From the NCBI GenBank assembly GCA_008973525.1, contig WACJ01000126.1, positions 620,001-684,000 on the forward strand: a stretch of DNA of 64,000 nt, written 5' to 3'. Below are positions 1 through 64,000 of this stretch, in pieces. Position 1 is the first letter of the stretch. Each line of letters opens with the position of its first letter. Source of the DNA: Stenopsyche tienmushanensis. Lineage: Eukaryota; Arthropoda; Insecta; Trichoptera; Stenopsychidae. The position numbers and the translations under genes were made by a program. Under the pieces are notes generated by a model that worked only from the letters and a program-made list of their open reading frames with translations, searched no databases and had not been told where the DNA came from.

Positions 1-118
1 ACGACACATTTTCCTTATTTCAACTGTTGTTGTCTGAAGTAGCATTTCCTCTTTAGTGTTTGCAAAGACGGCGCTTATTACTTTAATTAGGATTTCTTTT
101 GTGTAAATTAACTCTTTT

Positions 119-215
119 GGCGGCCCTATTACGTGGTTTACACGGTCTCCAGATCTGACACCATTCGATTTTTTGTCTGGGAACATGCCCTATTCCGTGA
201 ATCACGCGTTTTTCA
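119..215 (+). pseudogene. Tc1/mariner transposase C-terminal fragment
   Basis: In the frame starting at 122 the translation contains GPITWFTRSPDLTPFDF, the W-x-x-RSPDLxPxDF signature that lies around the last catalytic acidic residue of Tc1/mariner DDE transposases. The frame is lost soon after and no start or TIR is visible, so this is a short decayed fragment. The motif match is direct; the exact family is not determined. Confidence 0.6.
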
Positions 216-240
216 GATCTGACACCACTGGACTGTATTA

Positions 241-1080
241 AATATATCTAGCAATTTTATGTTGAAGACTAGTGATATACTAATTTTAGAGATATTAGAA
301 ACTTCGTATAAAGTAGGTTTTTTTATAAATATTTTTTTAATTTTATTTAAATTGATTGTTTATTTAGGGTTGCCTTAATATACAAAAATTGCGCTTTCAA
401 TTTTATGCTCTTTCGGTGACAACTAGGGTTTATACAAAAACCGACATTTTTCAAAACCGGTTTTCAGTTTTCGAACAGTTTTCGGTTTTAAGAATTATAA
501 AATTAAAATAAGGGGTTTTTCAAAATTATTCTAATTTTATTCAATGGTTAAAGCATAATATTTCTTATTTATGAATAAAAGTGAGAACGAACGAAAGACA
601 CATTTATCCACAATATTAAAAAAATATATATTCGAGAATTCCACTTTTTTTCGATTATGTGGTAATAGTGCATTCTGTCGCCTAAGGATGAAAAAATTCG
701 TAGAAGATTTGAATTTTACTCCAGCCTGCCTATTGTAAAGATAAGAATTCATTTCGAAAAAGATTCAAAACTATCTTCTGAGAAGAACTTTTCTTATCTA
801 AATCAACGTGTCGTCGCACCAAGTGCAAGAACACGTGCTGTCAAATGAACGATTCAATTTTTTTTGTTCAAAATTCTTATATGTATAGTGAAATTTTAAT
901 TTTTATATTCAAAACCGAATTTTCAGAGTAAAAAAACCGTTTTCAAAGGTCACAATTTTGCCTAAAAACCGATAAGCTCATCAAGAATAAATTGTGATTT
1001 GTAAAATTCAAACTTAACGACTCACTTTACAATCGATTCATTTTCAACGAGCGAAGAATTTATTCGGAATTTAGCGCGCC
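241..1080. other. AT-rich DNA, no gene recognised
   Basis: Low-complexity AT-rich sequence with short open frames on both strands and no domain I recognise. A 71-codon minus-strand frame at 537-752 has no splice, motif or composition support and is not called. Confidence 0.5.
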
Positions 1081-1600
1081 ACTAAAATATTTGCGATGTA
1101 GTGGGTGATATTTCAAATGTTGGAAAATGGTTCGAGAAATTTCGATTCAAAAAATAGCCCTGGAAGTACAAGACCATGCAACTTAATAACTGGCAGTGAG
1201 AAATGGGTACTTTATTCTAATCATGGACGCAAAAATCAATGATTATCGAAAGATCAGGTAGCAAAATCGACACCGAAGCCCAGCCTGACAATAAAAACAT
1301 TATATTGTCTGTTTGGTGGGACTGGAAGGGTATTATTCATTTTTAAGTATTTAAACCTGGATAGATGGTAAATGCAAAACAATATTGTGAATAATTAGAT
1401 CGTTTAGGGATGGAAATAAAAAAGAAGTAACCTTATTTTGTGCAACCAAAGACAAGTGTTTTTACAGCATACGGCGAAAATAACGCTGGAAAAAATAAAT
1501 AGCCTTAGATGAAAGACAATTCGACATCCCTCTTATTCTCCAAACAACGCTCCGTCGGATTTCCATCTTTTTAGATATGTTGAACAATGGAAATTACATT
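1081..1600 (+). pseudogene. mariner transposase remnant
   Basis: Plus-strand translation, with frame breaks, gives a stretch resembling EKW-to-catalytic-core sequence and then LSVWWDWKGIIHF near 1300-1344. That is the second-Asp region of mariner transposases (family pattern LSVWWDxKG), where W-D-W keeps the acidic residue. Downstream text matches the usual QLDRL and HQDNA-to-PSDY region only loosely. Several in-frame stops mark it as dead. TIRs were not located. Confidence 0.65.
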
Positions 1601-3720
1601 TTGTAATAATACAAAAAAATACATGAGCATTCAAATATATCGTTTAAAAAATATTATTTTTAGCGGTAATTTAATAGTAATCAAACTTGTTTCGCTATGG
1701 AGCATATGGAGATGGGTGCAGGGGGTGCGCGCGACACAGTTTGAGTGTGCGCGGTGTAATGTACGAGTAATAACATGACTTGGTCCTTTAGTCTCCTCTG
1801 TGTGTTTGTTATTTTATAAACTCGCGCTAAGGATGTAAGGAAATTAGTGTTATGATAACCGCCGATCGCGGAGCACGCTTCTCGCTCCTCACAGCATCCC
1901 TCCATTTATCATGACGCGATTTTATCCACACTAAACATCCACAATAACCAACCCCCGACCGACTAAATATTCCATTTCGGATGATATTTCCTGTGATTTT
2001 TTTCGATTTATTGACATTATTTATTTCATAATATAGCCGTTGAATCGCGTTGATATAGCGTGTACGTTCAGTGAATTTATCTCCGAGATCTTGTTGTTGT
2101 ATTCGAGAAGAGATGGTATTTTTGTGATCGTTCAACTTGGAGATATCCAGTTTTCACCTGACTGAAGGTGGGGTCTCCCGCCAACCCGGCTGTCATCATA
2201 TTTTCCGACGGGAACAAGGTATTAACTGACATCACGTATTTTTACACCCCTTTGTATTTTTCCTTTTTTTAGATCAAAATGCAAACATATCACAATAAAA
2301 TAATTTAATTCGCAATGTGTTTATTAAAAAAATATTTTAAAAAAACATCAACGAATTTATCCGAAAGCTTAATTATTTTATCGCTAAAAATCTTAAATTT
2401 ATATTTAAAAACGTATATTATTCGGTTAATTAAAAGATAAATAAAATTATATGTTATTGTTATGTTGTGGTTTATTTGTGGTTAATTTATTCTTAAACGT
2501 TTACATTATACAAAAAAAAAATTGTTGTTTAACAAGCGATATATTTGATAAATGATCATAGTTTGTATATTAAAAAAATCATTTTGGTCAATCATTAAAT
2601 ACTTAAAAAGATCAGTTAAGCATGTAATATTATATAAGATGTGTTTAACTGAAATTAAATGCATCGATTAACTCATAATCGCCCGGCGCTCGATTAAAAG
2701 CTGCGAGAGTAACGCCATCCGAAATGATTAAGCGCTTCAATACGCCGCATTTCGCTGACAATCGCACGTCCTCAGCCTGAAAATTGCAACAATTTGAGGG
2801 CAAACAGCTCGAAAAGCCGCCGTAGAGTGGAACGCGAAATTGAATTAACGTACTAAAATGATATAACACGTATCACTACTGTTCGAGTGGACCTCTCGAG
2901 CTGTTTAAAACAATTCAGTCAATTGCAACATGGCGTGCTTGATTTAATCATGCAAGTGGCCGAACGGGCAAGCTGGTATGTGTCTAATGTACCATCACTA
3001 TCATCATCATCATCATCATCATCGCCGATCGTGGCGTGGGGACAGCTCACTTACCGCCATTGACACCATCGGCTCTTTCGCGGTTGTCATAAATTCAGAA
3101 CTGTGCAAGATTTGCCATCGTTCGAAGAAAGCATCATTTTCGATCTTGAAATTGAACTCCAGCTATTAACACTTTAAAGTCCGCGCCCGCGTTGACTTAA
3201 GCATGCCAAAAATATCATATGAACTTAAATATCATCCGTCGGCAAAATATAGCAAATTGAAATAAATTAAACAAATAAATCATCAATTTTCTTATTAAAA
3301 TGCGTTTAACACACAATTTAAATATGGGTTGAGCCATCATTTTTTGCGTTTTTGAAATAATTTTCAAATAAATTATTATTTACAAGAACAAAAATATCCT
3401 GGAAAATGTACAAATAGCTGTTATCTCACCGCTGGCATTCATTAAATCTTGCCCTTATATATTTTGTAAAATTTTATAAAACACAATGTTTAGAGTTTAT
3501 CGACCATTTATTGAGGGATTTTCTATTGTTGTAACCAACAAATTACTGCAATTTTAATAGAAAAAGATCCCGTAACATTTTCACATAGTCTGCAGAATTA
3601 ATTGTTATAGTATTACCGCGGGGATTTTCAAAAACGTAGCCGATAATTTAAGTCCAAGGGTCAGATTTGAGGAATTCCAGCGGCGAAATGGCGAATATTT
3701 GGACAATATTATTTTTATAT
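1601..3720. other. Non-repetitive intergenic DNA
   Basis: Contains moderately GC-rich islands (about 1690-2230 and 2650-3180) separated by very AT-rich DNA. Open frames occur on both strands in the islands (for example 102 codons on the minus strand, 1827-2135), but none has a recognisable domain or convincing splice context. They may be conserved non-coding DNA. Confidence 0.4.
2992..3023 (+). repeat. (CAT)n microsatellite
   Basis: About ten near-perfect CAT units with one CTAT interruption near the start. It translates to poly-His in one frame, which is an artefact of the repeat. Confidence 0.9.
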
Positions 3721-3721
3721 A

Positions 3722-4409
3722 CACTTGGGCCTGTTTTTATGCGATTTTAAAGTTATGCGCTTATCAAAAATAATGGACTTAACCCTCATTATTTTATAGA
3801 GCGCAAAGCTTTTTTTTATGCGAATGCGCCTAAAAAAATATAAGAATCATCCACATTTAGAACGTCCAAATGTAAAAATAGTATTTCTTCCATCCAAGAT
3901 GACATATTTAATTCAGCCACTAGATTAGGGCATCATTTCCACTTTTAAAAAGTATTATGTCAGCTGAAATCATCACTTTGGCATATCAACTTGGTGGAGA
4001 AGGCTTTGATACTTTTTCTCAAAATGATGTCGATGAATTGCTTGAGTATACTCCTTCGAATGATATTATTGCTTTGATCTTATATGCCAGCCAAGAAACA
4101 GAAGACGATATTTAAGTGGAAGAAACTTCTGCCTCCCATACTGTAAAAATTATACAAGAAATTATTCAAATTCCAGTACGAGCTTAAGAATTGCATATCA
4201 CGAACTCTGTAAAATATTATTGCTTAATCTTTGCAACGTTTTTTTTATGCGATTTTTGCTACATTTTATCACATCGATTTGAAGTTATGCGGTTTTTAAA
4301 AATAATGGAATCAATCCCTAATTATTCTATGTAGTTCAAGTCTTTTTTTAGGCTGATTTTTTATATGCGACTCCCCGTGGAATCAATCGCATAAAAACAG
4401 ACCCAAATA
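3722..4409 (+). mobile_element. pogo/Tigger-like DNA transposon, internally deleted
   Basis: The ends form inverted repeats: 3725-3746 and 4385-4406 match over about 21 of 22 positions (core CTGTTTTTATGCGATT). A TA dinucleotide at 3720-3721 and another at 4410-4411 fit a TA target-site duplication. The subterminal DNA repeats TATGCGRTTT-type blocks, as in Tigger elements. The interior carries a transposase C-terminal remnant (3957-4187). Termini resemble those of the larger structures at 27874 and 40334, which begin CACTT and continue CCTTTTTTTGTGCGG. Confidence 0.7.
3957..4187 (+). pseudogene. pogo/Tigger-type transposase C-terminal remnant
   Basis: A 52-codon open frame starting MSAEIITLAYQLGG reaches a stop at 4113-4115. 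The same frame then continues for 23 codons (VEETSASHTVKIIQEIIQI and onward) to a second stop. The acidic helix-rich tail, with an AELA-like QNDVDELLEY segment followed by an acidic stretch, resembles the C-termini of jerky/Tigger transposases. The catalytic core is missing. Family assignment is inferred from this tail and from the flanking TIRs. Confidence 0.5.
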
Positions 4410-4500
4410 TAATAATTTTCCAGGATTAAAAAAATTATGGCCCATTTAAATTTTTAACTAAAACGATGAACTGATGAATGTTTTTGGTATTAAATTATGC

Positions 4501-4665
4501 TGATATATGCACCACATGTTGAAAACCAATGGTATGTTTAAATATGCAATCTTTTGTTAGTCCCACTGAAAATTCGTTTTATTCTATTAGCTGGTTTAAG
4601 ATTTAAAACAATTTTACGATCGAATTTATTGCGAAATCGCCCCGAATATAAAGTGTTTTAATATC
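4501..4665 (+). repeat. TTAA-type dispersed repeat H, degenerate copy
   Basis: Shares with 26570-26747 and 43093-43292 the string of a tattagctg-like box, tcaattttacga, a gcgaaat box and an end in taaagtgtt. The other copies end TAAAGTGTTAA; here the end is mutated. Probably a short non-autonomous TTAA-specific element. Confidence 0.4.
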
Positions 4666-5160
4666 ACATCTTCTTAATGTGTTATAGTTTTTATCAAATT
4701 AATCGAAAAGCGACGGATATAATGGAATATATCGTCTATAATGTATTAAAAAATGCAGAAAATTATTTGATTAAGTTCCGGATAATGTTAATAATAATAT
4801 TTTCCTGTGTCAATTATTATAATTATAGCGTTCGCTGTGCGAGATTATCATTTATTTGATTTGTTGCAGCAATCATTTAATTACTGTGTAGAATTTGGAA
4901 AAAAAACGGGAACGCTAAAAATCGCCTGGAGCTTTGTGAGCCCTGATAAAAGTAATCGTATCCGAAGTTGATAACTATAACGTATTTTCAACAATTAAAA
5001 ATAGTTATACTAATCTTATTTCAAAACGGTGATAGCTTTATCAATTAATTAAACCACACGAAGGCTGAAAAATATTGATACAAGCGAAGTGCGTAAAAAT
5101 CCAGAAGTTTGAAATAATATTGATCGATCAATTTGCTCGTTTTTATTTTATTTCAAAATA

Positions 5161-5232
5161 TTCCGATACCGGGAATCGAACAAGAGTCTCCTGGATGAAA
5201 GCCAGGTATCCTAGCTATCAGACCATATCGGA
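5161..5232 (-). tRNA. degenerate tRNA-Glu (TTC), probable pseudogene
   Basis: The minus strand reads TCCGATATGG... to ...TATCGGA with a perfectly paired acceptor stem and anticodon TTC in the loop CTTTCAT. It is clearly a tRNA-Glu relative of those at 11017 and 26078. The D-loop is altered (GGTCTGATAGC instead of GGTCTAGTGGC) and the 5' half of the T-stem reads CTCTTG opposite CCCGG, so the T-stem no longer pairs well. A TTTT run follows on the minus strand. Likely a decaying copy. Confidence 0.75.
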
Positions 5233-5860
5233 TTTATAATTGATATAATTTTAAATTTATAAGAATATTGATATAATTATACCCGAAGCGATTTTAGAAT
5301 AAAAGCGCTTTAACATGTCACAATATGTTGTGGATATTCAAGATGGAAGTTGATACTTGATGAAATTGGCATCTGGAATAATCTAAAATTCAAAAGACGA
5401 TAGTTCAGATTAAAAATCATGAACATATTGAACTTTTTGCTTTTAAAAGCCACAACAAAAGCTCTAGTCTTGATCATACAATTGTCGTTTATATATATTA
5501 AATTTAGATTCTTCCATTGAATAAAGCAAGCAAAAGCAAACATTAAATCACAGATCTTCACATTTTAATAGATCTTAGTGTTTTCATTTTATTTTTAAAT
5601 AAATTCAATAGAAATCATCAGGGCTGCCCATCGAATGATCTTTGCTACGTAACTATTTTGGGATATTTTGATCAGAATACCTTATACATTTTTTTCTTAT
5701 TAGCATTATTAGTAAATTGATACAACCCTAAATAAATGGCATGTATACAATTTTAATAAAAAATATTAATTATGTGTTATGACAATCTTGAACAAGTAGG
5801 GACTATGTAGAATATATAATAAAAACCATAAAATGAATAATAAATACAAATCAAAATATA
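5233..5860. other. AT-rich intergenic DNA
   Basis: No recognisable gene. Short open frames only. Confidence 0.5.
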
Positions 5861-6305
5861 GGGCATTTTAATACGAACGTCCAATGTTTAAATGTAAATG
5901 ATACAATTTATATATAAGATATCTACTTAATTATTATTTTATTTAAAAGATTATTTTATGGCATTAAGTATAAAATATAAATTTGTTCAAATATCTGCTG
6001 AAATTTTGCTTGGAGGTACGTATTCGAGAGGTTCAATTTTCATCGAATTTGTCGCATAAATCTGGCTGAATTTCCTGGATGGCGCTTTTTATGTTGAATT
6101 TGAGGACATCAATTGATTGCAGTTTATACGCATAGATCTGCGATTTAAGATAGTCCCAAAGGAAGAAGTCTAAAAGCATTAAATCGCTCGTGTTGTATGT
6201 CCATCGTGGTTTGCGCTGTTGTGGGCATTTGTTGAAACAACACATTGTCGGTATCCAAATCGGCCTAGCCGAATGAATTTTGAGCGTCCTTATCGAAATA
6301 CCCTG
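5861..6305 (-). mobile_element. Tc1-like family E deletion derivative
   Basis: Left end GGGCATTTTAATACGAACGTC and right end GACGCTCA... reading inward from TACAGGGTATTTCG are inverted versions of each other, and TA flanks both sides (5859-5860, 6306-6307). The minus strand encodes a transposase C-terminus: PRWTYNTSDLMLLDFFLWDYLK, then IQEIQPDLCDKF, then after a frameshift RIRTSKQNFSRYL. This is the PPRSxDLTPLDFFLWGYLK to RGGHL tail seen in many insect Tc1/mariner elements. The N-terminal two thirds are deleted. Confidence 0.8.
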
Positions 6306-6307
6306 TA

Positions 6308-7430
6308 CTTACAAACATTTTCTGTAAATACCCCTGGTAATGACTTCCAGGGACTTCTAATATATCTTAAATCTCTGGCTTAAATATTGCAATTTTTTGC
6401 TTTTGATTAAGAAGAAAAAGAAAGAAAATATATACGCAAAACACTGTCTTCATCCCTGTCTTGCATTCATAATCTCCGATCTCAATGTGCAAGAGTTCTT
6501 TTTCTACATACTGGAATTCGATCGCAAATACGCGACTGTACTCATCAAGAGGTTAAACATGGCCATAATTTCGTTTTTATTGAGCCTTCTATCGAAAATA
6601 TCCTCTCAGTTGTCGATGAGGTTGGTTTTTATCGACAATGCGGAATCGTAAAGAATATTACACCTTTCTTTGATATGATCATAATTTTTGAATAGTTTTT
6701 GAATGAACTTTATATGCACAGTGATGTTTCTGATTCTATTGCTTCTATTTCTTTTTTTAACATCTACACTTCTAAATTATTGGATGACTTGTCGTTTTGT
6801 AATAAAATGTTGGTTGTTAGCACTTTTTGGTTGCAATTTCCGATTTTAATAACCATTAGTGATTTGTTGAATGATTCAAAGAGTAAAAGTAATATTTTTA
6901 ACATCACGCTTATTGAGTTTCATCTTGTTTTAATTTTAAATTCATTAAGAAAAAAACCGAATAAAACCCGATTAATTTAATAAATATTCGAATTTACGAA
7001 TATTACTGGGCAAATATATCCAAATATCGAATATTCGATTGGAATCCCTATTTGTGATTATTTTGCCTTATTTTAACAAACGACAAATTTCGATTGGATT
7101 TTTAAATTAAACCGAATTGAAATAAAAACCCCTAAACGCAATGTTAAATTTCTTGGAATTGGAAGCATACAAAAACTCTTATCTCCTAGAGATAAATTAA
7201 ATATTTTTCAACAAGCTAATGAGCTGAACGATAACAACTTTTTAATCACATTTCTAATACATAATTTAATTAAATACATTTTACAATACACGCAATTCCA
7301 AATAAAATTACTAAATTTGGGTTATTTAATCAAAAAGGTGCTTATGATAGGACTATTTGGAAAATTATATATAAATTATAATTTGATTATTGTTGCAAAT
7401 TCAATCACTCACTCATGGGCGTCCCTGCAC
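6308..7430. other. AT-rich intergenic DNA
   Basis: Two plus-strand open frames of 84 and 93 codons (6397-6651, 6699-6980) lack motifs and have the base composition of the surrounding AT-rich DNA. I do not call genes here. Confidence 0.4.
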
Positions 7431-7615
7431 GACTTTACTTTGTCTATGTATACGCGAAGAAATGAAGAAATATTGGGTGCTATCAACAGTGTTTATTTAT
7501 TGATATACAAGCTTCATACATGCTGCGCGGTCCTGAGAGATAAGTGGATTTGTACAGACGATAAGTGGCGGACATACAAATACAGCATTTACGTTTAAGT
7601 CATTTTAAAATTAAA
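7430..7615 (+). repeat. dispersed repeat C, copy 1
   Basis: Shares the landmarks TATACGCGAAGAAATGAA, GCTATCAACAGTGT, TTATTGATATACAAG, CTGCGCGGTCCTGAGAGA and an end near AGCATTTACGTT with copies at 23566, 28285, 35484 and 60597. No TIR or coding capacity is obvious; the class is unknown. Confidence 0.65.
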
Positions 7616-7659
7616 TCACTACGCAAAAGGGTTAAAAGTAGAAACGTTCAACGCATCCT

Positions 7660-7835
7660 TTTGATTCTGTTTGACCTCAAAATTTCACTTGATGGCTTTG
7701 TTTACGTGAAAATGCGTTGCGCAACAGAGAATGCTACTTCTTGCTTTCTTTCTACAGTGATGGGATCAAGAAGCTTCCTATCCGATGGAATAAATGTATT
7801 TCTAATGAAGAGAACTATGTAGAAAAATAAGACAC
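7660..7835 (-). pseudogene. mariner J transposase N-terminal remnant
   Basis: Minus-strand translation gives KLLDPITVERKQEVAFSVAQRIF, matching the start of the remnant at 50991-51212 (minus), KFLDPVTEERRRKIASTVVQR. Both precede the helix-turn-helix of a mariner transposase. The frame breaks after the shared part. The DNA upstream of the start (7800-7870) is also similar between the copies. Confidence 0.6.
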
Positions 7836-9195
7836 TCCATTTGTGTTTTTAAATATCACTAATAAATTTGTATAGCGAAATTTCATATATATATACATAT
7901 ATGTAAAATATTCGAATCAGATTTTGATGAATATTTTCCAGTCATAATTTGATTATTCTTATTTTATGATCGCCCCGATGATTACCGTATACAAATTAGA
8001 TGTAGTGTGCATAGATGTAAGTATGTTATTATGCATATCAATTGATGTGGAAGCGTACATAGTTCGTTCGGCAGTGCGGGGTCAGCGCCGTTATTGTGAT
8101 GCGGGTGTCCAAAATAAATGATTTGACATTTATATTTGATGGAGACATTACGATTTGGTTAAGACCCAATTTATTTGGTTATCATGTGTTTATTGGCCCC
8201 TCGTGGACTGACGAAATATCAGACGGGAATGTTTATGCCTTATAAATATACTAATAATCATGTGCCATATTGAACCATTAAGTTCCATTTAGTGACGGGC
8301 CGCATGCGATAGGGTTAGCTCCACAACTATGCAGAGGTCGCCGAATCAATATGCGATATCAATCCTATCGATCTTCCATTGTATTTCGTAATAGCCGCCA
8401 ACGCTAATAAAATCTCCAGGACTGATTTCGTTTGGGCAATTTGACGAGCCAACGCAGGAAGAAATGAGAAGAATTGGCCTTTTAAGATGCTAAATTGCTC
8501 GAGCGCTTCGAGTAATCCCACAGAAGAAGAATACGTTCGTACATCTTATAATCAAATAATTTAATACGTTTATGGTAATGAAAAAATGGCTCTTGTCTAT
8601 TCTGACCGTAATGTACAGTACATAGTCCGCTTAAATAAATTATTGTGTCAGATAATGAAATTGACTACTCTAATGGTGTCGGTGCCCATTGCGACTTGAT
8701 TCACTGTGGGTGTCAATAAAAATCATCTCTTTGGGATCATGTCTTTGGATTGTTGCAAAACAACCAAAGAAAAATGGGAAGAACTACTTATCTTCTTGAC
8801 TCGAAGATAATTTAAATTTTGATTCAAATTTAATCCAAATATCTTGAATACAATCCAATAACGATGATCTCAAATGAATAATTTGAATCAATGAGCGCTC
8901 ATGATAATGCGATGACCCGCTCAGATCATAATTTGGATGCAAACACTGCTTAACTGATACTTTTTAAATCATACATTTTCGAAAAGATTACACAATTGTG
9001 ACTTGATAAACCTATCATAGCTGATGTAATCAAGAGCATTACATGTTCTATTCATCATTTCAACAGAGAATAATCTAGTCATTAAATGCGGCAACGTCAT
9101 ATTCTAAATATGCATTCGAATAGAAGTAAAAATTGTTTACTATGAGGCATATCACATGAACGTTCGGAATTCGCAATTCCAATCCAATTTCTTTT
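7836..9195. other. Non-coding DNA with a moderately GC-rich island
   Basis: The 8030-8530 part is less AT-rich and carries a 64-codon leucine-rich frame on the minus strand (8327-8521) that I do not recognise. Around 7884-7904 there is a short TA-rich simple repeat. Nothing else is supported. Confidence 0.4.
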
Positions 9196-9712
9196 TAAAA
9201 GTTAACTAATACAATTAAAAATGCAATATATTAAATATTTTTATAATGTATGGTTTAAAATAATATGTAATACAAAGATAGTCTCAAAAGTACCCGACCT
9301 AACGTATAGATGGTATAAAAAATATTATGATTGAAATTGTATAGATGCTACGTTGCTTCCGTGATCGTACAGATTATAGAAAAAAGTCGCAAAAGGCTCT
9401 AAAAGAGGATGGAGTGGCCATAAGGATTGTATGCTCAATCGGTCCGCTATTTGGACCGCTGATATGACGAATGAGCACCTTGCGATCGGATGCCATACCT
9501 GAACATAACGATAACGAAGAAGATATGGATTAGATAGCTTAGTATGTATTATAAAAACGGACAGAGTTAATCAGAATTGTTGAATAAAATAAAAAGCACG
9601 TGCAACTCTCGACCGGGTCGGTATTCTACGTTTTGCGTTCCAAGCCCAGTTGCGCCCATGGCGAGCGCCTAGTTTGCCACGCCCTTGTTACGACCCTGAT
9701 GTTTTCGATAGC
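9196..9712 (+). mobile_element. mariner A deletion derivative, copy 1 (MITE-like)
   Basis: Contains the terminal block AGTCTCAAAAGTACCCGACC at about 9282, the box GCTACGTTGCTTCCGTGATCG, the internal palindrome CGGTCCG...CGGACCG, GATCGGATGCCATACCTGAA and a GC-rich tail (CGGGTCGGTATTC, then CCACGCCC). The same ordered blocks recur at 12030, 31396 (minus), 46810 (minus), 50690, 59803 and 62915 (minus). It carries no transposase frame and looks like an internal-deletion product of the mariner whose coding remnants are at 47160, 50300 and 60225. Confidence 0.75.
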
Positions 9713-9769
9713 AGCTTGAATATTGTTCTTCAGTTGAGCCAAGATCCTTGGATGATCAGTCAATATTAG

Positions 9770-10035
9770 GAATTTTAGATGGCTCGACAAAAAAGTCATA
9801 CGAGGCTAAATCGGGTAATAAATCTATCCTAACTCAACCCGTTTGATGTTTTTGGATGTATTGACGGTTCTTGAACCTCCAGGTTTTTTCGCTACATCGC
9901 TGATTTTCCTAGTCGTTGTCCAATAATCGATTTCCGATCAGAAATACACACGATATTAAAATGATTCCTGAATGCCTGTTGCCTGGCGATGATTAAACGC
10001 CTTTTGGCGTCATTAAATTCATTTTTAATAAGGAA
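9770..10035 (-). pseudogene. Tc1-like family E transposase N-terminal remnant
   Basis: The minus strand reads NDAKRRLIIARQQAFRNHF, then ISDRKSIIGQRLGKSAM, then KNLEVQEPSIHPKTSNG. This is the layout of the DUF4817-type helix-turn-helix and the following GxPRTVRTPENI linker common at the N-terminus of these transposases. Stops interrupt it. A shorter remnant of the same region sits at 17590-17700. Confidence 0.55.
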
Positions 10036-10529
10036 CCTGTATTATTATATAACCTTGTTTGTTTGCCATGCAGAAGCTACGATCTTTGGCTATCTATAGA
10101 TTTATCAGTATTTTTGCTAATTTCAAATAGTTTAATTTTTATCTTTTTCAATCACGGTCGATTTTTGATGAAATTGAAAATCCGACTCTTCATATGAAAT
10201 GCCCTAATATTAATAATATTGATTATCGATATTTTTCTGTAAATTCATTACTTTCAACACTTATTTTGATATTTATAAATTATTAAATGATTTTCCATGC
10301 TTATTGATCAGTTTGGAAGCCAATGATCTAAATCAGGTGTGACCAAAGCGGCGGGCGCGATCTCTCCTTTTATATAAAAATAATAAATAATATGTATTTA
10401 CAATATAACACTTTTCGCATTGATAATAAGAAAATATATTAACATATTGTTGTATTTATGAATTGATTAGTTTATGTGAGAAAATCATTATTTTCTGTTA
10501 TTAAAATAACTTGATATTGAATAAATATA

Positions 10530-10770
10530 GGGTATTTCAATAAGTACGCTTAATTTTTAAATGCAAATAAAACAAGTTGTGTGTAAGATATGCACGTAAT
10601 TTTTATATTATTTAAAAGGATATTTTATGGCATTAAGTATAAGGTATACCGTCGTTCAAATCTCCGCTGCTGTTTTGCTTGGTGGCACGTATTCGGGAGG
10701 TCTAATTTTTGACGACTGTCGCATAAATCTGGCTGAATTTGCTCGGTGGTCTGTGATTTTTAAAATGATC
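10530..10770 (-). mobile_element. Tc1-like family E copy, 3' end only
   Basis: Starts with the family terminus GGGTATTTCAATAAGTACGC after a TA, and contains the minus-strand C-terminal peptide RPPEYVPPSKTAAEI and a following stop region. It loses similarity to the other copies near 10770 and has no matching right TIR, so it is truncated. Confidence 0.65.
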
Positions 10771-11016
10771 ACATGCATATACAATGTTATAGATCGCCGC
10801 CTATATTTTTTTAAATAGTCGTAGGTAATGCTCAAAAGTTTGGCCATCCCTGATTTAAACCGAAAGCCAAAATAGATTAAATCTGAATTTTAAAAATGTA
10901 AGCGCATCCAAATGAGATAAATCCATATTAGGTAACATGTATTTTGTTAGTATTTGCACGCTTTTGATCATTGGCAAGTTCTGCATTAAATCTGCATAAA
11001 TATACAGCGAATATCA

Positions 11017-11088
11017 TCCGGTATGGTCTAGTGGCTAGGATACCTGGCTCTCACCCAGGAGGCTCGGGTTCGATTCCCGGTACCGGAA
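11017..11088 (+). tRNA. tRNA-Glu (CTC)
   Basis: 72 nt with TCCGGTA/TACCGGA acceptor stem, A-box-like TGGTCTAGTGGC, anticodon CTC in CTCTCAC, and B box GGTTCGATTCC. The T-stem pairs well. It is followed at once by a run of nine Ts, a Pol III terminator. It looks functional. Confidence 0.95.
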
Positions 11089-11094
11089 TATTTT
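11089..11094 (+). terminator. Pol III T-run after tRNA-Glu
   Basis: The tRNA 3' end is followed by TATTTTTTTTT, the expected RNA polymerase III stop signal; the T-run extends to about 11099. Confidence 0.7.
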
Positions 11095-11407
11095 TTTTTA
11101 TCTACACCCAATTTTAATAATTGCCACAAATTTGCATGAGAAGCATTAGGAATTCCATGCATTTTTAAAAGTCATGCGGCAATTTCAAGTGCGCGCAAAC
11201 GAAATTCGCCAATAGCGAGGGTCTTTTTTATTGACGTCGTTTGTTTTACGCACACTCACTATAATGGCTTTAAATATGTATAGAAATCTGCCACTACAAT
11301 GGGGCGTGATATATTTAATGGTGTAATGAAAATGTTAGCCGCGGGGGATGGCACTTATGATGTTGAATGGCGACACAGGGGTCGGTGATAATAAGCCATC
11401 ATTACTA

Positions 11408-11701
11408 TTAGTCATCGCCGTGGGTGACGAAACCCCCATGGGTAATTAAAAAAGCACCACCGATCGAAGCGTTTCGACGCGCTTTCTTTGGATCTGCGGC
11501 GAAGGTAATTCGATCCGGCGTTGGCAAGCAAGTTCGTTTGCGAGATTGACTTTGTTGCACAAAATCTGTATCGCTTTCCTCGGACGTTGTGGAGAAGTGT
11601 GATTGCCGGTCACTGAGTGGAGATGCGTTGCCCACGCGAGCGGCAGCCTGCCAATTCACAACCCGCCCACTCTCCTCCCGGTACATCGGCATAACTCGCA
11701 T
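11408..11701 (-). other. 97-codon open frame, unassigned
   Basis: A minus-strand frame of mixed, non-repetitive composition (MRVMPMYREESGRVVNW... with a Lys/Arg-rich SRKRTCLP patch, ending GGFVTHGDD) lies in DNA that is more GC-rich than its surroundings. It has no domain I recognise. It could be an exon of an unannotated minus-strand gene, a decayed mobile-element ORF or conserved non-coding DNA. An overlapping plus-strand frame (11589-11939) argues for caution. Confidence 0.2.
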
Positions 11702-12029
11702 AATTCAATCCGGTTCTGTTTGTGAGAAGAGCCGCAATTTGTGTCGCTCGAATTACGTGTCAAGACGAGAAGCGCATCGAGATTGTAGCCCCCACTTTTT
11801 CCACAATTTTCTTAAATTTCAACATTTTTCACCTCGATTACATTTCACTACAACCCTAAATCATGCTTTAGTAGATTTGAATCGAAAATCTCTTCTAATA
11901 AAGGCGGGAGACTCTACTAAATTTATAAAATCGCACTAAAATTACATACATTTACAACGACTCAATTTTATTTAGCATTTAAATTCTAACACAATAATAG
12001 CTTTATTGTATTTGAATGAGAGCCATCCT

Positions 12030-12406
12030 AAATTAAAATAATATACAAAGATATTCCCAAAAGTACCCGATCTATTGTATAGATGGCGGTTACCGCTGTA
12101 AAGAAATTAATATGATATTATAGAAAGTGTCTAGTGGCCATAAGGTTTATATGCTCAATCGGTCCGCTATTCGGACCGCTGATATAACAAATGAGTGGCT
12201 CGCGATCGGATGCCATACTTGAACATAACGATAATGATGAAAAGAGGGATTAAACAACTTAGCATATATTATAAAAATGGACAATCAGTGTTGGTTCATG
12301 TAAAGTAGAATGGTTGAGTAAAATAAAAAACCGGGTCGGTATGCCAAGCCCAGTTGCGCCCGTGGCGGGCGCCTGTTTTGCCACGCCCTAGTTACGGCCC
12401 CGGTTG
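12030..12406 (+). mobile_element. mariner A deletion derivative, copy 2
   Basis: Same ordered blocks as the copy at 9196: TTCCCAAAAGTACCCGATC terminus, ATAGATGGCGGTTACC, CGGTCCGCTATTCGGACCG palindrome, GATCGGATGCCATAC, then CCGGGTCGGTATGCCAAGC and GTTACGGCCCCGG. The segment from the GCTACGTTGCTTCC box to GGACGGAGT is missing, so it is shorter than copy 1. Confidence 0.7.
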
Positions 12407-12599
12407 ATAATATTTCAAGTAACGAAATTGCTTTAAATAATGCTTGTTTATAAAGATACTCGCATAAAAGTGAATCTTCTTAATTTACAAGATAAGTTGA
12501 TTTATGCGCCGCTTTTTTCAATTTTTCTTGAAAAACTTGTCGATGTCCTCATAATTTCGTTGTACAAAGGCTATCTGTACCTGTCTTTTACCATTACAT

Positions 12600-12910
12600 T
12601 TTTTAAACAATAAAAATTGTTAGTTCAAAATGTGACTGTTTGCTGTGTAATCTATTTATATATAAATTAATGTCTGTGGTCTGTTTGCTCGTTTGTCCCG
12701 TATACGTTCTTATATCATTGATCCGATTGCAATGAAACTTTGGCGAGTTTTGAAATAGTACAAGCATTGTTTGTGTACGTAATTTTTTTTGCGAAACGTT
12801 TAATGGATGCACCATGTTGGCGCACATTGTTCTGGCGAAGTGGATCGTGGGCCGCGGAGATGGAGAGAGAAAGGATGAGACCTGTGTGACACGTGGCCTG
12901 AAGATATAAA
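12600..12910 (+). repeat. probable repeat fragment with CTGTTTG/CGATTGCAATGAAAC signature
   Basis: A stretch with ATTAATGTCTGTGGTCTGTT, TTTGTCCCGTATACG and GATCCGATTGCAATGAAACTT resembles text I associate with repetitive sequences in insect genomes. Only one copy is in this window, so the repeat status and class cannot be shown here. Confidence 0.3.
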
Positions 12911-13042
12911 TCACGTAACTATTACAATTGTTTAAAATAGTAGTTGTTTAAAGTGTGTAAAGCATGTAAAAAATCTGAATCATTATCATGGATCATCTAT
13001 ATTTATTTTAATAGGTAAAAATATAAGTAGATTTAAAAAAAT

Positions 13043-13116
13043 TGGCCCATGAGGGGATCGAACCCGCGACCTTCGCGTTATTAGCACGACGCTCTAACCA
13101 ACTGAGCTAATGGGCC
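13043..13116 (-). tRNA. tRNA-Ile (AAT)
   Basis: The minus strand gives a 74-nt tRNA with GGCCCAT/ATGGGCC acceptor stem, A box TTAGCTCAGTTGG, anticodon AAT in CTAATAA and B box GGTTCGATCCC. A seven-T run follows on the minus strand. The mature sequence is identical to the copies at 26363 and 45705. Confidence 0.95.
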
Positions 13117-13425
13117 AGATGAACTCTCTTGAATAAAATTAAAGTTTTGAGCGGGAAAAAATTAAATTTTCAGATACTGAAATAATAATCACAAGTCCTC
13201 CACTGTTCAATTTGAATGCTTCCCGCAAAAGCATTCAACGGGCCGCAAATAGACTTATAACACAAACAAACGCATTTCTTACACCGTCACGAGCAAAAAA
13301 CTGTGAAATAAAGACATGGAGTATGAGATCTTATCGACATTGTGTCCCAATAAAAGCGACACACTTCCTTCATATTTCAAAGATTGCCCTTTTTAAAACT
13401 CCACATATTGAATTAGAGCATTTAG

Positions 13426-13488
13426 GTTCCATTCAATTGGGTGCTATCGGCGCGGATCGGTTCTGGCCCAAAGAGAATTGAATGGAAC
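13426..13488. repeat. Inverted repeat, 13-bp perfect arms
   Basis: GTTCCATTCAATT (13426-13438) is repeated as its exact reverse complement at 13476-13488 around a 37-nt GC-rich spacer. It could fold as a hairpin or be the ends of a tiny element. Confidence 0.6.
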
Positions 13489-13904
13489 GGGTGTTGGATC
13501 TTTCCGAGATAGAATGCTGGAATTGTAAGGACGAATAAAGGATTGTTAAGTGTAAAATGAGCTTTTCAAACATATCGAGCAAGACTATGAACGATGGTTG
13601 TATGCTGCATTCCTCAAACATTTAGCTTGAGACGCAGTAAAAAGTGTATGCTGCCACCCTGGATGTTAGGGTAATCTTAGCACTTTACGGTCTGAATATT
13701 CCGCATTAAATTTCGCCCAAATTCATGAAGTTCTACTTCTTTCGTAAAACTGACGTCATTTTTATAATTATTTATAGCTTTTGGTTTAATTTATCATTTT
13801 TTTTTGGTAAAAATACATAGCCGACAACGATATGCAAACGCAATAGGGGAAATGATAGAATAAACTCTTCAAAAGACACCTGGAAGGTCCGATGTTAAAC
13901 CAAA

Positions 13905-14480
13905 AAAAATACCAAAAAACTTCAGATCGGAGGCGCTCCGTATTAAACCAAAGAGAAAAACAAACACAGACTCGGATGACTTGTTTAAGATATTTCATAC
14001 AGAGATTATCAAGTATATTTAAAAAAGAACGGAGAACCTCCAAATGGTACTATTAGAGGCGAGGAGACGCTCGGTGAGAACGCCAAAATTAGAAAATTGA
14101 TCCTGAAAGCAAACGTCATAATAAAGGAAATAGATGGATATAAAGTCAAGTGTTTATATAGATGCCTAAATGTCTATAGCATTTTGTTTCTAAAGCGTGT
14201 TTCCCATCTCGACGCTATAGAAAGGTTAACTGTACAATATAAGAAGAAATCAAAAACGCCTTAGTAGGCATCCTTGTAGGCATCCCTGCAACAACACAAG
14301 ACGATATATAAGTCTGTAGCCTAAGGCAAGTACATGGGTCTACCCAGATAGCGATGGTATTTCTCCTTGAAGATGCAGCCAAGAAACTTCAGCTAGATAT
14401 ACAACAAAATTAGGCTCAAAATCAAAGTAATAAAATGTCTTAGGTGCCTTGGTTTTAGTCACATCGCGGCTATCACGATT
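13905..14480 (+). pseudogene. non-LTR retrotransposon gag-like ORF1 remnant
   Basis: Several plus-strand frames join to an R1-clade-like ORF1 layout: FRSEALRIKPKRKTNTDSDDL, then ATTQDDI..SLRQVHGSTQIAMVFL, then a knuckle CLRCLGFSHIAAIT (from 14436) of the CX2CX4HX4C type with the last Cys replaced by Thr. Frameshifts and stops show it is dead. The clade is inferred from the spacing of these blocks. It runs straight into repeat D. Confidence 0.5.
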
Positions 14481-14484
14481 TGGC

Positions 14485-14759
14485 CGCAGGAAGGACGAAC
14501 TTCCGCAGCCAAGGCTAATCTACGACTCTTCCGACTCCCGCCTCCTGCGTATCACTCCCCAATCGGCAACGGTGCACGCGAAAGAAGCGATCCGTCGGTA
14601 TGCAGCTGCAATATCTCCGTAGGGCCATAAGAGATGGCGCTGTTAAAATAACTCATTGCACCTAAAGAGAGACGGAAGATGTCGCTGTTAATCTGGCGAA
14701 TTAAATCTGCTCAGATTAACGGCGCTACTACGTGGGGATGGTAAATCGCTCACGCTATA
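14485..14759 (-). repeat. dispersed repeat D, copy 1
   Basis: About 275 bp that match, in opposite orientation, 46199-46485 over nearly the whole length, including AGATGGCGCTGTTAAAATAA and the hairpin CGCTGTTAATCTG...CAGATTAACGGCG. A third, diverged copy is at 48540. Its junction with the gag-like remnant suggests it may be part of a retroelement, but no poly(A) or target duplication was found. Confidence 0.7.
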
Positions 14760-17422
14760 CTAACACAGACAAAAGAGTCGATCTTGTGATAGTCAGTGAG
14801 ATCCAGTCAATTGGTACCGACGCGCGGTTCTTGGTACCGACGAAGAATGGAGAGCATTCATAGCTTCCATCGAAGCAGTACTGCAGTATACTGGAACGGA
14901 AAAGAAGAGCTAATGAGGCTACAAACTCCTAGTTCATAACAAAAGTGCTGAAGACTCCAAAGATAGAGCTTTTAGTTTAGTCTGTAAGAATTTCTCATCT
15001 TCTGTTAGGATCGTCCATTGTAATCTGTTTCATATCAACTTTTATAACAGCAATGACAGATGCGGCATAATAATCATGCACGCAAACATTGAATTTTGCT
15101 GAACGGTTGATCGATAACAAGATATGTGCGGATGGTGGATTTAAATGCAAAATAAGAAGATATTAAATTTGGTGTCGACTAATTGGTTTAGGGTCGCAAT
15201 AAAAGTGGGAGTGGAGGAGCGGTGGGTTCCTCACCACGAGCCGGGAAGTTGGGAGCAGCAGTTGAGCGTAGTCGAGCTGACCGCCCGCAGCAACTAATTG
15301 CTGTTATGCTAACTTGGTTAAATGCTGAACTTAACTCCAGTACTTACATTAACTGATACCCACTTCATTGGACCTCTAGCGGCAGAGTATGTAAACACGC
15401 AGGTGGGAGGAGGAGGAGGAGCCGGTCCACCCTTAACTTATAATCCTTTAAGCCACTTACAATTTTCAATAAACTTATACAAGCAAACAGTTTAACCTTT
15501 TCTCCGATCGCGAAACCGACCCCAGACAAGAAAAATCAATTTCGACAGCGTCTCATGCACTTTTCCGAACAAATTCTCAAACGGATTCATCCCGAAGGAG
15601 CGCCGGATAGCGACGATGATATCGAATTAAATTGGCGAAAGTAAAGTTTGGGAGCGAGTTTGACAACGCTAAATCAACGTCTTGATGTCTATCCATTCTG
15701 GTTGGGTAGATTTAATTAGCGCGAGATTCACGTCAAACGTTAAACACAGGAGTTTTAATTAGAGCCAGCTCAAAATAAACTTTCTAGATTTCCACTTTGT
15801 GAACAACGTTTATTGGATTAGCTTGAATGATATGGCTGTCGGCTTAACCGAAACGTTTAATATTTAATTTACTTACAACACTGCACTGGGACGGATAACT
15901 TTGCGCCGCCAGAACAGGTAATGTCATAATTACAGCTGAACCGTTTTTACCACTATTTATATACGAGATGGCTCAGACGGTACCCGGATGTCAAACTTTA
16001 ATAGCTTTGCCATTTTATAAATTGGCCTGGATGTGGAGAAGGCTAATTTGGGTCGAACTTCATACATATATCTAAGCATCCCATCTGAAAATGTCATTGG
16101 AGATTCTGAAAACATAACGCAATAGAATATAAATCATCAACAACGTCATTATTATTGTTCATTTATAACTAAAACGTAAATTGCAAAGTAAACGGGTTGC
16201 TGAGTTAATTGATTTATGTTATAGCAGGGGGTCGCGTTGTTCAGACGCGGAAATCGCACCTTTTCATTCTGTATGGACGCATATGCGCACAGCTAAATAC
16301 TCGGTTCATTGTTTAAGTTCCCCGATCTGACTTAATTATAATTAGGTATCTTACTTGGGTTCACCATGATGTTTATTTCCATTGCCTTAGGAAACATTGA
16401 GCATTTTCTGTAAAATCTATACAAGGGACTGCTGTTTATGTCAGGGGACTGAGTGTTTAAATGAAAAATACGGTTTTAGTAGCAAATTTTTTTTGAAAAA
16501 TATTATTTTACTTATACTTAAACTGAATTCGCTATAAATAAAGTATACAATATAAAAAAAATAGTTCTTACCAGAGGACTGACGGCTGTCTTCAGACGAA
16601 TTCCACGGAGTGACGCTTGTATATTGGATGATGCCAAAAAATATTATATTTTGTTTTAATGGGCGTAATGATATCAGTGCAATAAATCAGTCGTTTATTT
16701 AAAGTTATGTCAGTTTTACAAGTTGGCAGGGCTTAATGTAATTACCGCTCTCAAATACTCTATTATGAATGAGGCTCGCGAGCAAAGCATCCCTTTTGAT
16801 CTCGGAAATTTTGGTGTTGGGGTGGTTAGTTAGTAGCGAAACTATCTTCGAGTAAGTCCACGGGATTAGACTCTGCAAACCCTCACTTTCATCCCTGCAA
16901 TAATGGAATCAATTGGCGGACTCCGCCGGCACAAGGGGGCACATTAGCACCCCCATAAATACGTAAACATGGCAGCATTTTACCCGCCTGCGAAATAATC
17001 GATCAATGCTAAAATTCCATGATCGAACCTCAATATAATGCATTTTTTTAATGACCGACCAAGCAGGCAGTTTGGTCCATGACGTCGAGTGCGATATCTT
17101 GAGACGTTCAATGAGTGTCACGAATGACAGCTCGTAACTTATGAAGACAGCAACAGCTCGATGTCCAATCGCAAGATTAAATTACATCATTATTTATTAA
17201 AATCTTCCGAGAATCAATCCATTTCAATCATCTCCCAGTGTATTTCATTGAAGGCGATTATTCATTTAGTATCAATAGCGGAATCGTATTAGAGCTGTTC
17301 TAATCATACAAACTGATTGACTGATTTTATAAGCCATTAGAATAGTTTGAGAGAGACAATCATTGATTCATGGATGAGTCAAGACAATTCGTGATAATTT
17401 GGATAATATGAAATGTTATATA
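14760..17422. other. Non-repetitive intergenic DNA, possible regulatory islands
   Basis: Sequence from about 15180 to 16400 and 16730 to 17400 is less AT-rich than the transposon debris and shows no match to the other repeats in the window. It includes a (GGA)n tract near 15404-15421. Being within 7 kb upstream of DRGX, it is a reasonable place for enhancers, but no specific site is proven. Confidence 0.35.
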
Positions 17423-18475
17423 CGGGGCGCGGCAGGGAAACTACCTTATTTTAAAAATGAATAACACAAACAATACATGAGATATTAGTTTATTGATTCT
17501 TTTGCGTTACAAATAAACATTTAAAGTTAAAAAGATATATGCACATCTATTTTTTAGCTAAAAAAAACTCTTCAATCAGGGAGATCATCCACATGCAGAT
17601 CACAAAATTGACTGCGCTTAACCTGTTCGATGTTTTTGGGTTCGGTTGACGGTTTTTGAACATCCAAGTTTTTTTAAATACACATTACCGGTTTTCTTAA
17701 AGCTATCCATCTATAAAATAATCGATTTTTGATCAGGAATACGACCATGGGTGCAATATCAATGGTCTAGAATTTCGAAAAAAATCGATTTTGAATTTTT
17801 TACATATTTTCAAAGTTTAGGCTTTTAAAAATACATCCTCTATGGAAATTTCAAAAATTTCAATCAATTACGGATTTATAGCTATTTTACTGACGCGGCA
17901 AGTAGGCAGGTTCCATCAGAATGAAATCTTTAAACGCATTTTTCTCGAAACTACTTTTTTCTACACGGTTGACATCATATCTCAAGTTTCAATTGATTGA
18001 TTTATTTTAAATTTGCTAAAAACTTTTTATATATAATTCTCTATTGTTTCTACCAGATTTATATCTTAACTCTATTTTTAACCATTTAAAAAAATTAAAA
18101 CTGTGAAAATATATTGCTAAAAAATGCATTTTTTTAAATTGTCGCCAATTACCAATTTTGTAAAAAAAATTATTTTCTATGAAATAGGGATTATAGCAAC
18201 ATCTTTATTAATTAATAATATTTTTTCTTTTTTTTCAATTTAAATGACTAAAAGGGTTAAAATCGTGTCAATCAGGAACGCCATTCTCTTAAACTTTACT
18301 AGCCTATAACTTTTTTGTTTTCAATTTTAATCCCATTATATAATTGTTACTAAATCTACACGATAAAAAACGTTAGAGCTTGTTTTTTTAAATGAAAGCC
18401 ATTACACTTTTTTTAAAAATAATTTTTGCTTTAGGGTATGCATTTTAAATAAGGAAATTTCCCTGCCGCATCCTG
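17423..18475. mobile_element. repeat B, full-length 1.05-kb TIR element
   Basis: TA at 17421-17422 and 18476-18477 flank inverted ends: left CGGGGCGCGGCAGGGAAACT and right reading inward CAGGATGCGGCAGGGAAATT, both followed by CCTTATTT. The interior is AT-rich and mostly non-coding. Interior segments recur at 22910, 28410, 33835, 40672 and 57540, and its right end recurs at 56463. It is a non-autonomous DNA element with a TA target. A Tc1-like N-terminal remnant is nested at 17590-17700. Confidence 0.8.
17590..17700 (-). pseudogene. Tc1-like transposase N-terminal fragment nested in repeat B
   Basis: The minus strand reads SFKKTGNVYLKKLGCSKTVN then QKHRTG, i.e. the linker region (KKTGSV..KKxGRPRTVRTPENI type) after the first DUF4817-like helix-turn-helix. 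Either a nested insertion or the last trace of repeat B's own transposase. Confidence 0.45.
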
Positions 18476-18477
18476 TA

Positions 18478-21300
18478 CATGTTTTTGTTGTAAATTGCAA
18501 ATTTTGCAAATCTACCCCCAGACGGCAATGTTTAATCCTCTTTTATGTATTTTGCACATAGAAGATTTTCGCATGAAGGCTCTTTCATGATCTTAGCGGA
18601 TATTTACATCGTTATAGTCACTCGCTGTTTCAAATGATAGGCGGACTACTTAATTTTGCATTTTTTTTGTGCTTAATTTCCAGTTCTTATGAAGCTTCAT
18701 TTGAAAATTGTACAATTTCAGTGCTAATTTCGAAGCATTTATAAAGTAGTTTTTGCCCAATTTTAATTTTGCATATCTGCTTCTAATATTTTAGCTTAAA
18801 ATATGTAGTTTTAATTGAATATACGCCAGCGTTTGTATGGCGATATTAAAGCGTCCCGGCTTCCTGTGAACCCTAATTTGAGGTAAATCAAAAATATGAG
18901 GTATTAAATATACGAGGCAATCTTTCGTCGTCGGGAGTCTTATTAGATTTTGTCGAGAGTGGTCAAAAGTCGTGGATTAGCAGGAGTGCGAAGAGTGGAA
19001 TGAGAAGTGTAGTTAGCAGAGTGGGTCCAGTTCCCCGGTATTATCGCATTATCATCACCAGGCACGGACGTCCCTGGTGGCTCCCTGCTGTTATTAGTCG
19101 TTCCGGAACGGACTGGGACTTAAATCGTTTCGCATTATTAAATAACACACTGTCGAGTATGCGTGCTTTGTCAATTTATTCATTAAAGACCCGTTCTTTC
19201 GTATCCTAAGTGGACCAAAATACCACATGATTCAATTATTTTATTTGAAAAAAGTCACACACTTAGTATACAGGATATTTCGGTCTATCAATATGATGCA
19301 TAAACATGAATTTATTTAAACATATTAATGAGCAGAAGTATCAAATATTAGTTTTTAAACGTGCACCATGGATATTTGATGCGGCTCTGGAATCGCTCTC
19401 TATATTAACCAGATGATATTGCATAGGATAGTTAAGTGATCAGGACCCTTTTTAATGCAATTTACTAACTGATACATACAAATAGTTTAACTATTGTGAG
19501 CTGCAAATTAAATTGCTTAAAATATTGCAGACTTGCGACGATGATTAAGGCATATCTACAATAGATGACCATTTATTAAAAAATAAATTGGTTATGTCAA
19601 AGAAATGTTCAGGATGCGATTTGGCTTCCTTATATGGAAAAGATATAATTCTGGAATGTGGATCACATTTTGACAATTTAATTTGATTCTTAAAATAACA
19701 TAATGTCCAGCATCAGATAAAATAAATAATGACAACGTTATGAAGTAGATACTCAGACAAGATTAATTAAAAGTAGACGGATTGAAATATTGTAAAACAT
19801 CTTTAATTGAGTTTTAATGAGAGATTGACGGATACAAATCTTATAATATTTAAGAAACATTTTGGCTTCGTATTTTAAATTGTCATATATTTTTATTAAT
19901 TAAAAATTGTTTTAAAATATTTGATTAATTGTTTGTTACACAAACGAAATCATTAACCGGTCTAATCAATAGAAATGGCATAGAAACGATCTGAGTGTTA
20001 TGCTTAACCCTTTAAGACTATACTTTTCTATTAAATATTCTTAAAAAAATCTGTTATTTGGAGCAACAAGCATGCAGGAAAATGATTTATTTTTTCTAAG
20101 GTAATTTTTCAGTAAAATACAGTGTGTACAGTACGATATATCGTATCATAGCAATCTAATGGTTAACAACTATTGGAAGAAGGCGATCCCCATGAGAGAT
20201 TTATGAAGATAAACAATATTCATGCAGGTTTAATATTAATGCTTTCGATCTTTCAGATTTATTTCCACAACCTAGATTTGGACACGGAAAGTCCAGGAAA
20301 TCCTTTCGTGAAATGCAATCGCCTTATCATTGACATTGTGTGTTAAAATAGCTCGATAGGACGTTATACGAAACTCTTATGGAATGATTTGATGCACAAT
20401 TTAATACAAAAAAGTCAATAAATCTGTCATTTACTCGATGATACTTTTGGTATTTACTAAAATAATATCTGGATTTGACATTAATTTAAGAGGATGGACA
20501 AAAATAAGGATTTGGGTGGCCTGGATTAACGGATATGCGGTTGCAATATGATCAGGATGATGATATTAACCTTTTAATCGCCAGCGATTTTAGAGATATT
20601 GATGGGCGAAAATTTGTCTGCTATCTTTCTTTATCTTGTTTGATCGCGCTAATGTATAAGCAAGATGCACTATAACAGCGGCTCTCAAACTGGGGTACAA
20701 AAAAATATTTTTCTATAGTTAAACAAGATATTTACGTGGAATTATCATTTGAAACTGCATTTCAACAAAACTGGACTCACAAACATTTGGTTAATTCTCA
20801 GATCTGATTGCCCTGTGCTTGCAAATAAAGCACTCCAACATTTAAACATTGTGATTATAGTGCCAAAAATTAAGTCTCAACGATGTTAATTGACGATATA
20901 TTGCGTATCTTAACTTAAATATAGTTTTTTATTGGTCGGTTCTAATAGTAATACTGAGCGTGCTGAAGATCGCTTTCCTTAGAATGTTCAATATTGACGT
21001 TTTATGGTTGTATCATCATAAAAACTGAATGACATGAACAGTTCTTGCCGCAGCCCTTCTAATTTCCGACCTTGAAAATGACACTGGGTCACGACTAGAG
21101 GATGCGTCCTGCTGGATTTGGGTTGAGCGATTAAGGAGGACTGCATGCGGTGTGTTGGCTTCCATGCAGCAGAAGCAGGAGCATCAGCATCAGCATCAGG
21201 AGCATCATCGCTGCCGGTGGGATGATGGGTCAGATCCGGTGTATGTGCCAATGTCAGGCGCGAACCCGGGGCCGCCGCCTCTCTAAACGAATTACCCGCA
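18478..21300. other. Intergenic DNA upstream of DRGX
   Basis: AT-rich with a less AT-rich island at about 18840-19210 that contains a 69-codon plus-strand frame (19000-19209) without a recognisable domain. No repeats shared with the rest of the window were noticed. No gene is supported. Confidence 0.35.
21160..21215 (+). repeat. GCATCA/GCAGGA short tandem repeat
   Basis: AGCAGAAGCAGGAGCATCAG followed by further CATCAG units. Imperfect hexamer-like simple repeat in the putative promoter region. Confidence 0.7.
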
Positions 21301-21309
21301 ATTTACGAC

Positions 21310-21317
21310 TATAAATA
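21310..21317 (+). promoter_or_regulatory. TATA-like box of DRGX (candidate)
   Basis: TATAAATA stands 334 bp upstream of the DRGX start codon in locally GC-rich DNA. A start site would be expected near 21340. Without transcript data this is a candidate only; the true promoter may lie further upstream of a non-coding first exon. Confidence 0.35.
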
Positions 21318-21619
21318 CAAATCATGACCACCACACTGCAACACCACTACCACGCCGTCGCCACCTACTTGAGGAGCGATCCGCTTCAGCTAAATCGACC
21401 CATCCTTATTTGTTGTAACGTCCTGAACATGAGCTAGGGTCAGTAATGCCGCGGCTCCATCATCACCAATAATTCAATCTGCCGGCGCGATGAAGATGCC
21501 ATGGCAGATTTGTCTATCCGAAACGATGCTGTAATGTGTATCCGCTCGTCTCGTTATGTATGAGTTGCTCTTGTGATGTGATTTCCGATGCACTGATGCC
21601 TTTGCCTTTTCGTTTTCAG

Positions 21620-21643
21620 GTGTCTGGAGCGGCGGGCCGCGGC
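21620..21643 (+). other. DRGX: Putative 5' UTR part of the first coding exon
   Basis: A pyrimidine-rich tract ending TTCAG at 21615-21619 looks like a splice acceptor, implying an upstream non-coding exon. If it is used, 24 nt of 5' UTR precede the ATG at 21644. No convincing donor was identified upstream; GTCAGT near 21439 is one weak possibility. Confidence 0.45.
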
Positions 21644-21731
21644 ATGTTTTGCTACCATTGCCCGCCCTCGCTGCCACCCCATCAGCACAGACTGCCGCAG
21701 ATTGAATACCCCTTCACTCCCACGCACCCCT
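21644..21731 (+). CDS. DRGX: DRGX coding exon 1 (N-terminus)
   Basis: Starts ATG in the context CGCGGCATGTT and encodes 29 residues beginning MFCYHCPPSLPP and ending TPTHP, plus one base of the next codon (phase 1). The start matches the conserved N-terminus of DRGX proteins, which begin MFYFHCPP in vertebrates. The Cys/His-containing hexapeptide followed by a Pro-rich stretch is typical. The donor is T|GTAAGT at 21732. The next exon begins with two bases that complete a Tyr codon. Confidence 0.85.
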
Positions 21732-22434
21732 GTAAGTAATCATCCCTTATTAAAACCAATTTATCAATCAGATAATACAACTACCGACATTTATACGAAG
21801 CTACTAAAACCGGTCAAAAGCGTTAATCTTTAACCATTTGATTAGTGAGCTAATTCTTGTAGTGTATGCGTTCCGGGACTGAGCTAATTTTTTTTATCGA
21901 TTCTTCATGCGTATAAAACTTCGATGAAAATTCAATTGAAACATAACAAAACAATAAAACAAATCGTAAATGTAATGTTTGATATCATAATTTGAATACA
22001 TTCTATTAGAAACACAAGCACGGCATTGTAAATAAAACGCTATGGAGCGTTGCCCTCAACATGTGCGTGCATACTCTACGTGTAAAAATATCTAATAATA
22101 GAATATTTTTTATATTTATTGATTCATCACATTCTTACAAAAGGAATTCCGTACTATGTATTACTTTTTGATATTACTAATTCATCTGGAAAGATGATCC
22201 AGAATCATGCTTGCCAAGATTTATCAATAACAACATAATAAGGAATTTATGCATTGCTAACAAAAATATTCAAATCAATTTTCATTCTAAATTTATTCCC
22301 ACAGGATAAAGTATATTATTAGGCACAAAAGAGATAAAATTTGTCACATTTCTTAAAAATCATAGTATATTCTAAAATAATATTTTTTGAATAAACGTTT
22401 CTTAAATGGCAGATATCAAAACAATTCATTTTTA
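21732..22434 (+). other. Start of DRGX intron 1
   Basis: AT-rich intron sequence with no repeat shared elsewhere in the window and no coding signal. Confidence 0.6.
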
Positions 22435-22436
22435 TA

Positions 22437-22896
22437 GGTCTTTACACAAAGACGCTCGATTTTTAAATGTAAATAAAACAAGTTGTGTGTGAGATATCCG
22501 ATTAATTTTTGCTCTTTTGGAAGAATATTTTATGACATGTATGGAATATAGTGTCGTTCTAATGTCCACCGCGTCTTTGCTTGGTAGCACGTATTCGGGA
22601 GGTCTATTTTCACGCAATGGCGCTTCGCCGTTGTCCGCTATGGCAATGTCAGTTTCGTTTTGAAACAAGTACGGGCCGATGATTCTGCCAGACAATTTTT
22701 CTCGTTCACAATTTCACTTATTCAAAAATAGGCCTCACGGTTAAAAATGATTTTTTAACAATTTTTTTTGAAAAAATCATTCATTTTCGTTACTTCCATA
22801 TATTATTGAAAATATTACAATAAATTTTATGGATGTTGTTTTAACAACCTGGTCGCTGTAACCAAACAAATTTTGAGCGTTCCTATTTAAGCAATC
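22437..22896 (-). mobile_element. Tc1-like family E deletion derivative in intron 1
   Basis: Ends GGTCTTTACACAAAGACGCTC and, inverted, GCTTAAATAGGAACGCTC resemble the family termini and start after TA. On the minus strand the transposase reads GRIIGPYLFQNETDIAIADNGEAPLR, the FWSGGIIGPYFFEN...VNGE core segment, fused directly to RPPEYVLPSK near the C-terminus. The central-to-late part of the catalytic domain is deleted at this junction. The same junction (NGEAP.. to PPEYV/PNACHQ) occurs in the copy at 37956, so they derive from one deleted progenitor. Confidence 0.75.
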
Positions 22897-22909
22897 ATGA
22901 CACAAAACG

Positions 22910-23265
22910 GAGAAAAACATGTAACATGTAGTAGAAATTTTAAAATAAAAGATGTCGCTATATTCCCTACCTCAAAGATTTTTTTTGTAAAATGGTGAAT
23001 ATTTAAAAAAAAAGTTGAAAATTTTTTGGTGTTATTTTTTTAGTTTTAATTTTTTAAAAATAGTTAGAAATAAATTTTTGACATAAATCTGGCAAGGACA
23101 ATAGAAGGTTATATAATAAAGGTTTATACTAAATTTGAAGTAAATTAATGTATTAAAACTTGAGATATCATGTCAACCGTGTTGAAAAAAGTAGATAGAA
23201 CAGAATTTTTAATAGAAAAAAATGTTTTTATTTTGGTCCATCTTTTTATACTATTTTGTATTTCT
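22910..23265 (-). repeat. repeat B fragment
   Basis: Inverse orientation match to the interior of 17423-18475 and to 33835-34330: the landmarks are the ATCTGGCAAGGACAATAGAA box, GATATCATGTCAACCGTGTT and a poly-A-rich core. No ends present. Confidence 0.65.
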
Positions 23266-23565
23266 TCGTTTAAAGCCATATTCATCATTAACTTTTGATT
23301 TTTCATGAAAATTTAATGTTTAATTGAAGAGCGCGAACATTAATAATTTGGAGCAGTGAGTAACCATGATGTGAAATGGGGATCTATTTAGGTCACGATT
23401 TAAGACAAAATGTGTTAATTTTCGATGTTTCCAATGTACAATATTCAGTCAAAAGACGTAATCTTAACGTGGATACATAAATGATTGAAATCATCAGTAT
23501 TGGCTTAACACGTTGATGAGGAATCCCGCATATGCTGCGAGGGGATTCAAATTGGAGACACACGT

Positions 23566-23760
23566 GTATTGTTTAAGTTTACACGAAGAAATGAACTTAT
23601 ATTGTATACTATCAACAGTGTTAAGGTTAATTTATTGATATACAAGATAAACTCACGTTGAGCGTTTCTGAGAGAAAATTGGATATGCGTGGACGATACG
23701 AATATAGCATCTACGTTTACGTTAATTTAAAATTAACTCACTAATCAAAGGGTTCAGTTA
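23566..23760 (+). repeat. dispersed repeat C, copy 2
   Basis: Carries TTTACACGAAGAAATGAAC, ACTATCAACAGTGTTAAGG, TTATTGATATACAAG and AGCATCTACGTT, in the same order as the copy at 7430. TTAACACGTTGATG about 60 bp upstream (23506) is a TTAA-type end that may or may not belong to it. Confidence 0.65.
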
Positions 23761-24260
23761 TTTTACTATCGTCAAAAGCTGAAACTAAAAAATCATCATC
23801 TAAAAATTGAATTTATTATTCATTGTTAAAAATGCACATAATTCTTATGCATTTTTTATGACTTTGGAATCTAATAAAAGTAAACCACAAAGTTTGATTA
23901 CATTAAAAATAACCACTTAAAATATGTATTTATTTTTGAACGTCCCTATCCCTGGTCTATTATTTTATTTCTCTTGAATGATTCAGTATATGATATGACT
24001 ACCAAATAAACAAATATCCATTCCATTAGTAGAATAACAACCGAAATCAGTGCGGAATAATCCAATCATGCGTTTCTATTATTTAGGAGCGAATGGGTAT
24101 TCTTGTGGAATCAAACATGGGGGTCAAAAATTATCTTATCCAGCGTTTCTCAATTATTTTCAAACTCACAATATTGACTATTTTAATCAAGATCATAATT
24201 AAAAGCGATGTTAACCATCAATTTATTTGCCATATTCATTGTTTTTCGCCGATGAATGCG
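23761..24260. other. AT-rich intron sequence
   Basis: No gene or repeat recognised. Confidence 0.5.
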
Positions 24261-24650
24261 AGATGTGTGATGTGATATAAACGGGGCTACGGGAATCGGA
24301 ACATTTGAAAAGCATTGTGTGCGATGACAAGGCCATGTGACAATGGGGTCGCTCATGCCCGGTGTGTTTGAAATCAATTTTCCGAGCAATTTGCTGCCAT
24401 ATAGGGTTGTTAACGAGCTGAACACCCAATGGCTAATTGGTCCAACGGCAAACCCAACCCCGACGACAATCAAATCATTGTTTTTCTTCACATTTATGCC
24501 GAGCCATGGGGTCGGCTACACCCCGACACCTTTGTCCGCATTTGTGATGCTAATCAAGATTGAAATTCGACATAAACCTATTTGCGACCGCGATGGAAAA
24601 GTAAAGACATTATGGGCACACCCCGATTCGAAATTGACACACCGAAAATA
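24260..24650. promoter_or_regulatory. Non-repetitive island in DRGX intron 1 (candidate enhancer)
   Basis: A 400-bp block markedly less AT-rich than its flanks, open for about 100 codons on both strands (24337-24651 plus, 24183-24491 minus). Two-strand openness without a recognisable domain fits constrained non-coding DNA better than coding DNA. The regulatory role is inferred from position and composition only. Confidence 0.3.
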
Positions 24651-24769
24651 ACACACTGCGTATAATAATTACAACATAATATTATATATTTAGGTTAATG
24701 GTTTTTGAATGTTTATTTTTTTTAATATCATCAAGCTCAAAAATAAATCTTCGCCGCAACGCAACATAC

Positions 24770-25369
24770 AGTGGGCGCGCACATTTTCGTAAGGAAGTAT
24801 ATATACGTCCTGCCCACCTGGCGTGAGTTTTTTTTAGCGATGCTTAGAATTTGTAAAAAATTCAATTAAACATATATTTTTTAATTTATTTAGATACATA
24901 AACTTATAGAGAAGTTAACAAATACAAAATAATAAACTCAACATTTTCTGGCTTTAGTTCCCTTTCATTTGTTCTTTGAAAATGCCCTTCAACTAAGCGT
25001 GAGGGTTTAGGTGTAATGCCGTTTTTTTGGTTGGCTTTTTACTGTGTTGTTTGAACTGAACATCAATACGTCTTTTTTGTCCTTCCGTTTTAAAACTATA
25101 AGTTTGCTTTTGAATCTTATCTTATACTATTAGTCACCACTTACTAAGTACACGTCCACCCCAACACAATAGCGAAGTGCAACCAATTTGCTACCTTCCT
25201 TAAAGTCATGTCAAAACATGTATCGATAACTCACACATTTGTTAAAAAAAAAAAAAGTTCCGCCTGCTTTAGGACTCAATGTATATCTCGAAGACGTATA
25301 TATACGTCCTAAATTTCGATGCAGCTTACATTGAACGTATATTTACGTCCTGCTCACTTAACAGGTTAA
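24770..25369 (-). mobile_element. piggyBac-like remnant
   Basis: Minus-strand translation near 25020-25110 contains KRKDKKDVLMFSS followed by a basic tail, which matches the WKDKRDVLMLST-type segment of piggyBac transposases. The decamer ATACGTCCTG recurs near both edges (about 24800 and 25342) in similar contexts, and a TTAA lies at 25366-25369, the piggyBac target. The frame is broken and both ends are uncertain. Confidence 0.4.
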
Positions 25370-26077
25370 TGAAATCCATTTAACTTTTAAATAAATTCAA
25401 CAAAAATCATCAAGAATGCAAAAAAAGTACAATTTTCGATAAAAATTACACCATTTATTGCCTTGTAAAATAAGTTGCAACCAAAAAAATATAAACACAG
25501 CCATTAAAACCACTCATTAATTATATCTAGAAGAAGTATACAAAATTTCAATAAGATTGGTGCATTAGTTTTTGAGAAATCATAGCCATCGACTTCAAAA
25601 ATAGATTTTTGAAAGAAAATCGAATAAAATGCGACATTTCCAGCCGGTCGATCCTATTGATCGGAATTTTAAAAGGCTCTCTTTTCTACAGTTTTATTCC
25701 GATTGACTTGAAATTTTGAGAAAATATTCTTGGCATTTTATACTATTAGATAAAATTTTGAAAATTTGGAATATTTTTGAATTTATTAAACTTATGTAAC
25801 CCCTTAATATGATTGTGATTAATGTTGATTTTTATGTAAAAGACATACTTTAAAAATAATTAAAACTTTAATTAACAATTTTAACATGATTATTAACCCA
25901 GTTTATTCAAAATTACATATATTTTTGTATAAAATATATGTAAATTTCATTAAAAAAAATTATTATCAAAAATACATTAATTATGCAATAGAAATGTTCT
26001 GTTGATTTTGGACATTATAGCTATTAAAATAAGCTCTATTGATAATATTTTGATTACATCGGTCCAAAAATAAAATA
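25370..26077. other. AT-rich intron sequence
   Basis: No gene. Long A/T-rich stretches, some resembling repeat B interiors (CGATTTTTGAAAGAAAATCG type) but not alignable by eye. Confidence 0.4.
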
Positions 26078-26149
26078 TTCCGGTACCGGGAATCGAACCC
26101 GAGCCTCCTGGGTGAGAGCCAGGTATCCTAGCCACTAGACCATACCGGA
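26078..26149 (-). tRNA. tRNA-Glu (CTC)
   Basis: The minus strand is a 72-nt tRNA with TCCGGTA/TACCGGA acceptor stem, anticodon CTC and an intact B box. It appears identical to the plus-strand copy at 11017. A TTTTATTTTT stretch follows it. It lies in DRGX intron 1, antisense to the host gene, 213 bp from the divergent tRNA-Ile at 26363. Confidence 0.95.
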
Positions 26150-26362
26150 TTTTGTTGGACAAAGTCGTTCAGACACACACATCGATTGGGTTCTTCCAGT
26201 CTAAAAATGGGTTTCTATATCTGTTTATTTGGGAACGATCCAAGTCTGATGTAACCACCAATTGCTGATAAACTTCAAGTATTTATTTTATTACTGTGAC
26301 GTTTAAATCATTCATATTTTTTAAATAAATCATATCCAAATGCAAAATACAGAACATCGCCA

Positions 26363-26436
26363 GGCCCATTAGCTCAGTTGGTTAGAGCGTCGTGCTAATA
26401 ACGCGAAGGTCGCGGGTTCGATCCCCTCATGGGCCA
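26363..26436 (+). tRNA. tRNA-Ile (AAT)
   Basis: 74 nt, identical in mature sequence to the copies at 13043 and 45705: GGCCCAT/ATGGGCC stem, anticodon AAT, canonical A and B boxes. A TTTATTTTA stretch follows, a weak terminator. Sits in DRGX intron 1 on the sense strand. Confidence 0.95.
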
Positions 26437-26569
26437 TGGATTTATTTTAGCAAATTTACATCTTAACTCTTTACATTTTGCCATTTAATCTATGCATATT
26501 CATACAATTCAAGTGAAAAATAATCAATTTTTGCATTTAACCACGCTGGTACACGCACCGCAGATTGAA

Positions 26570-26747
26570 AAGCACTGTTATTTTTAAATATATCGATGCA
26601 ATAAACTCTTTTTTAAGCTTCAGTGAAATTTCATTTCAATCTATTAGCTGCTTTTAGAATTATATCAATTTTACGATAAAAGTGTAATTTCATGATTTTT
26701 TTGCGAAATTCAGTTTAGTGCGGAACACCCGGACTGTAAAGTGTTAA
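26570..26747 (+). repeat. TTAA-type dispersed repeat H, copy 2
   Basis: Shares with 43093-43292 the series GCACTGTTATTTTTAAATAT, GAAATTTCATTTCAATCTAT, ATCAATTTTACG, GTTTAGTGCGGAACACCCGG and the end ACTGTAAAGTGTTAA. The TTAA end suggests a piggyBac-type non-autonomous element. Confidence 0.6.
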
Positions 26748-26749
26748 GA

Positions 26750-27060
26750 TTCTTCCCCGTCTCTGTTAAATATTTGAATACAGAAACAAATAGGAGTATC
26801 CATAATCGATCCGTCGTCTCGGCGGAGCCGCTTGCATTTTGCAGCATCAGTACTGACAGATGTAATCCTCCTAATTCGCGCTCCATCCCTTTGCTGGGGT
26901 CGAATCCTAGACTTGATCCAACACCCCAACGTTCTCGAGCTTTTGCTAGTTTATCATTTACTATGTATAGTTGATAATAATCATTTCGGAGGGGCGGTTA
27001 ATGCAATGCCATAACTATCAAACGCTCATAGGGCAGACGCAGCATTATCTCCAGACGCTC
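26750..27060. other. Less AT-rich island in intron 1
   Basis: Open frames on both strands (26741-26974 plus, 26744-26929 minus) but no domain. Not called as a gene. Confidence 0.3.
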
Positions 27061-27139
27061 ATCTTTTTTATTAATTTTGCTTTTATTAGCATTCTTGGCT
27101 TATTTTAAAATGATCTATATATCTTTGTCTTTCCGTCAG

Positions 27140-27223
27140 TGCTTCTGTCTACCCATTTACGCCAGCAGCTGCTTAACGGGGGAACCATATACCCCCAAGA
27201 GGCACGCGGCGCCTTATCGAGAG
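27140..27223 (+). other. Exon-like island in DRGX intron 1 (candidate cassette exon)
   Basis: An 84-nt GC-richer block preceded by a pyrimidine tract ending CCGTCAG and followed by GAG|GTACGC, i.e. plausible acceptor and donor. Its length is a multiple of three. Read in phase 1, as required between DRGX coding exons 1 and 2, it is open throughout (LSTHLRQQLLNGG part) and would turn the junction codon into Asp. A second frame is open too. DRGX family members do not need this segment, so it may be chance, an alternative exon or non-coding. Confidence 0.25.
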
Positions 27224-28284
27224 GTACGCATATTAATAATTAATATATTTCAATTTACATGTCTTTACAATACACCCCGTCTATAGCTTGAATTTAGTCC
27301 CAACCCTTTGACTGCCAAATATCGTCCATATCTCGCCCGTTAAAGACTACGGGTGTACGATGTCTTTGACAAATCACACAATTATCCATCGTAGACAATC
27401 GACCAATCAATCCATATATTGCATGTTATTAGAATTTTAAAATTTTGATCTAAAAATCCCTATAGGTTGCACCGATTTAGAGTTCCAATGGCAGTGTTTT
27501 AATTCAGTTTTTCACCATTTTATTGCATGCATAAACAAAGTGTATTAAATAATGATTACGGATTGAAATGATTCGTGAGATAAAACTATCGGTATCATCT
27601 TTTTGGAATCGAGATCCATAAGATTTTATTAGTAATTTAAATATTATGCACCCCATTCTTTCGTTTTCAATCTTTTTAGTGCTGAAAAACGATATATCGT
27701 CGATAGATACGTCTTGAGTAGCTTGAGTAGATCCTGGTTTTTTAATGGTCACTCGTTGTTTAAATTCATTATTAAACTTCAACATCAGAAATATTCATAA
27801 AGTCATAAAGTGCATGCCACGATTGACATTCTGCACGAACAATCTGAAGGCATAGTACAATAGATAGTATATACACTTAAACCTTTTTTTGTGCGGTAGA
27901 TGCGTTCCTTGGATTTTAAAAACCGCATAACTTCGAAACAGCTCTATAAAATATATTCAAAATCGCATAAAAAAAGTTAATAAAAAAGGAAAACAATAAG
28001 GCAATTAAAAAATAACATTTTTGATAACATTTAAAAGATCTCTTGAATCATTGGTAAAATTTTAAGGATGTCTGACATCTGGCATCTCAAATGCCAAACC
28101 TCCACTACAAAAAATGTATTATTTTGTTACTAAAATTGGAGACACATTTGTGCGGTTGGAGTCCCACAGGATATGAGGCTGGCAACCATATTCTTAAAAA
28201 CATATATATGCCATGAAAAAACCATGTCAAAAATGGTTTGTAATAGTCTCATAAAAAGGATTGCTTAAAGCCACCTCAAAAAAA

Positions 28285-28400
28285 AAGTGTATTGTTTATG
28301 TTTATGCGCAAAGAAGTGAACGAATATTATGCGCTATCAACAGTGTTAAGGTTCATTTATTGATATACAAGATTGAATCACCTTGCGCGGTTCTTGTAGG
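28285..28400 (+). repeat. dispersed repeat C, copy 3
   Basis: Contains ATGCGCAAAGAAGTGAACGA, GCTATCAACAGTGTTAAGG, TTATTGATATACAAG and TTGCGCGGTTCTTG. Nested inside the pogo-like structure; it stops where repeat B sequence begins. Confidence 0.6.
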
Positions 28401-28650
28401 AGCAACAGAGGGTTATATAAAAAAGACCTGTAACCATTTTGAAGTAAATTAATTAATTAAAACTAATGAGATATTATGTTAACCGTGTTGAAAAAAGTAG
28501 TTTCTAGAAAAACGCGTTAAAAGATTTCATTATGGTAGGGTATCGGCTAAGTTGCCGCGTCATCAAAATAGCTATAACTCCGTAAGTACTTAGAATTTTG
28601 GAAATTCCTTTGGAGAGTGTATTTTAAAAAGTCAAACATTAGAAAAATTC
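28401..28650 (-). repeat. repeat B fragments inside the pogo-like element
   Basis: Matches GTTAACCGTGTTGAAAAAAG and the GCCGCGTCATCAAAATAGCT segment found in 17880, 33960 and 40675. Confidence 0.6.
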
Positions 28651-29439
28651 AAAAAAAACGAATGATTTTTTTTGTGCGATTTTGAAGTTATGCGATTTTA
28701 TTAGAGATTTTTTATTTATTTCATATATAGTACGTATCGAGATATTTTTTATGAAATAGAAATAAATCATGAATACTAACTTAAATTGGGAATCGCTGAA
28801 TATACGACCACGCCCTTTTTTTTGTGTTTGGGATTATAGTGACATCTTTACTAATTATGAATTATATTGTGGAAAGATTAAATCTACACAGATCAAAGAT
28901 GCAAGACGTCCTATAAATTTTACCAAAAATGTTTTTTTTAATTGCCTTATTGTGTTCTTGTTTTTTTTCAACTTTTTTTATGCGATTTTAGATATATTTT
29001 ATATGGTTGTTTCAAAGTTTTGCGGTTTTTAAAATCCATGGAACGCATCTTCACTCTTTCAGCCATAGGTTTTTTTATGCGATTTCTTTTTGTGCGATTT
29101 TCCGCGGCACACATCTAACGCACAAAAAAGGTTTAAGTGTAAATGTACGCATTTTGCGAAAATTGTTGTTGTTCATAACTCTTCTGTTCATTTTTTAAAA
29201 TCCTATTGGAATGAATTATATGGCATCATCATGATCGCATAAATACCACTTCTGACACCAATGAAGCATAGTAGCGGGGACGCTTTCAGGCCAGAGTTAC
29301 GCGCGGGTTCGTTCTGCATCCGGGTCGAATAGAATGTCTCTCGATTTGTTTTTGAGTTTTTTTTAGGAAGTTTTAAAGATGAGTGGGTATTAAAAATAAA
29401 GTGCATTTAAAAAAATCGATACATATTTAATATATGGGC

Positions 29440-30260
29440 GCTCATTTCCTCCTGGTTTGGATGGTCCCAGAGGAGAAGAGCGGCGCCGAATGGACACCTG
29501 CGCGGCTGCATGTTTAATGCGTTAACGCAATTACCACTAACAAAGGGGGAAAATAGCTAAACGCACATATGCGTCCTGGGCCTGCGCGTACAACACACCC
29601 GCCTCTAATTCGCTCCTTATCTCCCATTTTCGGGAAATTCTCAAGTATGAGGGCGTGTTTTGGGTGCTTTTGCGTGCATCTCATTCACAAGACAAAAACC
29701 CCTCAAGATCACATCATAATCAATCGGTTAAATCAAATCAAATTGAATTTTTTAGAGCAAATTTGATGTGAGCATCATCGGAAAAGCATCGAGTCATGGT
29801 GCAGCCGTAAAAAGCGGCACTACCGAGTGGAGGTGATTAATATTTAAATTGAATTAATTTAGTGGACGGCTCTGATGACGCGGTGGTGCGTCATTGACGC
29901 GAATTAAATAGTGGAATCAATTAAAACATTAAAGCGTAATTAGTTGTATCGCAGTTCCGCCATGTTTATTAGCCCCTATCAAATTGCATGCAGAAATGAC
30001 ATTTCGCTGACGAGATGCGCCTCTCATCCACACCGCATCCGTGCTTTTCATCCCAGCGCTTCCACAATGCTGCAATTCGATATTCATTAAACCGAATTAA
30101 CACCTGATTCACTGCATTAATGTATTTCGTTATGATCATTCATTTACGGCCCGCGCAAAGGGCGAGCGGTTAAGCATATGCAAATGTCTAAATATATTAG
30201 AAAATACGGACGTATCTCGGGTCAAAGCGCATTTATTTTGTATTATAAATGGTTTTTAAG
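29440..30260. promoter_or_regulatory. Candidate enhancer island in DRGX intron 1
   Basis: About 800 bp of non-repetitive, mixed-composition DNA, bounded by AT-rich repeats. It contains many homeodomain-type cores (GTAATTAG, AATTAAT, CAATTAA) and a perfect POU octamer ATGCAAAT at 30178-30185. Composition and motif density are typical of insect developmental enhancers. Function is inferred. Confidence 0.4.
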
Positions 30261-30292
30261 CGATAATAAAGCAATTTAAGTATATAACATGA

Positions 30293-30315
30293 ATGTTAGT
30301 CGATTCGACTAACAT
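30293..30315. repeat. 23-nt near-perfect palindrome
   Basis: ATGTTAGTCGA, one base, TCGACTAACAT: 11-bp arms around a single central base. Confidence 0.8.
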
Positions 30316-31090
30316 AGAATTTATTACCTTTTAACAGTTACTAAATAAAATTAGGAACTTTCTCAGACTAAAAATATAATTTAAGGCCTTTTTTCATTGC
30401 TGTTTTCACATAATTACGTTTATTTTTCATTTTTATACATTGAAATTTTTTTATGAACCTTCATAATTTTTAATAACAGACATAGCAATATTTGTGATCA
30501 TTTAAATTGAACTCTTACCGCATGTCATAAATTAATATCTTCACAAAACTCCTGTCATTTTATTAATTGATGTCTTCGCAAAACATTAGGGCGTTTCACA
30601 TAAACGTTCGGATTTATTTTTTTATTGACACCATCCATTTAAAAATAATTTAAGACTGCCAATTTCAAATAGTCAAACTTGTAAAATATTGAATAGACCC
30701 CGTTGAACTCAACCACTAAATGATTTTCGACTAAATGAAATTCCGAATTTTCATGTGGTACAACACAATAAAACACAACGACGTGGATGTGATCCTTTCC
30801 CAACCATACCTTATTAAATTTTTGAAATCATAATAGCGTTGTTAGCATACTCTAAATCAATAGGATGTCTATTGATTATTCTTAATCAAGATCTTGTTGA
30901 ATTATTAAAAATAAAATATTTTTATTCTTTATTCTTAGACTATTGGTATTTGGGTCAGTTTTGGAATTTCTGTAATATGTTCCCCATGTGTTGAATATTC
31001 ACATTATGTTAAATTTGCAATTTTTTGGATGGAATTTAAAAGCTGCCCCCCACACCATCGACATTGATTAATCAATAAATTATATAAGCG

Positions 31091-31129
31091 GTGTATGCAC
31101 CACTGGCATGCTTGCCAGTGGCGCACGCC
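31091..31129. repeat. Hairpin with 9-bp perfect core
   Basis: CCACTGGCA, loop TGCT, TGCCAGTGG at 31100-31121. The stem extends outward with wobbles (GGTGTATG against CGCACGCC), giving a hairpin of about 40 nt in a non-repetitive part of the intron. Confidence 0.6.
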
Positions 31130-31395
31130 ACGCATAGGCAATTATATTTAATTAATAATTATTGTGGGCAAACACGGTTAGCTTTGTGTATAGAGATGGT
31201 TCTGATGGCACTGGCAGTAATTATTGCAAACCGCACACCACATGTAAATAGCCGTAATTGGTAATTACCGGGATAACTCTTTTAACAGGACGCTTGTTGA
31301 CGGCATTTCTGCTGCTAATTCTCCATATTGCAACGTTGCACTCGAATGCCCATCCAATATGTCCAATTTGTGTCGATAATCCCTGACTTACGACG

Positions 31396-31746
31396 CTCGA
31401 CGGCTTGGAGCGCAAAACGCAGAATACCGACCTAGTCGAGAGTTGCACATGATTTTTGTTTTACTTAACTACTCTGCATTATACCATTTTTATAATATAT
31501 ACTAAGTTATCTAATCCTTATTTTCTCCATTATCTTTATATTCAGGAATGGCATCCGATCACGAAGCGCTCATTCGTCATATTAGCGGTCCGAAAAGCGG
31601 ACCGATTGAGCATACAAACCTTATGGCCACTTCGTCCTCTTTTAGGGCTTTTTGGAGCATTTTCTATAATTTGCACGATCACGGAAGCAACGTAGCGTCT
31701 AGACACTTTATATCATAGTTCCATACAACAGTAACCGCCATCTATG
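31396..31746 (-). mobile_element. mariner A deletion derivative, copy 3
   Basis: Minus-strand orientation of the 9196-type unit, complete from the tail side (CTTGGAGCGCAAAACGCAGA, CCGACCTAGTCGAGAGTTGC) through GGCATCCGATC, the palindrome CGGTCCGAAAAGCGGACCG, GATCACGGAAGCAACGTAGC to CAGTAACCGCCATCTAT. No transposase coding. Confidence 0.75.
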
Positions 31747-31779
31747 AGAGTTTGTAATCGTTTTGTAGACACGTTCAAA

Positions 31780-31900
31780 TATGGCATCCGATCCGGCGCT
31801 CATTCGTCATATCAGCGGTCCGAAAAGCAGACCGATTGAATATACCAACCTTAAGGCCACTTCGTTCTTTTTTTATATGATCTGTACGATCTAGATATAT
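31780..31900 (-). mobile_element. mariner A partial copy
   Basis: A second short copy in the same orientation directly after copy 3: GGCATCCGATC, GCGGTCCGAAAAGCAGACCG, TTAAGGCCACTTCG and GATCTGTACGATC. It is truncated at both sides. Confidence 0.65.
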
Positions 31901-33350
31901 TTTTTTCGTTATCGCTTAAACATTGGCCCGACCCAGCCGACATAGGCTCGTAATAAAATAAAGACAACAATATTTTCGACCGATTGTAAAATTTAAACAA
32001 CCCACCCCGATCAGTCTTCTTTTGGTATTCGTTTTGCAATGAGAGTTCGTAATACATTATAATAATATATTACAATAATAACATTTAACTTTTAAAAAAA
32101 TCCGGGGGCTATGCTTATCACATCACTATCATAAACTTTCACTAGCTTCCGATGGATATTCGCGGCGGTATTGTTCAACAAAATCAAAAAACGGATAACT
32201 GCACAAATCTCCCATGGATGAAAGATGGCGTGAGCGTGCGACGACCTCTCCATCGGAAGAATTTACTGCGACTGAACAAAATGGCCGACAAGCACGTGGG
32301 ACCAGGAGCACTTGTAATCTTACATTCTAGATGATCTTCATGTCATATTTGTGGGTGACATGAGGATCATGAAATATTTGTGGTTCGATTTTTTATTGTG
32401 CGGTGAAGTTGGATTAAAATTAACGACGTTAGCATTTACGGTGCTTGAGCTATTTTTGCGGGGTGTACGAATTGTTTGCTAGGCGTTTTTAATTTCCGCC
32501 GAGGCCCCTAACAGGACGATTGTGTGAATTGTTAACAAGGATTAGGACCATAAATTTAATGGAAAAGTGAAAAATTCATGCGGCGCTCTAGGGGCGGACA
32601 AATAAAAAGTTGGGCGTTGCGCGATAGGGCGGAGGCTGGGGTGGCGGTGGGCGGCCGCTAAAAAAGATTACCGAACGTTAAATAACATTTTAATTTGCAA
32701 AGCTCGCCCACCCTTAATGGCGGTTTTCAATTAAAAAGCGCAGACACCGCCCGAGCGGAAAATTATGACACATCCTATAAATTATACGTCTCATTGTACG
32801 GTGCTCTCTCTAGATATTGCCTACATTTCAGCTGATGTTCAACAAATGGATTAGTTATTTCGCTTAAGTCCTATACTCAAGCTTGAAAGCTATTTAAATC
32901 AACCAAAAAAACGTTGCTCATATTTGATTTTCATTAACAAATAGTTCAAATTATGTAATTAATGGCTTTTAGACAGCGACATTCATTTTATTTTTAAAAA
33001 CATCTAAATTATACTTTTTGTACAACCTTATACTAAAACAAAATGGCTCATGTCATTTGAAAAAACTTCAAGTGTAAATATTATGCAATGTTGACATTTA
33101 GGCGTCGCATTTGGATGAAGCTTTATATGTTCTGCAGATGATGAAAAACCCATTAATTTTCTGCATAAACTCTCCTTAGTCTCCTTAGTTCTGATTGATT
33201 GGTATCAAAAAATATTCATTTTTCTATGAAAAAACATAGCGATTCACCGGTGAGAGCTTTTTCTTTAGCTTTGGATTAATATTAGTTTAAAGTGCTTTAC
33301 TTTGGATATCGTTCATCTCAATGCTATTAAATATTTTTTAAATGATTTCC
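31900..33350. other. Non-repetitive intron DNA with GC-rich island
   Basis: The segment 32140-32830 is mixed to GC-rich (GGCGGTGGGCGGCCGC near 32645) with TAAT-type sites and overlapping open frames on both strands at 32129-32334. No domain is recognised. It may include a regulatory element of DRGX. Confidence 0.3.
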
Positions 33351-33354
33351 TATT

Positions 33355-33560
33355 GATTTTGCCATTATTACGACGATGCTAGTATCATTGGATATAATTT
33401 CGTTCAAATGTCCGTCGCGGCTTTGCTTAAGGGCACGCATTCGGGATGTTTAATTTTCGATGACTGCCGCATAAATCTGGCTGAATTTTCTGGATGGCGT
33501 TCGTTATGTTGAATTTGAGGATATCAATTGTTTGCGATTTATACGCATAGATGAGATATT
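33355..33560 (-). pseudogene. Tc1-like family E 3' fragment
   Basis: Contains the family's C-terminal text on the minus strand: an HPEC/RAL-type PLSKAATDI equivalent at 33410-33440, then the EIQPDLCG-equivalent AKFLDG-IQ region near 33470-33500, then the ANST/KSQIYAYKSQ-like stretch. TIRs are missing. Confidence 0.55.
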
Positions 33561-33834
33561 GACGGCCTCGGGATTTCCCGTACACACTCACGCACCGCGG
33601 TGATCTTTTCAGCAGACCTTGCGTTTCGGTAAAGTACGAATATTGGCCGACTATTTATCGAATCGGTCGACTCAAAGCACTGATATTAAAAATGAAATTT
33701 GATAATTTCATAGTGATTTGCCATACATTACTAAACAATTCACATTAAATTTGAGTATTTTTATAATATATCCCATATCTTTGGCTTTGAAATTACAATA
33801 GATACATAATTTCTAGACAATCTTCATTATTTTA

Positions 33835-34330
33835 TTAGATTTTTGAAAATATCGATTTGGTTTTTTTTACAAATTTTCAATGTTTACATGTTTAAAAATA
33901 TATTCTTAAAAGAAATTTCCAAAATTCCAACTATTTACGGTGTTAGAGTTATTTTGGTGATGCGGCAACTAAACCTGTCCTATCCGAATGAAATCTTTAA
34001 ACGCGTTTTTATCGAAACTACTTTTTTTCAACACGGTTGACATGATATATCAAGTTCTAATTAGTTCATTTACTTCAAATTTAATACAATTTTTTTTAAA
34101 TGTAATTTTCTATTGTTCCTACCAGATTTATATCAAAATTTTATTTTTAATCATTTAAAAAAAATTAAAACTCTGGGAAGATAAAGCCAAAAATTGATTT
34201 TTTTTAAACCCTCACCATTTTGTGAAAATATAATGTTTTTTTTTCTTTTTTGAGGTAGGAACTATAGCGACAACTTTATTAATGATGAATCTTTTTATTT
34301 TTTAAAATTTTAGATGAAAAAAAGAGTTGA
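33835..34330. repeat. repeat B fragment
   Basis: Same orientation as 17423-18475: TTTTTACAAATTTTCAATGT, CGGTGTTAGAGTTATTTTGG, ATGCGGCAACTAAACCTGTC, TTTATCGAAACTACTTTTTT, CAACACGGTTGACATGATAT and TACCAGATTTATATC appear in order. Confidence 0.7.
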
Positions 34331-35480
34331 AATCTTGTCAATATCTGACCTATATCTGGCCTATAATATTTTTTTTTCTTTCATTTTTTTTAACATGCAA
34401 AATTTGTGCCTCTAAACTAGAATAACTCCTTAAAACTCAAATAAATTCAAAATGATCTTGTATAATGGTTTTCAATCAAAGTGCATCATTTAAATGTCTA
34501 TTTACTCTAATAATTGGACCTGGATTTTGTTTAGCATTAACTGAACATAATGCTTAAAAAATGGTTTATAATCATAAACCCTTCATTTTTATTACATTTT
34601 ATTTGCTTTAAAAATATATATGAGTATACATTAAAGCAATGTTTTAAGCCTCTTTGGGAATTAACTCCTAGAAGAGAATTTACTTCTACCCAGCTTAATA
34701 GTTTTAGCTCTAGCGTGACTCAAAGAATCGATAATATGCAGTATGTTTGTTCAAGGCACGTAAGCATCTTAAATATGAATTTGGCATTTTCATCAATCCT
34801 TTTTACAGGAATAGGTATGAGATTGAGTCAGTTGAATTAAATGTGCGATGATCTCAGCGTGTCCCCATGGTGTGTTTATATCGAAAGCATATCCGCAGAT
34901 AATGATTGGAACATTTTGTATCGATGATTGTTAATGTGGCACAGAATAATTGTATCTGTGGTCTAAGTGCGAGAGTTCTCTGCTAGGCATTTATTAAGTC
35001 CTAGATTCCAATCACAATGTGGTCCCTAATTAGGGAGCGGGCCCCTTCAAGTGAAGGCCCAAGTAATTGATACACACACTATCTAGCAGCGAATTAATGC
35101 AGTTTCTTCTGCGATGAGTATCGATTGCAGAATGTGACACGAATAATAATTAACACATCGATTGTGCACTTATTCGAAATGCAGCTTTCGATGGCCGCAA
35201 GCCCATGGAGAATTTCTAATCTTAGTGTTGATATCGAAATGTTCCCTGATCGGCTGTTGAACCATACTTATGCATTGATACTTATGTCTTCATATTTAAT
35301 TATGTGAGGTTGTTGTTTCCGTCATTGTTTATGCAATGTAAATCATAAAAGTTACAGTCTACCGAGCTTTCAACGTTGGGGACATTAACCATTTGAAGAG
35401 TACAGTCACGTATTTGCGATCGAATTACATTGATACAAAAAGAGAATTTTTACACGTGATAACCCAAATTAATCGATTTT
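34331..35480. other. Intron sequence, no gene
   Basis: A 96-codon frame (34550-34840) in AT-rich DNA is not supported. From 34840 to 35300 the DNA is non-repetitive and mixed in composition (possible conserved island). Confidence 0.35.
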
Positions 35481-35483
35481 AAA

Positions 35484-35635
35484 TGTATGTTTACGCGAAT
35501 AAATGAACGAATATTGTGTGCTATCAACAGTGTTTATTTATTTATATACAAGCTTCATACTTGCTGCGCGGTTCTGAAAGATAAGTGGATTTGTACGGAC
35601 GATAATTGACGAACATACAGATTTATCTACGTTAT
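35484..35635 (+). repeat. dispersed repeat C, copy 4
   Basis: TGTTTACGCGAATAAATGAA, TGTGCTATCAACAGTGT, ATATACAAGCTTCATAC and GCGCGGTTCTGAAAGATAAG occur in the family order. Confidence 0.65.
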
Positions 35636-35639
35636 CATC

Positions 35640-36766
35640 GTATGATGGAAAGCTGACATTTGATGGTTTGCCGTGTATGTCCATGATCTCCCGATTGGAT
35701 CTTGTGGCATCTGAAATGGCAAAACTTCCCATAAAAGTTCCAAAATCACACCAAAGCAACTTGATGTCTGAATCCAGAATATTGCATAATTTATTGATAA
35801 TTTTTATCTAATTTCATTTACTGATCGCTATACCGCTTTTGGTTTTATTAAATTATTATTTTTAACACATAAAAGTCCATTGATGGGGTTATACTTAAAC
35901 GAAAGGTTCGTCATTGAAGTCTCGCAGCTGGGTCTCTTTTTATTAAAAACATACGAATCAAAATAATAATATCGGGTGTGTTTTTGTTTGATTTAAATAC
36001 AAACAGCATGCAATGATCAAATTTGAATCAAATTTAGCTGAATGAGTCCATAAATATCAATTGATGACCAAGCATGCAGCAGCGCGCTTTCGTTCATTTT
36101 ACTACCACTTGGCCGATGATTTGGCAAATAGTATGGATTCAATCGATTGTAAATATGTTTTATGGCTTTAGAACATGCAACAAAAAGGTAGACGATGCAA
36201 ATGCGTTTTACTTAGTCGCCATTATCTCCGTAGCCCGAGCATTAATATGTCAAAGATCCGAAGCCTTCGGCCAGTCGAGGCTCTATTGTATCGCGAAATT
36301 GTCACTGGAAATCGCGTCGGTTCCCCGCTGAATTGAAAGTTGCATCATTAAATAATTGCGATAATAAAAAAATGAATTGCGGCAGTGCCGAGAGCGTATA
36401 ATTTGCAGGTCCGTGTAAACAATTTTCGCATGGAGACAATGCACCTCTCGTAGTGCACATAATGCGCTGTAATTGTGCGTGGCGAATGAGCTGCATTCAG
36501 ACCCTCTCTCACCTCCCGGAGAAGATGGGTCAACACCAATCTTGCACAACACTTCTTATGTATCGACAATCTATTATATTTCCCAATTCGAGCCTATGAA
36601 TCACGCTTATGGCCTTAGATCTACTGCAGACACAATCTTAGAATATCACATCAAACATTCAAAACCAATTTCTTTATAATAATAAAGCTGATTTGTTTTA
36701 ACTAAAATGATCATTTAAACGCCCAATCATCATTTAAAATATTAGATTACGTAATATTTCGATAGT
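35640..36766. other. Intron DNA with a non-repetitive island
   Basis: About 36060-36530 is mixed-composition DNA with several overlapping open frames on both strands and no domain, which suggests non-coding constraint rather than an exon. Confidence 0.35.
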
Positions 36767-36769
36767 GCC

Positions 36770-37030
36770 TAGTTCGTAGGATGACAAATTTGTCCACAAA
36801 ATAGTCGAGTCTAATGGTAAATTAAAGCTACGCGAGATAGCTGATGCCTAGTAGATATCAAAAGGTAGTGTATTCATTATTTTGCATCAACATTTGTATA
36901 TGATTCGAAGTGAGTACCGCGTTTTCTCACACTCGATCAACGCGTCCACAATTCAGAGCGCTGTTTAGAGCTGTTTCAGCGCAATAAAACGAATTTTTTC
37001 ATGCGGTTTATGAAAATTGAATAAACATTT
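36770..37030 (+). mobile_element. mariner F remnant with transposase fragment
   Basis: Begins AGTTCGTAGGATGACAAA, matching the TIR of the element at 52829. The plus strand then reads GKLKLREIADA, stops, ISKGSVFIILHQHL, an interrupted stretch, and SINASTIQSAV: the mariner helix-turn-helix (KLKxREIADAxxISKGSVxxILHxHLxMRK). The final part corresponds to the DNA of the 52829 element read from its other strand. No right TIR. Confidence 0.65.
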
Positions 37031-37712
37031 ATTGGAAGAGCCTTCAATAGCGAATATTATATGGTGTTATTGATGGAAGAAATTGCAAAAAGAAAGAAGT
37101 TTGAAAGAAAAAATTGAAGTTTCTATTACATGTACACCTATAAAACTGATATAAAAACGTATTTTTGGCACTATCAACATCCACGCATGCATTAAATCGT
37201 ACTGTAGATTGTCATCGCAATATGTCGAAGCTATTTCAAGAATATATAACCACTTTAAAAATTGATGTTATTCAGATCTTAATTTATTCATCAGCATATG
37301 GCACCCTTTCAAATATGTCTCTGTATTAATCGGCTGTAGGATCGTTAGGGCGTGATGATACCCATATTAATTCGTCATTATGACGTCGACCTAATTACAT
37401 CGTTGTCCCTTTACGCTCATCGTCATGAATGATGTAGAGGCCTTCTTTGTCAAAGAGATATAGATTAACGATATTAGAGCAAAATGGGGTGTTTCTCCTC
37501 CTCCCCCGCTCCTGCGTCCAAATTTCATTATGTATTTATTTTCGTTGCAGATCAAAAGGGTAGACCCATTAGGGTCCAATTGAATTATCGATGCCCTCAT
37601 GATGGAGCGTTATTCTTTAATGCCGACCATCCCGTGGGTACTGGTCCGCTGGGAATGATCGAAGCTCTGAAATGGCCTGATATTCAAGGATTTTTTAAAT
37701 TTAACATTGCAG
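37031..37712. other. End of DRGX intron 1
   Basis: Mixed-composition DNA just upstream of coding exon 2. A 126-codon frame (37484-37864) runs through the exon but its upstream part precedes the acceptor at 37711-37712 and has no family counterpart. Confidence 0.4.
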
Positions 37713-37804
37713 ATACTTCCTACTCCTACCATCCGGCCATCCATGATGACACGTTCGTCAGAAGAAAGCAGCGGAGGAATCGGACCACCTTCACTCTGCA
37801 GCAA
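37713..37804 (+). CDS. DRGX: DRGX coding exon 2 (homeodomain start)
   Basis: Acceptor TTAACATTGCAG|AT; the first two bases complete the Tyr codon begun in exon 1. Residues 31-60 read YSYHPAIHDD, TFVRRKQRR, then NRTTFTLQQ. The DD-x-FVRRKQRRNRTTFTLQQ string is the DRGX signature before and at the start of the homeodomain (homeodomain residues 1-12: R5 at residue 53, F8 at 56). The RRKQRR stretch also fits a nuclear localisation signal. Donor CAA|GTAAGT, phase 0. Confidence 0.95.
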
Positions 37805-37955
37805 GTAAGTGACATAATCGATTCGAAAATAATCTGGATTAAATTAAATATTCAATGGATGTAACAATGAATTTGAACTATGATTAATGGAATATGTTAC
37901 AATGTACAGTATTTAAAAGATTGTTTTGAATGTAAAAGCACATTTACGTTATATA

Positions 37956-38677
37956 GGGCCTTTCAATAGGGATGCTCAAATTTGTTAGATTATAGCGGCC
38001 ATGTTGTTAAAGCAAAATCTATCAAATTTAATGTAAATTATTTAATAATATATGGCAAATTATTGTACAAGATTATAGGTTTTAATAATGTATACAAGTT
38101 ATCTAATCAGCCAATATCTGTACGTTACCGAAACGCAACGTCTGCTAAAAATATCGCTGCTGTACGTGAGAGTGTACGGGAACACCTGAAGCAGTCAATT
38201 TATCGCCATTCACAAGAATTTAGCTTTTTTGCTATAACTTTGAGAATTTTGCACCGAGATTTACATCCGTATGAAATCCAATTGATTATACTCTTGAGCA
38301 GTCGAAATTTCACGAAAAAATCATTCATTTTTGGATGAATATATGAGTGAACACGCAAAATTGTCGGATTTGGGACGATACCAAACCACAAGAGATACAC
38401 CAGCACCATTTTAGCAACAGATTTTGGTCTGGCAGAATTATAGGTTCAAAACGAAATCGGTATTGCCAAAACAGTCAATGGCGAAGCGCCATTGCACAAA
38501 TTTGTACCTCCCGAATGCGTGCCACCAAGCAAAGCCGCGGCGGATATTAGAACGACGATACATTCCAAATATAATGCCATATAATATTCTTTCCAAAAAA
38601 GTGATAAATGTATAGATATCTCATACACAATTTGTTTTATTCACTTTTAAAAATTGAGCGTCCTTATTTAAAAACCA
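37956..38677 (+). mobile_element. Tc1-like family E element in DRGX intron 2
   Basis: Ends GGGCCTTTCAATAGGGATGC and, inverted, TGGTTTTTAAATAAGGACGC, flanked by TA (37954-37955, 38678-38679). The plus strand encodes, with frameshifts, the linker and second helix-turn-helix region (TSAKNIAAVRESVREHL), a LHPYEIQL segment, the RNFTKKSFIF/DE strand, a NRQNCRIW-like AKLSDLGRYQTTRDTPAPF, a FWSGRIIG core and then CTNLYLPNACHQAKPRR at the C-terminus. A part of the catalytic domain is deleted after the NGEAP box as in the 22437 copy. Non-autonomous and dead. Confidence 0.8.
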
Positions 38678-38827
38678 TATAATATTAATGTGATTTGCAT
38701 TTTAATGCATTCTATTTTGAGACACGCTAAATGAATACATGTTTTGTCATGGCGAATTCTTCCATTTCACTTGAGCTAAATTGTGGTCATCGTGCATGTC
38801 GTGCTATATATGAAATGTTTGTTTCAG

Positions 38828-38929
38828 CTGGAAGAACTGGAAACGGCGTTCGCCCAAACACACTACCCAGACGTGTTCACCAGAGAAGACCTAGCAATGA
38901 AGATCAACCTGACAGAAGCAAGAGTTCAG
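38828..38929 (+). CDS. DRGX: DRGX coding exon 3 (homeodomain helices 1-3)
   Basis: Acceptor TGTTTCAG|CTG and donor CAG|GTCGGT, 34 codons, phase 0 at both ends. It reads [15 protein letters not shown], then [15 protein letters not shown], then ARVQ: homeodomain positions 13-46 with L16 and F20 core residues. [15 protein letters not shown] is the paired-class helix 1 to helix 2 sequence, and this exact version is typical of insect Drgx. The exon ends exactly at the 46/47 boundary, the conserved paired-class intron position. Confidence 0.97.
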
Positions 38930-40170
38930 GTCGGTTTCGTTTCTTAAGTGTCGGCAATAGTTCTGCCTCCGACTATTAGATAAGCGCTATTCGTTTCAAC
39001 CGCTATTGGATAAACGCTCATGTTTCACCGTTTAGTATCAAAATTCCATTCTGCGAAAATTCGAAGCAACAACGTGCCCCGGCGAAAAGAGAATATATGT
39101 CACTTAGATAATATCCCGTGTTATAAAAGTGAGAATCACTCGGCAAGACTGGAGAGATGTGGGTAGGATTAGCGCCCTCCTGGGGAATAAACTGCGGGGG
39201 TAAGTTTTAGAAATGCCCATGTACTTCATCCACCGCAGCAGACGTCTCTTTCAATTCATTTTTGGCGAACAATTTGTGCTATTATATGTTGTAAATGTAA
39301 TTTTAAATTAAAAGATTTTCCAATTTTCCGCGCATTTTTATATTAAACGCATGTATCAACATCGATATATCGAAGAAAATGATAGATACATTAAATTTGA
39401 TGAATCTTAAAATCGATGCATTTATCCATCCATAATAGTGTCTTAAATAAGATCTAAGAACACTATATCTGATGATTTTGAACTGGATGATGATAAATTC
39501 CATTAGCATTTTAACTGTAATTGTAAATAAAGCAATATTAAGCGCTACACACGCAAATGTGCGTGGATACTCATCTAAGAGCAAACTACTGCTTTGCAGT
39601 ATCTTTTGACTTCGTTTACAATTTTGGTTTGATTGGAATAAAATGATAAATGATTATTTTATAAAATCTAAATACATCCCAACATCCTGGAATTAAATAG
39701 TTGAAAATATGTTTGAAAAGCATCGTATGCGAACAGATAAAATTTATAAAATACACAAATAATAACATTTTGCACGACTGCTTTTGACAAGATCGCATCC
39801 AGAAAAGGTGTGATTCTAAAAAGTGGAATTGAAATAAATACAATGGGAAGGCACGTGGCGCGTGGACCCCCAACGTTTCTCCTGCTTCGTTCTAAGCCCA
39901 TTTGTTCCCGTTTGTGCGACAGGGAGAGTGGGTATAGTCCTGTCCGGTATCGAATTGCAATCCATTTTCTCTACATGCTAAGGACGATCATTGTTACATT
40001 TCTCTTTTTGAGGCTACAGGTTCTCACGTGAAATACATATTTGCCGGGGGCTGTCTCAGAAGACATGCGTGGTACAATCAACAAAAGGGTAGAACATGAA
40101 ACGCATGCATTCAATAGCATAAAATATATAGATTTTCTCATTTATAAATCATTGGTATTAATCCTTCCAT
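38930..40170. other. Start of DRGX intron 3, no gene
   Basis: Mostly AT-rich. Non-repetitive mixed stretch at about 39050-39250. Open frames of 73-93 codons on both strands (39303-40031) lack motifs. Confidence 0.4.
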
Positions 40171-40290
40171 TACACGAGAGCGATTCAGATATTAGCCGGA
40201 ATTTTGTTGTGGCCCGGTAGCAAAAATCAATGATTTTTGCGCCCATCATTGGAGGAAAATACCCATTTCTCACCGCTGGTTATCAAGTCG
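40170..40290 (-). pseudogene. mariner transposase fragment
   Basis: The minus strand reads ITSGEKWVFSSNDGRKNQ, matching the ITxDEKWVxYDNxxRKxxW segment after the first catalytic Asp, and the related stretch at about 1186-1240 (plus). Confidence 0.5.
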
Positions 40291-40671
40291 CATAAAAACA
40301 ATATTATCCCTATTTATTTTCCCTTTAAATTTTCACTTATACCTTTTTTTGTGCGGTAGATGCGTTCCGCGGAAAATCGCACAATAAGAAATCGCTCAAA
40401 AAAGGCTATGACTAACATAGAAATAGTGAAAATCCGTTCCATGTATTTTAAAAATCGCATAAAAAAGTTTAAGAAAAACTACTAGAAAACTATAAGGCAA
40501 TTGAAATAAAAGATTTTAAGGACGTCTTGCATCTTTGATTAAATTTTAAGGATGCCTGACATCTGGCATCTTAAATGCCAGACTGTTTAAAAAAGTGTAA
40601 TTTTTGGCCTTATTTTGTTACAGTTTTAACTTTTTTTTAAAAAAAGTTTAAAACTACTGTTTAAAAAAGAA

Positions 40672-40800
40672 GTTGCCGCGTCACTAAAACAGCTATAACT
40701 CCGTGAGTAGTTTGAATTTTGGAAATTCCTTTGGAGAATGTATTTTTTAAAGTCGAAACATTGAAAAAATGCAAAAAAACGAAATCAATTTTTTCAAAAA
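40672..40800. repeat. repeat B fragment
   Basis: GTTGCCGCGTCACTAAAACA, GCTATAACTCCGTGAGTAG and GGAAATTCCTTTGGAGAATG match 28545-28650 closely. Confidence 0.65.
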
Positions 40801-41019
40801 TCTAAACCAGATTTACATATTTTACACTGTCCCAAATTATTTTTTTCCAAATTTCGGTTAGTGTGGATGATTTATTTGCCTATTTTATCCAAAATATCTC
40901 GATACGTACTCTTTATGAAATTTAAAAAAAAAATTGCTCTAAAAAACCGCATAACTTCGAAATCGCACAAAAAAAGTCGCACAAAAAAAATTGAGTGTAT
41001 ATGGTTCCATTCAATAGAA

Positions 41020-41115
41020 ATACATTCATTCCATCGGATAGGAATCTTCCTTAATCCCGTCACTGAAGAAAGAAGGCAAGAATCAGCGTACTTCTGTTGC
41101 GCAACGCATAATTAT
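41020..41115 (+). pseudogene. mariner J N-terminal remnant
   Basis: DNA reading CATTCCATCGGATAGGAATC, CCCGTCACTGAAGAAAGAAG, TGTTGCGCAACGCAT corresponds to the start of the 50991-51212 and 7660-7835 remnants (VTEERRxKIAxxVAQR). Confidence 0.5.
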
Positions 41116-42474
41116 TAATTATGCTTCTCGCTCATTCATAGCTGTACTGGAACGTACACGTATGGTTGTATTGTATATGTATCCCCTCTCGAAGCTCTTA
41201 TATACCGATTATTTCACACGTTACGCTGTTCATGTCAGTCTGTGATACAAAAAAGCAAAATTACGGGTTATATTTGAATGTCCCTCATACTATTATCCTT
41301 TCTTAATTTATGAATAAAATATGATGCACATTCAAAAAATGCGGACACCAAAACTTTCCTACATGCTTATTGAGTGATTTTTATGAAACATATTAGGTCG
41401 TCCCGAAAGAAATCCATTATTTTCGCATGCTTCTTTTTGGATTTAGTTTGTGAAATGTATGATAAATGGTAAATGTTGAATCAAAGATCTTCCTTTATTA
41501 GTTGGTGGAGATTTTATTTTTTATTAGGGTGGTTTCGGGCGCTTTCTCTTAAGTTTGCTCCGCGAACACAATGGAATTGATTCGCGATCACAAATGCAAT
41601 AAACTCCATCGAGTTTAGAGCGTTTTATTTTTTGACAGGCAGCGCGCGCTGAACCGCTGATCGAGTTACTTACTTGATTGGCACCCGTTTCTGCCGGCCA
41701 ATGTTCCAGCTATTGAAAAAATAACTATGATAGATCGACGTAAATGCGATCGACTCGATGCCCTTTAAGTGATAATAAGATGGCGGAGCCCTTTTTGGCC
41801 CCCCGAGCGCCCCCTTTGACAAGACACTTGACGGCCTTATTGAATTTGCGTTATAATTCGGTTAAAAGAGCACACTCCGTTTGTTCATACATTTTAATTC
41901 GCGGTATGTGCTCTTTTGTGCTTCGTTGTAGTGATGGACGTGTACGGATTTTTCAGATATTCTGCAATTTTGTGAAGTCTACTTTTTTCGGGTCGGCTCA
42001 TTTGATTTGGCGATGCTGCTGCCCTGAGAAATTTCAAATCTGTTAAAATTTTAAAGTGTCATCCAAATGTGACGCTTCGCCGATGTTTTCTCGAATTGTT
42101 TGACATGGTACTGAAAATAGACATCAGACATAAAAAATATGACTCAATTGTGACCATAAAAAGTCACTCAACATTGATTGGTATCACTAAGCATTCACAG
42201 TAACAGCATTTGTCTGCAAATGTGGTCTACACACATCACCAAACAGTAATTTTTTTTGAGTGTAGACATCTTTAAATTATATTTAATATCAATATTTGAT
42301 TAATATGAAGGAAAAAACATTTTGAATGTTTTCATTTCAAGACTTTACTGTAATTTTATAGTACACTCAAATCCTTTTTTGTGCGACTTTTTTGGTGCGA
42401 TTTCGAAGTTATGCGGTTTTTTTAAAGCAATTTTGTCTTTTTTTTTAAATTTTGTAAAGAGTACGCATCGAGAT

Positions 42475-42558
42475 ATTTCTTCCGACGAAGAGAGCGATTT
42501 TGAGTTATATCGAAAATCGCAACAAAAATTATCACACAGCGGCGATGATAGTTTATAA
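42475..42558 (+). pseudogene. Possible pogo-like transposase acidic tail
   Basis: In-frame text SSDEESDFELYRKSQQKLSH ends at a stop inside the 40334 structure. Acidic, Ser-rich tails are usual at the C-terminus of pogo/Tigger transposases; the identification is tentative. Confidence 0.3.
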
Positions 42559-43092
42559 TAAAAATAATTAGTATTTCTCTAGTGGATGTCTAGCATTTGA
42601 GATGCCAGATGTTAGACATCCTTAAATTTTTACCAAAGATGCAAGACGTCCTTTAAATTTTACCAAAAAAGTTATATTTCGATTGCCTTATTGTTTTCCC
42701 GTAGTTTTTTTTAAAACTTTTTTTATGCGATTTTGAATATATTTTATATGGCCGTTTCAAAGTTATGCGGTTTTTAAAATCCATGGAACGGATTTTCACT
42801 TTTTTATGTTAGTCATAGCCTTTTTTGTGCGATTTTCCGCGGAACGCAACTACCGCACAAAAAAAGGTTTAAGTACATATATACGCGGAAATTAAAAAAA
42901 ATATAGATTTTTAACCAATAATTTTTATATAAGCCTATAAAAAGTAATATTATAAATGGTGTAAAAATAGTATTTATGAACAAAAAAATAGTATTTCTCT
43001 TAATGATTTTAATCTTAGCTCAGATATTTAGCTAATCATTTATTTTGGGATTAAAACGAGTATTAAAAAAATATGACTTTTATACTACGCGC

Positions 43093-43292
43093 GCCACAGA
43101 TTGAAAATCACTATTATTTAAAAATATATCAATGCGATAAATTCTTTCGAAGACATCAATGAAATTTCGTTTCAATATATTGGCTGATTTAAGAATTATA
43201 TCAATTTTACTAAAGACGTAGCGTTTTTGTGCGAAACTCGACCGGATTCTAGGCGAAGTTTAGTGCGGAACACTCGGACTGTAAAGTGTTAA
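43093..43292 (+). repeat. TTAA-type dispersed repeat H, copy 3
   Basis: Starts near GCCACAGATTGAAAATCACT and ends GGACTGTAAAGTGTTAA. About 190 bp align by eye with 26570-26747. Confidence 0.65.
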
Positions 43293-45704
43293 TTGTATTT
43301 GTTGAATTTCATAACGTTCTTTTGATATACAAGATCTTTTTAGAACTATTACTTAATAAATCGAAAAAGATCGCACTTCAGATTAATTCCCATAGCAAAT
43401 TAACTAATAAGCATTTTATAAAACTTTTTTAAAAATTTGCGATTCAATATCACAACGTCCATGACATATGCGCCAATATTCCTATTAAAAATTATATAAA
43501 TTACACATTAATTTATATAATTCGCCCAATTGAAATATAAAAACTCAATGTTCAAATTAAAATTTTGACACACTAACGATGGGCACTGAGACGCGCAAAA
43601 TTTTCGTTTTAGGCGGCGAAATTGTAATATATCACAAATTCATCGCTCAATTGACGTGATGGGAAGAAAATAAATGCTAACCTCTAAGAAATGAAATTTC
43701 ATAAAAATCACAGAAAAATTTTGTTCTATTTATGGACCATACACATACGATATAGTTTTTATTTTCTATCTTTTTTGTAATTTCTTGTTAAAAGTTAACA
43801 TTTTGCCGTCATATTTAAACGTTCGATGCAATTCTTTTAATAAAAATTACCCCTGTGGATAGGTAATACTATATGTTTCGCATGACAGCACTAATCATAA
43901 GAAACCTTGTACTAGACGTCCCGCCTAAAATCTGTTAAGGAAAACATCCGTCTCTCAACTCCTTGTATTAGAATAATTGTTAGCGTTCTATTCGGAAACA
44001 TTTACTAAAAATAAATTTGTTCAAATGTAGTGCAATCAATTATATTAAACTTAATGATGAAAATTTTCGATGAAGCAAATTCAATTGTAAACCCGATTCT
44101 AGTGAGTTATCAATTGGATAAATTGCTCTTAAGAGCTTGCAAATATTAAGATTATTGCTCATGTCGTGATTATGCTAAACGAATACCATATTAAGGTTTC
44201 GGCTTTTTAAGTTAAGTGGAGCATGATGATAGCCGTTCTCAAACTTTTAAATTTGCGTACATGCGAGAGATTGCATTATTGCCGAATTAAGCTTCGGAAA
44301 GCCTCCACATGAAAGTTGTTGAGCTTTATTAGGCACTCAGGCTGCAGGAGCAACTTCCCTTAACATAATATGTGACGGGAAAATCCCGGAAAAGTTTGCT
44401 AAACATTTTAATGTATTAGACGAACGCCACGATCGACAGCAAAACACATTATTTTTATACGTAGCGTCTGGCAAAGGATCACTACTCCTCGTGGATCCAA
44501 CTTGTGATTAAAAATGAGTTTCGTATATTTTTTGATCGTGGTTGTATTTATGACACTTGGGTGTAGTGGGCATCCCAAATAACATAAGCGTAAGAAAAAA
44601 ATAAAATTCTATTAAGCGATCATATATAAGTTGCTTTGATCAGCTAAGACCGAAATAATCGACGAATTAAAAATAAAAAGCGTTCAAGTTAAGTCAATGC
44701 GTCTTCGCTTAATGACGGTGCTAAATATTAGTCTTCCATGATGGGATTTTCATCGTCTGGAGATTACATCTCGCAGTCCACTGCTCCATGGGGTGACATT
44801 AGGGGTTTTTCCAGTCGGTAAACACGTGACAGAGTTATGATGTATCAAATTCGTTTACGGGTAGGAAAGTTTGGCGAGAAGTTAATGGCGTATGTGCGAG
44901 TTTCTCGGAACAAGTTGTGTCTGGAGGAGCAGGGAGATTAAAGTGGCTAATGTAACGTCAATGTGTGGAGACACTTATCGTCTTTTTACGAGATTAAACT
45001 TCGTTATTACATTTTGTACATTTTCGCCAAAGAAACGCCATACGCTAAGTTGGCCGCTTACGAAATATTACGCATCAATTTTGTCCCTAATACCCCGTAA
45101 TTTCGCCCTAACTTCTCGGCGGCGTACAAGCGTGTATAATGAGCATTATACGGGATACTTACGATATTTACGTCGTCCTCGTACAACTTACGAAAAAATT
45201 AAGAGCAAGAAGCACTTGTATGAGCTACTTTTATTTTTGGCAATCCAAATTCTCCACGGCATTTGTTGTAAAAGCTCAAAAAAATAGCTCAAATTAAATC
45301 AAATGATCCATATTATGACCTAAAGAGGTCCTTATTTTTTAGTAAACACTCATAATTTCAATTTTTTACGGATATTTTATTAAATCAAAACGGTTTTTTT
45401 TAGATAAACGTTCAAGTCTTCGTTTTCTTTGGAACCGATTCTCATTTTTCAGTTCATTGTTTTGATTGCTCATTTGTCTCTGAAAATTTAGGTCAAAATC
45501 AACACACTATTTGTAAAGAAATGTACTCTCTCATATATTATGTGGTTTAAAATAGTGTTAAAACGTAATCTCTGCTATCACGCGTAAACGCGAGTCCGAA
45601 CCATAAAGTGTTAATATAAAATTTCGAATTTAGCTCGATCAATAAATGTGTGCTTTTAGCAATTTCTTCTTTTTAAATTCAATAAAATAATGCAAAAATA
45701 TATT
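43293..45704. other. DRGX intron 3, no supported gene
   Basis: Mixed AT-rich sequence. A 131-codon plus-strand frame at 44892-45287 (MCEFLGTSCVW... ) is the longest open frame here but has no recognisable domain. Its DNA has many TTACG/CGTAA words; it is discussed as a finding, not called as a gene. Confidence 0.35.
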
Positions 45705-45778
45705 TGGCCCATGAGGGGATCGAACCCGCGACCTTCGCGTTATTAGCACGACGCTCTAACCAACTGAGCTAATGGGCC
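45705..45778 (-). tRNA. tRNA-Ile (AAT)
   Basis: The minus strand is identical in mature sequence to the copies at 13043 and 26363, with intact A and B boxes. ATATATTTTT follows on the minus strand. It lies antisense in DRGX intron 3. Confidence 0.95.
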
Positions 45779-46198
45779 AGATGTGAGTCTAACAAAAAGT
45801 GATGATCACACAATTTTCCAAGTTATACGCGTTACTTTTATCAATTTTTATTATAATTCAAGTACAATAAAAAATATCTATTATTTGACTAACTTTATAG
45901 GACGTTCTTACTTTTTGAAGTTGCACTTGTATATGTGTAGTAAATTGACTGGAACGTCACGAAAAGTGAAACTCCGAGCTGTGACAGATGGTCAGAAATA
46001 GAAGGTGAATCGTTTGTATTCGTCGCATATATTATAAAGGCGCTAATACATCATACCCCCTCTACTGTGTGTGTGTTTCAATACGTAGCATAAAGCAACC
46101 ACTACACACTAGCAAGCCTATTTTATTATATATTACACAACACACAGTTACATCATTTAGTTAATAATTTCCGTTAAAAAATGGAAAAAAGCAATTGG

Positions 46199-46485
46199 CG
46201 TAGCGTGGGCGATTTACCATCCCCATCCCCAGCGCTGTTAATCTGAGCAGATTTAATTCGCCAGATTAACAGCGACATCTTCCGTTCCTCTTCAGGTGCA
46301 ATGTGTTATTTTAACAGCGCCATCTCTTGTGGTCCTGCAGAGACATTGCTCCTGCATACTGACGGATCGCTTCTTGCGCCTGCATTGTTGCCGGTTGGGA
46401 AGTGACGCGCAGGAGGCGGGAGTCGAGAAGAGTGGTCGGTTGGCCTTGACTGCGGGAAGATGTCCTTCTCGCAGCCAGATCTCTC
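46199..46485 (+). repeat. dispersed repeat D, copy 2
   Basis: Inverted match to 14485-14759. Carries a perfect 13-bp hairpin, CGCTGTTAATCTG (46233-46245) with CAGATTAACAGCG (46262-46274). The 165-codon frame across this region (46296-46793) spans the repeat and unrelated DNA, so it is not treated as a gene. A (CT)n run follows at 46482-46496. Confidence 0.75.
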
Positions 46486-46809
46486 TCTCTCTCTTGTGTG
46501 GAATAAATAGTTATTTAGAGAAGAGAGTCTTTCTATTCGACGCCCGTCTATTCCCATCCATTCAAATACAAATAACTACAAATAACTTTTTTGTAAAGAA
46601 AATACAAAATTTTTTTTTTCAAAGGATTTTTTTTTTGTTTCTCAATATAGTCATAGGTCGATTTACTTTTCTGACACCCATAGTCTTACCTGCATATGGA
46701 ACTGTTTTCGCCTTTTTTGAAGCCGATTCTCCTTTTTCAGTTAATTGTTTTGACTGTTCTTTTGTTTGTGTACATGCGGAGATCCGTTCATGAACGCAAA
46801 TCATGTGCT

Positions 46810-46975
46810 ATGGACATGTTCGGGTATGGCGTCCGATCGCGAGGCGTTCATTTATCGTGTCAGCCGTCTGCTTTTCGGACCGTTTGGACCTTGTGGCCAC
46901 TCCGTCCTTTTTTTTAGGACTCTTAAGGCCTTTTGCGTAGCTTTTATGATCTGTACAATCATGAAATCCCCCAAA
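46810..46975 (-). mobile_element. mariner A deletion derivative, copy 4
   Basis: TGGCGTCCGATCGCGAGGCG, CTGCTTTTCGGACCG, TGTGGCCACTCCGTCC and GATCTGTACAATCATG reproduce the unit in reverse with more divergence than copies 1-3. Confidence 0.65.
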
Positions 46976-47160
46976 GGCTAATTGTTTTACTAGGCTAATT
47001 ATGTTACAAAATCTAGCTAGTTTATCCCCCGCTAAATTAAGAATGAATGTGTCCTCGCGGACATGGATATTAAATTCAGGTTTTACACCTTGCTGTGCAT
47101 TTTTGTTGAGCGGAATGACATGCTCCCGGATTTCGGGATCAATAAGCAGCACGGGTCAAT
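46976..47160 (-). other. Part of a 114-codon unassigned frame
   Basis: A minus-strand frame (46808-47152, MLLIDPEIREHVIPLNKNAQ...) runs from this stretch into the mariner A copy. The first 60 codons are not low-complexity and I do not recognise them. It could be a transposon or captured host fragment. Confidence 0.2.
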
Positions 47161-47597
47161 GAAGGGTTCCTATGTTTCTTTGCTTCAGGTGTAAAATGAT
47201 GGACTCATATTTCATCTATGGTTATGAATCTGTTTTCGTTCCATTGTGAGCAAACGTGGTACCCATCTTGCACACAGCTTTCTCATGTGCAAATTTTTAG
47301 CCAATATGAGATTTATAGCATTTTTTGAAATGTCCAACATGTCTATTAGTTCGTGCATTTTCTGTCGAAGGTTATCCAATATCATTTTGTGGATTTTTTC
47401 ACCATTTCTGGCATAGTCACCAATGCTATGTTCATTTTGGCAGCTGGTACGGTTTCGTTTAAACCCTGCCACTCAATATTTTAATGTTGTAAACGAAGGA
47501 GCAGACTCCCCTAAAGTAGAAGCTAGCTCAACTTTGATATTGGTTGGACTGAGACCTATTTCAGATCGGGTACTTCTGAGACTATCTTCATAAAACA
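47160..47597 (-). mobile_element. mariner A with transposase N-terminal remnant
   Basis: The terminus GATCGGGTACTTCTGAGACT lies at about 47566, reading inward on the minus strand. The frame at 47212-47472 gives KRNRTSCQNEHSIGD, then DNLRQKMHELIDMLDISKNAI, then NLHMRKLCARWVPRLLT. This is the mariner WFxxFKxGRTSxxDE, second helix-turn-helix and conserved MRKLCARWVPRLLT linker. The catalytic domain is absent. Confidence 0.75.
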
Positions 47598-48539
47598 ATA
47601 TTCATTTCTACTGCGCGAGACTCTCACACATTTTTTTCCAAATTATCTAAAACCCTTTGAGCACTTTATTATTCAAATGGAACAGATCATCAATGCAGAT
47701 AATCCAATGAGTGTCTGGATTGACCTTCGGTCGCATTTCCAACGATGCCAAAACTTTTGTCCAAAACGCTAACTCTCTTAATTCTTGAATAACTTAATTA
47801 ACGTAGAGACTGAGACTACGTTGCGAAAGTGCACCAGCGCTCTTCATGAAAACGATATCGTTTGTTAATTGCATTTCCTTTGTGTTCCTTCTGTGCGCTA
47901 GACGTCCTCTGCAAAGGGCCCTTGTCATTCGCAAGTAGATTCCGTCTAGACTGAGATTCCTCATGTATCATTCTTATTTTCTTCCCGAAAATTAATTATT
48001 TCGACTCCTCTCCGCAAATTGAACCGTTTCCAATGCGCTCTAGCTTACGGCATTAGAAACAATGATTGAATCGGCGGGTTGTAAATTTAAAATGGCTCAG
48101 GGTAGCTGCGAGCACCCCATTTCGGTTGTGATGATAATGGCTGTAAATAAATAACAGGAGCGGCTCGTTTTTTGGACTTAATCCAATCTGACAACTTTAC
48201 ATGGGCGAGGGGGCGACTGTAATACCTGCTTAATTCCATTTGAAGGGGAACCCCAAAGATGAGCACAACTAGTCTTTGGATTATTTTCGCATTACTCTAA
48301 TCACGGGTCGTACCCAGTTCATTAACATACGATCGCACGACGACCTAATCAAATACGCATATATTTTTCCCTGATGGAATTCGAAGCAATATCAAATTAA
48401 GATAACCGAATTATAGCAATAAGATCGATGAAACTTCAGGAGATGGCAGCGTGATAAATGCACGGAAAGACAGTAAACGACGATCTTCATATTGATTTGT
48501 ACCATGGATGAATTATCATCTTAATGCAGTAGCGCTCTT
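47598..48539. other. Intron DNA, non-repetitive
   Basis: About 47860-48480 is mixed in composition with no repeat match and no coding signal; a possible regulatory island. Confidence 0.3.
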
Positions 48540-48670
48540 AATTTGTGTAGATTTAATTTGCCAGATTAACGGTAATATCTTCCTCTCCAATTGCGGATAT
48601 ATTGTGTCTGAAGGAACGACACCGATCGCTACTTGAGCGTCCACGTGTTTCATTGGTGTCAGAAGTGATA
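48540..48670 (+). repeat. dispersed repeat D, degenerate copy 3
   Basis: TGTGTAGATTTAATTTGCCA, GATTAACGGTAATATCTTCC, then CACCGATCGCTACTTGAGCG parallel 46245-46385. Confidence 0.5.
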
Positions 48671-49970
48671 TGCGAAGTGGTGCTAGTATCGTCCCAAATC
48701 TGAAAATTTTGCTTATTCATACATCCATTTATTTAAAAAAAAATAATGGGCTTCATCCCTAAATATTTGGTGAAATATTTTGAAAATAAAATTTAATAAT
48801 TTGCACACGTTATTTAATCTTGATTTAAGCTTTCGAATCTAGTTTTGACATTTTTTAAATTTTAATATAATAATAATTGGCTTAAGTTATGGATATCTTC
48901 ATTTTGAATGGATGCGATGGATCGTTTTATGCCACAGGGGTTAATTAATAATTTAAATGTATTTTTTGTCATATCCGGCTGACAGCTCTGACGTCTAAAA
49001 ATTTTCTTCACCCTAAGGTTAAGATTAGTCTCAGTTGCAGGGGAGACCAGTTGGCTTATATTGTGGTTACGATTTACGATTATCAAGTCCAATTTTCAAC
49101 CCCATTTGTCGAGGGTGGCGAGAATGAGCGTCGAGAGCGGAAGAGTTCCCTTTAAATATTTAAATAATCATTACCGAGCCGAATTTTTAGCCCGGGAATT
49201 TACTTTGGTAAATCTTCAGAATTTAATACAATCCAAATTTATTTATATCTGCTATATTCATTAATTTCATCAAATATAATAAGAAAAAATCAAAATTTCA
49301 TATTGATCATTTTTGGATGCGTGTCTTTGATACATGATCTTGCTTTGAAGCTCATGCCCAATATGGTTAATACAAATTGAGTTTGCACAAAGGCATCTTC
49401 AGCCTCACTTATTCAATCCACTCTGAAGCCTTGTATATCCAGCAACCCCTAGTTTCTTTGGCTTTAAAAATACTTTAAAAATGCACTCATCAAAAATTCA
49501 TATGCGCCTAGTATCGCTGATAATATTTTCCATATCCCATCACATTTTTCATCTCGCTACGCCCCGGAAGCTGCACCGTGGCTCAAAATGTGCAGGAAAC
49601 TTTTATGGCATCCATATACTGCGGTAACTTTTACGACCACGTAAACTATTGTTATAAACTGCAACTGCAAAAGACTTACTTGATTCGACTTTCAAACACC
49701 CATGCAACGACCTCATGATACACTTACATTTTTATGTCCATCTTCGCAACGAAAGCTCGGATATTTCATATCTTCATTGTTGGCAGCTCGATCATCTCAA
49801 ACGTGGATGGTTCGAGTGGCTTCTTATTGTTTTACGATCAGTTTTGGGCCGCGAGGTGATTTTGCGCAAAAAAATGTAGGGGGCGGTGGAACATTCCCTA
49901 TGGGGGCTTAGCCGCACACAAGGGGGTAGGGGAGTGCCTCGTTAAACCGCCATTAGCCCGGGGATATGGG
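48671..49970. other. Intron DNA, no gene
   Basis: AT-rich with a mixed stretch at 49560-49960. Open frames are short and without motifs. Confidence 0.4.
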
Positions 49971-49973
49971 GTT

Positions 49974-50073
49974 AAAAATTGACGTGCTCCCCGCGGATTC
50001 GAACCCGACATAAGTGCGATAGCGGTGGATTTGGATTGTAGGAATACACCTCTGCCACTACGCCGAGACTGCC
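49974..50073 (-). ncRNA. tRNA-like Pol III unit (SINE head or tRNA pseudogene)
   Basis: The minus strand contains an A-box-like TGGCAGAGGTG and a perfect B box GGTTCGAATCC about 50 nt later, followed within 30 nt by AATTTTT, a Pol III stop. The acceptor and T stems do not pair well, so it is not a working tRNA. A class II tRNA (Ser/Leu)-derived SINE head or pseudogene fits best. No second copy is visible in the window. Confidence 0.45.
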
Positions 50074-50295
50074 ACACAATATGGAAACAAAAAGCTTATA
50101 ATATATCATCGATCGCCTCCGAAAAATGAAAGCTGGCTTCATCAAAATGTACAACGATTGGCTTATTTTAAACAATATTCTACTCTTTATCAGGCGAAAT
50201 TAAAGCCTCGACATGTTCTTTTTACGCCGAGCATTCAATGAGTGTACTTGTGATTTAACAACATACAATACATTTAGTTTCTAAATTAAAAATAA

Positions 50296-50690
50296 GAGGA
50301 TAGTCCAAGAAGAATCCGACCTAATGCAGTTGATGTTTAAAAAAATACTACGGTAGAAAGTATCTTTGTACTGAAAGTATTGAACTGAGACCTTTCAAAT
50401 AAAAGTATCAGATATAAAACTTTTATTTGAAAGGTCTCAGTGCAATCCATATCAAAGCCAAGCTAGATTCAATTTTGGGGGAGTTTGTTCCTTCGTTTAC
50501 TACACTAAAATATTGGGTGGCAGAGTTTAAACGCGGCCGTACGAGTTGCCAAGACGAAAATACTATGCCAGAAATGGTGAAGAAAATCCAGAAAATGCAC
50601 ATAAAATTTGCACATGAGAAATCTGTGCTCAAGATGCATGCCGCGTTTACTCGTAATGGGAAAAAAACTGCGACGTGAGAATGTTTCAAT
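50296..50690 (+). mobile_element. mariner A with transposase N-terminal remnant
   Basis: The end GATAGTCCAAGAAGAATCCG (about 50300) corresponds to the family TIR. The frame from 50427 reads KGLSAIHIKAKLDSILGEF, VPSFTTLKYWVAEFKRGRTS, then KIQKMHIKFAHEKSVLKM. After a frameshift HMRNLCSRCMPRLL follows. This is the mariner N-terminal DNA-binding half. It is preceded by a perfect inverted duplication (50384-50441). Confidence 0.75.
50384..50441. repeat. Perfect 23-bp inverted duplication
   Basis: 50384-50406 and 50419-50441 are exact reverse complements (arm begins ACTGAGACCTTTC) around the 12-nt loop ATCAGATATAAA. The right arm is ordinary transposase coding sequence (FYLKGLS); the left arm replaces upstream element sequence, so the arm was probably copied by template switching. 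Confidence 0.9.
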
Positions 50691-50699
50691 GTTTGGCGA

Positions 50700-50930
50700 T
50701 GTTTCACACATGATAGAAAGTGTCAAAACGCTACGTTGCTTCCGTGATCGAATAGATCATAGAAAATGCCTGCAAAAAGACCTAAAAGAGGACGGATATT
50801 CAATTGGTCCGCTTTTCGGACCGCTACTCTGGAAGCTTCTTGATCGCGTCACTGAAGAAAGAACGCGAGAAATAGCATTCCCTGTTGCGCAACGCGTTTT
50901 TATCCATTTTCATTTAAGCAGACTTAGTGT
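50700..50930 (+). mobile_element. Chimera of mariner A unit and mariner J fragment
   Basis: From 50725 the mariner A block CTACGTTGCTTCCGTGATCG to CGGTCCGCTTTTCGGACCG is joined near 50825 to DNA encoding KLLDRVTEERTREIAFPVAQR, the N-terminus of the mariner J type. The junction suggests nested insertion followed by deletion. Confidence 0.6.
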
Positions 50931-50990
50931 TATCTAGCAGTAGGCAATAGTAGGCTGCATTCACTGTAATATTAATAAAAAGTGCGATGA

Positions 50991-51290
50991 TCAGATGTTA
51001 CATAAACACAGGTCAAGATCAAAGAAACTGGCAAATTTATCAAACACTTGGGACTTATTTAGAATAGCATAACTGAACTGTGCATCAAGTCTCCTTACAA
51101 TTTCACTTGATTTAACGCCTTCATTTACAAGAAAATGAATAATTACGCGTTGCACAACAGTGGATGCTATTTTTCGCCTTCTTTCTTCAGTGACGGGATC
51201 AAGAAACTTCATATCCGTTGGAATAAATGTATTTCTAATTAAGGGAACTATGTAGAAAAATAAGATAATCCATTTGTATTTTTATACATC
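50991..51290 (-). mobile_element. mariner J N-terminal half
   Basis: The 73-codon minus-strand frame begins MKFLDPVTEERRRKIASTVV and continues QRVIIHFLVNEGVKSSEI, then SKSQV-type NKSQVFDKFASF: the first helix-turn-helix of a mariner transposase (QRxVIxFLxxEGVKxxEIxxRL...SxSQVYDWxxRF). Upstream DNA to about 51290 matches 7800-7870. The rest of the element is missing. Confidence 0.7.
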
Positions 51291-51296
51291 GCTTGT

Positions 51297-51315
51297 TTTT
51301 TTTTTTTTTTTTTTA
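51297..51315 (+). repeat. Poly(T) tract
   Basis: About 18 consecutive T residues at the boundary of the mariner J fragment. Confidence 0.9.
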
Positions 51316-52652
51316 TTATATTTGAATCACTCTCTTATATTATACATAAGTTATTGATAAATGGGAAGAAACTTGTTCATTATTATAATTCATCAATTAT
51401 GCTTCATAATTTCGTAGAAAACAGACAGACATACATTCATTTTTGTTATTTTGTTTAGATTAAATAAGGGTTAAAGAAAAAGCTCAAGCACATAAGCGCC
51501 TGCGACTCACTGATGAGTCGCTATGTTTCTTCACAGAAAAAAAACTTATTGTTTTTTAATACCTAAACGTTTTTATACTTAATAATAGACCTCGGTCTTG
51601 TAAAAAATTGTTCTTATTAGTATCATTAGTAAATTGAAAAAACCCCTAAATAAAAAATCAATTTTAACCCACTCCTTCCAATACTTTGTGGAGATTCGAA
51701 GGATTTAAAGAATGCTGTCCAACTGAAATTACAAAATTAACTGGAGGTTGCTAAATTATAATAAATGATCATACACGTGATACTTTATCAAACCGCCCCA
51801 GTCAACACCCCAATCTCCAATTGTTATTCGCATATAATTAGCAGCGTAAAGCCTGCCCAGATGTCTCCAGTTGCCCTGCCCCAATTACGAGCGGTGCATT
51901 TTTATCCAATAAAGACTTCAAACCTGCCAAACAATTAAGTTACAATGTAACAATTGAGATCGACCGCTCTCCATCCGGCGATAAGCATCTGTGTTTCTTG
52001 TTGCTCTTTAGTTTCTACTTTTTGCGCCCGATTTGTGGGGCTTATTCGATGGGGGCTGTTTTTTATGCGACGAGCCCTCGCCGAATAAAAGTGGGACCAT
52101 AAACGGGACATAAAAGGGGGTGATCTCGATTGTTTGCTCTTGTCGCGGGGAATAAACACAATCTGTGCAAAGCATTATTGTTGTCGGTTTCGAGTGTTTA
52201 TTTTTCTTCGTTTTGTTGGGTTCTCTTGCAGTTCAGGGGGCTTCGAGTGTGGCGTGCTTAATTGCGCGCGACATCGATACTTAAAATTTAACAGCTCAAC
52301 CTTTCTCTAAAAATATCTATATGAAATAGTTTTACGGAATTTCATAAGGTGTATCAAATACATATCATGGTAGCGCACTGGTGTTTTTTTTTTGTACGAT
52401 AAGACAAAGATTAAAATCCAGACACTTTATGGTCTAACGTCTCTGGAACGCGACGCCATATGGACAAATGAGATTTTAATTAAAGGTAAACATGTAATCG
52501 TAATTGTTTGTTAAGATAAAATGGACATTATCGTCGTGCTCTCAATTATGTCTCTGCATGGGCGCGTAACTTCATCTCGGAAGACTGGCGACATCGTTTA
52601 ACCCTAGCATACCACTCAATGTATTTCGATTAATTTCAATTTGTATTTGCAG
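51316..52652. other. End of DRGX intron 3
   Basis: AT-rich, then a less AT-rich, non-repetitive block at about 51790-52300 shortly upstream of coding exon 4. No gene. Confidence 0.4.
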
Positions 52653-52769
52653 GTTTGGTTTCAAAATAGAAGAGCGAAATGGAGGAAAGCTGAAAGACTG
52701 AAAGAAGAGCAGCGGAAGAGAGACGGCCATGATGTCATGGGCAAGCGAGAAGATATTAAAGAAGACAAG
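52653..52769 (+). CDS. DRGX: DRGX coding exon 4 (recognition helix end and linker)
   Basis: Acceptor TTTGTATTTGCAG|GTT and donor AAG|GTATTA; 39 codons, phase 0 at both ends. It begins VWFQNRRAKWRKAE, homeodomain positions 47-60, with the invariant W48, F49, N51, R53 and Gln at position 50 (residue 98), the DNA-specificity residue of Q50 paired-like factors. The tail RLKEEQRKRDG is shared with insect Drgx. An alternating acidic and basic stretch follows (GKREDIKEDK). Confidence 0.97.
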
Positions 52770-52828
52770 GTATTATTTATAAACACAATAAAATAAAACA
52801 AAACAAAAATAAAAACCAACCATAACAA

Positions 52829-53249
52829 CAACACTCAATAAGTTCGTAGGATGACTAATGAAATAACATTTTGATGCCTTTTTTGTAGAACGATTTATCA
52901 TTGACCTCAAAATAGGCTTTCCCTGATGACGTTTGGAGTGTAGTGATGGATCCATGTTTCATCCATCATCAAATATCGCATGAAAAACACTTTTATTGTA
53001 TCGAAACAGCTCCAAACAGCGCTCCGAATTGTGGACGCGTTGTTGTTTTTGATTGACCGTAAGCAAACGCAGTGCTGTCTTCGCACAAAGCTTTCTCATT
53101 GACAAATGTTGATGCAAATTGTGAACTAAACATCAGATTGTTTTGAAATTTTGACATGTATTATTTGTATATTGATATTTCTTAAAAAATATATGGCTTG
53201 TCAATTGTGGCGTCAACTATATGTCATCCTACGTACTTGTTGAGTGTTG
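52829..53249 (-). mobile_element. mariner F deletion derivative filling DRGX intron 4
   Basis: Terminal inverted repeats of 27 bp with two mismatches: 52829 onward CAACACTCAATAAGTTCGTA and its mirror ending at 53249. The minus strand encodes a RYLMMDETWIHHYTP stretch, which carries the first catalytic Asp region, followed by FEVNDKSFYKKGIKML near the C-terminus, so the middle of the transposase is deleted. The element occupies 421 of the 548 bp of this intron. TA dinucleotides lie close to both ends but the exact target duplication is unclear. Confidence 0.85.
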
Positions 53250-53317
53250 CTTTATAAGATTTTCTTCATCATTGCTACTTATAATTTGTTTTTAATCATA
53301 ATTATTCGATCCCTCAG

Positions 53318-53517
53318 ACGGATGACGGTCGTCTGACATCTTCACCTGAAGTGTCTGCAGTGGATGACGATCAAGATATGGAAGCTGAACAACGCAGCGA
53401 GAGTACAGGTCGTGAGCCTGTTAGCCCTGTAGGACGTCCAGATACTGCAGGGCCTCCAACAGCATCATTATCGGCTCAAGGAAGCGAGCCTGATGATACT
53501 CCATCTCCATCATCCAG
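53318..53517 (+). CDS. DRGX: DRGX coding exon 5 (acidic, Ser/Pro-rich region)
   Basis: Acceptor CGATCCCTCAG|ACG and donor AG|GTTAAA; 200 nt, in phase 0, out phase 2. Encodes TDDGRLTSSPEVSAV, DDDQDMEAEQRSES, GREPVSPVGRPDTAGPP and SEPDDTPSPSS. It is a disordered acidic and Ser/Pro-rich region such as follows the homeodomain in many paired-like factors. Reading continues openly past the donor, but the 72-bp intron removal keeps frame into the next Pro-rich exon. Confidence 0.85.
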
Positions 53518-53589
53518 GTTAAACTCGATCAATTCGTATTTAATGATAAACAATTTGGGATGAACCATTAAAAATGGATATTTTAACAG

Positions 53590-53694
53590 GACATTGGGTA
53601 GCGGAAGCAGGCCACCTTCTCCGGGATTACCACTTCCTCCGAGGCCTACGTTGCCACCCTTCCCGGCGCATATGTTTTCAGGATTTGCCGACAG
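53590..53694 (+). CDS. DRGX: DRGX coding exon 6 (Pro-rich), gene continues
   Basis: Acceptor TTTTAACAG|G completes an Arg codon (AG+G). 34 full codons read TLGSGSRPPSPGLPLPP, RPTLPPFPAHMFSGF, AD. Donor AG|GTACGT leaves phase 2. Proline-rich, likely part of an effector region. The next exon was not identified in the remaining 10.3 kb; expected downstream features are further low-complexity sequence and, in most DRGX proteins, an OAR-like motif. Confidence 0.85.
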
Positions 53695-56462
53695 GTACGT
53701 GTCTTAAGTTTTTTGAATTTAGACCGTTACACATCTTCTGATTTAGATTATTTCGGAATGTCAAATCGGAATTGTTTTATTCAATATTAATGCCCGATAG
53801 AGCGCTTCTTCGTGACCCCACAATTGGAAACAGCGTCCTGACGTCATTGCAAATTATTGAAATTGATTTGAAAAAAAACAAATCAGGTTAATTTGATCAG
53901 CGTCAGAGTCAATCGGCAATAATTCCAATGTTGAATCGGCAAAAGCGCATCTTCAATTGTTTTGAATTGACCCCTTGGCCTTGGATGCCCATTACAAATA
54001 TGTGGGCATGCATTTTGCTCAGTAGCAATTTTTCAATGTCCTTAATATTTTCATCCTCGATACAAAATCTACGAAGTAAAATGTAATCCAAATTTATACA
54101 AAAAAAATAATTTATTGCCAAAAATATATTAAACGCATGTGGCAACCCTGTCATCACTCTTTTGACATGAAAAATGCCCATAAATTAATACTATTTATTT
54201 ATTTAAATTGCGATCCGTTATTTATATTCATGGTCGCAATTTCAACACGCAATCAAAATGAACCTATATACCATCGTATTTTTGCAGAAAACCCAATTTA
54301 AAAAAAAATTAATGGGGTTAAAAATGAATAAATTTATACAGGTATTTTAAATTACTGTTTTTCTCTTAAAAATCAATTTTTAAGGGTATTTAATCGTTAT
54401 TATAGTGTTCATGCCGTTTAACCCTTAAAGTGCTAAGATACGATATATCGCCGATTGTGATTGTGGGTGCCTTTACAGTACGACCGGTATGAGTAGGGAA
54501 TCCAATCACGAGATCCCGGACAGTTTTAGATGCGCATGAATCCAGGGATTAGTATACGTAGTCCCCGTTTATTGTTATATTAAATTTTCCCCACCGGTGA
54601 TGTATTTACTACACCTCGATTCTAATAATAGGAATATCGATATGAAATATTATAGATACGGGGTTCAGAATTTCTGTATTCCTCCGTAATATAAATACGA
54701 ATCACACCAAAGTATTATAGTATATAAGTATTAATCTGCAACGACGGAAATAAATAATTTGTCGGGAAATCGGGAATTTTGCGTGTTTTAGTCCGTGTCT
54801 CAGCAGAAAGGAATTTTATCAGTCATATTGATGGTGTTATACGAAATTGGGAGATCACATGGTCATCAACTCGAACTACATCCCGGGATGGTCTGATGCA
54901 ATCCTGAAATCCTGGGATCGAAATTTTGGCTCGGGATTGGATTTCCTAGGTATGAGTGTATGATGAGACGCAAGACATGCTGTCTTTGTCTCCGATTCAC
55001 GAATCTCCGCACTCATTGTGCGAGATACTTAACAGTGTTTTATTCTTCAAGGAGAGTTCTGATTTTCAGATTGTCAATTAATAAAACAATTTTAATTTGA
55101 GGTCGATTTTCTAAGTATTTGGGAAATAGCAGGACAGACATCTTTATGTCGATGACATTAACTGATTTCTTATGATTTACCCGAATTGATTTGCATCTAA
55201 TTTTATACATTCCCACCCAGGAAACCCAAGAAAATATTTCGCAAATGGCGGGAAAAATTATATTTTTAGGGGGCCATTTTACAAAATTATAGAACGCGAA
55301 TAAAATAAAATCAAAGAGAATGTATATTTTTTGCCACGTTACAATATTAGGAGCTAACATTTTTAAACGCTGTCTGAATCCAATGAGACGTGGCTCTTAG
55401 CCAAATTGCTTTACTTTCGCTCGTTTGAAACACGACCTCTAAATTCTATAATAGAAAATCCGATTTTTTAGCATCCGGAGCGTGTCATGTTGCCACAATA
55501 AATATATCGTGTATATTTTTAAATATCACTAAAAAAATATGTAAAGACTTGGCTGTGCATTAGCACAAAGACCTGATCTTCTTGATGAAAATCAGATTTG
55601 ATGAATCTACCCATTTTAATTCTTGAATACTCGTATTGGGGGATGTGCTAGTATAGAAAACAACGACGGAAATTTTGCACCCATTTCTACAAAGCTATTT
55701 TTTGTTTGAATTAGTGTTTATACAATGTAAATCAGGAAAGTTGCAGTCTACCAAACTTTCAACGTTGCGCATATTAATAACAATTTTTGGATCCCAAATA
55801 ATTGCACATACCGGCATTAAATATAAATATACAAAGCTGATTTTTTGTCTATAAATAGTTTATGTTAATTATTCTTAAATAAACGTCGTATACTTTTGAT
55901 ACAAAGTGGCTAGAGCTTTGGTAGATGTAGCTAAAACCGTAGCATGGGGATAAAGGTTTTTTTATCTTAATAATAATTTGGAATTGAGCGTGGGTTATAT
56001 GATTGTTTTTGGTGTTTCTCTTGTGTTTGCTTCTTAAAAACATTAAAAATGTTAGAGCGCATCTCCGACTTACGAACGTTTGAAAGCGCATACTAAATAG
56101 GAGAAGTCGACAGAGCAAGGTCGTAATAGGAAAACTAGGCGTGGAAACTCCCACCGAGCTTTAATAAACGTCGATTGATATAAACTACAGGAATATTATA
56201 CAATTCAATCAATTTATGACGCAAATCGAATGTCACCTACGATTAATTGTTGATCAATCATGTGCATGTGTTCAATAAGTTCGTTCAAAGCAACCTTATA
56301 CGAGCGTCACTTTAAATTGACGACATTAAATACAAGTATTTACGAAGAAAACTGCTCGATAATACCAATTTTATTTGCGATTCATGGACAAAAATATTGA
56401 AGGAAATGGAAATCCGCAAATCGTATATTTATTCGTATTCGTATAATTCGTATAGTCCTCTA
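53695..56462. other. DRGX intron 6 (or downstream), no gene
   Basis: AT-rich with short mixed islands (about 53790-54020, 54960-55060). Minus-strand frames of 90, 106 and 101 codons (53909-54181, 55040-55360, 55849-56154) have no motif or splice support. Confidence 0.4.
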
Positions 56463-56600
56463 CATGATTGTTATTAAAATCTACTTATAAAAAAACGTTA
56501 AATCTTGTTCTTTTAAATAAGCGCCATTTAATTTTTCTCCTAATAATTATTGCTTGAGGACGTGCGTTTTAAATAAGGAAGTTTCCCCGCCGCGCCTTGT
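56463..56600. mobile_element. repeat B right end
   Basis: AAAAACGTTAAATCTTGTTC, GCTTGAGGACGTGCGTTTTA and TAAGGAAGTTTCCCCGCCGC followed by GCCTTGTA match the right 135 bp and TIR of the element at 17423-18475. Confidence 0.7.
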
Positions 56601-57194
56601 ATTAACACTATCAACACCGCGCGCTCAGATACATCATTTCAACTTTATGCACGAAAAAAACATGTTAAAATTTATTTTTAGTCACACATATTTATTTAAA
56701 CTGTGCAAACAAATTTCAACCTATCCAAAATAACAATTTTTTTTTAGAAGATATCCTTTTCATTACCCATTATTCCATTTTTTTTGCTATCAATCGATTT
56801 TCGTTTTCATATTTATCATTCCTCAGTCAAATTTTCTGATGTTTCGTCATAGAACTTGGTATAATATTTACAATCTGCCAAATAAGTAGAATAATTTACA
56901 ATTTTCTTGGACAAATTGTCATGAACCCCAAGTGAAATTGCGTGCGTCGCGCTGCTTATAGCAGCACGGCGTTCATCTATAGCAAGCCTATTTTATTACA
57001 TATTACACAGCGTAAAATCTAAAGCTATCTGTAATGTAAGACTCCTACCCGAATTATCAGGGGCCAGTAATCCTTGTCGCAGGCTGTACTCCTATAGCAG
57101 GTGATGGTATCCTCAGGGAGTGATTTCCTAGACTTATGGATGCCGCGTCATCCGTAATGCCGGCGATAAAGACTTTAATAAGGGGCGAATATTA
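56601..57194. other. Intron or intergenic DNA, no gene
   Basis: Nothing recognised except a short box AGCAAGCCTATTTTATTA (about 56983), also present at about 46112, which points to another small dispersed repeat. Confidence 0.4.
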
Positions 57195-57500
57195 AAAAGA
57201 CCGACGATGGATCGGCGGCGATTACGAGGCGTAGACGATTCTTTCGAGGGGCTTCAGACCGAATCTCAACTCGAACTGAATTCCAGCTTAAATTCAGAAT
57301 CGAACCCTTCCAAGTTCTGAACCAAATTTGAATCATGAGTTGACTTATACTTCTTTAATATATTTGGAAGCCTCTCAAAACTTTACATCCGCAGCAATTT
57401 TCGTATCGCTCTGAGGAATATCATTACTCCCATTGCATCCACTCCAGGATATTTCGATTCTTCGAGAATCGTCATCCGCTCGGAGGCACGATGACTTGTT
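57195..57500 (+). repeat. dispersed repeat G, copy 1
   Basis: GATTACGAGGCGTAGACGAT, TCTTTCGAGGGGCTTCAGAC, then CGAGAATCGTCATCCGCTCG and GGAGGCACG occur in the same order at 62525-62735. About 200-290 bp in length. No class evident. Confidence 0.65.
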
Positions 57501-57539
57501 ATAGAGTTTTTGTTCAAATTATTTTAATTATTCGCGGTA

Positions 57540-58300
57540 TTTATTGGGTTAAGAGGCATATGAAAGATTTAGATGGTTGTTTTTTTGCTCGCTATTAAAA
57601 AACATAGGTTTACTACAACATCTCAAAAATAAAAAGATCAAGATATTGACAAGGATTTATGTACAAATACTCCTTTATAATATTTTAGAATAGATTTTTT
57701 AAAAACAAACAATTTTGTTTTTTTGCATATTTTCAAAGCTTAGACTTTAAAAATATATTTTCGAAATAAATTTGCAAAATTCCAATTATTTACAAAGTTA
57801 CTACTTTTTTAAACACAGTTGACATCATATCTCAAGTTTTAATCAACTGTTTTACTTCAAATTTGATAAAAATATTTTCTATATAATTTTCTATGGTCTC
57901 TGCCAGATTTATGTTAAAATTTTATTTTTAACAATTTAAAAAAAATTAAACTGTAAAAATAAGGCTACAAAATGACATATTTTTTAAACAGCCCCCATTT
58001 TCTGAATATTAAATTATTATTATTTCTTTAAAGTAGAAACTATAGAGACATTTTTACTAATTAAAAAATTGTGTCAACTAAAAAACCCTTTTAATACCCC
58101 ATACACTTTACCAGCGTATAACTTTTTAATTTTGATTTTCTTTTCTTTTTTATTTATTTTTTTATATTTTGAAAATGTTAATAAACACCTGGTAACATTT
58201 TTTTATTAAAGATATTTTTTGTGTTCTATTTATCGAACTTAAAAAAACATTCAAAATTTGTGCCTCTATACTAGAATACCCCCTTATTATCAATTATTAC
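57540..58300. repeat. repeat B interior fragment
   Basis: CAGTTGACATCATATCTCAA, GTTTTACTTCAAATTTGATA, TGCCAGATTTATGTT and AAATTAAACTGTAAAAATA match the 17423 element in order; ends are absent. Confidence 0.65.
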
Positions 58301-59580
58301 TTTATCTAATTTTTCTTATGTTTATGATTTTGTATTAATAAAATATGCTGTCTGAATAATGACAAATAGTCATAAGTGGAGAATTTGTGCATCATCCTAA
58401 TAAATTGTTGGCAATCATTCCAAATGAAAGATAAGGGTGAAGTATCGCATTTTTTCGATATAGTCACATATCTTTCCAGCATTTTTGCAATTATAAGAAA
58501 AACTCCAAGATGCTTAATTTGGGGGTTGAGATGGAGCTATTGTGTAAAGAGGGGGGGGTGGGGTTGATATGTCGTGTATAATGGCACATGAGTAGGAAGT
58601 GTTCGGCATGCAGGCCGCGAGTGGCATGTTGCATGTCATGACGGCACAAATAATTGAATCAATTAAAATCGTTCCGGCTGCAACTAGAATGCACTTCTGC
58701 ACGTCATCAAGCCCCTTAACAACTCATTTTGACTTCCATTACAGAATATTCGGATTGCACAGTGACAACTCCATTCATCCTCCACAATAATCCCCGCAAA
58801 CTCGGTGAATACTAAAGCGATCCATCCATTTATCCGCCACGGATCGAAAATTTCGACAAGAGATTTCTTTTTATCAAAAGATTTCGACATTTTAAGCTGA
58901 TCCATTTTATGATAATTATGAATATTCGTAATTTTATAATGGTGGTTTTATTAATAAAAATAAATAAATCAATTTGCAAGCGCCCTGTAGGGTTGTAATT
59001 TATCCTATTACACAACAATTCGGGCACTCGTCCTGCGATAGCATCCCTAAATGAGTGACATTTAGATAGTGATAACCTTGACATTAAGGGCGGAGGGTTG
59101 GAAATGACTGTTATGGCACGCTTGCGGCACGCGTCGTCACTTCCGGGGCACTTATGACAGGACAACGCCGGAAGTCATGCGCAATATACATGCAATAAGG
59201 ACATTCATTGTCATCATACTGCTCTCAAACAAACCAATCAACTCACAAGAAACATATTTTTCTTTTGTGATTTGAACGATATTTTAAAAAAATTATTAAT
59301 ATTTACCATTTTTTGGGGGATTAACTGGTTAACATGTCTGGAATAACGATTTTCGCAATTTATGAACGTAAAATTGGAGTTAAACCATCACTAAAACACA
59401 AAATTATTATTGTTTTGAATCAATGACATTGATTGTTGACAGTAAAGTTCTCTGCCTTATTTCAATTCTCAGAGAAGTTTGAGAATTTTAGAGCCGCTTA
59501 AGTTTGTTTTCGTTTCGATGTTTATAAGTATCCACGAAGACGGTATGCATAGACTTATCTGGCGTAAAAAGCAAGTATAA
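58301..59580. other. Non-coding DNA
   Basis: A mixed-composition block at about 58980-59260 is non-repetitive. A 111-codon minus-strand frame (58830-59165) is unsupported. Confidence 0.35.
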
Positions 59581-59632
59581 TCTGTTGACGTATGACGGGA
59601 TTTGACGGCTGTGTACGTCAAAGTGTTAAGGG
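59580..59632 (+). repeat. TTAA-type transposon end (candidate)
   Basis: GTTGACGTATGACGGGATTT then GACGGCTGTGTACGTCAAAG ending TGTTAA. Repeated TACGTCA words next to TTAA are typical of piggyBac-like termini. No partner end identified. Confidence 0.35.
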
Positions 59633-59802
59633 AGTATTTTGCTCGTATTTTAGGAGATAGTGCCTATACGTTTCACGCATAGGCACTAAGTCCTAAGTAT
59701 CAGGGTTGTTGAAATAGAATTTTTTTCAACATTTTGAAAAAATGCCCAAAATTACACTTTTAAATCGTCGTAATGCCCCTCTCCCCTTTCCCGGAAATCC
59801 AA

Positions 59803-60115
59803 TGTATTTTTTAAAGTTAACTAATATTATTCCAAATGAAATATATTAAATACTATTATAATGTACGTTTTAAAATAATATACAAAGATAGTCCCAAAAG
59901 TACCTGACCTAACGTATAGATGGCGGCTACTGTTGTAAAAAAAATACTATGATAGAAAGTGTCTAGACGCTACGTCACTTCCGCGATAGTACAGATCATA
60001 TAAAATGCCGTAAAAAGCTCAAAAGAGGACAGAGTGGCCATAAAGTTTGTGTGCTCAATCGGTCCGCTTTTCGGATCGCTGATAAGACAAATGAGCGGCT
60101 CGCGATCCAATAAAA
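59803..60115 (+). mobile_element. mariner A deletion derivative, copy 5
   Basis: Starts with TTAAAGTTAACTAATA as at 9196, then ATAGTCCCAAAAGTACCTGA, ATGGCGGCTACTGTTG, CGCTACGTCACTTCCGCGAT, CGGTCCGCTTTTCGGATCG and GGCTCGCGATCC. It breaks off before the GATGCCATAC box. Confidence 0.7.
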
Positions 60116-60224
60116 AGTTGAATTGATCTATTTTTGAGCAATCGTATTCATGTAATTTAAATATTTAGAGCAGTCTGGTGTAAATTTTGGAATAAATAAA
60201 ATGAAAATTGATCAGGGGAGATAT

Positions 60225-60545
60225 GGTAGGCATTTAAAAAAGCGCTGTAAATCGCATATTGACTGAAAATTTGGACATGTTAAAGCTTTGCGCAAGATGG
60301 GTGCCGCGTTTGCTCACAGTGAAACAAAAACAACGTCGTGAAGATGTTTTTATCGAGCGTTTGGCAAAGTTACATAGCAATAAAGCCAAGTTTTTGAGTC
60401 GATTCATAACAATGGATGAAACGCGGGTCCATTACAAATCATATGGGGTACGCTCAATCAGTCCGCTTTTCAGACCGCTGAACGAGCGGCTCGCAATCGG
60501 ATGCCATACCTGAACATAACGATAACGAAGAAAAGAGGGATTAGA
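60225..60545 (+). pseudogene. mariner A transposase middle part
   Basis: Plus-strand text from about 60245 and the frame 60259-60513 read ENLDMLKLCARWVPRLLTVK, then QRREDVFIERLAKLHSNKA, then FLSRFITMDETRVHYKS. The FITMDETWVH signature around the first catalytic Asp (codon 60414-60416) is present with Trp changed to Arg. The frame then runs into the short mariner A block (CAGTCCGCTTTTCAGACCG, GGATGCCATACCTGAACATA). The second and third catalytic residues are missing. Confidence 0.75.
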
Positions 60546-60596
60546 CAACTTAGTGTATAAGTGCTTATATTCTCGCTAAAATTGTAGACATTCATT

Positions 60597-60665
60597 TGTA
60601 TTGTTTATGTGTACGCGAAGAAATGAACGCTGCGCGGTCCCGAGAGAAAAGCGGATTTGTTATTG
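60597..60665 (+). repeat. dispersed repeat C, copy 5 (partial)
   Basis: TTTATGTGTACGCGAAGAAA followed by GAACGCTGCGCGGTCCCGAG; the middle of the repeat (the GCTATCAACAG box) is deleted. Confidence 0.55.
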
Positions 60666-60779
60666 AACAGCCAGCGTTATATCGAATCGCGTTCGGTAAA
60701 TCCGCGTCCTGCGAAGGATTGCGCTGTTTGAATTAAAATTTTATCGCCGACGACCGTATGCAGGAAATCTGTTTTTTAT

Positions 60780-61260
60780 TATAATTGATTTATCAAATAT
60801 GATGACACTGATGGGCGTAATCAAGGGCATATAACCCTTTCCGCGCGGCGCGCGTGCACCCGCATGAAGGGCGTCCGATGTTCACATACTCTTTACTTAT
60901 TGTATAAAACTCAATTTGGCTTTATGATTAATTTAACCCTTTCAAAAGATGTTGTCACACGACAACAAAAAAAAAACGATGTGCATATCTCGCGTCGAAT
61001 CCCTAATCATTTCGAGCGGTGATACTCAAACTTTTGTACAATGAGTATGAATTGGCTTTAATGCATTATGTATCGGGGTATCTTTGAGATGCATTGATGT
61101 AACCCTTTGGTTGTCATAACGCCATGATTGGTTTTTATTAATATTTTATTGACTACTAATAGGCTTATTGGAATTTTTCCATGTATCATGCAGGTGTATC
61201 GAATTGCCTCGATTGATTTACAGTCGTTTTACGATCGCACAATTATTTTAACCCTTTCAC
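60780..61260. repeat. Cluster of AACCCTTT motifs, degenerate tandem repeat
   Basis: AACCCTTT occurs at 60833, 60935, 61101 and 61250, with partly similar context before it (AATTTGGCTTTATG at about 60912, GAATTGGCTTTAATG at about 61049). Three are preceded by TTTA/TTTTA. GTTGTC-ACAC-GACAAC follows the second. These may be nested TTAA-type transposon ends. Confidence 0.35.
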
Positions 61261-62520
61261 ACACTTCGTACTTGAATATTCGTCAGTGAATCGTTTCATA
61301 GAGTTGTCGGATGGCAATAAATCACCGAATTAAAATTTTCCTATTCACTCAACCCAATAATTGTTAATAAAATTTGATTGCTGCATTCTTTTATTAGATC
61401 ATCTCTATTTTCTATGAGCAATTTCGATTGTATTTTTGTGCAGAAGCGACTGCTTCATTAGAGCAATTTCTAGATAGTGGATGTATTAATGACAATTGTT
61501 ATACAATTAAACTCGCCTAGATTATGATTCCTGGAAGCTGTAACCGCAAAGCGTCCTGCTAACTCAATAACTCCCATATTCCATCATGTCGCATGGCATG
61601 GATCATAATTACTTTAAAGTAGACCAGCATAGCTATAAACTTTGGCTATGGTATCCAGTTACCAACTGACCGTTCTACATTTACAACCTCTACGGATGGA
61701 TATTCAATTTGTATCCATTTTTCAAAGATAAATTTAAATAAGCTCATACAAAAGGCATCCTTGTTTTAAAAGGATGCCAAATGGTAAAACATAATTGTTC
61801 ATAAATCACAGCAAAATTGATATAAAATAATTGAAAAAGATGTGGTGGTGGAGCATGGAGTGATGAGAGAGGATGACATCAGGAATGGAATCGTACACGA
61901 ATACCGTTATTAGTGTAATAATGATATCAGGGTGATACTCGCGAGCGTATTCGGGAGAGCCAAATATAGAAACACTAATTCAATATGAAGACACTGTTTG
62001 CTGACAACATACTCAATTGACTCTAATTGAACATATATTGTGAAATTACCATAATGTGTTTAGCGCATTTCACAGACTCGCCTTGCAAAGCGAATTGTGC
62101 CAAAATTGATAGATCCTATTGGATCACCAAAAATTAGGCGACACGCAAACCAATTATTATAATCATTATTTATCATCACGCTCCTTCGGCTAATGACCGT
62201 TGACGTCTTTCGGGATGAATTGTGGACGCGGACGCCAACCAAATAAATGATCATTTTTTTTCTTAATTTTGGGACTAAATTTTGTTATCCAAACAATTTT
62301 CTAAAATTATTTCATAATATGAAAAGAGCACAGTGTATTTTCAGCATATTTAACAATGATATTCAGTAAAATGTTCAAATACATATTAAACGTTTTAAAA
62401 AATCAAAATCTGGGGTTCGAACCGGTTCGAAATGATCGGGTTTTTCGATTCGGTACACATCTTAAATGAAAAAGGGTTTGAATCTTCAAAGATCAGATCT
62501 TCATGATAACGTTTATTTTT
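61261..62520. other. Non-coding DNA
   Basis: AT-rich with a mixed block at about 62060-62240; no repeat or gene recognised. Confidence 0.4.
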
Positions 62521-62524
62521 CACT

Positions 62525-62735
62525 TAGGATTGGCGGCGGTTACGAGGCGTAGACGATTCTTCCGAGGGACTTCAAAACGAGACTTGAACTCTAAACTGAA
62601 TTCTCTACTATCTTTACCGTGATTATCTTATCGATCTGAATAATGTCGTTTCTGCCATTTTTCTGGATTTTTCGGTATTTTGAGAATCATCATTCGTTCG
62701 GTGGTACGTGTAAAATGTCGTAGATAGCCGAGTTT
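62525..62735 (+). repeat. dispersed repeat G, copy 2
   Basis: GGTTACGAGGCGTAGACGAT, TCTTCCGAGGGACTTC, TTTTGAGAATCATCATTCGT and GGTGGTACG follow the order of copy 1 at 57195. Confidence 0.65.
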
Positions 62736-62894
62736 AATAATTTTTTATTATTACTTTCCTTTTTTAGAATAAAATCAGAAAGCTAAAAAGCTTTCATGGC
62801 AGCCCCAACCTTTCCACACTACATATAATTTCATATAATATATGACATTCTCTATTCTTATGCACAGGACTTTTACAAAGTTGTATAATTCCTC

Positions 62895-63100
62895 TTTTCT
62901 TCGTTATCGTAATGTTCAGGTATGGCATCCGATCACGAACCGCTCATTCATCATATCAGTGGTCCGAAAAGCGGACGGATTGAGCATTCATACCTTATGG
63001 CCACTCCGTCCTCTTTTAGGGCCATTTGCGGCATTTTCAATGATCTGTACGATCACGGAAGCAACATAGCTTCTAAACACTTTATATCATAGTATATTTT
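62895..63100 (-). mobile_element. mariner A deletion derivative, copy 6
   Basis: Reverse orientation: TTCGTTATCGTAATGTTCAG, GTATGGCATCCGATCACGAA, GGTCCGAAAAGCGGACGG, TGGCCACTCCGTCCTCTTTT, GATCACGGAAGCAACATAGC and CACTTTATATCATAG. The TIR portion is not evident. Confidence 0.7.
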
Positions 63101-64000
63101 TTTACAACAGTAATAATAAATAAATCAAACAAAAATTAAATCCTGATAAATCAATAATTCAAATAATATTGTTATCAAACAAAATTCCAGCTTTTAAAGT
63201 CTTTGTTATATATTTTGTTTAGGTTGTTTCTTCATATATGTTTGCCATGTATCCAGACTGAAACTCCTAAATATCAATTTGTTTCCTAATGTTGTGTACT
63301 CCAAGATGGGATTCCCAAACTTCCAGCCAATAAGCGTCAAGTCAATATACTTTCGTTAAATAAATTACATTAATATATGCTTCTAGTTTTAATTATTATA
63401 CCTGCAATTAATTATATTTGTTACCAACGTTCCTACGGAGAAGTAGAAATGGAAAATAGTACGTTAACAACAATTAAAGAAAATAAATTCGAGAATATTA
63501 TATTCATATATAATGTTTATTAAAAAAGGAGGAATAAATTATGAAGGAAAATAGGTTTTTTTATATTAATAAAAACACTAAACACAAAAATAAATTATTC
63601 GGAACTAAACCAAAAACCGTTATATTGCCGGGAACGGAAACCGTAATCGAACCGATATAAATGTGTTGGAATTGAACCGAAATAAAAAAATAGCGACTGA
63701 AGCCCTGGTCAAAATAAGACCATTTTCAACTTAACACGTTTCAGGCGGGCGCTGACGCGTTTGATTTTGGGCACAGCTTGGGGAGTCCTAGGCCCTGGGA
63801 TAGTACTCCTTTAGGGATTAAACAGTGAAATAAATCTTATTTAAAAGTTTATTACAGGCGATTGAAATTCCAAACCATTTTCTGCTCGTTTTGAAAATGT
63901 TATATCCTTTTTGAAAGTTTTACAAATTATTATAAATATTTGTTGTAGAGCCTTTCTCTTTGGTATTTTTTTCAGCCGATGCATTTGCACGTCTTGTGTT
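63101..64000. other. AT-rich DNA to the end of the window
   Basis: No gene recognised. TTAACACGTTTCAGGCGGGC at about 63733 looks like another TTAA-type transposon end. A pyrimidine tract ending TTTTTTTCAG at 63975 is acceptor-like but the following 25 bases do not show DRGX-like coding sequence. Confidence 0.35.

What the first reader, a model, noticed from the sequence alone, without database searches (positions are those of the whole stretch)
21644..53694. Complete phase-consistent reading of a split DRGX homeobox gene
Six coding exons, each with canonical AG/GT borders, join without any frame conflict into the DRGX N-terminus, a full Q50 paired-like homeodomain and a Pro-rich tail. The gene spans over 32 kb with introns from 72 bp to 16 kb. 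No single open frame reveals it; it must be read across introns.
Basis: partly seen in the sequence, partly recalled or inferred. Interest (0 to 1): 0.75.

Follow-up and report, generated by a model that had tools for sequence, protein, structure and literature searches.

The report
Insect DRGX homeobox gene, cut off
This is most of an ordinary insect DRGX gene, a homeobox regulator of sensory neurons in other animals; its six exons were read correctly, but its last two lie about 33 to 35 kilobases past the end of the window and a likely extra first exon lies near the window's start.

Summary
The six exons are real, with the stated borders and consistent phases. The joined protein's best match is a named insect DRGX (E 4.0e-79); its homeodomain is identical over 60 residues to 16 of 120 listed proteins. 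"Complete" is wrong: exon 6 ends at a donor in phase 2 with no stop. Two more coding exons lie outside the window at C126:716538-716656 and 718993-719330, after a 42.8-kb intron. They add the conserved tail, the OAR motif (28.5 bits, cut-off 20.1) and the stop: 386 aa, 8 exons, 77.7 kb. Six of seven junctions are the best in-frame GT/AG choice nearby against 37 DRGX proteins; the edges of the 72-bp intron are not settled. A conserved upstream exon probably ends at 2218 (IIFSDGNK|gt), with an in-frame acceptor before 21620; 7 moth-type, one fly and one beetle protein carry a like peptide. Translation there is open: no in-frame ATG. A protein tree (92/96) and assembly size suggest the caddisfly Stenopsyche tienmushanensis (inference). 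An ordinary new ortholog; copy number untested.

The parts
2163..2218 (+). Candidate upstream exon (exon 0), 3' part: LKVGSPANPAVIIFSDGNK, then donor gtatta. Its 5' edge is unknown (the only AG before the peptide is at 2166-2167); in-frame TGA at 2160-2162, no ATG inside
   Evidence: IIFSDGNK at 2195-2218 is the best of all 8-codon words on both strands of 124 kb against three relatives' peptides, and the only one scoring above 15.3 that is followed by GT
21620..21643 (+). Exon 1, stretch before the ATG (VSGAAGRG in frame), behind acceptor ttttcag
   Evidence: like GRG stretches precede M or L FCY in 18 moth-type proteins and 3 others
21644..21731 (+). Exon 1, coding from ATG (MFCYHCPP box)
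   Evidence: tblastn with 11 relatives
37713..37804 (+). Exon 2 (start of the homeodomain)
38828..38929 (+). Exon 3 (middle of the homeodomain)
52653..52769 (+). Exon 4 (VWFQNRRAK, end of the homeodomain)
53318..53517 (+). Exon 5 (variable linker)
   Evidence: 3' edge less sure
53590..53694 (+). Exon 6 (Pro-rich, PPFPAHMFSGFAD), ends in phase 2 without a stop
   Evidence: 5' edge less sure
53695..64000 (+). Part of intron 6 (42,843 nt in all) that lies in the window; exons 7 and 8 follow outside at C126:716538-716656 and C126:718993-719330

Best explanation
The finding is the 5' and middle part of a DRGX (dorsal root ganglia homeobox) ortholog of an insect, most likely a caddisfly. Shown by sequence and homology: at least eight coding exons over 77.7 kb, encoding 386 residues: an N-terminal MFCYHCPP box, a PRD-class Q50 homeodomain split over exons 2-4, a variable Ser/Pro linker, a conserved GFRP...PPLFFPPHL...CSCCP block and an OAR motif. 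Inferred from the family: it is a sequence-specific transcription factor that helps specify sensory neurons; nothing functional was tested. Inferred: an exon 0 about 19.4 kb upstream is spliced to the acceptor before 21620; here it is more likely an untranslated leader than a translated extension.
For: Exons and phases. Best hits named insect DRGX. Homeodomain 60/60 to 16 of 120 listed proteins. All 11 relatives used match both downstream exons. Homeodomain and OAR motif over the Pfam cut-offs in the joined protein; the OAR exon is also found by a genome-wide search, 32.8 bits at C126:719076-719132. Six of seven junctions rank first. Identity 59-68% to five relatives. Exon 0. Sensory-neuron role of Drgx in vertebrates and gastropods: PMC3660236, passages.
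Against: No transcript was seen. Junction 5 ranked 8 of 10. The junction test uses a profile of the same kind of relatives that led me to the exons, so it is not independent of them. Some relatives with near-identical homeodomains bear other names. Copy number in the genome was not tested (request not answered). For exon 0: only 7 of 18 moth-type proteins and 2 of the other retrieved proteins show the peptide, and the last protein search returned moth-type proteins only.
Confidence: 0.95

Rival explanations
1. It is another PRD-class gene (aristaless/ARX, PRRX, PHOX2 or ALX) rather than DRGX.
For: The homeodomain is 50/60 identical to fly aristaless, the best chain in the PDB; several close relatives carry PHOX2, Rx, Crx, Otx or Pax-6 names in their sources.
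Against: 60/60 to 16 and 59/60 to 41 of the 120 listed proteins; the MFCYHC start and the OAR tail align with named DRGX proteins.
Confidence: 0.02
2. The gene has a short form that ends within the window, for instance by keeping the 72-bp intron (stop after SSRLNSINSYLMINNLG) or by reading past exon 6 (FADRYVS, then stop).
For: Both frames meet a stop soon after the exon. Three moth records, P0010, P0011 and P0013, end just there at FSPFDQ.
Against: The conserved tail exists downstream and fits in phase; most of the best-scoring full-length relatives include it. The short moth records may be incomplete gene models.
Confidence: 0.1
3. Degraded copy (pseudogene).
For: The introns hold many dispersed repeats, nothing more.
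Against: All eight exons are open, in phase and canonically bordered; the homeodomain is unchanged.
Confidence: 0.01

Closest known systems
Beetle DRGX proteins (e.g. Zophobas morio P0002, Ignelater luminosus P0035)
   Same: MFCYHCPP start, homeodomain 59 of 60, PPLFFPPHL and CSCCP blocks, OAR motif; 68% and 64% identical overall
   Different: Linker length and sequence; PPHQHRLP after the N-terminal box where beetles have HPGA-type sequence; a repeated LQG stretch after the OAR motif
Moth DRGX proteins (e.g. Bombyx mori P0122, Achroia grisella P0017)
   Same: CPPSLPPHQHRLP, the upstream peptide, position as sister group in the tree
   Different: All 18 moth-type proteins have Leu for the usual start Met, which is kept here; the moth CSCCP region is changed
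Fly aristaless (PDB 3a01)
   Same: PRD-class homeodomain with Q50, 50 of 60 residues
   Different: 10 of 60 positions; the chain holds the homeodomain only, so the rest was not compared

Membership tests
DRGX (PRD-class homeobox) | Homeodomain closer to DRGX than to other PRD families | tested here: met
   60/60 to 16 of 120 listed proteins; aristaless 50, ALX4 46, PHOX2B 46
DRGX (PRD-class homeobox) | Q at homeodomain position 50 | tested here: met
DRGX (PRD-class homeobox) | N-terminal MFCYHCPP box of arthropod DRGX | tested here: met
DRGX (PRD-class homeobox) | C-terminal OAR motif | tested here: met
   28.5 bits, cut-off 20.1; found only in exon 8, outside the window
DRGX (PRD-class homeobox) | Expression in sensory neurons | not testable with these tools
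   no expression data
DRGX (PRD-class homeobox) | Place in a tree with ARX, PRRX and other PRD families included | not tested
   the tree holds DRGX-type proteins only
Aristaless/ARX, PRRX | Homeodomain closer to that family than to DRGX | tested here: not met
   aristaless 50/60; PRRX2 85.5 bits against aristaless 107; ARX itself was not among the 24 chains listed

The most novel reading that the evidence does not exclude
Insect DRGX of the Holometabola carries a conserved upstream exon (KIF[S/T]D-N-K followed by a Gly/Ala-rich GRG stretch) that is translated as an N-terminal extension, so that the start methionine usually annotated (MFCYHCPP) is internal. In this insect the extension would need a further upstream exon or a non-AUG start.
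Probability: 0.3. Interest if true: 0.35.

Novelty: new member of a known kind. Interest (0 to 1): 0.2.

Why it matters
It adds a probable caddisfly ortholog of a known neuronal regulator. It also shows that the gene is more than twice as long as the window reading suggested, with its OAR motif outside the window. The conserved upstream exon raises a small, testable question: where translation of insect DRGX begins.

Tried and rejected
Region search with the own protein headed by the candidate exon 0 (residues 1-45): 7 candidates, none at E <= 10. The last protein search, with a joined moth and fly N-terminal piece as the scored region, returned 7 proteins among 266 candidates: six named Lepidoptera and P0016, unnamed; nothing from other orders (the Drosophila record P0102 is too short for that search's length limits).

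A counterpart of the start shared by the Bombyx and Epargyreus records (MQIEL.ERSVRDR) was sought in 124 kb: the best match is downstream on the other strand, and I count it as none. The sigma-70 promoter scan around exon 0 says nothing for an insect.

An alternative start in the open frame before exon 2 (37478-37712) was considered and dropped: the listed relatives that start at exon 2 (P0064, P0066, P0079, P0091, P0092, P0096) have starts unlike one another (read by eye).

Pfam on nine other open frames of the window gave nothing over a cut-off. The mitochondrial COX1 was found and translated but not used to name the species.

Literature: Drgx with homeobox and Drosophila, with Bombyx, and with Trichoptera gave 14, 2 and 0 papers. 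Passages of four papers were read; none of the passages mentions the upstream exon, but no whole paper was read.

Full report
What was checked. I read the six exons again from the sequence. Acceptors of exons 2-6 are AG, donors of exons 1-6 are GT, all phases join, and the 704 joined bases give 234 residues.

Identity. The protein search gave 7618 matches at E <= 0.001 among 7923 candidates scored (a capped list); the best 120 are shown. The nine best each bear a DRGX name from at least one source (best E 4.0e-79, Anthonomus). Lower rows include other PRD names (PHOX2A-like, Rx, Crx, Otx, Pax-6), most likely automatic naming. The 60-residue homeodomain is identical in 16 of the 120, one residue off in 41, two off in 27. 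Eleven rows score 49 or less; several of these look cut off inside the homeodomain, and P0117, named PHOX2A-like, scores 45. Fly aristaless scores 50, ALX4 46, PHOX2B 46. Among 24 solved chains at E <= 1e-15 the best is aristaless (107 bits); ALX4 has 97.6 and PRRX2 85.5; ARX is not listed. In humans DRGX is the only member of its family, with a Drosophila ortholog (PMC2211742, passages).

The gene is not complete in the window. Exon 6 ends in phase 2 at GTACGTG with no stop, while the 12 relatives fetched are 355-405 aa. I fetched 40 kb downstream and 20 kb upstream and searched window and flanks with 11 relatives: all 11 match a block within window-frame 96521-96658 and all 11 a block within 98887-99324. 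The joins are exon 7, C126:716538-716656 (119 nt), and exon 8, C126:718993-719330 (338 nt, ending TGA), after introns of 42,843 and 2,336 nt. Phases fit, and AATAAA or ATTAAA signals follow the stop. The joined protein has 386 aa, with homeodomain (86 bits) and OAR (28.5 bits) over the Pfam cut-offs, and is 59-68% identical to five relatives. A genome-wide OAR search lists this exon at C126:719076-719132 (32.8 bits), one of 8 matches over the cut-off; 4 of 14 control genomes also rang, none over the cut-off. Whether the genome holds a second DRGX was not tested: that request did not complete.

Splice control. For each of seven junctions I took every GT/AG pair within 90 nt of the chosen sites that keeps the frame without a stop, and scored the whole protein against a profile of 37 DRGX proteins. 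The chosen pair is first of 8, 12, 35, 4, 8 and 6 at junctions 1, 2, 3, 4, 6 and 7. At junction 5, the 72-nt intron, it is 8th of 10 (503.6 bits, best 506.8), the segment being variable. I still prefer the chosen acceptor for its ttttaacag signal; that is judgement. The profile is made of the same kind of relatives that pointed to the exons, so the test is not independent of them.

Upstream exon. In all 18 moth-type proteins retrieved with this region (17 named Lepidoptera and P0016, unnamed) the Met of MFCYHC is Leu, so translation there must begin upstream. Seven of the 18 show KIFSDANK-LASGGGGGRG-LFCYHC; the other 11 have unlike upstream letters, probably other model starts. Of the rest, a Drosophila record has KIFTDGNK-LGPAAAGRG-MFCYQC and a Popillia beetle record TIFGDTHK-IASGGGRG-MFCYHC; 61 of 123 retrieved proteins simply start at MFCY. 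Here an acceptor ends at 21619 and VSGAAGRG runs in frame into the ATG. At 2195-2218 lies IIFSDGNK, followed at once by GTATTA, in the matching phase. Scored against the three peptides on both strands of 124 kb, this word is first (26.0, next 22.0) and the only one above 15.3 followed by GT. I hold exon 0 as probable (about 0.85). Against its translation here: TGA at 2160-2162 closes the frame, no ATG lies between it and the donor, and the moth start peptide has no clear counterpart in the 124 kb. The relatives' gene models may also be wrong, and the last search returned moth-type proteins only. Hence 0.3 for a translated extension.

Which insect. In a tree of 35 DRGX-type proteins this one is sister to the 10 moth-type rows with 92/96 support, just under the tool's own mark for a firm branch; 16 of 32 inner branches are open. 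The best-scoring single hits are beetles, probably because moth tails have diverged. The published Stenopsyche tienmushanensis assembly has 451,494,475 bp (PMC6302954, passages), 35 kb more than this genome. The caddisfly identity is an inference (about 0.85); COX1 was found but not compared.

How it probably works. By family knowledge it is a DNA-binding transcription factor of sensory neurons: Drgx, with Brn3 and Islet1, marks mechanoreceptors in vertebrates and gastropods (PMC3660236, passages). Drgx is among the homeobox families listed for Lepidoptera (PMC9977156, one passage). Nothing functional was tested.

Verdict. A real, ordinary DRGX ortholog, correctly recognised, cut off by the window on its 3' side and with a probable missed 5' exon.

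Noticed in passing
5161-5232(-), 11017-11088(+), 13042-13117(-), 26078-26149(-), 26363-26436(+), 45704-45779(-); L009:7276-7351(-): Six tRNA genes in the window (3 Glu, 3 Ile; that at 5161 is weaker, 41.2 bits) and one more tRNA-Ile in intron 6. If exon 0 is real, all seven lie inside DRGX introns.
   Followed up: partly
9381-9560, 12133-12283, 31484-31719, 60012-60107, 62874-63093; also 47212-47472(-), 50605-50937(+), 60238-60513(+): Dispersed repeats within and beside the introns. Some reading frames look to me like decayed mariner transposase (recalled; Pfam gave no match over a cut-off).
   Followed up: partly
37478-37712 (+): Open frame running into exon 2 without a stop for 78 codons, with its own ATG codons; an alternative start is possible, but no relative supports it (by eye).
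   Followed up: partly
C126:719150-719195, about (outside the window, exon 8): Run of LQG repeats just behind the OAR motif, not seen in the five relatives.
   Followed up: no
C126:714028-714474 (+), in intron 6, outside the window: Unidentified open frame of 149 codons inside the long intron.
   Followed up: no
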